The position numbers and the translations under genes were made by a program. A DNA stretch of 64,000 nucleotides, taken from NCBI GenBank assembly GCA_963920705.1, contig OY987227.1, positions 22,159,434-22,223,433 on the forward strand. Direction: 5' to 3'. This DNA comes from Odiellus spinosus (taxonomy: Eukaryota; Arthropoda; Arachnida; Opiliones; Phalangiidae). The notes below the pieces were generated by a model. That model saw nothing but the letters and a program-made list of their open reading frames with translations, ran no database searches and was not told the DNA's origin. Positions 1 through 64,000 of this stretch are shown in pieces (position 1 is the stretch's first letter; each line of letters begins with the position of its first letter).

Positions 1-65
1 CGAGAGTTTTAATAATGATTTCACGCGTATTTTAACACTCGATTAAAAATAACATATTACTCTTC

Positions 66-249
66 AGTTCCGTTCACACTTGAAACTTTAAAACCGATTT
101 CAAACCGTTTCGAATGCTCAAATCGACTCTTCGAGATACTAATTATATTTCTTGATCAAAAGATCTACACGGATGATCCCAAAATTTTATAATTTGACCT
201 TTCAAAAACGGTTCAAAACTGTTTCAAAGTTTATAGTGTGAACGGAACT
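66..249. mobile_element. Foldback inverted-repeat element (family A cousin)
   Basis: The first and last roughly 45 bases are imperfect reverse complements. The left end begins AGTTCCGTTCACACTTGAAA and the right end finishes with TAGTGTGAACGGAACT. The arms contain repeated AAACCG/AAACGGTT motifs like those inside family A (30472-30734, 36238-36532), so this may be a diverged relative. It has no coding capacity, and I could not define a target duplication. It is probably a MITE-like DNA transposon remnant. Confidence 0.6.
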
Positions 250-721
250 TCATTCCGTATCCATTTTGTTTCTAGTTGTGGTTTTTAGTCACGCGGCATA
301 CTCCGCTTGGAGCGGGTTGAAATTACACTATCTCTTTTAAAAATGGGAAACCCCCTACTTCCATCTAAATTGACAAAGACAAACTTAAATGCCCGATTTT
401 ACTCTCAGCTCGGTTTTGGTTTTAATGACGACCAGACCGAGAGAGATGAGAGAATTTTTCCAGGCAGATTTGTTGAAGGATAAATATAAGGACTAGTTAT
501 TTTTCCGGTTCCGCGAAAATTCCATTTCAATGTTTGTATCTTTCGGCGTAACACCCGAGGGAAAATCGTTTCCTATTTCGAACCGAGCATCGAGAGTATA
601 GTCACGGATTTAACCCCATTTATTGTGAGATAATGTCACAATGTTTTTTCGCAGCCATTTTTTAGTTTTTTAAAACTATTTAAATGTATATTTAATTTTA
701 CGCATTAAAAATAGCTGTAAT
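250..721. other. Unassigned AT-rich sequence
   Basis: I see no open frame above background, no repeat with a partner in this window and no clear regulatory motif. A few CG-containing stretches occur near 540-600. Confidence 0.5.
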
Positions 722-1345
722 TTTTGAGCTTTTGCTCAATTTGTATCTGGTCGCGAGGCATCTTTTTCGAGTGGCTCATATTAATTTTATTGTTCGAAAT
801 TAATGAACAATTAATGAATTAATTTCTAACGGTGCAATCAGTTTTGGTCTAGGAGATTGTAGTGAAAAGTTACGGCCATTTAAAGATGAGGCCTTTTTTT
901 GGGGATTTTGCTTAATTTGTACCTATAGTGGCGAGGCATCTTTTTCGAGTGGCTCATATTAATTTTATTGTTCGAAATTAATGAACATAATGTCTACTTT
1001 CTAACGGTGCAATCAGTTTTGGTCTAGGAGATTGTAGTGAAAAGTTACGGCCATTTAAAGATGAGGCCTTTTTTTGGGGATTTTGCTTAATTTGTACCTA
1101 TAGTGGCGAGGCATCTTTTTCGAGTGGCTCATGTTAATTTTATTATTCGAAATTAATGAACATAATGTCTACTTTCTAACGGTGCAATCAGTTTTGATCT
1201 GGATGATTGTAGTGAAACGTTACCGCCATTTAAAGATAGGGGACTTTTTTTTTGGGGATTTTTGCTCAATTTGCATCTTCTTCGAGTGGCTCACGTCAAT
1301 TTTATTATTCGAAATTAAGGAAATTAAATATTTGCAGGTTTCTAA
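722..1345. repeat. Tandem array, ~175-bp unit, about 3.6 copies
   Basis: The marker CGAGGCATCTTTTTCGAGTG begins at 754, 932 and 1107, and a decayed version follows near 1273, giving spacings of 178, 175 and about 162. Each unit also carries GGTGCAATCAGTTTTG and AAAGATGAGGCC. The middle two units are nearly identical and the outer ones diverge, as expected for unequal crossing-over in a satellite-like repeat. The 78-codon open frame that starts in the last unit (1131-1367) is a by-product of the repeat. Confidence 0.9.
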
Positions 1346-2292
1346 CACGATCGAGTTTAGCGCTTAACAGTTAGTTTCTGCATAATTAACAGCAAATATT
1401 TGAGGAAGTATTAAATATAGATTTCAAACACGCTGTTTCAATTACGTTTTTTTGAAAATTTTCTTTGAATAAAACGAAATCATCTAATAAGCCTTTTTTA
1501 CCAAAAATATTTTGTTAATTTTTGTTCGTCCCGAAGACAAATATGCTGAATTAATGAGACTGCTAATTCATGGATGATAAAAACAGTTGATTAAATAAAC
1601 GTTTCTGGAGAGATTTCGGACTTACTAGTCCCTTTTCAGAAATAAAATGCTAGTCCTAATATGGGGACTTAACTGAAGTATGAAATACGAAAGAAATATC
1701 AAAAAATACTCCAATATAGACGCGAACCAATATTATCGTAAAGCACTTTATGGAAATTATATCAATATAATTACAAGCCCTTTTATAATCCTAAGATGTA
1801 GTCGTGTTACGAAAGATAATATAAAAATCAATTCTTATTACCATTCTAAAGTAATAATCATCGAAAAAATAGAAAGTTTAAATTCAAATTTCGTTCATGT
1901 ATATTACAGAATAATAACGTATAAAAAATATTTAAAATAATATACCATTACATCTGTGATTAATGGTTTCCCCTTGGTATTCTCTAACAATTTAGAATAC
2001 GTATACTGACGGTAATAGATTTTTCAATCTGGCGGAATACGAGCAAAAAAAATGAGGATAGGGGTTAGTCTGGCGTCCATAAATAAACAAAAGTACTAAA
2101 TTCAATCTTGGGAGCAAGCAAAAATCTTTTCTCCGCTAGCTAAGAAAGGATAACGATGTATAAGCGAAATATTTTCCACCTAAAAGCAAAATGCAACTAA
2201 CTCTACTTTGCATATTATAAAGCTGGAAAATTTCCTCAACTTTCAACAAGCATTTTTTTCGAATTATTGAAAAACTGACTTTTTTGATAAAC
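1346..2292. other. Unassigned AT-rich sequence
   Basis: This stretch is very AT-rich. An 86-codon frame at 1680-1940 is rich in Ile, Asn, Tyr and Lys, which is what AT-rich random DNA encodes, and it has no domain I recognise. No repeat partner was found elsewhere in the window. Confidence 0.5.
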
Positions 2293-2780
2293 AGGGTTCC
2301 TACAAAAATTTGGAAGTTAATTTCCCTCACTTTTCGAGGTTTTCTAAATAATTTCACTGACCAATTTTAATCTTTTTTCCTTGAATGTATTCTTATAGGC
2401 GAGCTCTTGGCAATTCCCACTTTTTATTTGATATAGTTTATGAATCAGAATATGAGAAAACATTTTAATTTCTATGCAAATATTTCAGTTTATAATAATT
2501 GTTTCAAATAATTGGTCAACCAATCAGAAAGAGTTCCTTGATACGTACCAGAATACTTAATTTCTCTGAGCATTTGGGCTCATTTTCAAATTTCCTGACT
2601 TTTCCCTGATGTTTTGGGCTCATTTTCAAAATCCCTGATCTTTTGGGCCAATTTACAAATTCCCTGAGTTTTCCCTGACCTTTGGGGGCCAATTTACAAA
2701 TTCCCCGACTTTTCCCTGACCTTTGGAACCAATTTACAAATTCCCTGACTTTTCCAGATTTTCCAGGTCGTGTACGAACC
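2293..2780. mobile_element. Family B element, copy 1
   Basis: The left end reads AGGGTTCCTACAAAAATT. The right end is TCGTGTACGAACCCC, roughly the reverse complement, so the element has short terminal inverted repeats of about 11 bases. The right half holds four to five degenerate units of about 37 bp built on TTCCCTGACTTTTCCCTGACC separated by TTTGGGCCAATTT. It aligns over its whole length with copy 2 at 9922-10417, including a shared unique middle section. Repeats with this TTCCCTGACTTTTCC motif are, from memory, common in invertebrate genomes. No transposase is present. Confidence 0.8.
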
Positions 2781-2835
2781 CCGATAAGTTAATTCGGTGC
2801 ATCATTTAGCTAAATTTTTTTAAATCTTTACTTAT

Positions 2836-3005
2836 TTCATAGAAGTTTATTTGACTTTTTGCCCGAATCATAAGATTACCTAGATTTTATTTGACCTATA
2901 TTGACTTAATGATAATATTAAATAACTAGACTATAATTTGATAATATGATAATATTTTATAGACGTTTATTTGACTTTTTATCCAAATGATAATACTTCC
3001 TAGAT
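2836..3005. repeat. Two-copy direct repeat, 120-bp spacing
   Basis: The sequence AGAAGTTTATTTGACTTTTT at 2841 recurs as AGACGTTTATTTGACTTTTT at 2961, each followed by a similar CC(A/G)AAT(C/G)ATAA and CCTAGATTTT. This is a small, partly decayed tandem duplication with no coding potential. Confidence 0.7.
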
Positions 3006-4531
3006 TTTCCGAACCATTATTGGATCCCATTTCAAACAATTCCCTCTCATTTATAGGTCAACAGATTAATTTTCTTACGTTTCCCTGGCATTTTAAATGT
3101 CCAAAGTAACCTAACATTTCCAGGTATTCTAGTATAGAATAGAATTACGCCTCATATAGAGAATTTGTAAATTCATAATCAAATTTCAATCAATTTTACA
3201 TTAACGTTATTTCGGTTAGAATTGATAATTACTACGAATTAAATTGGTATCTTTTGAGCAAGTAGATATAGAAAACCCATTTTGATTATAATTGATTTAA
3301 CAATTAAATTCAAATTAATGGTCATCTAAATATAATGAAGTTACTTAGTTCTAGCATTCAAGTTAAAAAATAAGAAATATAAGAAAATAAAAAATAAAAG
3401 AAAAAATAGGCGTATGTATAAAAAATCCTAATTCTTTCGTTTTACCGAAAAGAAAAGCATCGCGATATCGTGCTCAATGCTTCATCTCTCGAGAGTTTTT
3501 CAGACAGATTCGCTATTTTTTTTTCTATTTTTTCTCGATACTGTATGTTATATCTAACATGGAGAGTTCTTTTAGCCTCGCGTCAAACCGATCGTGTAAT
3601 AATACGAAGCTCCAAGGATAAAAAGTAAAAGATAAAAATAAAAAATCTGTTTAGAAAAAAAAAAAAAAAAAAAAAAAAAGTTGCAACCATTGTATGCACG
3701 AACATTTCCTTAGAGAAAGCAATTTTTCTATGGAAATTGGATCCCTTCTAAGATTATATTAGTGTATAGTCCGTCCAAGGTTTTAAAGGTACTAAACTCG
3801 AAGCCAGGGTGAAAAGAGATAGGGTATTTACGTCATCATATCATCTTCTATACTTCTTGCCTTTCTATTCCGTTTTCTCTAAGCTAGTGGACAAGATACA
3901 TCCTCAATTCCACCTAGAGTTGGCAGACGAACCAAAACCTAAGCTCCTTTTATCTCCAAGTCAACAAATTTTACAGATTATTGGTAGACCATAGCTTCGC
4001 CCTTGTTGTCAACTCTAGGTGTAATTGACTATAGTGGGATGGAGAGAGAGAGGGGTGGGTCTATACTTGTCCAAAGAGATGGTAAAGAATGGGTTATGAA
4101 GTGGAGCCTGTTCTGTTTGGGGAAAACGGAGGGCATGCAACTTCCATCTCGTCAAATATATTCAAAAGATAATCCGAAATGACAAGTGTATTAATGTTTG
4201 ATAGCCGAGATACTGGGTATAAAGAGGGACAATGGGTGAACCAAAAGACGGACAATACTCGTATCACGCGGGCTAGCCGCTTTGGGCCTTTTGAAAATCA
4301 TAATACAAGGGAGATATAGTACGAATCTGAAAGAACGCCAATAGATGGGCTTAAGGGGATATACAGGGAGTATGGGTTAGTTTGTATCAGGGGTGGACTG
4401 GCCATAGGTCCAAAACTCCTTTAAGGGATCGTTTAGAAAGAATTTCACGCTTTTTAACTATGTTCTGCGATATAAGGATTAATGTTGTTCAATAATTAAG
4501 CCGCAGCTTAGTTTGTTCATAAATACGTCTC
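3006..4531. other. Unassigned; poly(A) run at 3655-3679
   Basis: The stretch contains a 25-base A run at 3655-3679 and a short GA-rich tract near 4041-4057. A 61-codon frame at 3809-3994 does not resemble any family I know. No inverted repeat or partner copy was noticed. Confidence 0.45.
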
Positions 4532-4690
4532 TTATGCGCCTGTAAAAATGTTCCAACCATCGCGCTTTGCTGCTCAGAGAGAAGCTGCATTATAGGAGGC
4601 TTACGATTCCTTTAATTTACCATTATGAGCCTGTAAAAGTGTTTCAACTATCGCGCATTGGTGCCAAGAAAGAAGCTTACTTATAGGAGG
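4532..4690. repeat. Two-copy direct repeat, 91-bp period
   Basis: GCCTGTAAAAATGTTCCAAC at 4538 recurs as GCCTGTAAAAGTGTTTCAAC at 4629. The shared sequence continues through ATCGCGC, AGAAGCT and TATAGGAGG. It is an old tandem duplication with about 15-20 percent divergence by eye. Confidence 0.8.
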
Positions 4691-5372
4691 TTTTTAGGAT
4701 TTACATAATTGAATACTTAGATGATAGAAAACCTTTTGAAATTGGAACAAGAAAATCAGAAACTAAAATAAGCAATGGGATATTCGTAATTTATAGTAAT
4801 GAAAATATGATCAAAAGGCTACAGGTTAGACAAAATTCAGCGAAAAATAAATAAAAGCAAGAAAACCAGAGAATAGATGACAGAATTTAGCTCTAGAGAG
4901 TCGACTCTGAGGTTTTCCCCTATCCACGTTTTCCCTAAACTTTCTATGCACCCTAGAAATAAAGATTTTATCGAATTTTGGCTTTTCCAGAAATTCTATT
5001 TCACAGAATACCAAAAAGGGGGAATAGACATAATATACTAACTATACTATAGTAAATAAATACTACTAAATAAAGACTAATTCTGATTATACATCAGCAA
5101 CTGAATCCTTTTGAAATAAATAGAAAAATTCTTACTTTTGGAAAATTGGCAATTAATAATTAACTGCGAATTACCAGGAAATCTTTGGTGAGTTTTGATG
5201 ATGTTTCAAGGCATATTTAATCAATGTAAATCTATTAAAATCATATTGTTATCAGGGTCGTTTATCCCTTTTAATATATTTATATCTCCATGGGTTAATA
5301 AATTTAATATAAGATATTTAATTAGCATAAAACCAACCCGTAATCAAAAGTGTCGTTATACTGCATATGGTT
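4691..5372. other. Unassigned AT-rich sequence
   Basis: No feature is supported here. Open frames on both strands (4826-5014 and the start of 5195-5485) are short and unrecognised. The second runs through the hairpin at 5373-5490. Confidence 0.45.
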
Positions 5373-5490
5373 CAAAGTTAGTAAAGAGATATGTTAAGCA
5401 GACTCTGCCAAGCAACGTGACTATAGCCTGGATTCCAAACATTCACGTGGCTTGGCAGAGTCTGCTTAACCTGTCTCTTTACTAACCTTG
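5373..5490. repeat. Long hairpin: 48-bp arms, 22-bp loop
   Basis: Bases 5373-5420 and 5443-5490 are reverse complements with 4 mismatches in 48, around a 22-base spacer. The arms contain GTTAAGCAGACTCTGCCAAG and its complement. The whole unit would fold into one strong stem-loop as RNA. It may be a small foldback MITE, or the source of a small-RNA hairpin. No other copy was seen in this window and no target duplication was identified. Confidence 0.85.
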
Positions 5491-5917
5491 ATACGGCCAC
5501 GTCCATACACATCAGTCTTTTAAAAAAAACACAAGATCTCCCGGAGCCCTTTCTAGGTTTTCACAAATTAGTTTTATTTTTACCTCGCTTTTAGCATAAG
5601 CTATATATAATATTTTTAAGATAAGATAAGAGAGGTTGTTCATATTTTATAATCCAACCATAAAAAATATAGAAAATGACACTATATTTGCTCAAGATTC
5701 TAAGCCCAAAAGCACCGTGTACATAAAATAGAAGTACCGTATATAGAGCGGCATGGATCCAAAAAAAACCTAACATTTTCCGGTACAAGAACGGGTAAAG
5801 TTGGGAACAAGATATCCCGCAGGCAATGTAGCAATCTTTCTCACTAACGCATCAGCCCGAGTCTTTCCCGAGATGAGAGAGTGAGAACAGAGAACCAAGA
5901 GTCAGTTTACATTTTAG
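5491..5917. other. Unassigned sequence
   Basis: Nothing beyond short chance frames (5591-5788 on the minus strand) was found. The last seven bases, ATTTTAG (5911-5917), are the left target duplication of the element that follows. Confidence 0.5.
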
Positions 5918-6254
5918 CAGAAGCCGATGAAACCCTCCTTTGAAGTCTATTACTCCCGGGTCTTGTCTACCCCTCTCTGTATGAGTTAGTTTCAAAAAGC
6001 GCGATTCGTACGCCTCCTAACGGTAGATATTTTCGGAGCGGGAGTTCGTCGAGCGAATATCTCTAGCAGCCTTGGAGTTCGTCCAAAAAACGTCGTCGTT
6101 TGTGGAGATAGAGAATTTCCAATTTTCCGTAGACAGGGGGTATGAAGTAGGACCCCTCCGATCTCGCAAAATCGTGAATTTTACCCATACAGAGAGGCGC
6201 GCTATATGGAACATTAGAGTAGTAGACTTCAAAGGAGGGTTTCATCGGCTTCTG
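5918..6254 (-). mobile_element. Family C MITE, copy 1 (337 bp)
   Basis: It starts CAGAAGCCGATGAAACCC and ends with the complement GGGTTTCATCGGCTTCTG. The inverted repeat runs about 36 bases, followed by a second matching block around CCTCTCTGTATGGGT on each side. It is flanked by a perfect 7-bp duplication, ATTTTAG (5911-5917 and 6255-6261). It is in the reverse orientation relative to the copies at 44413, 50393 and 61977. Short open frames on both strands (60-74 codons) recur in other copies only because the copies are young. There is no transposase, so it is non-autonomous. Confidence 0.95.
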
Positions 6255-8637
6255 ATTTTAGCCAGGCAACGAGATATTTTACGCCAAAGAAGTTAAAAAC
6301 AAAATATATACGAAGATAGACATTACAAGATACGCAGTATTTTTCATCCACCCGCGCTGATAACACGGCTATACAAGCTTTATAACATTATCTCTCTCTA
6401 CACCTAATAGGAACACATTGCTTTTTATATACCAGGCTATCTTTTTTTGTCCTCGGGATAATTTTTTCCCCATCCCTTTCTATCCATAAACGAAGAGCGA
6501 ATACTTCAGAAGGTTCTAAGGTGTGGGAGTTTAAAGAAATCTCATTTATTCTTACAAGCTTATACTAAGTAATAGAGTTCTAAAATTACCGTAACTTTGG
6601 GAATTCGCAAATTACGCGGTAATTTACAGTCTCGCTGTAATTTAGCGATACTAAGAAAATGTTTAGTATTTGAATTTCAATGATTTGAATTAAAAGCTTC
6701 AAAATTCTTATTTCTGACTTAACAATCCATGTTTTTCATGATACGTTTGACCATTTGACTTTACATTCATACTGCAAAGTGATTCAGACATGAAAAATTA
6801 CACTAATATGTCCTTAACGACGATAAACACGAATAAACATATCCCTTGGTTCCGCTTGATGACGGTGTTTGATTCTGGGACGTAATTAATGAAAATAAAA
6901 GTAACGAAAGGTAGACCTTTCGTTCACAAAGAGTGGCTCGTTTGAAGTGACAGAATGAGCAAAAAACAACTGCATCTATAATATTCACGTGACCATATTA
7001 ATGACGTAATATGCCGGAAATGCTTAATTCCTAAATATTTAATAAATAAAGCTTTTCGTTTAACCCGGCACGTTAACAAGCTTCGAGTAACAGAAAACCG
7101 GATATCAAAATGAATTTCAGATAAGCTTCCCTTAATTGTAAAAGCGAAAGCTTGAAAAATCATGACTGAAAACGAGGTCTTAAGGTTAGTCTATAGACTG
7201 TTGTTATAATTTCCTAGATTAGTGTCACCCTTCTATTATCTTCTTAAATTAAGAGGGAAATTATTATCAATATATATAGTGAGATCTTTTCATCTTGAGT
7301 TTGCAGCGTATACCAAGCTAGGTTTCCGGTTACTTCTATGTTTTGTTTATTTAGATATATATTAATATAAGACAAGTTTCCCATCGTAATGATGGGGAAA
7401 TATAGTCTAATCCAACTTGGATTATCAGTATGACTTCAGTTATGCCCATATGATTTCGGAGCAAAACATTACCAGAGAGATAACGTATATTAGAAGTTTG
7501 TACGCGCTGCAAATTAAGGGTGAGGTTGATAATAACCATATATAAGAGTTTATACCTTATCACTGCTTGGTTTGTTTGCCGGGATGTTCAGATGAAGTAA
7601 AAGTTTTTCGAGAGCGAGAGAGAGAGCGAGAGAGAAACCCAAACGAAAGGGGAAGGAGAAAAGTGTATAATGGAAGTTTGCGAAGACTACTTGTTTTCAA
7701 CATTGTATATCAATACGCCTCAGCTTTACCCGATTTTGCCACATATTCTTGAACAGGAGAATTCATTTTCCCCATCTTCTAGAAAGCTTTATATTGAGAA
7801 AGAGAGACGGGAAAAAAAATTTACTGTATAAAAAGTAACCCACCAGAGCGTACGGAACCATAGGGATGGTCTTTGACAATGGGAAGCATCTGCATACAAG
7901 ACCTTTTCCCCCCTTTTTTTTTTTTAAAAAAAAGCATGCGCTGATTTTATTCAATAGAGACGAAGTACACGCTCGCGGAAGGATAGCTTGTGTATTGACA
8001 TATTGTTAAAAGGGTTTAATATGGCGGAAAGGTTAGTTTTTTTTCCTCCCTCTTGTCGATGTTGGTCTATTGAATTGGACCAGATGATGCATATAGAGTT
8101 TTGATCATAACTTGTACCAAGACTAGTTAATTTTTTTTTCTTCTTTCTCTCAGGGTTATTTAGTTTCAAACACAGAATTCATTTCGAACTCTACAAAACA
8201 AGATAATTCTATGGCTATATTAGCTTTTCCCAGATTGAAATTTTAGTCTGAACATGATTATAAACTCGGGAAAAATATTTTTCAATAAGGATATTTTCCA
8301 ACTTTTTCTGATACTTATTTTTGTATGAAAAATAGGTTTTTATGGACCGAGCTTTATATTTGCTAGAATTTATGATTAAAAAGAAAATATTTATATGTAG
8401 AAATATTCTAAATTCATTCAAAAAGCTCGTATAAAAAACTATCATATTAATAAACTAGAAGAAATATATGGAAAAGAAGAAAAAAGAAAAGTTATTTGAA
8501 TTTTTTCTCTCTAAAATCACAGACATTTATGCTTACATTATTTACCACATGTGATGTTTAGTAATTTGGAGTTACTTTATATTTAAGCCAAGAAACTTCA
8601 TGGTATAGTTCTAAACTTATTCCCAATCAAAGAAAAA

Positions 8638-8678
<41 letters not shown>

Positions 8679-9230
8679 AGAGATCTGTCGCGCGCTTTCG
8701 TTAAAATAAATTAACTTGAATAGGCTAGATTTCCGGCGGAATCTACAATAATTTGTCTTCGCCCGTTTGTATAAAATTTAAAATCGTTTTTAAGAAATTC
8801 CAAAATTAAAAGGACATAAATTTCTAACGATATTTCTGAAAATGTTGCTTAGATTAAACTCGTACATTTAAATTGGATAATTTCAAAATTAAATAAATAA
8901 ATGGTTTCAAAGTGGTCGTTTAGTTAATAAGCCCCTTAAGAATGGACCAAATATGTGACCAAGTTACATTAATTATTTCATGTTCTAATTAACGGTTTAT
9001 AAAACGTTTACTAGGTCATTTGATCGAGTGTCGAGACCCGCGTTAATTTTCTTTACAATTATTACAATTGAAAACCAAGAAAATACGAGGTTACGGGGTT
9101 AATTATCTGGCTACATTAATGTCAATAAAACTAATTTAAAAAGTGATATACTCGTATATAATTTGTGTTCTCAAACAAATGTAATTGACACCATTTAACT
9201 GACTTAAACTAATTAATAATCTAATTTTAT
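6255..9230. other. Unassigned ~3 kb; simple repeats only
   Basis: There is no supported gene. Visible details are a palindrome CGAAAGGTAGACCTTTCG near 6904-6921 that recurs in the family E fragment near 32590, so 6730-7000 may be a decayed E copy on the minus strand. There is also a GA-rich tract at 7607-7636, an abutting T then A run near 7913-7935, and a 35-base A run at 8641-8675. All frames of 60-79 codons look like chance. Confidence 0.4.
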
Positions 9231-9234
9231 TTAA

Positions 9235-9667
9235 AGGGAGAATGCAACCTAATTACAAGTTATTTTTTATCGATTCCTTATCGTTTAAATAGGCCTAATC
9301 CACCGATAAAAGTTTACAATACAAATATTAAACTAGAAATAAATTTAAAACTTACCCTGAAAATAGGCTTAGCGGGATTCATGGAGATCCTGAATCGCGT
9401 CCGTGTAAGGTCTAGCGCCCAATGAGCAAAGACCCGTCGTTCACGCGAGATCTCCACGAGACTTACGTCGCGCGCGATTGGTCGCTAGACCTTACACGCG
9501 AGGAAATCAGGACCTCCATGAATCCCACAAAGCCTATTTTCATTGTAAGTTTTAAATTTATTTCTAGTTTAATATTTGTTTGTAAATTTTTTAAATAGTG
9601 GATTAGGCCTATTTAAACAATAAGGAATCGATAAAAAAATCACTTGTTGTTAGGTTGCATCCTCCCT
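9235..9667. mobile_element. Family D foldback MITE, copy 1 (433 bp)
   Basis: It is bounded by TTAA on both sides (9231-9234 and 9668-9671), with ends AGGGAGAATGCAACCTAA and TTAGGTTGCATCCTCCCT. The two halves are reverse complements for most of their length (arms of about 150 bases or more carrying ATCGATTCCTTATCGTTTAA and GGCCTAATCCAC), around a GC-richer centre with GAGATCTCC. TTAA duplication plus the TTAAAGG end is the signature I know from T2/Kolobok-type MITEs. piggyBac-type mobilisation is the alternative. It is non-coding. Confidence 0.9.
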
Positions 9668-9921
9668 TTAAGACTATTTTAGTCATGGGTCAGTACTCGT
9701 TTGTATCGAGTAAATAGATTGCTTATCGATACTAGTATTTAGTATCTTTCTGTTCATTTAAATGATTTTATTAATCGAGACGTTTTTAGTATTAATTACT
9801 GGATAATTAATTTTTCTATAAATAAACGTTTAAACATTAGCCATTTTAATGTTTTAACTACTAATAAAATATATATAATTTGAAAATGATATTCATACTA
9901 AAAAATACAAATTGCAATATC

Positions 9922-10417
9922 AGGATTCCTACAAAATTTTGAAAGTTAATTTCCCTGACTTTTCCAAGTTTTCCCTGACCATTTCCAAATAATTTCCCTG
10001 ACCAATTTTAATATTTTTTCATGAATATAGTCTTACGAGCGAGCTGTTGGTTATTCCCACATTTTATTTGACATAGTTTATCAATCGGGGTCAGCTGATA
10101 GTTTACTCAGAATATGAGAAACAATTTGAATCTGTAGGCAAATATTTTCAGTGTATAATAATTAAGTTACAACTGATTGGTAAACCAAATCATAAACAGT
10201 TCCTTGACACATACCAAAATATTTATTTTCTCTGACCATTTGGGCTATTTTCTAATTCTTTGACTTTTCCCTGATCTATTGGAGCAATTTTCAAATTCCC
10301 TGACTTTTCCCTGACCTTTAGAGCCACTTTCCAAATTCCCTTACCTTTCCCTGACTTTTTGGGCCAATTTCCAAATTCCCTGACTTTTCCAGGTTTTCCA
10401 GGTCGTGTACGAACCCT
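9922..10417. mobile_element. Family B element, copy 2
   Basis: This is the full-length partner of 2293-2780. It begins AGGATTCCTACAAAATTTTG and ends TCGTGTACGAACCCT. The shared middle includes ATTCCCAC..TTTATTTGA and a right-hand array of TTCCCTGACTTTTCC units. The minus-strand frame 10223-10444, rich in GKVRE repeats, is only the translation of that array. Confidence 0.85.
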
Positions 10418-11769
10418 GAATATATAGTTTAATATTTGTATCAAAGAATGAGAAATTATGCAATCGGGGAAAACTAGAATTATATATAAAAAAAGAATAC
10501 CAGCCCTTAATATTCTTTACTCGATGGAAAACGCTACGAAAATCGATAATCGGGTTTAGAAATTTTTGATATTAAATTGCCCATACCTACTAGATTTATA
10601 TTTAGGTTAGGTTTTCTACTCAAATTTACTTATCTACTACAACACAAAAAAACCGCAAAAAATGGCTTCCATAAAAAAAATGCTAACTCGGCCTTTAAAA
10701 TATATTTAAACATTCTGATCCACGCAATAACAATATTAAATCGTTTCAAAAATATCATATCCTACAAAACCTAACGTCATTACCTGAACCATTTCGATAA
10801 AACGGCAAAAACAGATTTTCTTCCAATTTCAGAAAATAAGAAAACAATAAAAGTAAAAGAAAGAAATCTGGAAGCCGAAAAAAATAAATTCGATTTTCTA
10901 CTTTCTATCCCTCTATCGCGCGTGCCTCAGCCTGTAATATTGGTTGGTTCGAAACCTACTACATGCATGCTCGAACATTTCCTTGGTACAAACTCAAAGC
11001 TTGGCCAAAAGTACAGCACCTGAGCGCGACAGTGAAATTCCATTTTCTCTTATACCTATATCCCTGGAAAGTTTCCTTACCCTACATCTACCCGCGTACT
11101 GTATGTGTTAAGCAAAAAAAAGTATATACAGGGAACCGTATATGGTAAAGGTAAAACGGTAGAGGTAGGGTTAACATTACGGTATAATTCATTCCGATTC
11201 GGAACCGGGGAAAAACGGCGAAAGGGCTTTATTTCAACGTTGTTAGCGTTTTTGGAGCGTATAATAACGCGATTTAAGCAGATAAGAACTTTGCCCCGTA
11301 TAGTTCAACCCACCGTACGTTAGGGAAAGAAGCTCAAGCCGAGGCTTAGTAACCACGGGAGAAAAAAAGAATATATATAAAGATGGGAAAACTTCTACAT
11401 ATCTTTATAAACATACAACCTTAGCTATAAGTTCCGTCGCACACCAAATAATTTGGTTTTATCACACTAGACAAACTATCGGAGTAGAAGGCTCATGGAA
11501 ACCTGACAGCTGGTCAAACTAAGTATGTTTCGGGTTCGCTGAATGGCTGTATACCTCTAACGTCATTAGAATCACGTGAATTTTAAATGACGTCATTGTC
11601 TTTAAGGCGAAAATTTTGTCAGCCATCTTATTTGGGGCTTTTTTTGCATTGGTATATTCGTTAACTTTAATATCTGATGGAAAGTTCGATGAAATTTATA
11701 TGCAACGAAATTGTAACATTTCTACATTATGGGATCTATTGGAAAAACATAACCCTGCTTAAGTATTAC
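10418..11769. other. Unassigned sequence
   Basis: AT-rich until about 10900, then more mixed. Frames at 10577-10774, 10963-11148 and 11105-11323 are short and unrecognised. A GGTTCGAAACC near 10949 resembles a tRNA B box, but no tRNA fold surrounds it. The last seven bases, GTATTAC, are the left target duplication of the next element. Confidence 0.4.
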
Positions 11770-12179
11770 CAGAGGTATATAATAACCCCCTTCGGGGGGG
11801 AAGTATGAAAGCCCCTATACTACCAATGCTAAAAATCACGAACTACAAGAGCCCGCTGCTGACTATCTAGGCCACTAGCTCGCGCTGGACTTCTCAATGT
11901 CGCTACTCTAGTAAACGGTCTTTGTATAAACAAGGCGGCTCGATTTGTGTTTAGAACGTCCTGTCTCAGGAGTCAGGCTGTCTGTTAAAAATGGAGTCGA
12001 AGGTTGACTTCAGCTCGCAAGTTCCGGAAGTGTGCGTAGCGAAATTTTAGTGAGGTTCAAAATGGTGTAACTATTTTTTGGGAGTAAAGCGGTGTATCGA
12101 TCCGCCGCGATTTACGCCGGGCACTTGTTGTTCGTCGATTTTGCCTACCTTTCATACTTCCCCCCTCTGGTGTTACCTA
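11770..12179 (+). mobile_element. Family I MITE, copy 1 (410 bp, right end trimmed)
   Basis: It starts CAGAGGTATATAATAACCCC and finishes CTTTCATACTTCCCCCCTCTG. The right inverted repeat lacks the internal GAAGGGGGTTATTATATAC segment present in copies 2 and 3. Flanks GTATTAC (11763-11769) and GTGTTAC (12180-12186) match in 6 of 7 positions, consistent with a 7-bp duplication that has since mutated. The body aligns with 16375-16770 in the same orientation and with 17535-17952 in reverse. A 79-codon frame overlapping the right end is a by-product. Confidence 0.9.
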
Positions 12180-12391
12180 CGTAGTAAAAGTATATTTTCG
12201 TTCCAATTAAAATGTTGCCCAGATCGTTATACTATTCATTTAAATAACCTCGGTGCGCGACAGACCTTGAGTCAACAGAAGATAAATTATCTTAAAAAAC
12301 AAATGGAAATTATATAAATTTCAATTTTGGCTCATTTTCGTATGCAAAAATGTTACCAAAGTGAAAAAATAGTAAATTTATTTTTTTACCC

Positions 12392-12432
<41 letters not shown>

Positions 12433-12760
12433 GAAAATTTCCCAAAATTAAATTTACGGCTTCTAGTTTAAGTTTCATAGAAGACAAGAATGCTTAAATT
12501 TAATTCCCGGTGGAAGGATTATATATATATAAAAAAAGGCGAAATGAGAACGGTTAGGTTTATTTTTTTTTCCCCCTCTAGAAAAAAAATAAAATAATAG
12601 TGAGAAAAAAAAGAAAGAGCGCAAATTTCAGAACAAATTAAGGGCATTAGGAGGTATATTTATGACCCAAAAAGTGTGTGTGTGTGGTTTTGGCAAGGAA
12701 AGCTTTAAGTTAGAACCTTAATAAATAGGATAGGAAGGAGTTTATATCTTATATATAAAA
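12180..12760. other. Unassigned; T run at 12394-12431
   Basis: It holds a 38-base T run at 12394-12431, A/T-rich low-complexity sequence and a GT run near 12676-12685. No partner copy or gene was seen. Confidence 0.5.
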
Positions 12761-13320
12761 ACCACGACGTTCGTTCGTTCGTTCGTCGTTCGTTCGTTGG
12801 TTGGTTTTTTCGCGGGGGAATTTATTCCGAGCCGTTCCGGCCCCCCACGAGTTCGCTAATTTTATTGCTCTTGGAGAAACACGCCGTCTACGGAACAAAA
12901 TTTAATCTGGGTTCGTAGTTCGTTTTAAATTAAAATTAGAATTAATTGAAAAATTAAATCTTCGATTTGGTATCGTTACAAACGTTTCAGTGTTTCGTTA
13001 ATTTTCTTCCTGTTAGGCCTCCGCTCAGTTTAAATTATAAAATTTAATCGGGGTTCGTACCGCTTTTTACTCTTTTTAAATTAAAATTAAAGTTAAAAAT
13101 TCCAGTTCGATAAAGGCTTCCGTTCGTTAACACGATAATCTGTCGTTTCAGGAGGATCCCGTTGCGGGATGCCTCGCCTTAACGCCGGCCTCCCATTGGT
13201 TGATAATGATTTGTATAGTGTAGGGTCTTTTTTTTTTTCCCCACGGAGGATTGTTAGACGCGGAGTAGTAGTCTTATATATTAAAACCCCGCTTAGCATT
13301 ACAGGGAGCATTTAAAAATG
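12761..13320. repeat. TTCG microsatellite and flanking repeat unit
   Basis: A (GTTC)n/(TTCG)n tract lies near 12771-12800 after TATATAAAAACCACGACG. Behind it, two similar modules each carry AAATTTAATC(G/T)GGGTTCGTA and a run of TTAAATTAAAATTA (about 12898-12945 and 13039-13100). The stretch ends in ATATTAAAACCCCG near 13276, like the TATATAAAAACC start, which suggests a larger duplicated unit, possibly a Helitron-like or composite element. The first module holds the single-copy version of the 34-bp unit that is amplified at 13760-13965. Confidence 0.45.
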
Positions 13321-13365
13321 GAGTGGTAATAAATTTTAAACGGAACCTTTTAAACTAACGGAAAA

Positions 13366-13755
13366 AGATGAACATCAAGATGGCCGCCTGCAAAAAGATG
13401 AGAGTTAGATGGACGCCTGAAAAAAGATGAAAAGCAAGATGGCCGCCTGAAAAAAAAGATGAAAATTAAGATGGAAGCATGAAAAAAGATGAAAAGCAAG
13501 ATGGCCGCCTTAAAAAAGATGAAAAGTAAGATGGCCGCATGAAAAAAGATGAAAAGTAAGATGGCCGCATGAAAAAAGATGAAAAGTAAGATGGCCGCAT
13601 GAAAAAAGATGAAAAGTAAGATGGCCGCATGAAAAAAGATGAAAAGTAAGATGGCCGCATGAAAAAAAAGATGAAAAGTAAGATGGCCGCATGAAAAGCA
13701 AGATGGCCGCCGAAAAAAAGGTGGAAAGGAAGAGGACCGCCCTTAAAAAGATGAA
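13366..13755. repeat. Minisatellite, 30-bp unit with AAGATGGCCGC
   Basis: There are about 12-13 units based on AAGATGAAAAGTAAGATGGC followed by CGCATGAAAA. The middle (about 13535-13690) is almost perfectly homogeneous and the edges are degenerate. Because the unit length is a multiple of three and lacks a stop, minus-strand frames of 63-64 codons (13466-13660, 13510-13701) appear, translating as MRPSYFSSFF repeats; I regard them as artefacts. Most units carry AAGATGGCCGC, one base from the YY1/Pleiohomeotic consensus AAGATGGCGGC. Confidence 0.95.
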
Positions 13756-13759
13756 AATA

Positions 13760-13965
13760 AAAATTAGAATTAAGTGAAAAATTAAATCTTCTTAAAATTA
13801 GAATTAAGTGAAAAATTAAATCTTCTTAAAATTAGAATTAAGTGAAAAATTAAATCTTCTTAAAATTAGAATTAAGTGAAAAATTAAATCTTCTTAAAAT
13901 TAGAATTAAGTGAAAAATTAAATCTTCTTAAAATTATAATTAAGTGAAAAATTAAATCTTCGATT
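13760..13965. repeat. Tandem array, 34-bp unit, six copies
   Basis: The unit AAAATTAGAATTAAGTGAAA-AATTAAATCTTCTT starts at 13760, 13794, 13828, 13862, 13896 and 13930, exactly 34 apart. The last copy runs into CGATTTGGTATCGTTAC, the same sequence that follows the single copy near 12932-12978. The array is therefore a recent local expansion inside the second copy of a larger module. Confidence 0.95.
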
Positions 13966-14643
13966 TGGTATCGTTACATGCTGTTACTAATTATAACACT
14001 GTTCAATCCTTTTCACCTCTTTTCATATGGCAGGCGCGTGGAAACTCAGATTTTAATACAATTTCATTAGGCCCGAAGCAACTGGATGAAACCCGCCCGT
14101 AGGGCGGGCTTTCAGCTAGTCATATATAAGTTTCTATATATATTTTTGGCTTTTTTTCGAGGGGTGTGGGATTTCTTAACGCGAAGAAAAAGGATTAACC
14201 TTGATAGTCCCAAACCAACTTATATCGCTGACGGAAAGCGGAAAATCGTTTTGTTTATGTACCGAAATCTTACGTTTAATGGTTGAAAAGGTAAATGCGC
14301 GTTTTCAATCAAGATGTATTGGGTCAAAAAAAAAGTAACCTTTTCGTCATAATTAATGTAGGTTTCTATAGAAGAAAAATTCATTTTTTCGGCAAAAAAA
14401 ATCTTGATTGAAAAATGAGCTTAGTACCCTCTTCAGACGAAGCGTAATTAGCGTATGTATATGATAAACTAAAAGCTGGTTTCGGTTTCACCCAAGTGGA
14501 GCGCCGATACGCAAACCCAAAAAAAGCTTAAAAATAATTTCCCTCTCAAAAAGTTCCAGTATATTCCTCGATGAAAGATACACACGCAATAACCTACAAA
14601 AGTTTAAACTTTGACCTTTCAAAAAGGTTACCAAAACGGTTTG
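13966..14643. other. Unassigned sequence between satellite arrays
   Basis: A 66-codon frame at 14086-14286 is unrecognised. No inverted repeat or partner copy was found. Confidence 0.4.
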
Positions 14644-14889
14644 TTCCCATTTCGCCCAAATATTTCGCCCAAAAATTATCTATTCCCATTTCGCCCAATC
14701 CTACTTCACCCAAACGTATTATCATTTGGCCCAAAATTATCGATTCCCAATTCGCCCAAACCAAAATTTCCTTGTCCCAATTCGCCCAATCCCACTTCGC
14801 CCAATCGTTTTATCAGTTAGTAAAGAATTATCTATTCCCATTTCGCTCAACCTAAAATTCCTTTTCCCGTTTCGCCTAAAATTGTTGGG

Positions 14890-14909
14890 TTAGGTTAGGT
14901 TAGGTTAGG
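14890..14909. repeat. Short interstitial (TTAGG)4
   Basis: Four perfect TTAGG units lie between the two arms of the foldback array. TTAGG is the ancestral arthropod telomere unit. A shorter run lies at 19731-19743. Confidence 0.8.
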
Positions 14910-15072
14910 TAGAAATAATTAAACAGGACGAAGGAACCGATCAAGAGGATTTTGTTCGCATATGCCTTGGGTGTGGATTGGGCGAAATAAGAATTTGGCA
15001 ATTATGGAATTATGCGAAATGTGATTTGGCGAAATGGGAATTAGGGGAAATGGGATTGGACGAAATAGGATT

Positions 15073-15420
15073 GGGCCTAATAAATTGGGCTGATTGGGAA
15101 TTGGGCCTAATAAATTGGGCTGATTGGGAATTGGGCCTAATAAATTGGGCCGATTGGGAATTGGGCCTAATAAATTGGGCCGATTGGGAATTGGGCCTAA
15201 TAAATTGGGCTGATTGGGAAGTGGGCCTAATAAATTGGGCTGATTGGGAATTGGGCCTAATAAATTGGGCTGATTGGGAATTGGGCCTAATAAATTGGGC
15301 TGATTGGGAATTGGGCCTAATAAATTGGGCTGATTGGGAATTGGGCCTAATAAATTGGGCTGATTGGGAATTGGGCTGATTGGGAATTGGGCTGATTGGG
15401 AATTGGGCTGATTGGGAATT
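15073..15420. repeat. Tandem core: 30-bp unit x10, then 16-bp unit x3
   Basis: GGGCCTAATAAATTGGGCTG followed by ATTGGGAATT repeats every 30 bases from 15073 to 15372, with only a few T/C substitutions. Three copies of the 16-base GGGCTGATTGGGAATT follow. The 16-mer equals the second half of the 30-mer, so the array shows two stages of expansion. The 133-codon frame across it is an artefact of the stop-free unit length. Confidence 0.95.
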
Positions 15421-15484
15421 GGGCCAGTTGGGATTGGGCCAGTTAAGATTGGGCCAATTGAGTTTGGGCGAAATGTTTTGGGCG

Positions 15485-16374
15485 AATCGGGGTAGAACCT
15501 CTAAAACAGTTAATATAAAATGGGTTTAATATCTTCATTCTAAGAAAAAATTAAAACAATTAATAGTTCAAATAAGCACGGGCAATTTGCAACTGCTTTT
15601 GAACTAACTCCAGTAATTTATTTTTTCATCCCAAATTTAATGGAATTATTCAATTTCAAAAGAGAAATCATTTTCTAAAGCGTCAAAAATGGAATTTTTT
15701 TTTTTTTTTTTCCATAAGCAAATTAGCAATTTTAGTAACTGTAGTGCATTTGACAGTTGCCTAAGCTTTGAAGAAAAAAAAATCTAATTCATTATTTCGA
15801 AGTCCAGATTGACGTATATATAGAGAGAGTAAATTCACTCTGAATAAGAAAAATTAGGAAGCAAAAAATACTGAACAAAAACTCTTACGGAAGATGTATA
15901 GGGAACTGGCAGAAGGGGATGACTTAAAGAAGTGAATTGACATATATTCTAGTTGCAACCTTGAAAGGAACACAAATTTCCATAGAAAAACCGGTTTTTT
16001 AAGGTTAAAATCGAGTCTATTTTGGAAATAGTTTTAAAAGGGGGAAAATAATTTCATTTATAGCTTAGAAATCTTGAAAATTTGATTTAGCGGGCCTATT
16101 TTCGATTTTTAGAGCCCCTGTAAAGTCGCCTTCTTTCCTTTTTTAGCGGACGACGTTTACCATAACAAATTTTACAGTCAAAGCTAGGCTGTGTGCGTAA
16201 GGGAAGATGATTTTAAAAAGGGAAAGTTCTAGAGCAGATAGGGCAAATGAAACTTGAGTAGCACTTTCAGGAAGGTCGTATAAAAAATATATGAAATATA
16301 AATATATATACAATGAATCAAAGAAACTTCACAAGAAGTCACAGTAATTATTTATCAATAAAATCAGAGGTATA
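15485..16374. other. Unassigned AT-rich sequence
   Basis: There is a T run near 15695-15711 and AT-rich single-copy sequence otherwise. The last seven bases, ATAAAAT (16368-16374), are the left target duplication of the next element. Confidence 0.5.
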
Positions 16375-16770
16375 TAATAACCCCCTTCGGGGGGAAGTAT
16401 GAAAGCCCCTATACTACCAATGCTAAAAATCACGAACAACAAGAGCCCGCTGCTGACTATCTAGGCCACTAGCTCGCGCTGGACTTCTCAATGTCGCTAC
16501 TCTAGTAAATGGTCTTTGTATAAATAAGACGGCTCGATTTGTGTTTAGAACTTCCTGTCTCAGGAGTCAGGCTGTCTGTTAAATTGGAGTCGAAGGTTGA
16601 CTTCAGCTCGCGAGTTCCGGAAGTGTGCGTAAGGAAAATTTAGTGAGGTACAAAATGGTGTAACTAGTTTTTGGGAGTAAAGCGGTGTGTCGATCCGCCG
16701 CGATCTTGTTGTTCGTCGATTTTGCCTACCTTTCATACTTCCCCCCGAAGGGGGTTATTATATACCTCTG
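16375..16770 (+). mobile_element. Family I MITE, copy 2 (396 bp)
   Basis: Both inverted repeats are intact: CAGAGGTATATAATAACCCC at the left and its complement ending TATATACCTCTG at the right. The terminal 40 or so bases match closely and include a CCCCCTTCGGGGG mini-palindrome. The flanks are a perfect 7-bp duplication, ATAAAAT. A small internal deletion lies between GCCGCGATC and TTGTTGTTCG relative to copy 1. It has no coding capacity. Confidence 0.95.
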
Positions 16771-16929
16771 ATAAAATTTATTTCATGACAACGATTCGTA
16801 TCTATTACTCCATGATCAGTCAGTAAATTTCATTAATATATGATTGCAGTGACTCCTTAATTGTGAAGTTCTTCAATTAATACGCATAACGATAACCAGT
16901 TAAATATACACGTGTACAATAGAAATACT

Positions 16930-17110
16930 ATCGTGATATAATAAAAATTAATATTTTAAATCATCACCTAACAAAATTTTTAAAACTAAAACTTCTCACA
17001 ATATTAAGTCATAACTTCATGGTCGCCTAGAGATGATGGTCGCTTTCACGGGAGCTTTTTCGTGAAAGTAATTAATAAAGAAAAATCCAGCCTTTAATTT
17101 GAAATACTGC
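16930..17110 (+). mobile_element. Family E fragment
   Basis: The order of motifs (a TCATGGTCGCCTAGAGATGAT block, then CACGGGAGC, then TTTTTCGTGAAAGTA) follows the intact copy at 42708-43092. Neither TTAA end is recognisable, so the boundaries are approximate. Confidence 0.5.
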
Positions 17111-17534
17111 GATTACGCTTGACTAAGCCTTGCGAAAAGATTAGGGAGCGATTACAATCATTCCAGCCAGAGCTTGTGTACACCGATTACGCGGAGTGAC
17201 GGGATCACTTTAGGTGTCTTCCAAGGTTGAAAGCGAGTAAAGCCTAGCAACGCTATACACGACTTATTTTTCCCTGTGGGAATTTAACGCTGAGCTGGCA
17301 AATATTTGCTTCTAGGTATATATTTGCACTACCGACAATGTACAACGAGAAAGAATCTCATATAGGCAGTCAGAAGCAGATTGAAATTTCAACACGTATA
17401 AAGCTAAACATACCTCTGGTCACAAATGTTTTAAGAATAAATTTAAATTCCACTATTTTATTCCCCCGACTTTTCCAGATTAAAGTGACCGCCTAAAAGC
17501 TTTTTTTCCCCTGAACAAATCATCTTACTATAGC

Positions 17535-17952
17535 CAGAGGTATATAATAACCCCCTTCGGGGGGAAGTATGAAAGGTAGGCAAAATCGACGAACAACAAG
17601 TGCCCGGCGTAAATCGCGGCGGATCGACACACCGCTTTACTCCCAAAAAATAGTTACACCATTTTGAACCTCACTAAAATTTCGCTACGCACACTTCCGG
17701 AACTTGCGAGCTGAAGTCAACCTTCGACTCCATTTTAACAGACAGCCTGACTCCTGAGACAGAAAGTTCTAAACACAAATCGAGCCGTCTTGTTTATACA
17801 AAGACCATTTACTAGAGTAGGGACGTTGAGAAGTCCAGCGCAAGCTAGTGGCCTAGATAGTCAGCAGCGGGCTCTTGTTGTTCGTGATTTTTAGCATTGG
17901 TAGTATAGGGGCTTTCATACTTCCCCCCGAAGGGGCTTATTATATACCTCTG
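17535..17952 (-). mobile_element. Family I MITE, copy 3 (418 bp)
   Basis: It has intact CAGAGGTATATAATAACCCC / complement ends. The body is in the opposite orientation to copies 1 and 2: the GGTAGGCAAAATCGACGAAC side comes first. The 7-bp duplication CTATAGC (17528-17534 and 17953-17959) is perfect. The 62-codon minus-strand frame at its left end matches one in copy 1 only through shared ancestry. Confidence 0.95.
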
Positions 17953-17959
17953 CTATAGC

Positions 17960-19083
17960 CTATCAATATTTTGTTTACCCCGCGATATCACTTGGAATAT
18001 CTTACACGAATACGGGGGATGTTTTTGACAAATTCCTTCAAGGAAGAGATCAGGTAAAAAATAATTTAAACTTATATAAGATAGACCACGTTTTAAAAAA
18101 CTGTTTGCACAATACGTTTTATAAGTTAAATAATTGAATGCTCTCGGTGGTATAAACTTCACAATTCAATTCAGGCGCTGCTACCCCTTACTTTCTCGTG
18201 AATCGTTTTCAAGTTAATAGATATAGTATAGTATCCCTTTAAATATCAAGTTCATATAAATTCCGTCTTTCTTTGTGCAGGAATCGAAATAGCGTTTTTT
18301 TTTTCCGTCGCGATATTTGCTCAGTGAAAGCTCTAATGAAAGTAAGGCAGTTTTTGAAGCGAAAGTGTCGAAGAACACTATAGCGAGGGAGGAAAGTGAA
18401 AGGGAGAAACTCAAAAATGGTGTCGCCACGCCCGATCATTAATGGACAACGCTCACGAAACAGTGTCGCGAGAGTTTAGGAAAAGAAAAGAAAAAATACT
18501 TCTTGTGAAAAACAAAAAATTATATGGCCGTCCTGTTTGGTTTCGAGCTTTCCCTTCAAGCTTCAATCTTATTTTTTTCCCGCAAAAGACCGATTTCATA
18601 GTAGCAAATATAACAAGGGTCCAGTCATGGATTGATTCAGTTAGTATAGTCTACATTTTCAAAGAAACTAGAAGGAAATATGACGACACTCTTCGAAAGA
18701 GAACATTATAATTTAATTGTGTATACTCTGAAACTTGAGAGACTGGAAACAATTGGAAGGGAATTTCTATTTCAAGAATTTCCCAGTGGTATAATCATTA
18801 GCCTGAATAATAGCTGATGAGATATTTATGAGAATATTAATAGCGTTATTACCTAAAGATGCAATTATTTTGATTCGTGAAGTGCAGCAAGCATTTCTAT
18901 ACGGGAATTACATTCATAGTAGTTCAAAGAAATTCTAGACAGTGCAATAGAGATATAAATCGGCCATTTACCACAGTAAATTACGCGATAACCGTTTGAT
19001 CTGTTTAAATTATCAACACCTAAAACGTATAAAATAATTGTGAAAATATTTTCGATTCGTAAAATAAATTAAAAATCTGTGTA
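17960..19083. other. Unassigned sequence
   Basis: Frames of 66-89 codons on both strands (for example 18442-18711 plus) show no domain I know. No repeat partner was seen. Confidence 0.45.
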
Positions 19084-19085
19084 TA

Positions 19086-19232
19086 TAGACTTTTTGCCGG
19101 ATATTGTCGACTGCATGTTGCTGCCATTACCTCCTAGTCAATGTGATAAAGGTGACTTTCGTGACGTTTCTCACCTTTTCTAGCTTTACGACCAGCGAAA
19201 AGGGGATGACACGCCCATCCGCAAAAAGTCTG
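19086..19232. mobile_element. Small MITE (family J, 147 bp)
   Basis: The left end TAGACTTTTTGCCGGAT and right end ATCCGCAAAAAGTCTG are inverted repeats of about 15 bases, flanked by TA on each side (19084-19085, 19233-19234). A second inverted motif, AAAGGTGA..TCACCTTT, lies inside. TA plus short inverted repeats suggests Tc1/mariner-type mobilisation. It is single copy here. Confidence 0.7.
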
Positions 19233-19751
19233 TAGTTTCCCATTAAACTATCAGACATTTTCTAACAAATAATACTATATAACCAAATTGGCAAATTAAA
19301 ACGGCTCTCGAGTAAAACGTTGCTAAATTTTGGAAAGTCTACAAAGCCTTATATACGTTTTAGTCAGCAATACCGGTATATCACATGTGGGAGTGACCGT
19401 AATGACGTACGATACGTCTCTGCGAGGGGGGAGATAAATTATTCGTGATGTATCGTCATCTATAATAATTTTCCCTAGGTTCTCATGAAAAATTCAAGAC
19501 AGATGAAGAGAAATGTCTCCACAAGCAATTCATATACGCGATATAAATTGCTGTTTATTTCAATTATACAGCGATATCCAAATCCCCCCTCTAAATAAGA
19601 ATGGATATGGATTAATTAAAACCTGGGGAGTTCCAGAAAATATACTTAAAAAATCTACAACCAGCAGAAAAGTGTGAAAAACGTATTTGAAAATTTCAAA
19701 TCTCCATAATAAAATCCCATAATCTGGGATAGGTTAGGTTAGGAACTCTTT
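19233..19751. other. Unassigned sequence
   Basis: Mostly AT-rich, single-copy by eye. A short TTAGG-like run, AGGTTAGGTTAGG, lies at 19731-19743, just before the next element. Confidence 0.5.
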
Positions 19752-19982
19752 AGCTACGGCCACACTAGCATTTCTTAATCAATTTGAAGCGTTATTTTTA
19801 TAAATCGATTTAGTGCAGCTTCATCTATCGGTTGTTGAAACCGAATCGGTAAGAAATTGGTTCCCGAAGCAGCCTCGAGAAATCGAATCAATTCGGGAAA
19901 AGATTGTTTCCCGTTCACACGACTCTAGCGAAACGTTTTGAAACCTTTTAAATCCATTCCAAGATCTAGTATGAACGCGACT
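19752..19982 (+). mobile_element. Family A MITE, copy 1 (231 bp)
   Basis: It starts AGCTACGGCCACACTAGC and ends CTAGTATGAACGCGACT, an imperfect inverted repeat. The interior motifs TTATAAATCGATTTA, GGTTGTTGAAACCGAAT and GGTTCCCGAAGCAG are shared with the copies at 30472, 32148 and 36238. This copy lacks part of the left interior, so it is shorter. A TA on the left and TTA on the right fit a TA target. Confidence 0.8.
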
Positions 19983-21129
19983 TATGTTATTTTAATCTGG
20001 AAATTAGAAAATTTTAAAATATGGTTTTCTCACATTTCTTAAAGTATTTTTTCTGATATCCTGGTCCTAATTAGTTCATCACCATCATAATTTAATGGGA
20101 TGCTGGGATATAATCTTTTAGCCACAGTCTGAATACCAAAAATAACAATTTAACGAACCGAGCTACGGCCATTATTAGATGTGAAATGGGTCTTTTCCTT
20201 CGTTGTTTATCGAACTAAGCCCGACCCTTTTGCAGTTTTATTTTAAAAAGAATTGTGTGCGAAGTTCACTTCATTTCGAGCTTGCAGCGGGGGTCAATGT
20301 CATTAGGCCTCGTTTGGGTACTATACTGGCGTCGAACATTCTTGATGGGATCAACAGTATAAAGGTTATATAGAAAAAGGCGCGACAACCTCAAAACTTT
20401 TTTTTATTTTTATTTTATTTTTCCTTCATTCCCCTAGATGTAATATTTCGCAACTTCCTTTCTCGGTGAACTTAACCGGATGAGCTATTTATAATAACAT
20501 AAAAACCTAGATAACACCACTGAGAGGAAAATTATGGGTTCCGAAATATCGCCCGCGCTATTACAACCCTTTTTTACCTCAAGCGTAAAGGGATTGTGAA
20601 ACACTATAGTTTTGACGTAACGCGTATGTTGTACTTAGCTTAGGCCTTATCCCATTTTTTTTTTAGGCTTAACAGATCGATACTTTAGATTTATCCATCA
20701 GCTGTTCAAGCAACGAGAGAACGATTAACTTTAAGGTTTACGGAAAACTTTGTGGTCGCGATAAAGCGACCATTCGCGGTTTTTTTGTTTTTAACAAAAG
20801 GCTTTTTATCTGTTCAAGAGGTGTAATTGGTAACTTGGCTGCCTTATGGCATCGACTACTTTTATCGTAATAAAGTTTAATAACTCGCCACCAAAGTTTC
20901 GGGCTTTTTTTACCAACTTAAACGGGCGTTGCTGGTACAAGACTGCTGGAGATGTAATAAACTTGATCTACTCACACACTAGTAAAACTTTAATAGTTTA
21001 AAAGTTTACTCCATGCAACATAAAATAATAATATCGTTCGAAATAAAGTAATAAACTATTTGAAACTCATTCAAACCAAAAACGAGTTGATCAGGTGTAA
21101 GCATTTTTTCCCGAAAGCCTACGTTTACT
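19983..21129. other. Unassigned sequence
   Basis: No open frame of note, no clear repeat partner. T- and A-rich runs occur near 20398-20425 and 20656-20664. Confidence 0.45.
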
Positions 21130-21866
21130 TTTGACGTACTGTTAATACTCCATATTTAAATACACCCCTGGGTCAAGAAGGATCAGATAAGGAGAGGAAA
21201 AGTGGGGCTGCGTTGAGTTAGAGAGAAAAGAGCCAACCTCCCACTCGGGTGGAAAGGGGGGGGGGGAGGAAATTCTCGAGGTAAACTGTTGTCACGTGGT
21301 CGCTAGCTAGCGCGTCTCATAAAGGATTCGTTTTACCCACGTGACAACAATTTACCACGAAGCATCTCTACCCCCGTTCTTCCAGAGTGGGAGTTTAGGC
21401 CGACGCAGTAGGAGCCGCGCCGTTCCCACTTTTTCTCTCCTTATCTGATCCTTCTTGCCTGGGTTGACCCGTTTTTAAGAAACCGCAAAATTAAAATTAT
21501 AAATAATATAATTTTTCACCTAACGATTCTGAAACTACACGACAAGTTTAGAACTTCCTGGATTAAGTACTTTCACGAATAAGACTATGAGAAGACAACC
21601 GTATCAGAACACACGAGAAGCAACTGTAAGCTTTGTAATATCCTCGCGATCAAAGTGATGACGTAGAATTTCGTGGAATTTTTGTTTTAAAAATTTTCAA
21701 AGATGGCGAAATTCTATAAAATAATTAGTTTTACAGTTTAAGTAATTTTTTTCTATATCTTATGTATGTAAACATATATTTTGAATATTTTTTTTTAACC
21801 ATCTTTCCGAAAAGGCTACTCAAATACCATTCGGAACTCATGAAAAATTCATTACAGCCTCAGGGT
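21130..21866 (-). mobile_element. Family E element split by an H insertion
   Basis: Read on the minus strand, the right part begins GAGGCTGTAATG (ending near 21866), like the TTAAAGTGAGGCTGTC end of 56734-57138. It then follows the E motif order: GCCATCTTTGAAAA, CTACGTCATCAC, GATCGCGAGG and TTCGTGAAAGTACTTA. The sequence on the two sides of the H element (CACCCCTGGGT, then TTGACCCGTTTTTAAGAAAC) rejoins to match the E copy at 57070-57090 and the fragment at 27360. The left boundary is uncertain. Confidence 0.6.
21174..21457 (+). mobile_element. Family H MITE, copy 1 (284 bp), nested in family E
   Basis: Ends are CAAGAAGGATCAGATAAGGA and the complement TCCTTATCTGATCCTTCTTG, with about 33 bases of inverted repeat. 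There is a perfect 7-bp duplication CCTGGGT (21167-21173 and 21458-21464). An inner palindrome, GTTGTCACGTGG..CCACGTGACAAC, surrounds a CTAGCTAGCGCG core. Compared with copies 2 and 3 it has an expanded G run near 21256-21266. It interrupts a family E element and is therefore younger than it. It is non-coding. Confidence 0.95.
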
Positions 21867-22347
21867 AAGCAAAGATAACTTCATTATGCATTCCATTTCT
21901 TTAATTTACGTCTGCCAACCAAAATATTAGCTAGTCTCGAAAGAAATCAACCGCAAAGATCTTGAAAAACGTTATGACATCATAAAATGAGTAAAACATT
22001 GTTAGGTAAAACTTTGCTTTTTTGACTAAACAACAATTCATAAAATAGAACTCAATGAAACCCTCATTTTCATCGACTTCTGGTTAAAACTAAGAAAACG
22101 TGCCATAAATCACGTGATACTATCCCTTTAATACCTAATTTGTATTCCACTATCTCTTTAAAACCAATATTGCGAAAGAAAAAAAATTCTCTGGTTCCGT
22201 GAGAATTCTGTCGCCTGCATTAAAGGCTATAGCGAGCGACTAACCAAATGAAAATTCATAAGGTTGTATATTTACATACATTATTAATATGAATTATATT
22301 TAGTCGAGTTAAACAGTCCCTAGAGAAAGAATTGTTCGTACAAAATG

Positions 22348-22393
<46 letters not shown>

Positions 22394-23689
22394 AACATAA
22401 AAAGTCAAAATTCCCGGGATTTCGTTAGGAGCAATGAAAAGCCACCGATTTAATTTTTTTATTCTTCTTCTTCTTTATCTAGCAGAAATTACTTCTGAAA
22501 CTTGATAAAACCATGGAACAACAAAAGGACACAATGGGCTGCTGCTTTCAAAATCGATAGAAAATAAAAAGCGTGGAAACACAAGTGGATAAAAAAACGT
22601 AAAAGATAAAAAGAACAGGCCAGGGACCATCTTTCCATTCTGGCATAAAGAAAAAAAATAAAATGGCATCTATCTCTAACACAGAAAACACAAGAAAAAA
22701 AAGGTACAAACTTTCCCTTGATATAATATATAATGAAAAGAGAGAGAAATAGCTAACGTCGTACTAAAGTTTTAGTGAATGAAAATCAAAACAAGATTAC
22801 TAAACAAAAACTCTCGTCAAGCGAGAGAGAGAAAAAAAAATCGCCAGAAATATCTGGTAATAAGGTAAGGATTATACGTTCATCCTTGGAACCTAGTAAG
22901 GATTCTAATATAAAACCCGGTTTTACAATGAAGAGTTGGGTTCCTTTCAAGAAAGGAACAGAAAACTAACCAAATCAGGAAAGGAAATTTATACAAGATA
23001 CTATTTGAACAAAGAGTTTCACTTAATTTAAATTTGTGCCGGAAACTTTGAGCGTCGCGTGTTCTACCCAGACTATAAAGAACAGGCTGTCCAAAAGAGC
23101 TAATGTTCTGGTAAAGAATTCGTTTATTTCAGTTCATTGCTTTGAATCAACCAAATAAAGCACGAGTACTATTGCACTTATTGTACCAGATTAGCGATAA
23201 AAAGCAGGAACTTATTGCCGTACGGGACTTTTAACAAGACATACAAAATGCAGGATAAAAATCAATTACTAATTCGCAACATTTGTACCAGCAGCGCGAC
23301 TCTGCGAAACAAAGTATATAGGAAATGGAATGAAAAGCTTATCGGTCAAACGAAGTCATACATCGCGCCAATGTACCCTTTCACCCAAAGAAACCAAAAA
23401 TAAAGTGTTGCAAAGGGATAGTCGCAAAGTTTTAATTGTCGAAATAAACCCCTTTTTTTTTTAAGGGTAGGGTAAAGAGGATTCGATTCTATAGCCTATT
23501 ACTAAAAATAATACATGAATGCGTAGTAAAACCCAGTGTACAAAGGGGAGGTAATTGACGTATACGTTCGCGTTCTTCGTACAATTCCTTAAGCCTAAAT
23601 AAAAAAACAAGACTACCCCTTTAACCAACGAAATTGTCGATTTCGTTAGAGCAATGAAAAGAAACTCACCCCCTCCACTTTAATTCTGT
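21867..23689. other. Unassigned; 45-base A run
   Basis: An A run occupies 22348-22392, the longest homopolymer in the window. Frames at 22475-22669, 22775-22969 and 23215-23403 are Lys/Ser-rich or Phe-rich and unrecognised. No repeat partner was identified with confidence. Confidence 0.4.
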
Positions 23690-24380
23690 CCACTCACCAA
23701 CAACTCCACCCTAAATCTCCGGAGAAAGAAAAGCAAAAACTAAAAAGAACCGCGAGAGGAAGAAGAAGCGAAAGAAAGAGAGAAAATCCTTAAAAACTGG
23801 GAGGGTGAGAAGGAAAAATCCGCAATTCTTCCCTTTTTGGTCTTTTGGTGACAAAATATCCATTCCAACCCCCGCACCATCACGCGCCATTCTTTTAGAG
23901 CTTCAATCCTCGAATCCCGCGAACCTCTCGCCCGTCTCCCGAGATTCGGAAAGGGTCACATCATTTTCCAAAAACCGCGTTTTCTCTCTCTCTCCTCTCC
24001 TCTCTCTCACACGCGCGCCACGCGATGTCGACAAAGTTTAGCGACAGATTTTTCCCAGAGTCGCGAACGGGAAGAGAAAGTGGAAAATTGGCCTTGTCTT
24101 CATAAAACTGTCCCATTACAATGGCCATCCTCAAAAGGAGAATGGTTCCTATATATGGATGTATGGTTCCTATAGTTGGAGACGGGGATGGTGGGGTGCC
24201 TGCAGAGAGAGAGAGAGAGAGGAGAGAGCGGGGATTCAATTGTCCATAAACGCGATGGGAGAGCGTTTCGCGGGTGCTATGGGTAGAGAGAGGTGGGGGA
24301 TCAAAAGAGAAAGACAGACGTGAAGAGAAGGAAACCACAAAACGCGCGTCCAACATTGGGTTTCTTGACCCCGCGACGCG
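23690..24380. promoter_or_regulatory. CpG- and GA/CT-rich island (possible promoter)
   Basis: This is one of the few GC-richer stretches. It has strand-asymmetric purine runs (GAGAGAGAGAGAGAGGAGAG near 24205-24225, CTCTCTCTCTCC near 23985-24008), many CG dinucleotides and CCTATAAACTG near 24387. In animals such composition often marks promoters or GAGA-factor sites, but no transcript start can be shown. A 177-codon minus-strand frame (23961-24494) is open partly because of the low stop content of such DNA. Its translation has no domain I know and contains compositionally biased Ser/Pro/Arg blocks, so I do not call it a gene. Confidence 0.3.
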
Positions 24381-25199
24381 GCCTCCCCTATAAACTGTTC
24401 CAACTGCCTTTAAAGGAACGGTGAAATGACATAAAGTTAATAATCCCTGACGAAAAGATGACAACTGCAGCGGGGTGAAATTATAAATATTCATATTGGG
24501 TTGGTTGTTTTAACTCTACAGAAATAGGTTTAAATATTTTCTTCCATAAAAAACAAGTTGATATCCCTGTAACAATCCGTTTCAAAGATTTTTAAAGGGA
24601 AATATTAAGAAATTGACAGATTGACATTGGGTTTTTATCGTGAAAGTATTCTTCAATTAAAAATCGCGTCGCTTAGGTCTATCTAAAGTTTAGAAAATAA
24701 AATTAATATGATCGGAAAAACGTAACTTATCGCGCATTCTATAATAAGTTAACTCGAAGCTCCAGGCACGTTCGCAGATTGTGTAGAGATTATGCTAAGC
24801 AGGAATTTCAATCTCCCCAACGATCTTTGTAAAGGTGGAGGCACTGAACGGAACATGTAGCAACACCTATACAGCGTTCAAGAACCCAAACCTACCGTAG
24901 TTATTACTCCATGTTCCACTCCGTTTCCGCTATTTTAGGAATCAGTTAAAAGTAATTTATAATTTAATTATTTGTTTGTACAGTGTGTGTACTAGTTACG
25001 AAGATCCGAAACCGACAAAAAAAACCTTGATAACTAACTTCAATCTCCCTTTAAGATAAATTAATAAAATTAAGCGGCCCGCGTTGCGCAATTCCATTAA
25101 AGGAAACAAGAAAAGAGGTATCAAGTGGTTATTATTGGTTTATTTTTAAACCCTCCCTTTATAAATCGCCAGTTGGTCTCATTTTCGATCAAATCGAGT
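24381..25199. other. Unassigned sequence
   Basis: AT-rich single-copy sequence by eye. No supported feature. Confidence 0.45.
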
Positions 25200-25640
25200 A
25201 GCCGAAAAGACCTTCTCGAAAAGAATAGAATATCACTCCCCTCTTCGCTTTTCATTTCTTAATAAAGATCGAGCGGAATTCCAACCCCAATTCCACCCTC
25301 TTCCATATGCTTGTTCTTAAGTTTAAGTATTAAGGCGCGCTCCTCCCACTCCATAATCTCGGAGGGGGTTATACAAAGGAGAAATGCCGCTGCTGTGCCA
25401 CAGCGAGCTAAAAATCTAGAAGACGACCAAGAAGAAGAAAATGAAGAGCTATATACGTATACGGAGATACGGGAGGAGGAGAGAGGCACCCTAATAATAA
25501 GAGCATAAAAGGAAGGGAGAGAATGAGAGAGTGGAACGATCGTATCCGTCTTCGTATCGTATAAAAATTTTCCACGACGCGTGATCGTCTCGAAAAGGAG
25601 AATCGACTATGGTAGTAGAAATGACGAGAGATATGATAGC
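25200..25640. other. Purine-rich stretch before a minisatellite
   Basis: GAA/GAG-rich sequence (for example 25420-25530) leads into the 33-bp array. The frames at 25259-25489 and 25311-25508 lie on opposite strands of the same bases and neither is recognised. Confidence 0.4.
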
Positions 25641-25915
25641 TCAAACGCTTCCTCTTCCCGGTTACCTCTACGCACAAACGCTTCCCCTTCCCGGTTACCT
25701 CTACGCACAAACGCTTCCCCTTCCAGGTTACCCCTACGCACAAACGCTTCCCCTTCCAGGTTACCTCTACGCACAAACGCTTCCCCTTCCAGGTTACCCC
25801 TACGCACAAACGCTTCCCCTTCCAGGTTACCTCTACGCACAAACGCTTCCCCTTCCAGGTTACCTCTACGCACAAACGCTTCCCCTTCCAGGTTACCTCT
25901 ACACTCAAACGCTTG
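25641..25915. repeat. Minisatellite, 33-bp unit, 8+ copies
   Basis: ACGCTTCC starts units at 25646, 25679, 25712, 25745, 25778, 25811, 25844 and 25877, exactly 33 apart, and a decayed ninth begins at 25910. The unit contains CCCTTCCAGGTTACC(T/C)CTACG. Since 33 is a multiple of three, several frames on both strands stay open (115, 124, 151 and 166 codons). The plus-strand frame reads YAQTLPLPGYL repeats. Equal openness on both strands argues for a structural by-product rather than a protein. Confidence 0.95.
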
Positions 25916-27354
25916 CACGCTACCTCTATTTCCAGCTATATTCTCGCATACCATTGCAAGTATATTCTACCATATACTTTTAAAACTAAGCGGGATAATC
26001 GATGCGCTAGTTTTAGTTTTAAGTTTAGTAATCTGACTCTTTCTAAGCTAATTGCAAATAACAATTTATTCTAGAGAAAAGTTTCAAAAAGGTACTATAG
26101 CTCTGGTTTGCAACAATCTTTTGTTGTAACGTACCTTTCTCTGATTCTAAAAATTGAGTGCTATTTAGAAACTAAAATCCCAACTTTATAGACTTCAACC
26201 TCATTACGAGCCCCCCGAGTTGTTTGGGCTATTCTTAAAATTAGTAAAATGCAAATTAGGCGCTAATTATCCCATTAAAGTATACTACAATAGTCCGAGT
26301 GTATAAAAATTTAATTCCGGAGACAACTCCGTATCTTAATCCTCCATGGTATAGAAATAGCCTGACATAAAAGCATATTCCGGCGCGCCTTTTACGACTT
26401 TTCTAAGGGTGTCAGCGACTCCTCTTGGTCGCGGCAGTCGTCGAGAGCCTTAAAGAGCGTCGCGTCACCGCTTCTTAATATAATCGGAACGAAGGAGAGA
26501 AAGCGGACTTCCCAAAATTTCTAGATTATAATATAATAATAAGCAAGAATAGAAAGAGGGGGCGGAAAAGACCGGAGGGAAGGAATTAGGATAGTTTGAA
26601 AAGCTACGCGTTAGAAATCGCTTATGCCTCGCGTCATTCTCCGTAGTTTAATCGGATAAAGTTATATATATATAAAGGAGCTCTCTATAAGACACTCTCG
26701 CGTATGAGGGGAGCTTCGGGTGGAAGATTCTACGGTATAATTATATACAACGCAGAAACGTGACGACGCAATCATATTGGCTACTAGCGCCGCAACGTAC
26801 CATCAAACCTAACAACTATAAGTTTCCCATACCCTTTGGTTTTAATCTAATGGGAGAAAATTTCGAGATGGCTCTATAACTATATAAATTCAGTCGAAAT
26901 CGGTTTGATTTTCCAGCGCGCAGAAATGAATAATACTAACATCTATATCCCTTGGAAATCATATCAAAGGTAGAATTATTTGTGATGAAAACTCCGGAAA
27001 ACTCTGAAATTAAATTGCAACTATGGGGGTGTATATAACCAAGAAGAACATTTCTATTTCAAAAATAAAATGAAAAGATTGAGACAATATCCGGCCTCGT
27101 TTCCATTCCAGTACCCTAATATAGCCTACCTGATCAAAATAGCTCAAAACGCTTCAAGTTTTCAACTTGAAACTTGTTCAGTCAATTGAGTTTAACAACA
27201 GTTTTGGAAATGTTAAATTTCAAAGGGGATAAATGTAGCGATATTTCCTACAAATATCTAATTGAAAAGCTGATTTGAACATTCAAAAATAGTATTAATT
27301 ATGAGTAATAATTAAAAATATAAAAACAAAATTCCATATTCAAAATTTTAAATA
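25916..27354. other. Unassigned; CpG-rich patch at 26380-26480
   Basis: Mostly AT-rich. The patch 26380-26480 has GGCGCGCC, TCGCGGCAGTCGTCGAG and several other CG steps and could be regulatory, but nothing specific supports that. A TA run lies near 26664-26673. Confidence 0.4.
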
Positions 27355-27700
27355 TCTTTGAGTCGACGCGTTTTTAAGAAACTTAAAAATCAAAATTCCG
27401 AAAATTTATAGATTTAACTTTATATTTCACTTGATAACCCTGCAACGTAAGTTTCAAATAAAAGCAGTAGTTTAGGGTTTAATTACTTTCACGAAAACGA
27501 CTATGAAAATTTACGAAATATATTTTAAAGATGACATTAATTTTTTTCTAAGATAGCAATTTTAAAATATTAATTTTTTCTATAGTATTATGTATGTATA
27601 TATATTTTTTTGAGTCATATTTTAACGATATTTAACTTCAATTTCATATGATCTAATTGGTTCACTGACATCTAAGTCTTCGTGAATTTCAACGCAGATA
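27355..27700 (-). mobile_element. Family E fragment
   Basis: It matches 21458-21800 in the same orientation: CGTTTTTAAGAAAC, TTTCACTTGATAACCCTG, AATTACTTTCACGAAAACGA, then TTTTTTCTATAGTATTATGTATGTA. No TTAA end is visible, so the limits are approximate. It is heavily diverged, hence old. Confidence 0.55.
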
Positions 27701-27763
27701 AAAAACCCAACCCAAATAATAGAGATTATAAAATATTTCTGTAGTGCTGCAGCGATCGAGAAG

Positions 27764-27889
27764 ATGAAGAACATATATGGGCGTAAAATTAATACTCGCT
27801 TATGCTTAGCTTTGTTCTTACTACCAGTTCAAGGTGGAATAGACTATATGAGCTACCTAAAAAACCAATATCTTGGTGTGTATCCTTAA
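27764..27889 (+). CDS. Possible small secreted peptide or first exon (41 codons)
   Basis: The ATG has A at -3. The predicted peptide opens with a basic stretch (MKNIYGRKINTR), then a hydrophobic core (LCLALFLLPV), then small residues (QGG) where a signal peptidase could cut, and about 17 more residues before TAA at 27887. That is the shape of a signal peptide. A GTGTGT near 27876 could be a splice donor, making this a first exon. It could also be chance: the frame is short and no relative is known to me. Confidence 0.2.
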   Translation: MKNIYGRKINTRLCLALFLLPVQGGIDYMSYLKNQYLGVYP

Positions 27890-28125
27890 TCCTTGTAAAT
27901 GTTTTTAATTGGGTATTTTTTTAGGACATAAGATTAATAAAGATACCTTGTTACTCGCTTGTTACATAAACCTTTCTAATAATGTATGGTTTCAAACAGA
28001 AGAACTTTGATAAATTCCAAAGCTTAATGAACATGTAGTGACAGGGGAACGCTAGATACGGGTGATCTATATTTTCTAGATGTACATTTTTCGTGATTTT
28101 AAAAGGTTTAAGGAGACCCTTCGAC

Positions 28126-28405
28126 CAAGAAGGATCAGATAAGGAGAGGAAAAGTGGGGCTGCGTTGAGTTAGAGAGAGAAGAGCCAACCTCCCACTCGG
28201 GATATTAAATTTTCGAGGTATACTGTTGTCACGTGGTCGCTAGCTACCGCGTCTCATAAAGGATTCGTTTTACCCACGTGACAACAATTTACCACCAAGC
28301 ATCTCTACCCCCGTCTGTCCCCCGTTCTCCCAGAGTTGGAGTTTAGGCCGACGCAGTAGGAGCCGCGCCGTTCCCACTTTTCCTCTCCTTATCTGATCCT
28401 TCTTG
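28126..28405 (+). mobile_element. Family H MITE, copy 2 (280 bp)
   Basis: Ends CAAGAAGGATCAGATAAGGA and complement, with a perfect 7-bp duplication CTTCGAC (28119-28125 and 28406-28412). The body matches copy 1, including the GTTGTCACGTGG..CCACGTGACAAC palindrome. It lacks the G run and has a short extra CCCCCGTCTGTC duplication near 28309-28326. Confidence 0.95.
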
Positions 28406-28412
28406 CTTCGAC

Positions 28413-29074
28413 TAGTGCAAATTAATACTAATGTTAACGAAGTGCTTCATTATATTACAGTATATTTACTCCAGTTGCAATTAGAGGAGCACGTTAAGCC
28501 TAATTTGAAGTAAACTAGTAAAGCTCTATAATATAATGTAAAGCGGTTAGTAAAGGAGTTGTTTTGCTCAAGGTAAACTCGTACAAGATTGTAATAAATA
28601 CTAACCATAAATAAAGACAAACATTCTCCGTTTCTCTTGATGCGTTCTTATAAATAATAAATTATAAGAAAGTATACAAACGGTGGAATTCATATAGGAC
28701 AGTTGTTTCTACATTCTACCACAATTGCTACCACGAGTTTTATCGATTTCGAGGCAGCCTGCACGGAGGGAAAGTTCAAATAGCTTCAGTTTTAGTTTTC
28801 ATTACGGTACTTAATTTTAGGAGAATAGACTTAAAATTTGTCATTTTCTACACACTAAAACCAATCGTTAAATTTTTAATGATGATAGAGCCCTTTATGG
28901 CGCATAATTATAAAAAATTTGGTCATAAAATTCCAGACAATGATCTCTTAACACCTAGCTATAAAATCTAGAATATGATGGGCTACGATGGAGAAATGTC
29001 GTGAATTCATGAGGTCTACTTCTGGTTCATAGAATAACAATATGGCATACAATGATACCAGTTTTTTTTTTAAC
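28413..29074. other. Unassigned sequence
   Basis: AT-rich, with no supported frame or repeat. The TTAA at 29075-29078 begins the next element. Confidence 0.45.
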
Positions 29075-29078
29075 TTAA

Positions 29079-29649
29079 AGGGAGAATGTAACCTAACTAC
29101 AACTTATTGTCGATTCATTATATTTTAAATAGGCCTAATCCACCACTAAAATTATTTAAAGACAAATATTAAACTAGAAATAAATTTAAAACTTAGCTGG
29201 AAAATAGGCTTAGCTGGATTCGTGGAGATCCTAATTTCTTCACACTGAGCAATGAGCACAGGCCCGCGTTAGGGCGAGATCTCCACGAGACTTTCAATAA
29301 CACTCGATTGGTCGATGACCCTTCAATGCGAAGAAATTTAGGATCCCCATGAATCCAACTAAGCCTATTTATCCAGGTATGTTTTAGATTTATTTCTTGC
29401 CTATTTAAACGATAAGGAATTAATCCTTTACTCCTCATATAAGGGCCATCGATCAATGCCATTGGTCGATAGCCCTTTATATGGGGAATGCAGGATCTCC
29501 ATGAATCCAACTAAGCCTATTTTCCGGGAAAGTTTCAGATTTATTTCTAATTTAATATTTGCCTAATTTTTTTCTTACTGGTGGATTAGGAATATTTAAA
29601 CGAAAAGGAATCGATAAAAAAAAATCAATTGATAGGTTGCATTCTCCCT
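29079..29649. mobile_element. Family D foldback MITE, copy 2 (571 bp, extended)
   Basis: TTAA flanks both ends (29075-29078, 29650-29653). Ends are AGGGAGAATGTAACCTAA and GGTTGCATTCTCCCT. It is longer than copy 1 because the right half carries a second internal block: the sequence GGATC(T/C)CCATGAATCCAACT and AAGCCTATTT appears at about 29342 and again at about 29489, separated by a CATATAAGGGCCATCG..CGATAGCCCTTTATATG palindrome. A 105-codon minus-strand frame inside is a by-product. Confidence 0.9.
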
Positions 29650-29653
29650 TTAA

Positions 29654-30471
29654 GATATTCTATTCTATTTTGCGCACTTTTTTATTTCATAAATTTTAAC
29701 AAAATGCCTACACTGATGATTAAAATTATCTACTGGTTATCCAGGGCTCGATTTGAAAATGAAATTAACTTGTTTGGCGCGAGATCAATTTGACTAGGAT
29801 GATGGAATTCAGCCAGATTGCGTTTCTACTTTAAATGAGTTCTGTTCGAAAGTTGTCGTGGTATTAGAAAAGCTGACGCGTATTAATAAGGATATGTTAA
29901 ACGTCGTAGAAAATAAAGTAGTCTTAAACACGAATACGACTAGTTTCCTTGATATTTCAAATCTTCAATAACGACGAAAAGTAACGAGCTGAGGATACGG
30001 AAAAAAAAAATGTTACGTACACCGGTAATTTTCTTTCCAGAAAAATGGTAATATCAAGATCAGAACGATAATAAAGCTCAATTTAACTTAGCCGGAGGCA
30101 AAAAAAAGGGAGAGAGAGAAAGTGAGAGTGTTTTCCGAATTTGTAATCAGTTTGAAAGCAGGCGGAAAAAATTGCAGAAATCGAACCAACTGACTATCGT
30201 CTTTACAACAAGTATATTAAAAAAATTTCGAGTCTTTTGAAAAATATATAAATAATAATAAAAAAAAGGAAAAACACTACCGGTATCCCAAACTCTCAAT
30301 TTTTCTCCTCGCGTAATTCCTTGGGGTAAAGCCTCATTGCGTTTAAAAGCATTTTTACGGCGATTTCTCCTAACTACGAAGGGCCTGAGAAAAAAAAAAA
30401 GAAATACTAAGATACCTTTTTTAAAGAGTTATTTGCCCCAATTTTTTGGTAGTAAGTGTAGATACACTTTA
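29654..30471. other. Unassigned sequence
   Basis: AT-rich, with a GA-rich stretch near 30110-30130 and A-rich runs near 30000 and 30260. No supported feature. Confidence 0.45.
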
Positions 30472-30734
30472 ACTACGGTTACGCTAGCATTTCTTAATCG
30501 ATTTGAAACGGTACAATCAAACCGATATTCAAATCGCCAAGAATCGTTTTAAGCTTCAAGAGTTCATACATTATCTTTATAAATCGATTTATCGTATAGC
30601 TTCATCTATCGCTTGTTGAAATCTAATCGGTAAGAAACTGGTTCCCGAAGCAGTTTCGAGAAATCGAATCAAATTTATTAGAAAAGAGACGACTTCCCGT
30701 TCAAATCGATTCCAAGGGCTAGTATGAACGCGGC
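30472..30734 (+). mobile_element. Family A MITE, copy 2 (263 bp)
   Basis: The left end ACTACGGTTACGCTAGC and right end CTAGTATGAACGCGGC pair over 17 bases and continue as TT(C/G)..AATCGATTTGAAACGG on both sides. TA lies on each side (30470-30471 and 30735-30736), which defines a TA target duplication. The interior has CCGATATTCAAATCGCCAAG and GGTTCCCGAAGCAGTTTCGA. Frames on both strands overlap it but are not conserved beyond the element. Confidence 0.85.
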
Positions 30735-30736
30735 TA

Positions 30737-31067
30737 AAGTGTTTAGTGTCAATGTAGCTAATGTTAAACCTTAAAGTAGACACGCAATACGACTCGATTA
30801 GGGGCTTGTCAAATTGATCTCGCAAATATCATCTTCAGAAATTGGAAATAATCACGAAGTTGTGTTTGCATGCAAGTGATGTCGGTTTTACTTTTGCATT
30901 TAAATATGATCCCATGGAAATAAGAGAGAAACAGGGCTTTCCCAACGAAGAAAAATCGGAAAATATTACTCAAAATTCATTTAAATTCGTGTCAATGTTG
31001 TCACTAGACAGACAACTAAAAATTAAGACCTCTGTCTGAACCATCGAAATTGGTGCATCTTTATATT
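30737..31067. other. Unassigned sequence
   Basis: A 65-codon plus frame (30842-31039) is unrecognised. No repeat partner. Confidence 0.45.
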
Positions 31068-31075
31068 GCAGGTAT

Positions 31076-31238
31076 CGAGGGGGCAGACACTCGCGAACTC
31101 AGGTCTAAAAAAGTATTGAACTCTTTGTACTATCAAAGCTGAACTCGGAGTTCATAAGAGTTCGAACCCAATGTACTATCAAAGCTGAACTCAGTGAAGT
31201 CAGGTGTACAGCATTATTCAAGAGTGTTTGACCCCTCG
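31076..31238 (+). mobile_element. Family G element, copy 1 (163 bp)
   Basis: Ends CGAGGGGGCAGACACT and AGTGTTTGACCCCTCG are inverted repeats. The flanking octamers GCAGGTAT and GCTGGTAG match in 6 of 8 positions, suggesting an old 8-bp duplication as in hAT elements. Inside, TACTATCAAAGCTGAACTC occurs twice (31128 and 31172). Relatives lie at 39977-40121 (reverse) and 52221-52347. Confidence 0.75.
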
Positions 31239-31246
31239 GCTGGTAG

Positions 31247-32147
31247 TTTTTAGGAAGACCTTAATTGAATAATATCAAGCCACTACCGCTTTAAACTTAA
31301 ATGCCCCCCTTTTTTTTTAAGGAAGAAAAATCGGGAGTGAAGAAATGGGTGGCTAAAATATATTAACTTTTTTCTCTTCTCTCTAGAATCTTGAGCTCTT
31401 CTTTTAAGATATATAAATCGATAAATATATCAAGAAAATTTTACGATTTTTCCACTGAGAGATAAAATAAAAATTGATATAAAAACGGAGAGAAAGTGAA
31501 CTTAAGTAAATTAGAAAATAGAATTACGTAAAAAAAGAACTTGGTTCTCTTTTTCCCCTTTTTCTTTTCAGGCCTTAACATCAATTTTGACGGATTTTCT
31601 TTAAAAATGAAATCGTTTTACAAAGAGGCAATTAACTGATTTACTTACACAAAGTCGGATAAATTATATTAGTTATAGAACGACACGCGACAAATTGTAT
31701 TACATTTAAGAAGCACTTGGGGATAATAATTTCACTATAAATTATTCAACAGTTTTCTCGGAAAGAAGATTAGAAACTTGTGTTTTTACCGTCTTTTTCG
31801 AGAGAAATTAGTTTTCGCTGATTATTACGCAAGCGGGAAGATATTAATTTTTAAATTATTATCATTTTACTCTGATAAAAGACGCGCAAGGTAAAATATA
31901 ATCTATAAACCTCTGATGACTGGGCCGCTTTAAAAAGTTTGGTGGTATCTATGGAAATATAAGCTTTGCCTTTGGGAATAAACTGAGAAGGGCCCGAATT
32001 TTAATCTTACATGAGTAATAAAATTGTAAATATTTGATTGGTGTTAAAATATGAAAATTAGGTTAATTCCGCCTTAAGAGTATTTTTTACCCTCATTAGA
32101 AAAAAAAATGCAGGTACAGTAAAAAAAAGTTTATAAATTTCACCAGA
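31247..32147. other. Unassigned sequence
   Basis: AT-rich, with runs of A and T. No supported frame. Some of the sequence after about 32040 may belong to the family E element into which the next element may have inserted, but I could not show it. Confidence 0.4.
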
Positions 32148-32443
32148 GCTACAATCACACTAGCATTTCCTAATCGATTTGAAACGGTAAAATCCAATCG
32201 ATATTCAAATCGCTAAGAATCGTTTCAAGCATCATGTGGTCGCCCATTATCTTTATAAATCGATTTATCGTAGCCTATAATCTATCGGTTGTTGGAACCG
32301 AACCGGTATGAAACTGGTTCCCGAAGCGGTTACGAGAAATCGAATCAAATCGATTCGAGAAAAGACGTTTTCCGGTTCACACGACTCTAGCGAAACGATT
32401 TGAAACGGTTTAAATACATTCCAAGGCCTAGTATGAACGCAGC
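32148..32443 (+). mobile_element. Family A MITE, copy 3 (296 bp)
   Basis: Ends GCTACAATCACACTAGC and CTAGTATGAACGCAGC pair imperfectly. The body contains CGATATTCAAATCGC, TTATAAATCGATTTATCGTA, GGTTCCCGAAGCGG and TTCACACGACTCTAGCGAAA as in the other copies. The flanking bases no longer show TA, so the ends have mutated or the target is different. The 74-88 codon frames across it are by-products. Confidence 0.85.
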
Positions 32444-32736
32444 TCAGATCTTCGAATTTTTTAAACAAAAAATATCCCCACAAATACTTGGTCATCACTC
32501 TGGTTACGTGGATATTAAACAGCCCTACCACTTTCTAGCACGTGATCGGTTGCGCACGCGCGGTTTTTTTCGTGAAAGTACTAAATTAAGAAAGGTCTAC
32601 CTTTCGTATGTAAATAAGGTATGATATACGAAAAAAAAAATAAAATTGGACATTTTCATTCTCAAAAACGAGTTAGCCCAGAGTTGCAAAATTTTGAATA
32701 CATAATCCATGGGCATTTGACAGCCTCAATTTAAAA
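32444..32736 (+). mobile_element. Family E element, left end missing
   Basis: The right end reads GACAGCCTCAATTTAA, and TTAATCCATGGGCATT-like sequence (ATAATCCATGGGCATT) precedes it, as at 57097-57142. The core TTTTTTTCGTGAAAGTACTAA and the palindrome GAAAGGTCTACCTTTC are present. The left TTAA end is not recognisable; a family A copy abuts it. Confidence 0.65.
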
Positions 32737-32785
32737 TAATATCGTTGTTCAATCCCGTTTTATATTAACCACGCTTTGAGAAAGA

Positions 32786-33066
32786 CAAGAAGGATCAGAT
32801 AAGGAGAGGAAAAGTGGGAACGGCGCGGCTCCTACTGCGTCGGCCTAAACTCAAACTCTGGGAGAACGGGGGTAGAGATGCTTCGTGGTAAATTGTTGTC
32901 ACGTGGGTAAAACGAATCCTTTATGAGACGCGCTAGCTAGCGACCACGTGACAACAGTTTACCTCGAGAATTTCCTATCCCCCCTTTCCACCCGAGTGGG
33001 AGGTTGGCTCTTCTCTCTCTAACTCAACGCAGCCCCACTTTTCCTCTCCTTATCTGATCCTTCTTG
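32786..33066 (-). mobile_element. Family H MITE, copy 3 (281 bp)
   Basis: It has the same CAAGAAGGATCAGATAAGGA ends with the body reversed relative to copies 1 and 2 (GGAACGGCGCGGC side first). The flanks AGAAAGA and ACGAAGA agree at 5 of 7, so the duplication is decayed or was imperfect. The inner palindrome with two CACGTG sites is intact. Confidence 0.93.
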
Positions 33067-33897
33067 ACGAAGAATATACGATTCTCCACCCAAAATATTT
33101 GGCTACTTTTGCTGATTTTAAAATCAACAACAGAGATCTTACACCAATGCTATGACATCGAGAGCTTGTCCTACAATTACTTAAAGTTTAATCTTTCGAA
33201 GTAATTATTTCAATTGTGATATAAGTAGGATTAAAATACGATAATCTTAAAGACCATAGAAACAGCTGAGACAGCTAAATACGCATTTGAACGAAGATTG
33301 AGAAATAACCTATTCAACCATTCAATGAAACATATTAGATGTATCAAATAACAATTTGAACGTTAAGCCTAATTTAGCTCTCACAAACTCTTGGTCCGTT
33401 TAACGAGCGGTACTCAAAAAATTCTGCACTAAACTATGTCGTTAAATAAAGTAATTAAAAACGGATTTAAGCCGAGGCTTAAAAAGAACTTTCCAATCCT
33501 CGTTCGGGACTCTTTTTTTTATCCTAAGCGATGAAGGGGATATTTTAATTTTAACGATATACATAAAAGGCCTTTATTATGGAAGACGGGGGCAAAAAAG
33601 GCCTAACGAAAACATAACCCTGATGACTTTAAAGACAAAGTCTCGTGAAATTTTACCTTTTTGGGTTTTTACTGATCTAGAAGGTGCTGAACGACAAGTC
33701 CCAAACAAGGAGAAATTGTTTATTTGGAGCAAGTACAGGAATGGCACGAAATTAACTTCGAAGAAGCTTTTCGGACTACAGAAATCATCACGACATCATG
33801 GTACGTAAGCTAACAGGCCGGTCAATATTAAATTTCAAAGAGAATGGCGGATGAACATTATAGTTACTGAAATGATGAGCCGGTATTTAATTCTGGT
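33067..33897. other. Unassigned sequence
   Basis: A 61-codon plus frame at 33623-33808 is unrecognised. No repeat partner was seen. A TAAGCCGAGGCTTA palindrome lies near 33470. Confidence 0.45.
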
Positions 33898-33898
33898 A

Positions 33899-34210
33899 GG
33901 GTTGCCACTGTTTTTTCAGATTCAAATTCCCTGACTTTTCCAGGTTTTTCCCTGACCGTTTCAGCTAACCTTTTATTTTTATATAATTGCGTTCGTCAAG
34001 CTTTTTACATGCATATCTTTGTTATAATCTATACAATTGACACGGTAAGCTTCAAATTTTTTCTGCAGATAATGGTTGTAATTTCCTGGCTTCTTGAGAT
34101 ATCTTTAAATTCCCTGACTATTCCCCGACTTTTTAAAATATCTTAAAATTTCCTGATTTTTTTGGTTCATTTTCAAATTCCATGACTTTTTCCTGACCTG
34201 TGGCAACCCT
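33899..34210. mobile_element. Inverted-repeat element carrying TTCCCTGACTTTTCC motifs
   Basis: The left end GGGTTGCCACTG and right end CTGTGGCAACCC are inverted repeats of about 11 bases. Just inside each lie TTCCCTGACTTTTCCAGG-type motifs, in the left part and again in the right third (34100-34195). A GGT on both sides could be a 3-bp duplication. The motif is shared with family B, but the termini are different. Confidence 0.75.
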
Positions 34211-35281
34211 GGTTGTAAACTTTACATTAATATAACCCATATTTTGTTCCTTGTAGTATTTAACTTTTGAATATGTATTTTACCGTAACAAAAAACCATA
34301 GATTACAGGCGAAGCGAAAATGGGGGGAAAAACAAAACATAATTTGGCCTGGAATTAAGCTTCTGGTAATTTAATCTTATAATAAATTTAATTACGTGTA
34401 TTTTCACGAAACTTTTCCTTTAAATTGGAGACCTACTCGCACGTGGCAACCTCATTTTATGCCCCCAATAAAAACCAGTATTTCTCATACACGTATAAGC
34501 ACAAAAAAGTGAAAAAATGTACTTTTCGTGTGAAAAAAAAGGGAAACCGAGAAGGGGACGAATTTTTAAGAGTTCAAAAGTTCATCGTTGCATTATAAAA
34601 GGAGGACCGCGCATTATGTAAATATGTAAAAGTCCACGGCTAAAAAATAAAGGAAAAAAATGAACATCAAAAAAGTTTTTTTTTTTTCTTTCTTTTCCTC
34701 CGGCTTTCCTCTCTTTTTGGGAATCCTCCTCATATCCGAGACTTTTTCCCCCCATCCCCCATACTTCTTTGGCCCCAGGAACCAAAAATGTGGAAAAGCG
34801 AGAAAGAGAGAAACACCAAATATTCTTTTGATCAAGAGTAGTTTACGATAGAGACAAAAATTACGCGGATTCTTACACAATACAAAACTTTGTAGGGAAA
34901 AACGTATTCTTTGTAAACTCCTCTTATATTAGAGAATAGTTGGACAAAAAAATTGGGCTTTTTAAGGGGTGCCTAATATAGCTAGGTTTCTGTTTAGCAC
35001 TTTCGGGTTCGTTGAGGAAATAAAAAGTTGCTAATAAGAAGCGAAGAAGCCACAAGGCTACACCTAAAAAAGGTTCAGAACTTTATCGGTCGATACAAGG
35101 GAAGATTCTATGTGATATGTATCTCAGTACTAAAAGTAATTTTAAATTAAATATAGATAGATTTAAAGTAAATTTTTAATTAGAGAATTATTTAATTTAA
35201 AATAATTAAAAAGAACATGAAGTATAATGAAACTTATTTCTATTTTTAGGCTATATAAGCGAGAGAAGTTGAAACTCAAAT
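34211..35281. other. Unassigned sequence
   Basis: It contains a region near 34630-34860 that is T-rich on one strand and A-rich on the other, which leaves frames of 63-88 codons on both strands; neither is recognised. No repeat partner. Confidence 0.45.
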
Positions 35282-35288
35282 ATAAAAC

Positions 35289-35585
35289 CAGAAGCCGATG
35301 AAAGCCTCCTCTGTATGGGTAAAATTCCCAATTTTGCGAGATCGAAGGGGTCCTACTTCATACCCCCTGTCCACGGAAAATGGGAAATTCTCTCTCTCCA
35401 CAAACGACGACGTTTTTTTGACGAACTCCAAGGCTGCTAGAGATATTCGCTGGCCGAACTCCTGCTCCGAAAATATCTACCGTTAGGAGGCGTACGAATC
35501 GCGCTATTTGAAACTAACCCATACAGAGAGGGGTAGACAAGACCCGGGAGTAATAGACTTCAAAGGAGGGTTTCATCGGCTTCTG
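35289..35585 (+). mobile_element. Family C MITE, copy 2 (297 bp, left arm deleted)
   Basis: It starts CAGAAGCCGATGAAAGCCTC and ends GGTTTCATCGGCTTCTG. About 40 bases of the left arm between CCTCC and TCTGTATGGGT are missing relative to the other copies, which joins two CTCC-containing points. The flanks ATAAAAC (35282-35288) and ATACAAC (35586-35592) match at 6 of 7, so this is probably an older insertion. Confidence 0.9.
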
Positions 35586-35592
35586 ATACAAC

Positions 35593-36237
35593 TTAACAGA
35601 ACGACATGGTTCACACGGGGGGGGGGGTGAACTTCTTGGCGCTATCTTTCGTAATCAATCGCGCACCAAAATCAGAATTAATTCCTGATAAGATTAATTA
35701 GCTCCAAGTTTCCATTAAAATAATGCAGAATTTTCAGATTTTTTTAACTACGTACGTAAAGTGGAAAATTTAGACAATTGAGTCATATTATTGAAAATTA
35801 GATATTAAAATTTACGGTAAAATAAAACAAAAAAGTTTTTTTTTTAATATTGATAATGAGAATAGACTGATTCTAATCTTATTGACTCAGCTTCTAAAAA
35901 TAGGACATGTTTGCGTAGGAAGTGTTTCTTTGGAAATCTTATGAATTTGGTATTCATCTAGAAGAAGAGCCTCCAACTAATTAAAAGACCCCCCCCCCCC
36001 CCCCCCCGATTTAGTAAAACCTTTGAATCTCGTTCTTAATTAGTTTTACCCGCGACTACAACAGCGCGTGTCGCGGATATTTAACGAAGAGAAAGGTGGG
36101 GAGGGGACACTTTTGATTAGTTAAAAGTTCTCCTTTAAATTTGATTGATTTGAAACGCGAAAAAGTCTTATTAATCCTCTTCGCCCTATACTTTTAAAAA
36201 TCTCGTACACTTTGACTGAAAATTCCAAATCTCTATG
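35593..36237. other. Unassigned; G run and C run
   Basis: An 11-base G run (35617-35627) lies inside a GTTCACA..TGAAC palindrome, and a 19-base C run lies at 35989-36007. The rest is AT-rich with no supported feature. Confidence 0.5.
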
Positions 36238-36532
36238 GCTTCGTTCATACTAGGCCTTGGAATCGATTTAAACGGTTTCAAAACGTTTCGCTAGGTAAGT
36301 GTGAACGGAAAACCGCGAGGAAAACCGTCTTTTCTCGAATCGATTTGATTCGATTGCTCGAAACTGCTTCGGGAACCAGTTTCGTACCGATTCGATTTCA
36401 ATAAGCTACAATAAGTCGATATATAAAGATAATGCGTGAACAAGTGACGCTATAAAACGATTCCTGGCGATTCGAATATCGGTTTGATTTTACCGTTTCA
36501 AATCGATTAAGAAATGTTAGTGTGACCGTAGC
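36238..36532 (-). mobile_element. Family A MITE, copy 4 (295 bp)
   Basis: In reverse orientation: it begins GCTTCGTTCATACTAGG and ends TTAGTGTGACCGTAGC. The interior shows GGAATCGATTTAAACGG, TCGAAACTGCTTCGGGAACC and TTGATTTTACCGTTTCAAAT, matching copies 2 and 3 complemented. It is followed by TTA, and TG rather than TA precedes it. Confidence 0.85.
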
Positions 36533-37221
36533 TTATATTAACAATGAAATCCAAGAATTTGAGATTTCAATAAAATCAAACAAAAGCATGATTCAAATTC
36601 TGCTACCAAGCTTTGTAAGGTTTTACAAATTAAAATAAAAAATTTTACTTTTGTGATGGCTTAATAGGAAAAGCTGAAACGGACACATTTTAAATATTTA
36701 AATGAGCTCGGTCTCAAATAAATTTTTAATCAAAAAGTTTGGATACTAAACGTAGCTTTAGTAATTAAAAAACAACCCTAAATATAATTTTATTCAGCAT
36801 CCGAACTAATGCTAATTAAACTCGAGGGTTTGAAGAAGAAAAAATGGTTCTAAATTCTAATTTTCTCAATTTTCTCTGACCATCAATCATTCCACCCTTC
36901 TAAAACAGGAGACAAGTTTTATTTTTAATTATCAGGCGAACTTACTAAAAATATGCCTACCTATAGCTTATAGGCACTTTTTCCCTTTAGCTGAATTTGA
37001 AGAGAAACTCCGAGCTAAAAACCGAGGTTTTAAAATTATTTTCACAAACTGCACGATTTTTTTAATTTTTAATGAGTATAACTAACCTAAAATCAAGTTA
37101 TTTTTAATCGATTAGAGCTTTTAAAATGTGCATTATCAAAATTTAGCAAAGGTTTCGCGGTATTTTGCGCTTAATTATAAACATTTTGAACTAACCTTCG
37201 TTTCGAAGAAATTACAGACAG
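36533..37221. other. Unassigned AT-rich sequence
   Basis: No supported frame or repeat. Confidence 0.5.
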
Positions 37222-37696
37222 CTAGGACTATTAACAATGGGCACCTAGATAACTCGTAACAGATAAAAATGAATAACAAACGCAGGCGTTTATAAGCGTC
37301 CCCTAACGGAAAAAAACGGAGGCAAAAATAGTAACTAACAACTGCCAATTCTAAATTCATAGCTGCTATACGTACGTAGTTTTTGTTAGTTAATACTTTG
37401 CCTGCACTGCCTTTCACTAGAGAACTCTTATGAACGCTATAGATTTTGCTATTCATCTATTAAAATAAAGATGAATAACAAAATCTGGCGTTCATAAGCG
37501 TCCTCTAACGGCAAACAGTGGCAAAATTAACTAACACGTGCGTGGCTGCTATTGGAGAGAGAATATGCAGACGCGCACGTTCTTTTGTTTATTACTACTT
37601 TTACAAATGTTTGCCGTTAGAGGACGTTTATGAACGCCATGTTTCGTTATTTATCCTTATCCATTAAGATGGGTGTCCATTGTTAATAGTCCTAGG
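37222..37696. mobile_element. Compound palindromic element (family K, 475 bp)
   Basis: The outer ends CTAGGACTATTAACAATGG and CCATTGTTAATAGTCCTAG are perfect inverted repeats for 19 bases and extend imperfectly. Inside, a module containing ATGAATAACAAA..GGCGTT(C/T)ATAAGCGTCC occurs four times in alternating orientation, near 37268-37310 (+), 37402-37457 (-), 37470-37518 (+) and 37615-37665 (-). The element is thus an inverted repeat of inverted repeats. The 93-codon minus frame (37175-37456) is a by-product. Confidence 0.8.
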
Positions 37697-38277
37697 TTAA
37701 AAAACAAAATGTCCTTGGATAGGTGTCCATAATAGATTTAAATGGTAATTTTCCATTTAAATAAAGATTAGATATTTTGCGGGATTTCGACCAAAAGTGT
37801 ACGAGATTTTGGCAAGTGTCTGACTCCCTCGAATCTAACAATTACAAAAATAAAACCCAACCTTCTCATTCTTAACATAATTTATCTATGAAGTGAAAAC
37901 TGGCTTATGTTTAAGTTTATAGTAAATTGCGAGTGGAGGTGTGGCACTGCGCATGATTTACCGTGACTAGAAAAACGGCAAATGGAATAGAGATGTTTAC
38001 GTGGAAGTTATAGAGTTAGACTCTAACATTCCATTATATACTATAGGGGAACGTTGTTAGCCGGAAGAGACGGATAATTTGTCCCGTCGCCGTCTTCAAT
38101 AGGTCAAAGTTCTAACCCGAATGGATCTAGATAGAAAGCCTATACTCTGCCCCGGTGCCCTTGCCGTCTGTATATATTAATGATGGCTTAAAATTCTAAG
38201 CTACCGTTAATTTACGTTCGCTATATTATTGAAAGACAACGGAGGGCTTTGTTTGGACTAAATAGGCTAGTTATTTT
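37697..38277. other. Unassigned sequence
   Basis: It begins with a partial echo of the K end (GGTGTCCATAATAG near 37722). The remainder has no recognised frame or repeat. Confidence 0.45.
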
Positions 38278-39256
38278 AAACTAAGATTTTAGCAGAGCTT
38301 TTTTTTTTTTTTTAAATAGCTAAGATTTTAGCAGAGCTATTTTTTTTAAAATAGCTAAGATTTTAGCAAAGCTATTTTTTTTTAAATAGCTAAGATTTTA
38401 GCAGAGCTATTTTTTTTAAAATAGCTAAGATTTTAGCAGAGCTATTTTTTTTAAAATAACTAAGATTTTAGCAGAGCTATTTTTTTTAAAAATAACTAAG
38501 ATTTTAGCAGAGCTATTTTTTTTAAATAGCTAAGATTTTAGCAGAGCTATTTTTTTAAATAGCTAAGATTTTAGCAGAGCTATTTTTTTTTAAAATAGCT
38601 AAGATTTTAGCAGAGCTATTTTTTTTAAATAGCTAAGATTTTAGCAGAGCTATTTTTTTTAAATAGCTAAGATTTTAGCAGAGCTATCTTTTTTAAAATA
38701 GCTAAGATTTTAGCAGAGCTATCTTTTTTTAAATAGCTAAGATTTTAGCAGAGCTATTTTTTTTAAAATAGCTAAGATTTTAGCAGAGCTATTTATTTAA
38801 ATCCCAAGATTTTAACAGAGCTATTTATTTTTAAATAGCTAAGATTTTAGCAGAGCTATTTTTTTAAATAGCTAAGATTTTAGCAGAGCTATTTTTTTTA
38901 AAATAGCTAAGATTTTAGCAGAGCTATTTTTTTAAAATAGCTAAGATTTTAGCAGAGCTATTTTTTTTAAATAGCTAAGATTTTAGCAGAGCTATCTTTT
39001 TTAAAATAGCTAAGATTTTAGCAGAGCTATTTTTTTTAAATAGCTAAGATTTTAGCAGAGCTATTTTTTTTAAAATAGCTAAGATTTTAGCAGAGCTATT
39101 TATTTAAATCCCAAGATTTTAACAGAGTTATTTATTTAAATCCCAAGATTTTAACAGAGCTATTTATTTAAATTACAAGATTTTGGCAGAGCTATTGTGT
39201 AATTTCTAAGATGTTGGCAGAACTACTGTGTAATTCCAAAGATTTTAGCAGAACTG
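38278..39256. repeat. Minisatellite, ~35-bp unit, about 29 copies
   Basis: The unit is AGCTAAGATTTTAGCAGAGC followed by TATTTTTTTTAAAAT, varying in T-run length. I count about 29 copies of the AAGATTTTAGCAGAGCT core, the last few diverged. Variant units recur at a constant distance: GCTATCTTTTTT at about 38683 and 38991, and ATTTATTTAAATCCCAAGAT at about 38791 and 39098. This shows a higher-order block of about 307 bp that was duplicated. It is the largest array in the window. Confidence 0.97.
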
Positions 39257-39968
39257 TTTTCAAATTCTCTGAACTTTTAGATGTCTATTTTCAAATAGCC
39301 CTAATATTTTAGATGGCCTGTACCAATCTCTTCTACGACAAAAACCAGGTTTATGTTTGTAAGTAAATCTGATATAAAAACTATACAATTTATTGATAAC
39401 CGATTATCCCAGCTTCTATAATAACCGAATCAACCGCCTCTCAAAAACCTATACATTAAAAAAATGCCATTTTTTAACCTTTCAAAAAAAATCAATATGA
39501 TTAAAAATCAATTTTTGGCCCTTTAAAAATCAATAAGATTAAACTCAATTTTTCTCCTAAAATTAAGTTACCAAGTTTTCGCCCTCAGCAATAAGTAGTT
39601 CGTCTTCCTATAGTTTTTTCACTATCAAAATTTTTTTTCGCCACCTTTTTTTCCTCCCCTTTCTAACTTCGGAAAAGGGTGCCAAGAATAAAAAAAGAAA
39701 GTTATCAAAAACCCCTTGGAAATCAAAATTCAGTTAGAGATGGAAGAGCGAGGTGGAATATATATATATAATTTTAAAGGAAGGACGCTAAGGGAACTAG
39801 GGGACTCTTCGCAACCTAAAAATAAAAACCTGCTCGATCCTGAATCGGGACAGGAGAGAAGTTCCCCTAAAATATTAGAGTCAAAGGCGCCAGTAGAAAG
39901 AGAAGAGACAAGTCCCTTTCGCACAAAAACAGATTGCACCGATTTTAAATCGCATATGGCTCGCCGTC
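39257..39968. other. Unassigned sequence
   Basis: Frames at 39716-39976 (plus) and 39730-39939 (minus) overlap on opposite strands of a GC-richer patch. Neither is recognised. Confidence 0.4.
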
Positions 39969-39976
39969 ATTGCTGA

Positions 39977-40121
39977 CGGGGGGGGGGGGGGGGGGGGGAA
40001 GATGACGCACTTGAGTTCACAGAGACGTTTGACAATGCGAAGAGCTCGAACTCAAGTGAACTCAGAGTTCAGCTTTCTCAGTGCAAAGAGTTAAAAATTG
40101 TACAAGGGTGTCTGCCCATCG
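39977..40121 (-). mobile_element. Family G element, copy 2 (145 bp) with expanded G tract
   Basis: In reverse orientation: the right end GTGTCTGCCCATCG complements the CGA(G/T)GGGGCAGACAC end of copy 1. The left end is C followed by 21 G (39978-39998), where copy 1 has CGAGGGGG. Flanking octamers ATTGCTGA (39969-39976) and TTTGCTGA (40122-40129) match at 7 of 8. Inner AACTC/GAGTTCAGCTT motifs match copy 1 complemented. Confidence 0.8.
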
Positions 40122-40314
40122 TTTGCTGATGATGAGACCATATACGAGTTAACCTTGAACCTTCAAGAATAGTTGAGATAGGGTAAATACCTGGGTCGGA
40201 TTGATATAAAATGTTAAACCTTTTAGAATAAGAAAGAGTATAATAAACATGATCTCACACCGTACTTTTGTTTCGATTTGGAATCATAATTCTAGTATAA
40301 TTAGGAAAGACAGA

Positions 40315-40626
40315 ACGCAACCAATCAACAAGTGACTAACTTTCTCGTGGATTCCTTATCGTTTAATCCAGAATTCATAGGCCTTTGAAAAATGGTTACA
40401 ACCTCACTTTAAGTTAGGGTTTAGCGGCGTTTACCGGAGAATCGTTAACGGTGAGATTTTAAATTCACCATGTATGCGGGTTCAGCTTTATTAAAGACCT
40501 TAGGCAAGTTAAAATTTTAATTTTAGTTTTATATTAGTTTATTTTTCGTACTACTGGATTATAAATATTTAAACGATAAGAAAATCAATAGAAAATCATT
40601 CGCTGTAGTGTCGCATAATTCTCCCT
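40315..40626. mobile_element. Decayed family D element with a family E end inside
   Basis: The left part GAAAGACAGAACGCAACC then GGATTCCTTATCGTTTAATC resembles the D left end. The right part, from TTTTAGTTTTATATTAGTTT to ATTCTCCCTTT (ending near 40626), resembles the D right half. Between them, CATAGGCCTTTGAAAAATGG then CAACCTCACTTTAA is a family E right end (to about 40411). Either an E element inserted and was mostly deleted, or the similarity is a composite of two fragments. Confidence 0.5.
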
Positions 40627-41170
40627 TTCAAATTCGTTGTTTTGTTAAACCCGAGGGCTTTCACTGGTCCCGAAATTCAGTAGATGTCGGCTTCATACTG
40701 AGCACCAAAGCGAGGCTGTTAAAAACATCTGAAGGCGTGGGTTGGTATATCAAATTAAGTTTTCCATAATCAACTCGCTTAATAATTGGAATCTTAAGAT
40801 AATTACAGCTTTAATTGATTAAAGGGTTAGTACCTCAATTTTGAGCAACATGAAACTTCAAAAACATCAACCCAGATAATTCAAATTTCAAGAAAGGTTT
40901 GCCAACATATCCTCCTGAATCGGTGAATAAAAATCTAGTGCTATACTTGTGTTCAAGACTGAATATTGAACATTTTGAGAAACTATGAGGCGAATTGGTG
41001 CACAGTACGTAAAACCTTTTGGCTTACACTTATTACACCCATGGAGGAATAAATATTGGAGATTCATATCTCCAATTGTATTGAAACAAGGGTCTCTCTT
41101 TGATATTGCTCTATGGGTGTAGAAAGCGTAGGCGAAGCGTTTTCGCCTAATGTTACACGTCACGGTTTAA
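40627..41170. other. Unassigned; 91-codon minus-strand frame
   Basis: The frame at 40888-41163 on the minus strand has a mixed composition with five or more Cys but no domain I recognise. In AT-rich DNA of this length a frame of this size is expected by chance, so it is not called a gene. Confidence 0.4.
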
Positions 41171-41559
41171 ACAAAGGAGATATCGCCAATAAATCCTGAT
41201 AAAATAAATAATCCTTATAGTTTAAATAGGCCTAATCCACTAGAAACAAATATTAAGCTAGAAATGAACTTATTGGGGAAAGTAGGCTTAACATGAATCC
41301 ATGGAGAGCGAGATGGTCATTAAGCAGTCTCTGACCAACGAGCAGCCTAGTTTGAAACGTTTTCCTGTTGGAATGAAGCACGCGCTTTTCGCGAGATTTG
41401 ATGGACACTAATGACGAGATATCAAATTTTTAATCCCTGTTAAGCTTACTTTTCGATTAAATTAAAAATCGATGTCTGTAATTTTTTTAGCTAGTGGATC
41501 AGACATATTTAAACGTTAATTCGTAAAACAACTGCATGGTATTCGGTTGCATTCCCCCT
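41171..41559. mobile_element. Family D element, diverged copy
   Basis: The right end GGTTGCATTCCCCCT is followed by TTAA (41560-41563). The left end is degraded (TTAAACAAAGGAGATAT near 41167). Shared blocks are TAGTTTAAATAGGCCTAATC, ATTAAGCTAGAAAT, GGCTTAACATGAATCCATGG and CTAGTGGATCAGACATATTT. It is old and non-coding. Confidence 0.75.
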
Positions 41560-41679
41560 TTAATTAAATTAAAATAAGTCGCAATTAAAATTTTGATCAG
41601 ATTGAGTTGGCTATCCCTTGAATGGTTTCATATTGAGTTCGCGCGAAAGATCCTTGAGAGGAACCGCGCTTTGGGAGAA

Positions 41680-42060
41680 CCATATATCGTACGTATATCG
41701 GTGAGGAGCAAAGTATGATGGGGTGCCTACCTTCTATATAATAGCCTATAGGCGACCGAAAAAGATCTATATGTCAGAGATAGATGGGGTGGACGCGAGT
41801 GAGCGAACGCGAGCGGCGGGGAAAAGTGCGCAATCAGGCTGTATAAGGGAATAGGGTAAAGGGGGGTCCGAGTGTTAGGAGTATACCGAGGATTATGGAA
41901 CGGTGGCCCAGCTGTCGAGCGTTCAGGAAAACCCCAGCTGTTATGGTTCCCATGGTAACGGGTGACTTGAAAAAACGTTTTCCCCCTTCTAACCTTTCCC
42001 CGCTCGTAGCTTAGCGCGCGAGAGGATGAGTTAAGCGGGAGTAGGGGTGAAAAATAGACA
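41680..42060. promoter_or_regulatory. CpG-rich stretch, possible promoter or enhancer
   Basis: It is GC-richer than its surroundings, with clustered CG steps (GGACGCGAGTGAGCGAACGC near 41792). Two CCCAGCTG E-box motifs lie near 41908 and 41932, and an X-box-type palindrome at 41946-41959. TATATAA sequence occurs near 41735. No exon is visible beside it, so the direction of any transcription is unknown. The call rests on composition and motifs only. Confidence 0.3.
41946..41959. promoter_or_regulatory. RFX-type X-box palindrome
   Basis: GTTCCCATGGTAAC differs at one position from the classic X-box GTTGCCATGGTAAC bound by RFX factors, which commonly drive ciliary genes in animals. The half-sites are in the right spacing, and the site lies in a CpG-rich patch. 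Confidence 0.4.
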
Positions 42061-42703
42061 TTTCCGGAGGATTAACGTAATCGTTAACGCTCCGGTAATT
42101 TCAATTTTCTTAATAGAGAAATTATATAGATTTAAAATAGCAAATTTTTCCCCTTTACGCGTACTTTTATATTAGATTACTATCTATATATGTAGAGAGT
42201 AAAAGAGCGAGTTTGAAGAAAAATAAAGTTCAGATTTAGTTAAATTGAGGATCACAAAGTTTCAAATTGAAAAAGGGGAACCTATAGAATGGATTTGGAC
42301 AAAAGAATTCTATAAAAGAACCCTGCTCTTGATGGAAAAAAATTCGGTTTAACACGTATTCTCACTTGGATATGAAACTAATTCAATCTTGGAGTTAAAC
42401 TTACTTAACGAAGTTTTAAATTAAAAAAGAACTTAGCGATGATTCAATTGGATTAAGAGTTAATTATTAAAATGGAATTAAATGGTCTCGTCATTAAGGT
42501 ATTCGTAATAATTAAGCAGATTGCGGTCTTTCCTTAAAATTAGATTGAAATGAGAATATTAAAATTTAATCTCTTTGGTCCCCATCTTTTCACGCCGATT
42601 TAAAGTTGACCAAAAAAGACCAAAATGACCCAAATTTAACATTCTCTTTTCATCGGGTGACTCGAGTGCAGAAGTACTTTAAAAGCGGATAAAATAATAG
42701 TCA
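42061..42703. other. Unassigned AT-rich sequence
   Basis: No supported frame or repeat. Confidence 0.5.
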
Positions 42704-42707
42704 TTAA

Positions 42708-43092
42708 AGTGATGCTATCACGGATTTATCATGAGTTTCAAATATAATTCAATGACACGAAAAAAAATCATTAAAATACTATCTCATAAAAATATCATAA
42801 TCCCCATCTTCGAAATACTGGAAAACCAAAATTCCTAGTTATACTACGTCATCGATATGATCGCGTGGCTATTGTAAAGCCTAGAGATGATCCACGTGAG
42901 AGTTCACACGATATCATCGCTCTCCCGCGATATTTTTCGTGAAAGTACTTATCGTTAATCACGTTCAATTTATGGCATTTTAATTCTCAAGTTTCTTTTG
43001 AACTCGTCAATTGTGAATATGGGGTTTTAATAGTATGAAAAAATAAATATTATACGAATAGGCCTTTGAAGAAAAAAGGTGACAGCTTCACT
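42708..43092 (+). mobile_element. Family E MITE, copy with both ends (385 bp)
   Basis: TTAA on both sides (42704-42707, 43093-43096). Ends are AGTGATGCTATCAC and GTGACAGCTTCACT, imperfect inverted repeats. The interior has ACTACGTCATCGATATGATC, CCTAGAGATGATCCACGTGA and TTTTTCGTGAAAGTACTTA, the marker order used to recognise the fragments. TTAA-targeting suggests Kolobok- or piggyBac-type mobilisation. Confidence 0.8.
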
Positions 43093-43096
43093 TTAA

Positions 43097-44405
43097 AATT
43101 AAAATTTAATTTTCTAAGATGGCGATTAAGAAGTTAATTCTTTTGGGTACGAGATTATAATAATTCTGAACTTTCCCTCCTATAATAAATTAATTGACAA
43201 AGTAAACTTGGCAAAGGCAAAAACAGCGACTTGATAACGGTTCTTCCTAAATGAACAATGGTAACGCACCACAGGGGAGAAAAATAACATATTCCGCGAA
43301 AACTTTGAGGTAAACTCCCGCTTTAATATTAAACTTGAGGGAGTTTAATCTCGCATAAAGCTCTATAGGGTATTGCGTACTTAAGCTACAAGAGGAACTA
43401 AAACGGCCTTGCCGTTAACCAAAAAAACAGGTCATATTTGTAATCCCGAAACTTTACATTTAGAATAACCCATCTCGGCGCGTATAAATCCTAGTTACAC
43501 TAGAAATAAAATTCCAGAAAACGCGAAAATCCTACAAAACCCTACATTACAAACGGAAAATCTCATCTTTGAAGGAAGAAAACTTTCTTTTTTAAGCCAT
43601 TTGTCGGCGAAAAACCTCTATAGATCATTTTCCCGGCTTGAGCTTAACTTCCTAAGCCGAATTAAAGCTCGCTTTATATTCGTATAAAAGGCACAAAGCA
43701 ACGTTCTCCTTTTATAGCTTTTAACATTATTCAGGCTTTCACCTTGGATAGAAACGAATGGGAAAACGTCCCTAAACGAGAAACGGGACGACTGGACGAG
43801 CGTAAAACGTTATGGTAGGCTAGTAGCGCGAGCTTTTAACGCTTCAAGCTATAGCGAAGCCCGATGGGTTTTCGCGGGGAAAACTAACACGCGTCACGAC
43901 CTTTAATATGTAAATGCAAATATCTGTCGATGAAGAGTGGCGACGAGGCATTTTTCAAGACGCGTTTTCATATCTCGAGATTAAAAAGCACTATTCACGT
44001 TAGATCTTTTGCGACGTGCGTCGCTGATAGTTTTTTACCTCGTGAACTTTGCAACTCTTTAAGAAGGGTTAACGAGAGGGGCTAATCACTCTCGGATTTC
44101 CTGTACACCGATTACAGATTACGCGTAATCATTATAGCACTGTCAAAGTCAGGGATTTGAAAGATTACGCGTAATCGCTTTAAGGTACATCATGTTAATA
44201 TGGATAGAGGGCTTGGGCATTTATGTATTGAGCTAAATGATTTCTTAGATTATTTTAAGTTCGAAATCAAAACCAATTTCCATTAAGGTTATTAATAGGG
44301 AAACCGATCGACAAAGTTCCAAAAAATAGGCTTTAAAACACTGATAACTTGGTGAGAATAGCGACGGCATATGCTTCTAAATTTTGGGGCAACTCTGTTC
44401 TAGAA
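43097..44405. other. Unassigned sequence
   Basis: Single-copy by eye. GATTACGCGTAATC palindromes occur near 44115 and 44164. GCGACGAGGCATTTTTC near 43932 faintly resembles the 722-1345 tandem unit. No gene is supported. Confidence 0.4.
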
Positions 44406-44412
44406 GTTGTAT

Positions 44413-44749
44413 CAGAATCCGATGAAACCCTCCTTTGAAGTCTACTTCTCTAATGTTCGATATAGCGCTCCTCTCTGTATGGGTAAAATTCACAATTTTA
44501 CGAGATCGGAGGGGTCCTACTTCATACCCCCTGTCTACGCAAAATTGGAAATTCTCTCTCTCCACAAACGACGACGTTTTTTTGACGAACTCCAAGGCTG
44601 CTAGAGATATTCGCTCGACGAACTCCCGCTCCGAAAATATCTACCGCTAGGAGGCGTACGAATCGCGCTTTTTGAAACTAACCCATACAGAGAGGGGTAG
44701 ACAAGATCCGGGAGTAATAGACTTCAAAGGAGGGTTTCATCGGCTTCTG
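44413..44749 (+). mobile_element. Family C MITE, copy 3 (337 bp)
   Basis: It starts CAGAATCCGATGAAACCC and ends GGTTTCATCGGCTTCTG. There is a perfect 7-bp duplication GTTGTAT (44406-44412 and 44750-44756). It is full length with both terminal and subterminal (CCTCTCTGTATGGGT) inverted repeats. Frames of 65-72 codons on both strands recur in other copies by descent. Confidence 0.95.
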
Positions 44750-44756
44750 GTTGTAT

Positions 44757-46190
44757 TAACTATATCAAATTTGACAATGTCATGTAATAAGCCTTAAGGC
44801 TTGAAAACGCAACTTTATTTTGTACCACGCTGTTTGCAAGATATTTAGATATACTTGAAAGATTACCAATTGTCTCGCGAAGTAATTTACGTAATAAGTA
44901 ACGTGGAAACTCGTCTTTATCATTTTCGGAAAGGAAGAAGGGTAAACCGTCAGTATGGGTCGAAAATGATAATAAAACATATTTTGCGAACATATAATAC
45001 ACGATCCACGTTAAGCGTCCAAGGACAGCGCGGTAATTAATAGGACTAGAATCGAGATTGTGCCTGTTTTCTCGGAGGTCCTATATAACGAGGGGAAAAT
45101 CTCTTTCTAATTAGCATAATTATGAGCGGCAACTACTCCTGCTCAAACTCTCAGCTTCTCATCATCTTGCGAAAACGCGACTACTTAGTCAAAATAAATT
45201 TCGAGCGTATACGGAAGACACCGATTAATGAAGGGAAAGCCGAGAAAAATAGAAGAGGTTATAAGGAGATAAATATTTCAATAGCTTTAACTATAATAAT
45301 TAAATTGTCGCGAACACGAATATAAATGTTAAAAGGAAATGACGAGAGACGTTAAAGACTATTAAATCTTGAGAGAAAAGGTGGGCGTCGCCCACGTTAT
45401 AAAATATACGTGTACCGTAACTTAAATACTTAATAGAATGATATGTACTGTTTCAGAACGGATAGGCGATTTTACAACTGACATATTTTAAAATTTAGTA
45501 TATAATCCCCGAGCTTTCGATTTTGGTTTTATCTTGGTGGGAGAAATAAGCCTTAAAGAGTTGGAGCCTCTAATATTAATGAAGTTATATTTAATTATTC
45601 CATTACTAAAAGATCTAGAAAAAACCTCCCTGATTAATAATTTATTTACATTTATGATATTAAAACTTTTTAAAAACTAATCTGAAGCCACATTTCATCA
45701 ATTATTTTCGAGTTAAATTCAGTGGTTTCTATAAGGTGACATCACAATCAAAAAGCGCTCGCTTTATCGCGCTCGCCAATAGGTAGTTTTAATTTCAACT
45801 ATTATTAGGCCTAGCTCTCATTGTTATACAGGTTTCCAATTTTTGAGGCGTTTTACTTTATGAATATCATCCCACAAATATTTAGGAGTAAAGAGTATAA
45901 CCAAAAATAAAAGAACAAAAGGTCTAGGACTATAGATCGGCCGTCCTGCCTCTGCTCTTAAAAACATCTTAAAGAGCACGCAACCTAACAAGTTATTTTG
46001 AATGCAAAATTAAGAAAAATTAGAGAAATTGTTGAGGGTGGGAAGCGCCCCCGAGAATTACATTAACAACACTTCGTTAACCCTAAAATGGCAAACGTGT
46101 ATCAACGGGAGATTGTCGCTTTACGCTTATCATTTAAAAATATAGCCAAGGCTTAGCGTAACTAGAAACATAAATTAAATACGTAAAAAT
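44757..46190. other. Unassigned sequence
   Basis: Frames at 44760-45002 (minus), 44855-45040 and 45122-45325 (plus) are unrecognised. A small palindrome, GTGGGCGTCGCCCAC, lies at about 45381. No repeat partner. Confidence 0.4.
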
Positions 46191-46547
46191 ATGACACCAG
46201 AAATAGATGAACCGATATTATCAACGAGCTATTCCTCTAACGCGACAGGCAAGTTCTCCGTTTCCCCTCTCTTAGACGACAGTTGTAGCCCCCTCCCCCG
46301 CGGAATTTCGCCTAGCCGAGAAACGTTGAATGCGCCACCTGGCTTGGTTTGCAGTCGTCGCTACGTGGGGCGATCAGTTTCCCAAGATCCTCCTCGGTAT
46401 TTCATTGAGGCCGAGGAAGCCCATTCCACCAGTGCTTACCCTCCCCATTCACTCCAAATAAAATGCATTTCCCAATCTAAGCTCTCGTTGATAATTTCGG
46501 TTCATCTATTTCTGATGACACTCACTCATTTTGATATCGTAATTTAA
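46191..46547 (+). CDS. Doubtful 118-codon open frame in a GC-rich patch
   Basis: The ATG has A at -3 (AAAAATATGA). The first 90 or so codons lie in a clearly GC-richer patch with balanced codon use (opening MTPEIDEPILSTSY, then Ser/Pro/Arg-rich), and the last 25 or so codons run into AT-rich sequence and look like non-coding extension. If real, it would probably be an exon that ends before about 46460. I see no domain. The patch could instead be a regulatory CpG-rich element. Confidence 0.2.
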   Translation: MTPEIDEPILSTSYSSNATGKFSVSPLLDDSCSPLPRGISPSRETLNAPPGLVCSRRYVGRSVSQDPPRYFIEAEEAHSTSAYPPHSLQIKCISQSKLSLIISVHLFLMTLTHFDIVI

Positions 46548-47479
46548 CTTCGGAGGCTCGATGTTTCGTTTGTAGTCCACATTTTAACACTTCTAAACTC
46601 GGTCACACACCTAATTTAAAACTGATTTAAAATCTATCCAAACCATATCCCGCGCGTAACTAGCACCGATCTTCCTGACGCTTTGAGCAAAACACTTCAA
46701 TTCGCGGAACCGCCCCCGGCGAAAACATTGTCAACGTGCACAGTAGGGAATCGGGGTAAATGTAAACTTGTAAAGGATAAAAGTAAAGGAGGCGATACCC
46801 ATAGACATATAATAAGAAATTTGACCCCCTATTCCCTAAGACGAAAAACGGTGCCGACCCCCTATGTCTCATAAGAAGTTGTTGTGCGCCATCTATCTCC
46901 TAGGATTAGAAATGAAAAATTCAAAATATTGTTTTAAAACGCGGGAAATTTGATTTTTGATGTTGGAGGCTTCGATTTAAAAGAGTACCTATGCATAATA
47001 AGCCTTAAAAATAACAAAAAATGTATTATATACTAAATACAGTTATATATTTTATAAGTTAGTTGTAAAATAAATATTGCGGGAAGTCCAGCCATAAATT
47101 TAAATTCCTTATAGGAAATATATGACTATTTTTTTTAAATTTAGGATTATACAGGGTTTTATAGATACTAAAACCAAAAAAATAATTCCAAATAAAGGAT
47201 TTTATAGAAAAAATTTCAGCAGAAATACCTTAGCTATTATGTTTATGCAAAACATTCAAGTTTTTGACGGCACGGCAATATTTTTTGATGCGAAATTATT
47301 GGACTTTTCCGTACTATGTGTACAATTCTCAAGCAAAATGCATGAAAATATTTTTCACTGGTTTTCCATAACAATAAATATATACTGGAATAATTAAAAT
47401 CACAAGATTTTTGTTGAAAAATAGTTTGGCTCAATATTAAAGCATAATTTTAGCACTAATTAAAAAGATATTTAATTAA
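46548..47479. other. Unassigned AT-rich sequence
   Basis: Frames at 46660-46872 (minus), 46683-46874 and 47122-47397 (plus) are unrecognised. Nothing else was seen. Confidence 0.45.
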
Positions 47480-47765
47480 GTAACTGGCAGATAATACGAA
47501 GTTTTAGCTCGGAGGCACTCTGTCAATTAATACACTCGAAACCAAACAATGAACACGTCTCATGTGATTTCAGGGCGTTCGTTAATTAGTAACTTAGTAA
47601 AGTATAGGATCTTACTGTTGAATTTAAATTCCCCCGTGAATCCAAGCTAAGCTAATTCACGAATTAAAAATTTTTTCTAATTAAATATTTGATTAGATTA
47701 GTTTTTTGGGGTTAAATAGTATAATAAAAAAAGGTAAAGAAAAATAACTTGTACGAAAGCAGTGT
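47480..47765. mobile_element. Strongly decayed family D remnant
   Basis: The stretch GTGAATCCAAGCTAAGC, TTTTTTCTAATTAAATATTT and GGTTAAATAGTATAATAAA follows the order of the D right half, but the end TTGCATTCTCCCT is lost. Boundaries are approximate. Confidence 0.4.
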
Positions 47766-47882
47766 CCTTTTAAAGGGAAGATGTGTAGTAGAAAAATCAG
47801 AAAAGATTCCCATTTCTGTACCCTACCCTATGGCTACTGTAAAACCTCTAACCAATTTTAAAACGAGGTACCTTTCGGTTAA

Positions 47883-48217
47883 AGGGAGAATGCAACCTAA
47901 CAACAAGAGATTTTTTATCGATTCCTTATAGTTTAATCAGGCCTAATCCACGAATAAAAAAATTGCAAACAAATATTAAACTAGAAATTTAAAACTTAGC
48001 CGGAAAACAGGCTTAGCTGGATTCATGGAGATCCCGAATTTCTTCGCATTGAAGGGTCATCAACCAATGAGAAAGGCCCGTAGTTAACGCGAGATCTCCA
48101 TGATCTTCTTCAACGCGAAGAAATTCAGGATCTCCGTGATTCCAGCTAAACTTATTTCTGTGTAAGTGTTAAATATATTTATAGTTTAATATTTGTTTAT
48201 AATATTTTTACTGGTGT
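47883..48217. mobile_element. Family D element, right end lost
   Basis: It starts AGGGAGAATGCAACCTAACA directly after TTAA (47879-47882). It continues with TTTTTTATCGATTCCTTATA, GGCCTAATCCACGAAT, CTTAGCTGGATTCATGGAGA and the central GCGAGATCTCC. It then turns back through CTAAACTTATTT and TAGTTTAATATTTGTTTA, but stops near 48217 without the complementary terminus. It is a 3'-truncated copy. Confidence 0.8.
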
Positions 48218-49287
48218 TCCTAGCATTCTTCCTACAATAATAATTATTAGTATAATGCCAAAATATGAATCCTTTCCAATGTTTAAACAATTTGGATACA
48301 TTTCCTGGATTTGTATAATCCTCTACATACACAAAAATCACTTGACGGGCTTCATTCTCTTTTTAATGAAGTTAAAGTACGAAAAGATTAGTTTTATAAT
48401 TAACCTCATAACCAGCTTTGTACCATTTTCCTTTATAACTTTCCTTCATTAATATAATGGCGGTAGCGATATATTAAGGCGCACGCGATGAGAACATTAG
48501 ACACAATAAGCCTCGCTTGTTCTATGCTAAAGCTAAGGATAAGCTGAAGATCGAGAAAACCATTTTAATAAAGAGAAATTAAACGTTCAATTAGAAAATA
48601 GTTCGTGCCAACTCCCATTGAACACGAGTATAAGCGTTCAAGAGTTATTCTCAAACTATAAGCAGAACATCAATGGTGGGCATATCACTGAATATTTATA
48701 GTGGATAGAGTAATAAACTAAGCCTAAATATGAGAGAAATTTGCTGTATAGAAAGGTTAACTCGGCTCCATTTCATGCTTTGTTTTTTACTCAATGTCAA
48801 TAGAAAAACATTTCACAACCACCATTGTATACGCGATTCTAATAGGAGTCTCACCAATCAACAACTCACATAATTCCCTTCCGATGTTCACTCTCGAAAA
48901 GTAGCGAATTAGAGTAACGGATATAAGTCATCAATAATGAATTAGTAAAAAAAAAAAAAGTTCTCTATATAAATAATAAATTTCCGAAGAATCCAAAAGT
49001 TGCGCGCTAATTTTTCTAAAACATCAAGTTTGACCTAAATTTCTTTTAAATTTGGAAAACAGGCCTTATTTAGTTTCTTCAATGTTTAAGATATCGTTGA
49101 CTTCATTTCTAGATCAGACTGTCTTCCCATTCATCAGATTTTTTCATTATATGACACAGAATGATTAGAATCAGAAGTAACTAGGCAACCCTTCAACTAT
49201 TGCAAGGCTTTCCCTAATTGCACCTAAAATACAGGATTTGATTTAACTTCTAGCGGAAAACCTTGGAAGAGTACTCGAAATTGTGGG
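48218..49287. other. Unassigned sequence
   Basis: A 65-codon plus frame (48255-48452) is unrecognised, and there is an A run near 48947-48959. CAGACTGTCTTCCC near 49127 is the possible start of an inverted repeat pairing with GGGAAGACTGTCTG near 49852. Confidence 0.4.
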
Positions 49288-49870
49288 CAGTCTTCCCTTT
49301 TCCATCGAAGCCTCACGCGAGATTTAGCGTATTCATCCGCGGTTTCCAGCCAAGAGCGCTAATATTTGGAGGCGCTGAAAACTGACCCCTCCCCAAATAG
49401 GTCAATTCCTTCTATTTACTTCTGCTAAAGTATATTTCTCGGAAAATATTGTTTTGCAACTATAATGCCAGCATTAAAGTACACAGCCGAGTTAAGTTCC
49501 TTGGCTTTGGTCTTAATAACACCTTATCTAGGTCAGTCCCTGTTAAAGTGGTATAACCATCTAGCGAAAGCACCTTATAGGGTATTACAGGGAAAATGTT
49601 CCCTCTCTTAGGAATTGAATCGTTGTGTTAACCCTATATAAGCGGGCTTTGCTGCCGCACACTAGTATAGCGAACGCCTAGAGCACTTACACTTCGATTG
49701 ACTTATACTTTATGTAACCTTTTAGTCTTTTTAAACCAACTCTCCCTGTGGACGTTAGGTCATATAGTAGTTAAAAAACAAAATTTCCCCAAAAATATTT
49801 TACAACCCTTCTTCGTAATATAAAACAAAAATTTGATGATTTTAAGTTGGGGAAGACTGTCTGCTCCAGG
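49288..49870. other. Possible inverted-repeat unit with a central TATA box
   Basis: GGGCAGTCTTCCC near 49288 and GGGAAGACTGTCTGC near 49852 are partly complementary. A further copy, CAGACTGTCTTCCC, lies near 49127. Between them CTATATAAGCGGG (TATATAAG at 49635-49642) looks like a core promoter TATA box, followed after about 30 bases by CACACTAGTATAGCG. This could be a promoter-bearing mobile element or an unrelated TATA sequence. No second copy is seen. Confidence 0.25.
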
Positions 49871-50385
49871 CATGAGGTCAACGATTATTGGGGCCACATT
49901 CCATGGCTTTGTTTCGATCTTTTAATTTTTTATTATTATCAAAATAAGATTCCGAAAATAAATTAATTTTTAGCTCCAAGTTTCCATTTAAGTATTTTCC
50001 AAGATTAAAAGTCGAACGAAAAATTTATTTTTAACATTAGCTTGCCCAAATTCTTCCGATTCTTTCCTAGGGCTGTAACTGAGAATATAAATATAACACC
50101 ATAGAAAATAGGGTAAAAGGAATAAAATATTCAGTTGGTAGCTGTCCAAATTCAAACTGGGTCTATTCAACTTCCGGAGATCAGTGTCAAAGGACGTGTT
50201 ATACTTTTCGTCCAAGTCTTTACTATTTTTATGGACTGCTCAATGCCTGCTTGGTTACTCGGCGCCAATAGGAGTGCTACGGGAAGTAGAAATACCCCAG
50301 ATTGAGCTCGACTATAAACCCATCCCATAAACATTGTACAGGGTTATATTCCTTTATATTTTCTATAATAGCAACCCCTATTTAA
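49871..50385. other. Unassigned sequence
   Basis: A 75-codon minus frame (49988-50215) is unrecognised. No repeat partner. Confidence 0.45.
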
Positions 50386-50392
50386 CCTATAT

Positions 50393-50731
50393 CAGAAGTA
50401 GATGAAACCCTCCTTTGAAGTCTACTACTCTAATGTTCGATATAGCGCTCCTCTCTGTATGGGTAAAATTCCCAATTTTACGAGATCGGAGGGGTCCTAC
50501 TTCATGCCACCTGTCTACGGAAAATTGGAAATTCTCTCTCTCTCCACAAACGACGACGTTTTTTTGACGAACTCCAAGGCTGCTAGAGATATTCGCTCGA
50601 CGAACTCCCGCTCCGAAAATATCAACCGTTAGGAGGCGTACGAATCGCGCTTTTTGAAACTAACCCATACAGAGAGGGGTAGACAAGATCAGGGAGTAAT
50701 AGACTTCAAAGGAGGGTTTCATCGGCTTCTG
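50393..50731 (+). mobile_element. Family C MITE, copy 4 (339 bp)
   Basis: It starts CAGAAGTAGATGAAACCC and ends GGTTTCATCGGCTTCTG. There is a perfect 7-bp duplication CCTATAT (50386-50392 and 50732-50738). It is full length and nearly identical to the copies at 44413 and 61977 over the interior. Confidence 0.95.
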
Positions 50732-50738
50732 CCTATAT

Positions 50739-52220
50739 CTTACGCTCATTTAGGAATAATGCTTTTTAAAAATATAAAAGGTTGTAAAATTTCCATCGGG
50801 TTATGGAGAGGATGGCTGGGTGGAGTGTGTAGGAATTATGGAAAGGGTAATTAACTAGATTATAAAAGAGCTTATTATTCTTGTTAAGGATAACGCGGAG
50901 AGACCACGATTTCACGAATGAAAGACTGACGCGAGACTGGTCGGGTTCCTCGTTTATACTCGTTTAATTTCAAATAGGCAGCGTATCCGGTTTCAGTATA
51001 TTTATATCTTTCATTATTTTTTTAATTAAAGAGAAGGTAAAAATTATTTATACTCAAAAAAACGAGGACTAATATTACGCACACGGTTTCTCATTCAAAG
51101 TGTATCAAAAATCGTCAAAGTTTTCGAGGTAGTTTACGGTTAATTATCGTATCCGAATGACGTCAGCACTCGTTTTTCTCGGGCCTCTAAATTTCATTTC
51201 ATCTCGCGATCGAGAGCACCAAGTCATCAAAAATCAGAGAGAGATTTTTATTCGGATGTTTCAGCATTACTTTAATTTTTACGCGAGTCTTACCCTTTCT
51301 AATATATATATAGAGATGACTATCACGTTCTTCAAACCAGGCTGCTTTCTTTCAAAAATAATAAAAACGAAATTGATAGGGGCCCCGGGAACGATCGAGC
51401 CGCGTTGCGTGGGGAATCTAAAGATTTATCGGAGGTCCTTCAAATAAAAATCTTTTAAACTTTTTGATAGTCAGGAGGAGAAATACGCAGTTTCTCTTCT
51501 TCTTGCTTATATATAACAGGTTGGTAGTGACGTTTCCAGCAGATTTATCATTTTAGTCCCCATCCCCCTTTTTAAAAACTCCAAAAGTAAAAAAGGTTGC
51601 GCAAAAAAAAAAAAAAAAAAAAAAAAAAACAGAAGGAAATTTATATATATACATAAAATATGCCCTGTTTGGAAGATGGAAGGTCTCAAAACGACGAAGT
51701 AAAAATAAAAGGCATCCTGAAATTCGCTTCCACCCACTTTCCTTAACCCTATAGGGCTCCGATATAAGAATATACGTGATTTTATTCCATATTCCAATGC
51801 CATTTTTAAGCCTTAGGAAAAATTCGATTTCTTGGTTTTTCTCAAAGAGTTTACTCACGTCTAGAGGTCAGGTATTTTCTATTGGCTATAAGAATAACAC
51901 CTCGTGTTTGGATAGAATTCAGCGAGGGAGCGCGAAAGAACAGGAAGATTAAGCCTAGTGTATGTAACGATTAACGTATACGTCATTAGATCTTCATTAT
52001 TCGAAGCCCGTGTAACCGTGTTGGAGCTTGGAAGGCACGGGTTCAATTTCCCTCGGGAGTAATTGGGATTAAAAAATTAAAATGCATTAAATTTAAATAA
52101 AGAACTAATAGTAGCGAAACCTTTTCCTTACGATTAGTCCTCTTAAAAAGTTTAATTATAATTATTGGTTAATCTTTGATAGCAACATTGCTAAGCCTTA
52201 ATTAGTAATGATATTTAAGT
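50739..52220. other. Unassigned; A run at 51603-51629
   Basis: A 27-base A run lies at 51603-51629. Frames at 51157-51447 (plus) and 51507-51858 (minus, through the A run) are unrecognised. A CGGGTTCAATTTCCC at about 52038 resembles a tRNA T arm, but no full tRNA or SINE head fits. No repeat partner. Confidence 0.4.
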
Positions 52221-52347
52221 CGAGGGGGCTGACAAACATTTTTGAGGCTTTTTCATTACCAAAGCTGAACTCAAGAGTTTCGAATTCAATGAAATTGTCA
52301 AAGCTGAACTCGATTTAAGGCTTTCTTTTCGGAAGCTTGTTTGTCCG
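52221..52347 (+). mobile_element. Family G element, diverged copy
   Basis: It begins CGAGGGGGCTGACAAAC and ends GCTTGTTTGTCCG, a shortened complement. CAAAGCTGAACTC occurs twice inside (near 52259 and 52299), as in copy 1. No convincing target duplication remains. Confidence 0.65.
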
Positions 52348-53240
52348 TAATCTTATTGGTTCAAGCTTAGAGTCAATGGAAGAGTTACCTTGCAATTCTG
52401 GAGGAGTAAACAGGATGGGCCACTACTGGTATTATATTTTACCCATGATGCCATTGTCTATATCTCTCCTATACCAAGGCCTAAAATGTTTGAGCCATTT
52501 ATCCCTCGATTGAAAACAGAAACAAAGGCTTTTTTCGTCTACAAGGTGGCACTTTAAGCCTGTACCCTGGTTAACCGTTACGCATGCCGGTAAATGTATT
52601 CTGCCAAGCATGTCGGTTAAGCTCTCTGTACTCTTCTAAGGTTCACGTGACTCGACAAAGCCACCATTAGCCTCACGCTTCTTTCATAACCTTTGACTCC
52701 TTGTGAGAAGAGCATAACTATTCCCGGCTCAAACCGCCATTTGTTAATTAACTGTAAAATAACCAGAAGCCTACATAATGAGTTTTAAGGCTTTTATTCC
52801 CATTTGAAAGCTTCGATATAGTCTTAAAAATAGTAAAACAACGGGAATCCAAGGATCGAAAATAAGGCTTGACAATCTTGTTCATAAACCCATTCGCATA
52901 TTTCTCACCCAAGGAAAGCAATATGTATGTTTGATTCCATCTTGAATTGACAGCACGTTGAAAGCAGAGTTACCAGTAAGACCTATATTTGTTTACTTAA
53001 ATATAAATAGAACCCAGCTTTGTACGTGTTGTTAATATAAGGTGGAATATACTTAATATAAGGACGTTTTGAAATGTTGAGAAATATTCGTATCATGAAA
53101 CGTATTCATATACATACATTCGGTAATCCCAAGATTTCTGACATTTTCCCCACTTCGTTCCTTTAGCGTACGACGGGTAAAAAAAAATAAACAAGACCAA
53201 AAGGCTTAACTGCGCAAGCTTCCACAAAAACACCCAGTGC
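52348..53240. other. Unassigned sequence
   Basis: No supported frame or repeat. It is more mixed in composition than average around 52590-52750. Confidence 0.45.
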
Positions 53241-53343
53241 GTGTTTTCTCCGTATGGAGTAAACTTTTTTAACATACATGTAAAAAATTGTATTCGCAGT
53301 TTTTATTTATTTTTTCTTATTTTTTTTTTCATTCGAATTCCAG

Positions 53344-53459
53344 ATTCATCCCTTACATTTCACGGTGGAGAAACTTTTAAGAGAGATTCAGAACTCATAG
53401 CCGACGAAGGGCCGCGAGAAAGAGATCGAGATGGAAAAGAAGTCGTAAACGGCGCCTAA
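53344..53459 (+). CDS. Candidate terminal coding exon (38 codons plus stop)
   Basis: A pyrimidine-rich tract (53290-53335, with a long T run) leads to GAATTCCAG, a textbook 3' splice site, with the AG at 53342-53343. The following bases stay open in one frame to TAA at 53457-53459 and translate to a charged, hydrophilic tail: SSLTFHGGETFKRDSELIAD, then EGPRERDRDGKEVVNGA. The codon use (GCC, GTC, GGC, CCG, GAA) differs from the AT-rich surroundings. The implied intron phase is 1, because the first codon is completed by one base from upstream. An 8-bp hairpin (ACGACGAA..TTCGTCGT) and an AATAAA at 53838 lie downstream. I do not recognise the protein, and no upstream exon was found in the window. 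Confidence 0.35.
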
Positions 53460-56029
53460 CAGACGACGAATGATAAAACTCTTCGTCGTTAATATTTCCC
53501 CTCAACAAAATACGGAATATCTAAGACTCGAGAGGATTTGTCAGCAAAGAGAATCTTAAAGCGGATTGATACGAAAGGTTAAATCCCTTAGGAATAAGAG
53601 TAGGTTGCTGTCAATTAATCTCGAATTATATATTCAATTACATCCTTGAAAGGGGCCTAAATTACCATTTGAAAATTTTAGTTTCTACCGACATTTATAG
53701 CCCTTCCTATTTCAATATCTTCCCAAGTTTAAAGTACTACCTATATATAAAATAAGACCATTAAACCATTTATGGTCTGAAGCAATAGAGAGAGAAAAGT
53801 TGGAACACGTCTGTTAGGTGGCAAGTGTAGAACTGGTAATAAAGTTATTACGAGTGTTTATTTCTCGCTGCCTTCAACTAATCGCCTCTAAAAACAGTGT
53901 AAAGAAAGCTACAACAACGCCAAAATTCCTGGCATTTCGATCGGAAGATCTCTAGTTGGTACAAAACCAAATTACGTAAAACTTTTCGTGGTCGCGAAAA
54001 AATTCGAATAGAATGAACCAAATTTTTCTAGTGGAATTTGTTTAACAGAAAAATACGTGTATTGGATACTGTACTGTTTCCCTGAGGGCTACTCAGTACT
54101 TTACAGACACTGATAGTATATAGACAAGAAATCAGTCAGGAAAAACCGCTCTCTATATATATAGCTTTGCCCTGTTCACTTTTGGTATTTACCAATTATT
54201 TTTCCATTAATTTTACTGTGTATATTTTTACCCTAAAAGGAAAAAAGGCGTTGAATTTAGAGAGCGAGTTCGGTCTATAGGGGCCAGTTTTTGATTTTCC
54301 CAGAGTTTTGTAACATTTTGAGTGTTATCATTTTTGGTCAAAACAATTCTCTAATTTTGTCAAATAAAACTTAAAAATTCCCTGATATTTCCATGTTTTT
54401 ACTGTTTCTATGGTTCTTCGCAGTTATCTGACAAGCCACCTTATTTTTTAATTTGATTATAGCCACAAGTAAATGATACTTCAAGTTTACAGCAAGGCAT
54501 ATTATGATTGGTATGTGGTTCTGAAAATTTTTTCGTCAGAGCTCTCGCCCGAGGAGAGAGGAAAGAAAATCCAAAAACAAGGTCGAGATACGGAATTCGA
54601 AATTGTCCTCTAGCGGCTGAGATTGGAACTAAGTAGGTGGTCCTAACTAGGAATATAATACTCGTGCCTCTGGAACAGAAAATTGTATTCCCCCAACACG
54701 AGCTGCGCGATTCATCTACGGCTGACTCGGTCGAGCCAAAATTGACGGACATAGTAGGTAGCGCCATCATATGATAGGCGTAAGAAGCTCGAAATATAAA
54801 ATAAAATATATAATATGTAATAAAATTAGTCTGCTATATAGTATTTCAAATTAAAATGAGGATATATTGCTGTTTCGATAATTATCGTAGCGATTTTAGC
54901 TGCCAGAAGAATTTAACTTTTCATAAAGTTTAAAAACCTGTACGAAAATAGAAATATAGTTTCTAAATTTTTCCGTTAGGTGGCAGTCTATAGTTATGTC
55001 ACGCACATTTCAGTATGCCGTTCATGCAACGCTTGCTTTCTTCTCCAGAGGTCCCCCTTCATCCTCCTAGGTCCTAATATTGCGCCGAACTCTCTAGACG
55101 TTTACGGGGGTGAAAATGTATGGACAGAAAACAACTCTCCCCTCTCTCTCGCGAAACGAAGGAGCGTGTCTCGCCCGGCCGTCGCGATTTCAAGTCTGAT
55201 TTAATCTAGAAAGAATATACTGGGTCCGGCCGCCTTTCTATACAAATTTCGGAATACTTAGGGTGAAACCATGGACTGAGAAAATCGGACTCGCTTCAGT
55301 GTGTCGTCTTATAAACTTGAATGATCATTTACTTATGGTATAGCTAAAGGCGTGTTAAAGGCTATACGAGTTAGGGTAGGAAAAAAAAAAGGTTAGAGGA
55401 AAAGATTCAAAGACTAGAAAGAAGCGGTATAGGGTTAGCGTTGAATTTACGATGAAACGAAAGAGGGATTTGTGATGTCGTAAAAGACGCTCTCTCGAGC
55501 GACATGGTGCGTGCAAGAAGGGGAATGAGTATATAGTTTGTAGGATTAGATCGGACAATTATCCAGTTGACGCGTAATCGTCTGGTTAAAATGAACAGAG
55601 CGAGACTAAATTAGCGGTTCACCCCCGTTTTGGTATATTATACGCGGTGCATGAAGAGAAATTGCCAAACCCGTGTAAAATTTCAAAGTGATGATGAAGC
55701 GCGAAGGGAAATTAATGTTATAATCGATTTTCCATTTCTAAAAGTGTCTAGGTATATATAGAGGGGTAGAATATTTGTCGTTTGAGATTGCGCCAAGATT
55801 TTGGAGTTTTAAAAGAGAGGATGAAGAGGAAAACCGAGTAATTTTTCATCGATTTAACTGGTATGTTTTTGGTTCAAAAAAGGTCTCTGAATTGTGCAAA
55901 AAATTGGTTAAAGATTTAAACTTTAGCAGTAAATTAATAGACACGTAAAGAATTCCGACCAATGAAGAAACCTTTTCCCGCAACAAGTGTCACTGTTAGA
56001 GTTACCGTGTGATTTAGAGCTCAATGCAT
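53460..56029. other. Unassigned; possible 3' region, then single-copy sequence
   Basis: It begins with the hairpin at 53463-53487 and has AATAAA at 53838-53843, which would fit a 3' UTR if the exon at 53344 is real. A short TTCCCTGATATTTCC near 54376 is a family B-type remnant. A GC-richer patch at 54960-55210 carries a 74-codon frame, and 54441-54770 (minus) a 109-codon frame. Neither is recognised. Confidence 0.35.
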
Positions 56030-56046
56030 GGATCCGTCGCTTTTGA

Positions 56047-56133
56047 AAGTAATCGCTAAAAGGTAATCGAGTAATCGATTACTTTAGCTAGTAATTGTAA
56101 TCGGTAATTGAACCTTTCTGAGTAATCGGATCT
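56047..56133. repeat. Degenerate GTAATCG-type repeat with palindrome
   Basis: GTAATCG or a close variant occurs about six times, including the palindrome GTAATCGATTAC near 56081. GATCCG at 56030 and CGGATC at 56127 could be ends of a small element. Similar GATTACGCGTAATC motifs occur near 44115. Confidence 0.5.
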
Positions 56134-56729
56134 AACACCATTGTCATTGGTCAGAATCCTTTAAAAAATTCACTCGATATTCCTCTCCAACCTGCCTTTA
56201 AACCAAACTTTTTGGAGATTGAAATTTCAAAATAAAATTCTTCCGAGTGATCACCGAACATTAACAATTATTTGATTATGTCTCATAATACAAAGTTGAC
56301 GTCATTAGGAGACGTTTTTCTAGCATCTTGGATTTTTGTTGAGAAAGATATTTACTGAAATATTACTAAGACAGCTATGAAGTAGCCGTCTTTTCATTAA
56401 TAATAATAAGTAATAATATATGTTCGACATGGCAAATAAATCTCAATTTATGATACTAAGAAGTTTTTAAAACCTAATTTCGAAACATATTTTCCAAGTA
56501 AACAAGGTAAAAAAAAAATAATAATAAAAAAGAAATAAAAATTTGGAATTCTGGGTAAAACTAACTCTGAGTTTTTTTAAATTTAAGCACATTTCCATGC
56601 ACGAGTATCTAAATTTAAAGCACAAGAAACTACACTAGTAAAAAAGCTTCTTAAAAGCTTTTTTCATTCATTTTCCCTAGGCTCGGCTTCATATACCAAG
56701 AGCTAAGAACCTATTTTGAAAACTTTTAT
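56134..56729. other. Unassigned AT-rich sequence
   Basis: No supported frame or repeat. The TTAA at 56730-56733 begins the next element. Confidence 0.45.
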
Positions 56730-56733
56730 TTAA

Positions 56734-57138
56734 AGTGAGGCTGTCCAAGTAGAAAATGAGTTGGAATTTTTGAAAATGTCGTTCACTACTATCCAAAATA
56801 TGTCATAGAAAAAAAAATACGGTAACAGTAATAATACATATTTTAGAATCGCCATTTTCGAAAATTTAAAAATAAAAATTCTCCGCATTACTATTATAGA
56901 GCTATTACAGAGCCTATACAGTTGATTATCACACGTTTTGGCACGTGCCAAGGTTGCTTTCGCGGGGCTTTTTTCGTAAAAGTACTTAGAATCTTTCGTA
57001 TCAAAATTATCGTAAAATTACGTTCTAGAAATAAACTACGTCATTTTCATTTTGAAGTTTCATGAGAACGCTTCTACCCAGAGGTACAAAGCGAAATATA
57101 ATCCATGGGCATTCGTAAACAATTGTGATAGCCTCACT
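56734..57138 (+). mobile_element. Family E MITE, best-ended copy (405 bp)
   Basis: TTAA on both sides (56730-56733, 57139-57142). Ends AGTGAGGCTGTC and GATAGCCTCACT are complementary over about 11 bases. The interior shares GCTTTTTTCGTAAAAGTACTT, ACTACGTCATTTTCATTTTG and ATAATCCATGGGCATT with 32444-32736 and 42708-43092. The 73-codon minus frame at its left end is a by-product. Confidence 0.85.
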
Positions 57139-57142
57139 TTAA

Positions 57143-59129
57143 TTAAGAAACTTATGGAGAAACACAAAATAGGAAAATGTCTTCGTCAGTCCGAATTAGT
57201 ACAAAAATATGGTAAAACGGTAAATTAAACCTAAAATTAAAAAATTACCTAAAACCAAAAGATTATTTCACAAAATATGAAGGAAATATTAGAGTTGAGG
57301 AATTTCTACTACTTCTAGCACTAACTAGTCTAATTAAGGGTCTATTTTTAGTATTCAACGAATCAATCAAATTGTAGCGTAACTACGTCATTTCCACTGC
57401 CCCTTTAATAATGAAAACCAACTGACAAACGCACCCTCTCTGCCGTCATTCTTACTCCTCCTTATACTAGTTACATTCTTCCTTTACTGCAGGCTTTTGA
57501 GTGAAATTTAAAAATGTCCCGAAATCGCGGAGGCGACAAAAGGGGTGGTATAATAATGGGTGCATACTGATGGTAGAGAGAGGCCCTGCTACTCTTTTCA
57601 AAGGATGTTGCATCTCTCATTGTTTCACGGGGTTTTCAACACCCCCCCTATAAAAAAGGGCTTCGAATACCCCCTTGTACACCCCTTCTCTTTCATACAT
57701 GGATTTTTCCTACCACAAAAACAATTAGTGGGCAAAGGCATAATTAAAGCTCCCTTTTTCCCTCATTTTACTCGCTTTCATTCCATTTTTTAGCTACATC
57801 CGTTTAAAAGAATAGTTTTTGCGGCGTGCTACTCGTTTATTAATAACTAGAAAAGTGCCGTTGACGTCTGTTGGTTTGAAAAAAAAGAAGCCAAATTGGC
57901 TGCTGTGTAGGATTTAGATGCAGCAAGGACATAAGTGGATCATCTCGAAGTATAAACAGACCTTTCCTATTCAATATTGTCTTATTGGAGTATGAATTAA
58001 ATCACGATGTCTTTACTCGTAGATAATTCGAGTTGACACAGACTACATTTTCCTCTAAAGTTTAAGGTTTAAGATCTGTGTTTTTCCCATTCTTCCATGT
58101 ATACATATTGTATTAGGGTAATCAATCGTATATATTTATCACAGCCGATCAAACTTCAAGAGATGTTTAATAAAAATTCCCTACAGAGGGGCCAGCACTT
58201 GAAGCGTCATTTTTACCCCTCCCCAGTTCTAGGAAAAACAATACTTCTGGCGGAAAAACAACCTGTAGGGTCTATTCAGTGGAAAACCTCAGGCGGATTG
58301 ATACAAAATTCAAAACTTCATAAGAAAATAGTGTCAACAGGGGCAAAGTTTACCAATTCAACTTTGGTTTCCCAACTCTGGTGGGGGGAGATGGTGGTTG
58401 AGCCTCCTCCCTGCCGCCTTCCTCGCTTCGAGATTTTTTTTTTATCATGGTTCTAACGGTGCAGACATTACAATGGACTCACCACCTTGTTTTTATCTCG
58501 GGTTCATTGGGAGAGTTTTTGAAAAGAGAAGGTCTTCTCTTGATGGCAAATAACTAAAGGGTAGCGAGGCGAATGGACAGATGAGGGGAGGAATGAATCT
58601 AGCGAATTAAGAAAGAATAGGAGGAGTAGGAGGCCACCCGTTAATAAGTAAATACGACTAATTACCAAAAGTTTACCAGAGAAATAAGGACGACGAAAAT
58701 TTCTTGGTTTTACTACGCTTTGGGGGAAACAAAGTCGTCCTACGCCGCGTGTATGGAGAGTTTTTAGTACGATCTAACTCCAGCTGGACAATTAACGTGG
58801 GAAACAGGGTTAATTTCGGAGGGCAAACGCGTAATAGCTCTCGTTATTCCGTCAATACGTTCCGGCGCTATACTAATATTTGGGAAATATACATTCGCAT
58901 GGTTGAATGAACTTGTAAATGGCGAGGGTAAATGGTCAATTTTTATAGAAGAGAGTTGCATGCAGGGTTTCTATATACATAAGACACTATAGTCACGACA
59001 TTTGACTACTACGAAATTATGTTAAGAGCTAACTAAAAAAATATCATTATGTATGGAATCCTGGTCGCATGTCGACGTCAGGAGGGAAGGGGGTCTTACT
59101 AGTTTGTCCATTTTTTTGGGTTTTTGCAA
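57143..59129. other. Unassigned sequence
   Basis: Frames at 57560-57793, 58097-58456 (119 codons) and 58704-58910 on the plus strand have no recognisable domain or splice context. No repeat partner was noticed. Confidence 0.4.
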
Positions 59130-59765
59130 ACCAATCAAGCAAACCTTGCTAAACTTTAAAAAATAAGTTTCCTAAAATAATTTTTGAAAAACAAAATTTG
59201 CGTCAAAACTACAAGTGGATGATGGATGGAAATTGGGCTTGGTTTGCAGACTGGATTTGCAAAACTATTTGGGCAAAAAAAAAAAAAAAAATAGGATGGG
59301 TAAAATTTAGGCAAGGTTTCATAATTTGATGGAAATTTGATGAAAATTTGATGAATGGATAAAAGTTGCACAAGGCTTGCTGTTTTGTTTCTTTTACCAG
59401 ACTAAATCTGTAAGTCTTATTGTCCAAGTTTCATCCACCCTATATATAATAGTTTTACCAAATTATATTTGCAAACCAAATCGGCCAACCTTATCCATTT
59501 TTTATCCACACCTATTAGGCCCAAATCAATTTTGCAAACCAAATCTACAAACTATGCCCAACTCTTGTTAAATCAAGTCTGTAAACCCTACCCAGCTTCC
59601 TTTCACCTAATTAAGCCAAACACTTTGGCAAACCAAGACTAAAAATCTTGACAAACCTTTACCCATCTAATAGTTTATTCAAATTATTTTTGCAACCTAA
59701 ATCTGCAAACCTCGCTTCCTAAATCCATCTAAATTGCCGAAATTCTTTTTGAAACCTAAAAATTG
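59130..59765. repeat. Degenerate foldback minisatellite (family L)
   Basis: The left part (about 59210-59390) carries GGGCTTGGTTTGCAGACTGG and GGATTTGCAAAACTATTTGG. The right part (about 59440-59765) carries the complement type, GCCCAAATCAATTTTGCAAA and CAAATCTGCAAACC, several times with 40-60 base spacing. An A run lies at about 59276-59291. The layout of opposed arrays resembles 14644-15484. Open frames here (59156-59427 minus, 59377-59571 plus) are products of the repeats. Confidence 0.65.
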
Positions 59766-59785
59766 ACGGACAGATTTAGAATTAG

Positions 59786-60120
59786 CAGAAGCCGATGAAA
59801 CCCTCCTTTGAAGTCTATTACTCCCGGGTCTTGTCTACCCCTCTCTGTATGGGTTAGTTTCAAAAAGCGCGATTCGTACGCCTCCTAACGGTAGATATTT
59901 TCGGAGCGGGAGTTCGTCGAGCGAATATCTCTAGCAACCTTGGAGTTCGTCAAAAAAATCGTCGTTTGTGGAGAGAGAGAATTTCCAATTTTCCGTAGAC
60001 AGGGGGTATGAAGTTGGACCCCTCCGATCTCGTAAAATCGTGAATTTTACCCATACAGAGAAGAACGCTATATGGAACATTAGAGTAGTAGACTTCAAAG
60101 GAGGGTTTCATCGGCTTCTG
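59786..60120 (-). mobile_element. Family C MITE, copy 5 (335 bp)
   Basis: It starts CAGAAGCCGATGAAACCC and ends with the complement, in reverse orientation like the copy at 5918. There is a perfect 7-bp duplication GAATTAG (59779-59785 and 60121-60127). It is almost identical to the copy at 5918, and a few bases are missing near CGTCAAAAAAATCG. Confidence 0.95.
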
Positions 60121-60127
60121 GAATTAG

Positions 60128-61969
60128 CTATTAGCATGAGCTTCTCAAAAGCAACTTCATCTTTGAGCTAGGTCTCTTATCTCTAAAACTATTGGTAAAA
60201 ATATGGTAAAACTGTGAGGTTATTCCTCAAACTGCACTTAACAAAATTGGATATATAGGAATGGTTTCTGGTTTTGGATCGAAGCTCCATTCGCCGGATG
60301 CTAATTATTATAATTCAATTTTCCAAGAAGTTTCTGATCAGCCTTACGCAACGTATGTTAATTTTCAACAGCTAAAAGTTTTAGTAGTATACCGAAAAGC
60401 CCCCATTGGACTCGGAACTATAACAATTGAATTTTAGAACTAACAGCGAAATAGCCCGTGCAATTTTAGCATATTCGAAGAAGACCAAGATTCAATTTAG
60501 GTTCCGGTTCAATAAGGCAATTGTTGAAAACCGGAGTGTAAAATTATATTGAAGGGAGGGTAAAGTCGAAAATCTAGCAATTTCTTATCCATTCTGCAAC
60601 AATCAGCCCAGTTTGAGTAATAAAACCTTAGAGAAGTGTCTTTGAAGTTTACACTCCCATTAAAGAGAAAAAAAAAAACAATCGAATGAAATGGTTCCAA
60701 TAGACGAACCACAATTTCGATAAAGAAATAATCTTTTCGCCCTCCCTTTAAAATACGAACCGTATTTGAATATAAAACTAAAAGGAGCGATGCACTATTT
60801 AATAAACTTTAAAATTCAACTCGAAAGCAAAAGAAAATGTCAGACGCCTTATTAGCGTAAGGGCTCGGCTTATAAGGGCAGGCAGAAATAAATTGTAAAA
60901 TGGGGCGACGTTGGAAAAATTAAATTTCCGTTCCTGACCAGACCAACAATATAAAGCTGAACTATAGTAACATTTCACGTTGAGTTGGCGGCACGGGTAA
61001 AGCTATAGGCTTCATGTATCTCTAAGTCAACAAATTACAGGGATAACAGGGTAACCTAGCTTTACGCGTGTATGCCATTTCAAAGTGGAAATTACTACAT
61101 AAAGTATAGGAAGTTTTTAATCATGAGCGCGAGTAATAAAGTTAATTTTTGGCGAAGTAGCAATATGTTAAGCCTAATATAAAATTCGTGTACCAAATGT
61201 AAAATTAATCTAACCTCGAATTTTAACAATATAGTTAACAGAAATGATTTATTGCAGCATATACTACATATTCACCGAAAAAAAAAGGCCTGTTCTCAAA
61301 TTTTCACTAAATCCGGGAAGAAAAATGGATAATACATCATTTTCGGAACAATTACGTGCCAGACGTCATTACGCTGTAGAGGTTAAAGAATATCGTTCAG
61401 TATATTTCAACGAAAAGAATCCGGTTATTTGAGAATTAGTTTCCGGTTAGTTTTTTTATCGGCAACTTGTTAATTGAACGCATTTTTGGTACTTTGTATA
61501 AAAGCGTTTTCATTTTTTCAACCTCGTGGCAAAGGCTTAAGTAATTATAGCTAATAGTGATTACGATCGGTTTTAAAGAAATATTAGCTTTCACTAATTT
61601 ATAACTATTTATCACTGATAATAATACGTTTTAATCTCGGTTATAATTTACTCGAGGAACCGAAGGTGTTAGGTTGAAGAAATGGTAACATTTTTAAGTG
61701 AGAAACTAATGAGATAACTGGTCTGAATGTATTTGTTTTGTCCATGACAAAAGGATGAATGAAACAGGACAAAAAGTGTTTAAGTCTTTGAGTATATTCT
61801 AAATCGCTCTGAATTGTGAAGAATATTTAAAATGAAAAGTTTTGGCATGAAATTAGCAGCCACTCCAATCCAATCACAAGACAGCCACATTTTTGTGGTA
61901 ATTAACAAACGCGATATAGGTTCGTGTGCAAAGAAAAGTTGTACAAGTTTATGATAGAAAAGTATTTAA
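60128..61969. other. Unassigned sequence
   Basis: Frames at 60509-60712 (minus) and 61244-61432 (plus) are unrecognised. A near match to the I-SceI homing site lies at 61038-61055 and is described separately. Confidence 0.4.
61038..61055 (+). other. Near match to the I-SceI homing-endonuclease site
   Basis: CAGGGATAACAGGGTAAC matches the 18-bp I-SceI recognition site at all positions except the first and last (16 of 18). The natural I-SceI site is in mitochondrial large-subunit rRNA around the peptidyl transferase centre, so this could be a scrap of organelle-type rRNA sequence. The flanks do not look like rRNA, so coincidence is possible. Confidence 0.5.
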
Positions 61970-61976
61970 GGAATAC

Positions 61977-62312
61977 CAGAAGCCGATGAAACCCTCCTTT
62001 GAAGTCTACTACTCCAATGTTCCATATAGCGCTCCTCTCTGTATGGGTAAAATTCCCAATTTTACGAGATCGAAGGGGTCCTACTTCATACCCCCTGTCC
62101 ACGGAAAATTAGAAATTCTCTCTCTCCACAAACGACGACGTTTTTGGACGAACTCCAAGGCTGCTAGAGATATTCGCTCGACGAACTCCCGCTTCGAAAA
62201 CATCTACCGTTAGGAGGCGTACGAATCGCGCCTTTTGAGAATAACCCATACAGAGAGGGGTAGACAAGACCCGGGAGTAATAGACTTCAAAGGAGGGTTT
62301 CATCGGCTTCTG
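61977..62312 (+). mobile_element. Family C MITE, copy 6 (336 bp)
   Basis: It starts CAGAAGCCGATGAAACCC and ends GGTTTCATCGGCTTCTG. There is a perfect 7-bp duplication GGAATAC (61970-61976 and 62313-62319). Full length. The 95-codon plus frame and two minus frames through it recur in other copies only through shared descent. Confidence 0.95.
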
Positions 62313-62319
62313 GGAATAC

Positions 62320-62639
62320 CTGTCTCTCCATGGAAACAACTAAAAAAGACAAACGAACTTAGGTATTTTCTATAATGTCTACAAATCCTCATATTCTTGG
62401 ATTTTCAAGAACAATCGATAAAGAATGGACATTTTATCCGGTTTCATTCTCCCTTAATCGCTCGTTATAAAGACGCTTTGTAGAAGGCGAAGCTTTTGTC
62501 GAAAAAATTAAGGTTTAAAAATCGAAAGAATAACACTTGAAGTATCAAGTACGTAGCCAAACCACCGTAAAACTTGGCATGGGTTAAATTTAACCGTTCT
62601 TAACATAATATTTTGGGACTTCGAGACACTTGACATCAT
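62320..62639. other. Unassigned sequence
   Basis: AT-rich, with no supported feature. Confidence 0.5.
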
Positions 62640-63060
62640 CGCGGGCGCGAAACGTATTGTCTCTTATAAAAGCCAAGAAAGACCACCATCCCCTACACGT
62701 ACAACTACTTGGAAAAGTTAGCCGCGCTAGTAATTAGGAAAAACACGGGAAAGCGGCGACAACTGGGTAAAACTACACTATAGCTGCTATAGCTACTCGA
62801 AAGCTTCCTAGGAGACGTTAAAAATCTCCCGAGATGCGACGACGGGAAAAGGAATCTTCACCAGCCTGCAACTTTTAAAAGAGAAGCTCGGGGAAAATAC
62901 GTGGGAGGTTCCCGGACGCGAGCGAATCGCGAGTCCAACCTCTTTAATCTTTTCTTCCCATTCCCGCCGGAAGCTCGAGAGACAATCTTCCTTCTCGCGG
63001 ACGCGCTGACAAAACGGACACTGTATTAAGACTAATTTGGCCCCTATAATTTGGGAGGAG
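62640..63060. promoter_or_regulatory. CpG-rich stretch with a TATAAAAG box
   Basis: It begins GCGGGCGCGAAACG. TATAAAAG lies at 62665-62672, followed by CG-dense sequence such as GGACGCGAGCGAATCGCGAG near 62914. The position and composition fit a promoter reading to the right, but no clear initiator or first exon was identified. Confidence 0.25.
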
Positions 63061-64000
63061 ACGGAAGTAGCTCTAGCGTCTCCAGCCTAGACAATTTTGA
63101 CAAATACCGTCCCTTCTCTAAATCTTTCTAGGAGTATCAATTAAATTTCAATAATGACTGTCTTTTGGAAAATGGCGCAATAATGATACACCTGTCATAT
63201 TATTGACGACCCGTTGTTTACCATTAAAACTTATAACTAACGCTTATATCAAGAACACATTAATTAAACCTTATATAGAACATAAGGTAGAATCTTGGAG
63301 GAACTGGAAGGGAAGTGGGTACTGACAATTTTTTACTATCAATGTGGATCCATGATGTCTCCTTTCCCACCAACTGCGCGGTTTAAAAAGATGAAAGGAG
63401 TAAAACTAACTTCGAATAAGCACTGAAGCAGTCGATAATTCCTCTAACTCACTCCTCCAAGATAAAATCCCCCTCTTACTCTCATCTCACAAGACGGGGT
63501 TCGTACAAAATCAAAATTTTCTAATGAATATTTTTCGACATTTCAAGGAAAACCAACGTTCCCGTGTTTAAAAATAGAAAAGCTCGTTATAACTTCGTTT
63601 TCTTTTATTATTAATTAGCGAAATCGTACTAGTACCTCAATAATTCACATCCCAATTATTTCTCAGTATTTCTAAAAAATTCCCTGTTATTCCCTTACTT
63701 TTCCTATACATTTTTAAGGCGCGTTTTAAAGATTTTTTGGCCAAAATTGTTACTTTTTCGTCGTAAATATATTAATTTTCCCACTATTTTTTTTAGTCAA
63801 AAACAATTTAATTGAACGGGGCTTAGTTCATTACCTCGGCTACCAAAATTTTAAAATTAAACTTCTCCAAGAACGGTTAAAAACGGTTTCAAGAGTTTTT
63901 AACTTTTAAATGTTTCAATATCCCTTTAAAAAAACAACAACAGACTAACGTTTAAACTAAATAAAATAAAGATAATTTATATGCAGAAAAAGAAAGCCAT
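63061..64000. other. Unassigned sequence to window end
   Basis: AT-rich. AAATTCCCTGTTATTCCC near 63678 is a short family B-type remnant. AACGGTTAAAAACGGTTTC near 63873 recalls the family A interior. No gene. Confidence 0.45.

Follow-up and report, generated by a model that had tools for sequence, protein, structure and literature searches.

A 64,000-nucleotide stretch of Odiellus spinosus DNA (here, the window) carries three MITE families, C, H, and I, flanked by target-site duplications (TSDs) of the same length, which raises the question of what kind of transposase moved them and whether one enzyme served them all. The first-pass annotation had reported 12 insertions (six C, three H, and three I), and every one was located where it had placed them (Table 1). 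As it had also described, the ends read CAGAAG in C, CAAGAAGG in H, and CAGAGG in I, and the families differ completely inside. Only isolated 10-mers are common between them.

Four MITE families and their footprint

The terminal inverted repeats (TIRs) of C, H, and I are near perfect, at ~38, ~33, and ~41 bp, respectively. A de novo scan of the window for TIRs accompanied by a duplication recovered eight 7-bp insertions, seven of them already reported and the eighth an overlooked insertion of the same form, which defines a fourth family, K. (A reversed-window control is invalid for such a scan, since reversal preserves both inverted repeats and duplications, and it was left unused.) By eye, the K ends (CAGAAATAGATGAACC) are the same as the C end at 12 of 18 positions, a likeness that did not reach 0.05 in a shuffle test of the 30-bp ends. 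The elements show the features of MITEs: lengths of 280 to 418 bp, TIRs that range from 31 to 41 bp across C, H, I, and K, flanking duplications, and, for C, H, and K, a high copy number. No transposase domain was found in the 20 of 263 window open reading frames that were scanned.

Table 1. MITE insertions in the window
Element	Family	Position	Strand	Length (bp)	TSD	Remarks
C1	C	5918..6254	+	337	ATTTTAG	
C2	C	35289..35585	-	297	ATAAAAC/ATACAAC (6/7)	One terminal region partly deleted
C3	C	44413..44749	-	337	GTTGTAT	
C4	C	50393..50731	-	339	CCTATAT	
C5	C	59786..60120	+	335	GAATTAG	
C6	C	61977..62312	-	336	GGAATAC	
H1	H	21174..21457	+	284	CCTGGGT	
H2	H	28126..28405	+	280	CTTCGAC	
H3	H	32786..33066	-	281	AGAAAGA/ACGAAGA (5/7)	Ambiguous
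I1	I	11770..12169	+	400	GTATTAC/GTGTTAC (6/7)	Right end at 12169; ~20 bp of right TIR missing
I2	I	16365..16770	+	406	ATAAAAT	
I3	I	17535..17952	-	418	CTATAGC	
K	K	46198..46514	+	317	ATGACAC (both sides)	31-bp TIR CAGAAATAGATGAACCG..

We scored the window TSDs of C, H, and I at lengths of 3 to 12 bp and found that 9 of the 12 insertions have a perfect duplication at 7 bp but not at any other scored length, with the other three matching at 5 or 6 of 7 positions, which bears out the earlier count. Two random 7-mers from the window agree with a probability of 0.00016. C2 and I1, the two insertions with TSDs at 6/7, both have damaged end regions, and H3 is ambiguous, because its 5/7 match at 7 bp is, by fraction, no better than a 4-bp reading (3/4).

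Outside the window, in the host genome, the 7-bp length holds as well. Among 16 copies outside the window, whose TSDs were scored only at lengths from 5 or 6 to 9 bp, 12 have perfect 7-bp duplications and 4 match at 6/7. These comprise seven distinct C copies (five perfect, two at 6/7), three H copies (two perfect, CAGCCAT and GCATTAC, and one at 6/7), and six K copies (five perfect, one at 6/7). A further C copy (L009), which has no right end within 1.5 kb, was left out of the count, and the C copies in L005, which duplicate those in L004, were counted once. Pooling C, H, I, and K (13 insertions from the window and 16 from the genome) gave 22 perfect 7-bp duplications in 29, the imperfect ones being six at 6/7 and H3 at 5/7.

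The 7-bp footprint of these families is therefore real. It is also fairly ordinary, since the most likely movers are P-element-type enzymes, and full-length relatives in this genome leave footprints of 7 or 8 bp. A strict 7-bp duplication had been called unusual at the outset; it is less so than that, as 7-bp duplications are described for Galileo (a P-superfamily element), hAT7, and Kyakuja in the accounts cited below.

Target preference and genomic abundance

The insertion sites share a target preference. Across 22 pooled MITE duplications, T at position 2 and A at position 6 occurred 30 times out of 44, whereas random 7-mers from the window predict 14.2, and none of 5,000 random draws reached that count. 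(The pool omits one low-complexity copy with a 6/7 TSD, L008, and the six later K copies; each imperfect pair is represented by its left copy.) The symmetrized pattern of the 12 window sites approximates GTAWTAC, and these targets were not significantly palindromic (P = 0.11 to 0.15). A GT...AC-like preference is thus present, but because hAT elements prefer nTnnnnAn, the T and A motif does not separate P from hAT.

This ambiguity bears on a reading that we consider unlikely, namely, that the four MITE families derive from a hAT lineage that makes 7-bp duplications (hAT7-like). Such a lineage would fit both the T at position 2 with an A near the end and the 7-bp TSDs themselves, and the CAGAG ends of family I conform to YARNG, the rule for typical hAT ends. 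Position 5 is not G in H (CAAGA) or in C and K (CAGAA), however, and hAT duplications are in general 8 bp, a length that the C, H, I, and K insertions do not show. Furthermore, this genome does hold P elements with 7-bp TSDs (see below). The C, K, and H ends, in breaking the hAT end rule, also differ from what is expected of the hAT7 elements of rust fungi. Those elements are fungal and have a known transposase, and the likeness lies in the 7-bp duplications for which they are described (PMC12730594).

Searching the host assembly (443,074,358 bases in 286 contigs) gave 19,543 exact matches to the C end (9,730 + 9,813), 3,250 to the H end (1,640 + 1,610), and 617 to the K end (309 + 308), with none for reversed control patterns of the ends. 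Among the 100 K matches listed, most pair at 317 bp, and five of the six K copies fetched are 97.5 to 98.7% identical to the window copy, the remaining one being 91.5% identical. In viral_contigs there were no matches to the C, H, or I ends. The single match to the C end in genome_contigs, in a Solirubrobacterales MAG, is attributed to chance: the sequence is GC rich, and the opposite C end is absent from its 6.8 kb.

P elements of the host genome

The P-transposase GBD domain (PF21788) has 144 matches in the host genome, many of them inside long open frames (150 of 164 candidates were scored). Seven P copies are ~98 to 99.8% identical over ~3.36 kb, and two are identical over 3,342 bp; such near-identical copies suggest that P elements have been active recently in this genome.

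For ends and TSDs, 10 P loci were read to ~3.1 kb on each side. Both TIRs and a matching TSD were found at four of them, namely, B (CTCCAAT, 7 bp), L (CTGAAAC, 7 bp), J (CTAGACC, 7 bp), and Hh (GATGTGAC, 8 bp). Element E has TIRs with no matching TSD, and no ends were detected in what was read of the other five (A, Cc, D, F, and G). Reading by eye resolved a fifth element (L080), with the 8-bp TSD GTCCCAAT and the ends TAGAGTATC, so that the five resolved P elements comprise three with 7-bp and two with 8-bp TSDs. Two MITEs carry the ends of P family E, one in L091 with the 7-bp TSD GTAAAAC and one nested beside element J with, by eye, the 7-bp TSD CTCAAAA. The TSDs of B, L, and J and those of the E-ended MITEs show that 7-bp footprints occur in the host genome both among P elements and among P-linked MITEs.

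The P families here carry distinct, family-specific ends. Those of the five resolved elements start with CAT, CA(A/G)A, or TAGAG, not with the CAGAAG or CAAGAAG of the MITEs. Closest in form to the family I end (CAGAGGTATATAATAACCCC) is element B, whose ends are CAAAGA/CAGAGAAAATATACCC, with a start of CA(A/G)AGAAAATATACCC; the similarity is not significant. In shuffle tests of 30-bp ends, the MITE ends did not significantly resemble those of the P elements, the only MITE-P pairs below 0.05 being two C alignments based on a 6-base end overlap.

We also looked for a P transposase lying between MITE ends. Thirty P loci were inspected with 1.5-kb flanks (including the 10 extended to ~3.1 kb), and 1.5-kb 5'-side pieces were read at 60 loci (55 new, 5 extending earlier ones), 20 of them with a second 5' piece. 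In what was read of these 85 of the 144 PF21788 loci, no P transposase was flanked by ends of C, H, I, or K, which is a weak negative because most loci were read in part, on the 5' side only. Two apparent MITE ends were rejected: CAAGAAGGATCAGA, beside a P gene (L076/L080), lies outside that P element, which is bounded by different ends and an 8-bp TSD, and CAGTCTCCGATGAAACCC (L115/L121) falls within the open reading frame.

Source of the MITEs and comparison with known systems

Taken together, these results favor the reading that C, H, I, and K are nonautonomous TIR cut-and-paste MITEs, most likely of the P superfamily, with a 7-bp footprint, to which we assign a probability of roughly 0.6. 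The case for P is the strongest because the same genome holds P elements with CA ends and 7-bp TSDs and because Galileo and the P-MITEs of Anopheles provide precedents, and the 22 perfect 7-bp duplications in 29 accord with the 7 or 8 bp of P elements. The naming of P-type elements as a candidate in the first-pass annotation was accordingly a good guess: the P elements here give 7 or 8 bp, and one with 7 bp has CA(A/G)AGA ends. A P-type transposase would bind the 31- to 41-bp TIRs, excise the element, and attach its two ends to the target at positions staggered by 7 bp, and gap filling by host repair would then leave the 7-bp duplication.

Since P ends are family specific and family E has MITEs with E ends, we infer that the MITEs are moved by several related P transposases, each paired with a particular end sequence. 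The initial suggestion that one transposase probably moves all three families is unsupported, as the ends have only CA(G/A) in common and no P element with matching ends was found at the 85 P loci read in part. Equal TSD lengths, a target preference that is equal when the families are pooled, and the by-eye agreement of the C and K ends would suit a single enzyme, of whatever superfamily, for all four families; but they have no common internal sequence, their TIRs share only CA(G/A), with C and K not below 0.05 in the shuffle test, and the P families here have distinct ends, with E-type MITEs carrying those of E, so that we judge a single enzyme to be quite improbable. This claim cuts across the P and hAT7-like readings. 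It is similarly doubtful that one lineage, P or hAT7-like, with a fixed 7-bp stagger mobilizes at least four MITE families with ends diverged to about CA(G/A). If true, a single 7-bp-stagger lineage would tolerate very different TIRs and would have generated end sequences by the tens of thousands within a single genome.

We likewise think it improbable that the source belongs to another superfamily, for example, KDZ or Dada, or one not yet described. Duplications are 7 bp for Kyakuja (PMC12730594) and 6 to 7 bp for Dada (PMC3706591), and no autonomous partner of the MITEs turned up in what was read of the 85 P loci, but both Kyakuja and Dada are reported in the cited passages to be without TIRs. 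For KDZ, PF18758 had no matches in the genome, and control genomes were silent too. Dada, the other candidate originally named, is a poor fit and was rejected. Its 6- to 7-bp duplications are alike, whereas, as described in the cited passages, it has no TIRs and inserts strictly into small-RNA genes (PMC3706591); here the TIRs are near perfect at 31 to 41 bp, and the window has no tRNA or Rfam match that would provide a Dada-type target.

With the P superfamily as the preferred source, this genome adds abundant MITE families with 7-bp duplications, and the TSDs of its P elements measure 7 or 8 bp depending on the family, so that comparisons between close relatives could test how P transposases control the length of the stagger. 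A warning for annotation is that CAGAG-ended MITEs should not be filed as hAT on their ends alone.

Two P-superfamily systems are among the closest described. The P-MITEs of Anopheles gambiae are likewise short and noncoding, with P-type TIRs, a fixed-length duplication, and many copies, but they are described with 8-bp duplications and proven P masters, whereas the duplications here are 7 bp and no master was found (PMC1562414). Galileo, of the P superfamily, is described as having long, internally repetitive TIRs, an encoded transposase, and different ends, but its duplications are mostly 7 bp and its target consensus, GTANTAC/GTATTAC, is, in the GTANTAC form, nearly identical to the symmetrized pattern found here (PMC4168063, PMC2775673).

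Near-identical P-transposase copies

Between-locus identity was complete or ~98 to 99.8% for the P-transposase copies of host-genome loci L028, L029 and L030 and of loci L016 to L020, L022 and L023. We read this similarity across loci as a sign of recent activity. At another P-transposase locus, L080, the P element has terminal inverted repeats of ~210 bp and an 8-bp duplication, and its insertion site is satellite-like sequence.

H copies in the host genome

At one host-genome locus (L142, 890 to 1520), a 631-bp copy of the MITE family H carries its left end three times, at 170-bp spacing, and a perfect 7-bp duplication, GCATTAC, encloses the entire copy. Elsewhere, four H copies lie within 3.6 kb (G000:C1:8001183-8004734, in the host assembly).

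Arrays and palindromic repeats in the window

Two palindromic repeats, each flanked by TTTAAA on both sides, were found by a de novo scan for terminal inverted repeats plus duplications, and they possibly represent a family of TTAA-type elements. Tandem and dispersed arrays are listed with them.

Arrays and palindromic repeats, in window coordinates
Feature	Position	Unit or ends
Tandem array, ~27 copies	38281-39196	35 bp
Other tandem arrays	13362-13961, 15070-15408, 25642-25914, 730-1273	30, 34, 30, 33, 175 bp
Dispersed arrays	2561-2755, 10226-10419, 34108-34190	TTTTCCCTGACC.., ~40 bp
Palindromic repeat	9290-9611	like TAGGCCTAATCCACC
Palindromic repeat	29130-29594	like TAGGCCTAATCCACC
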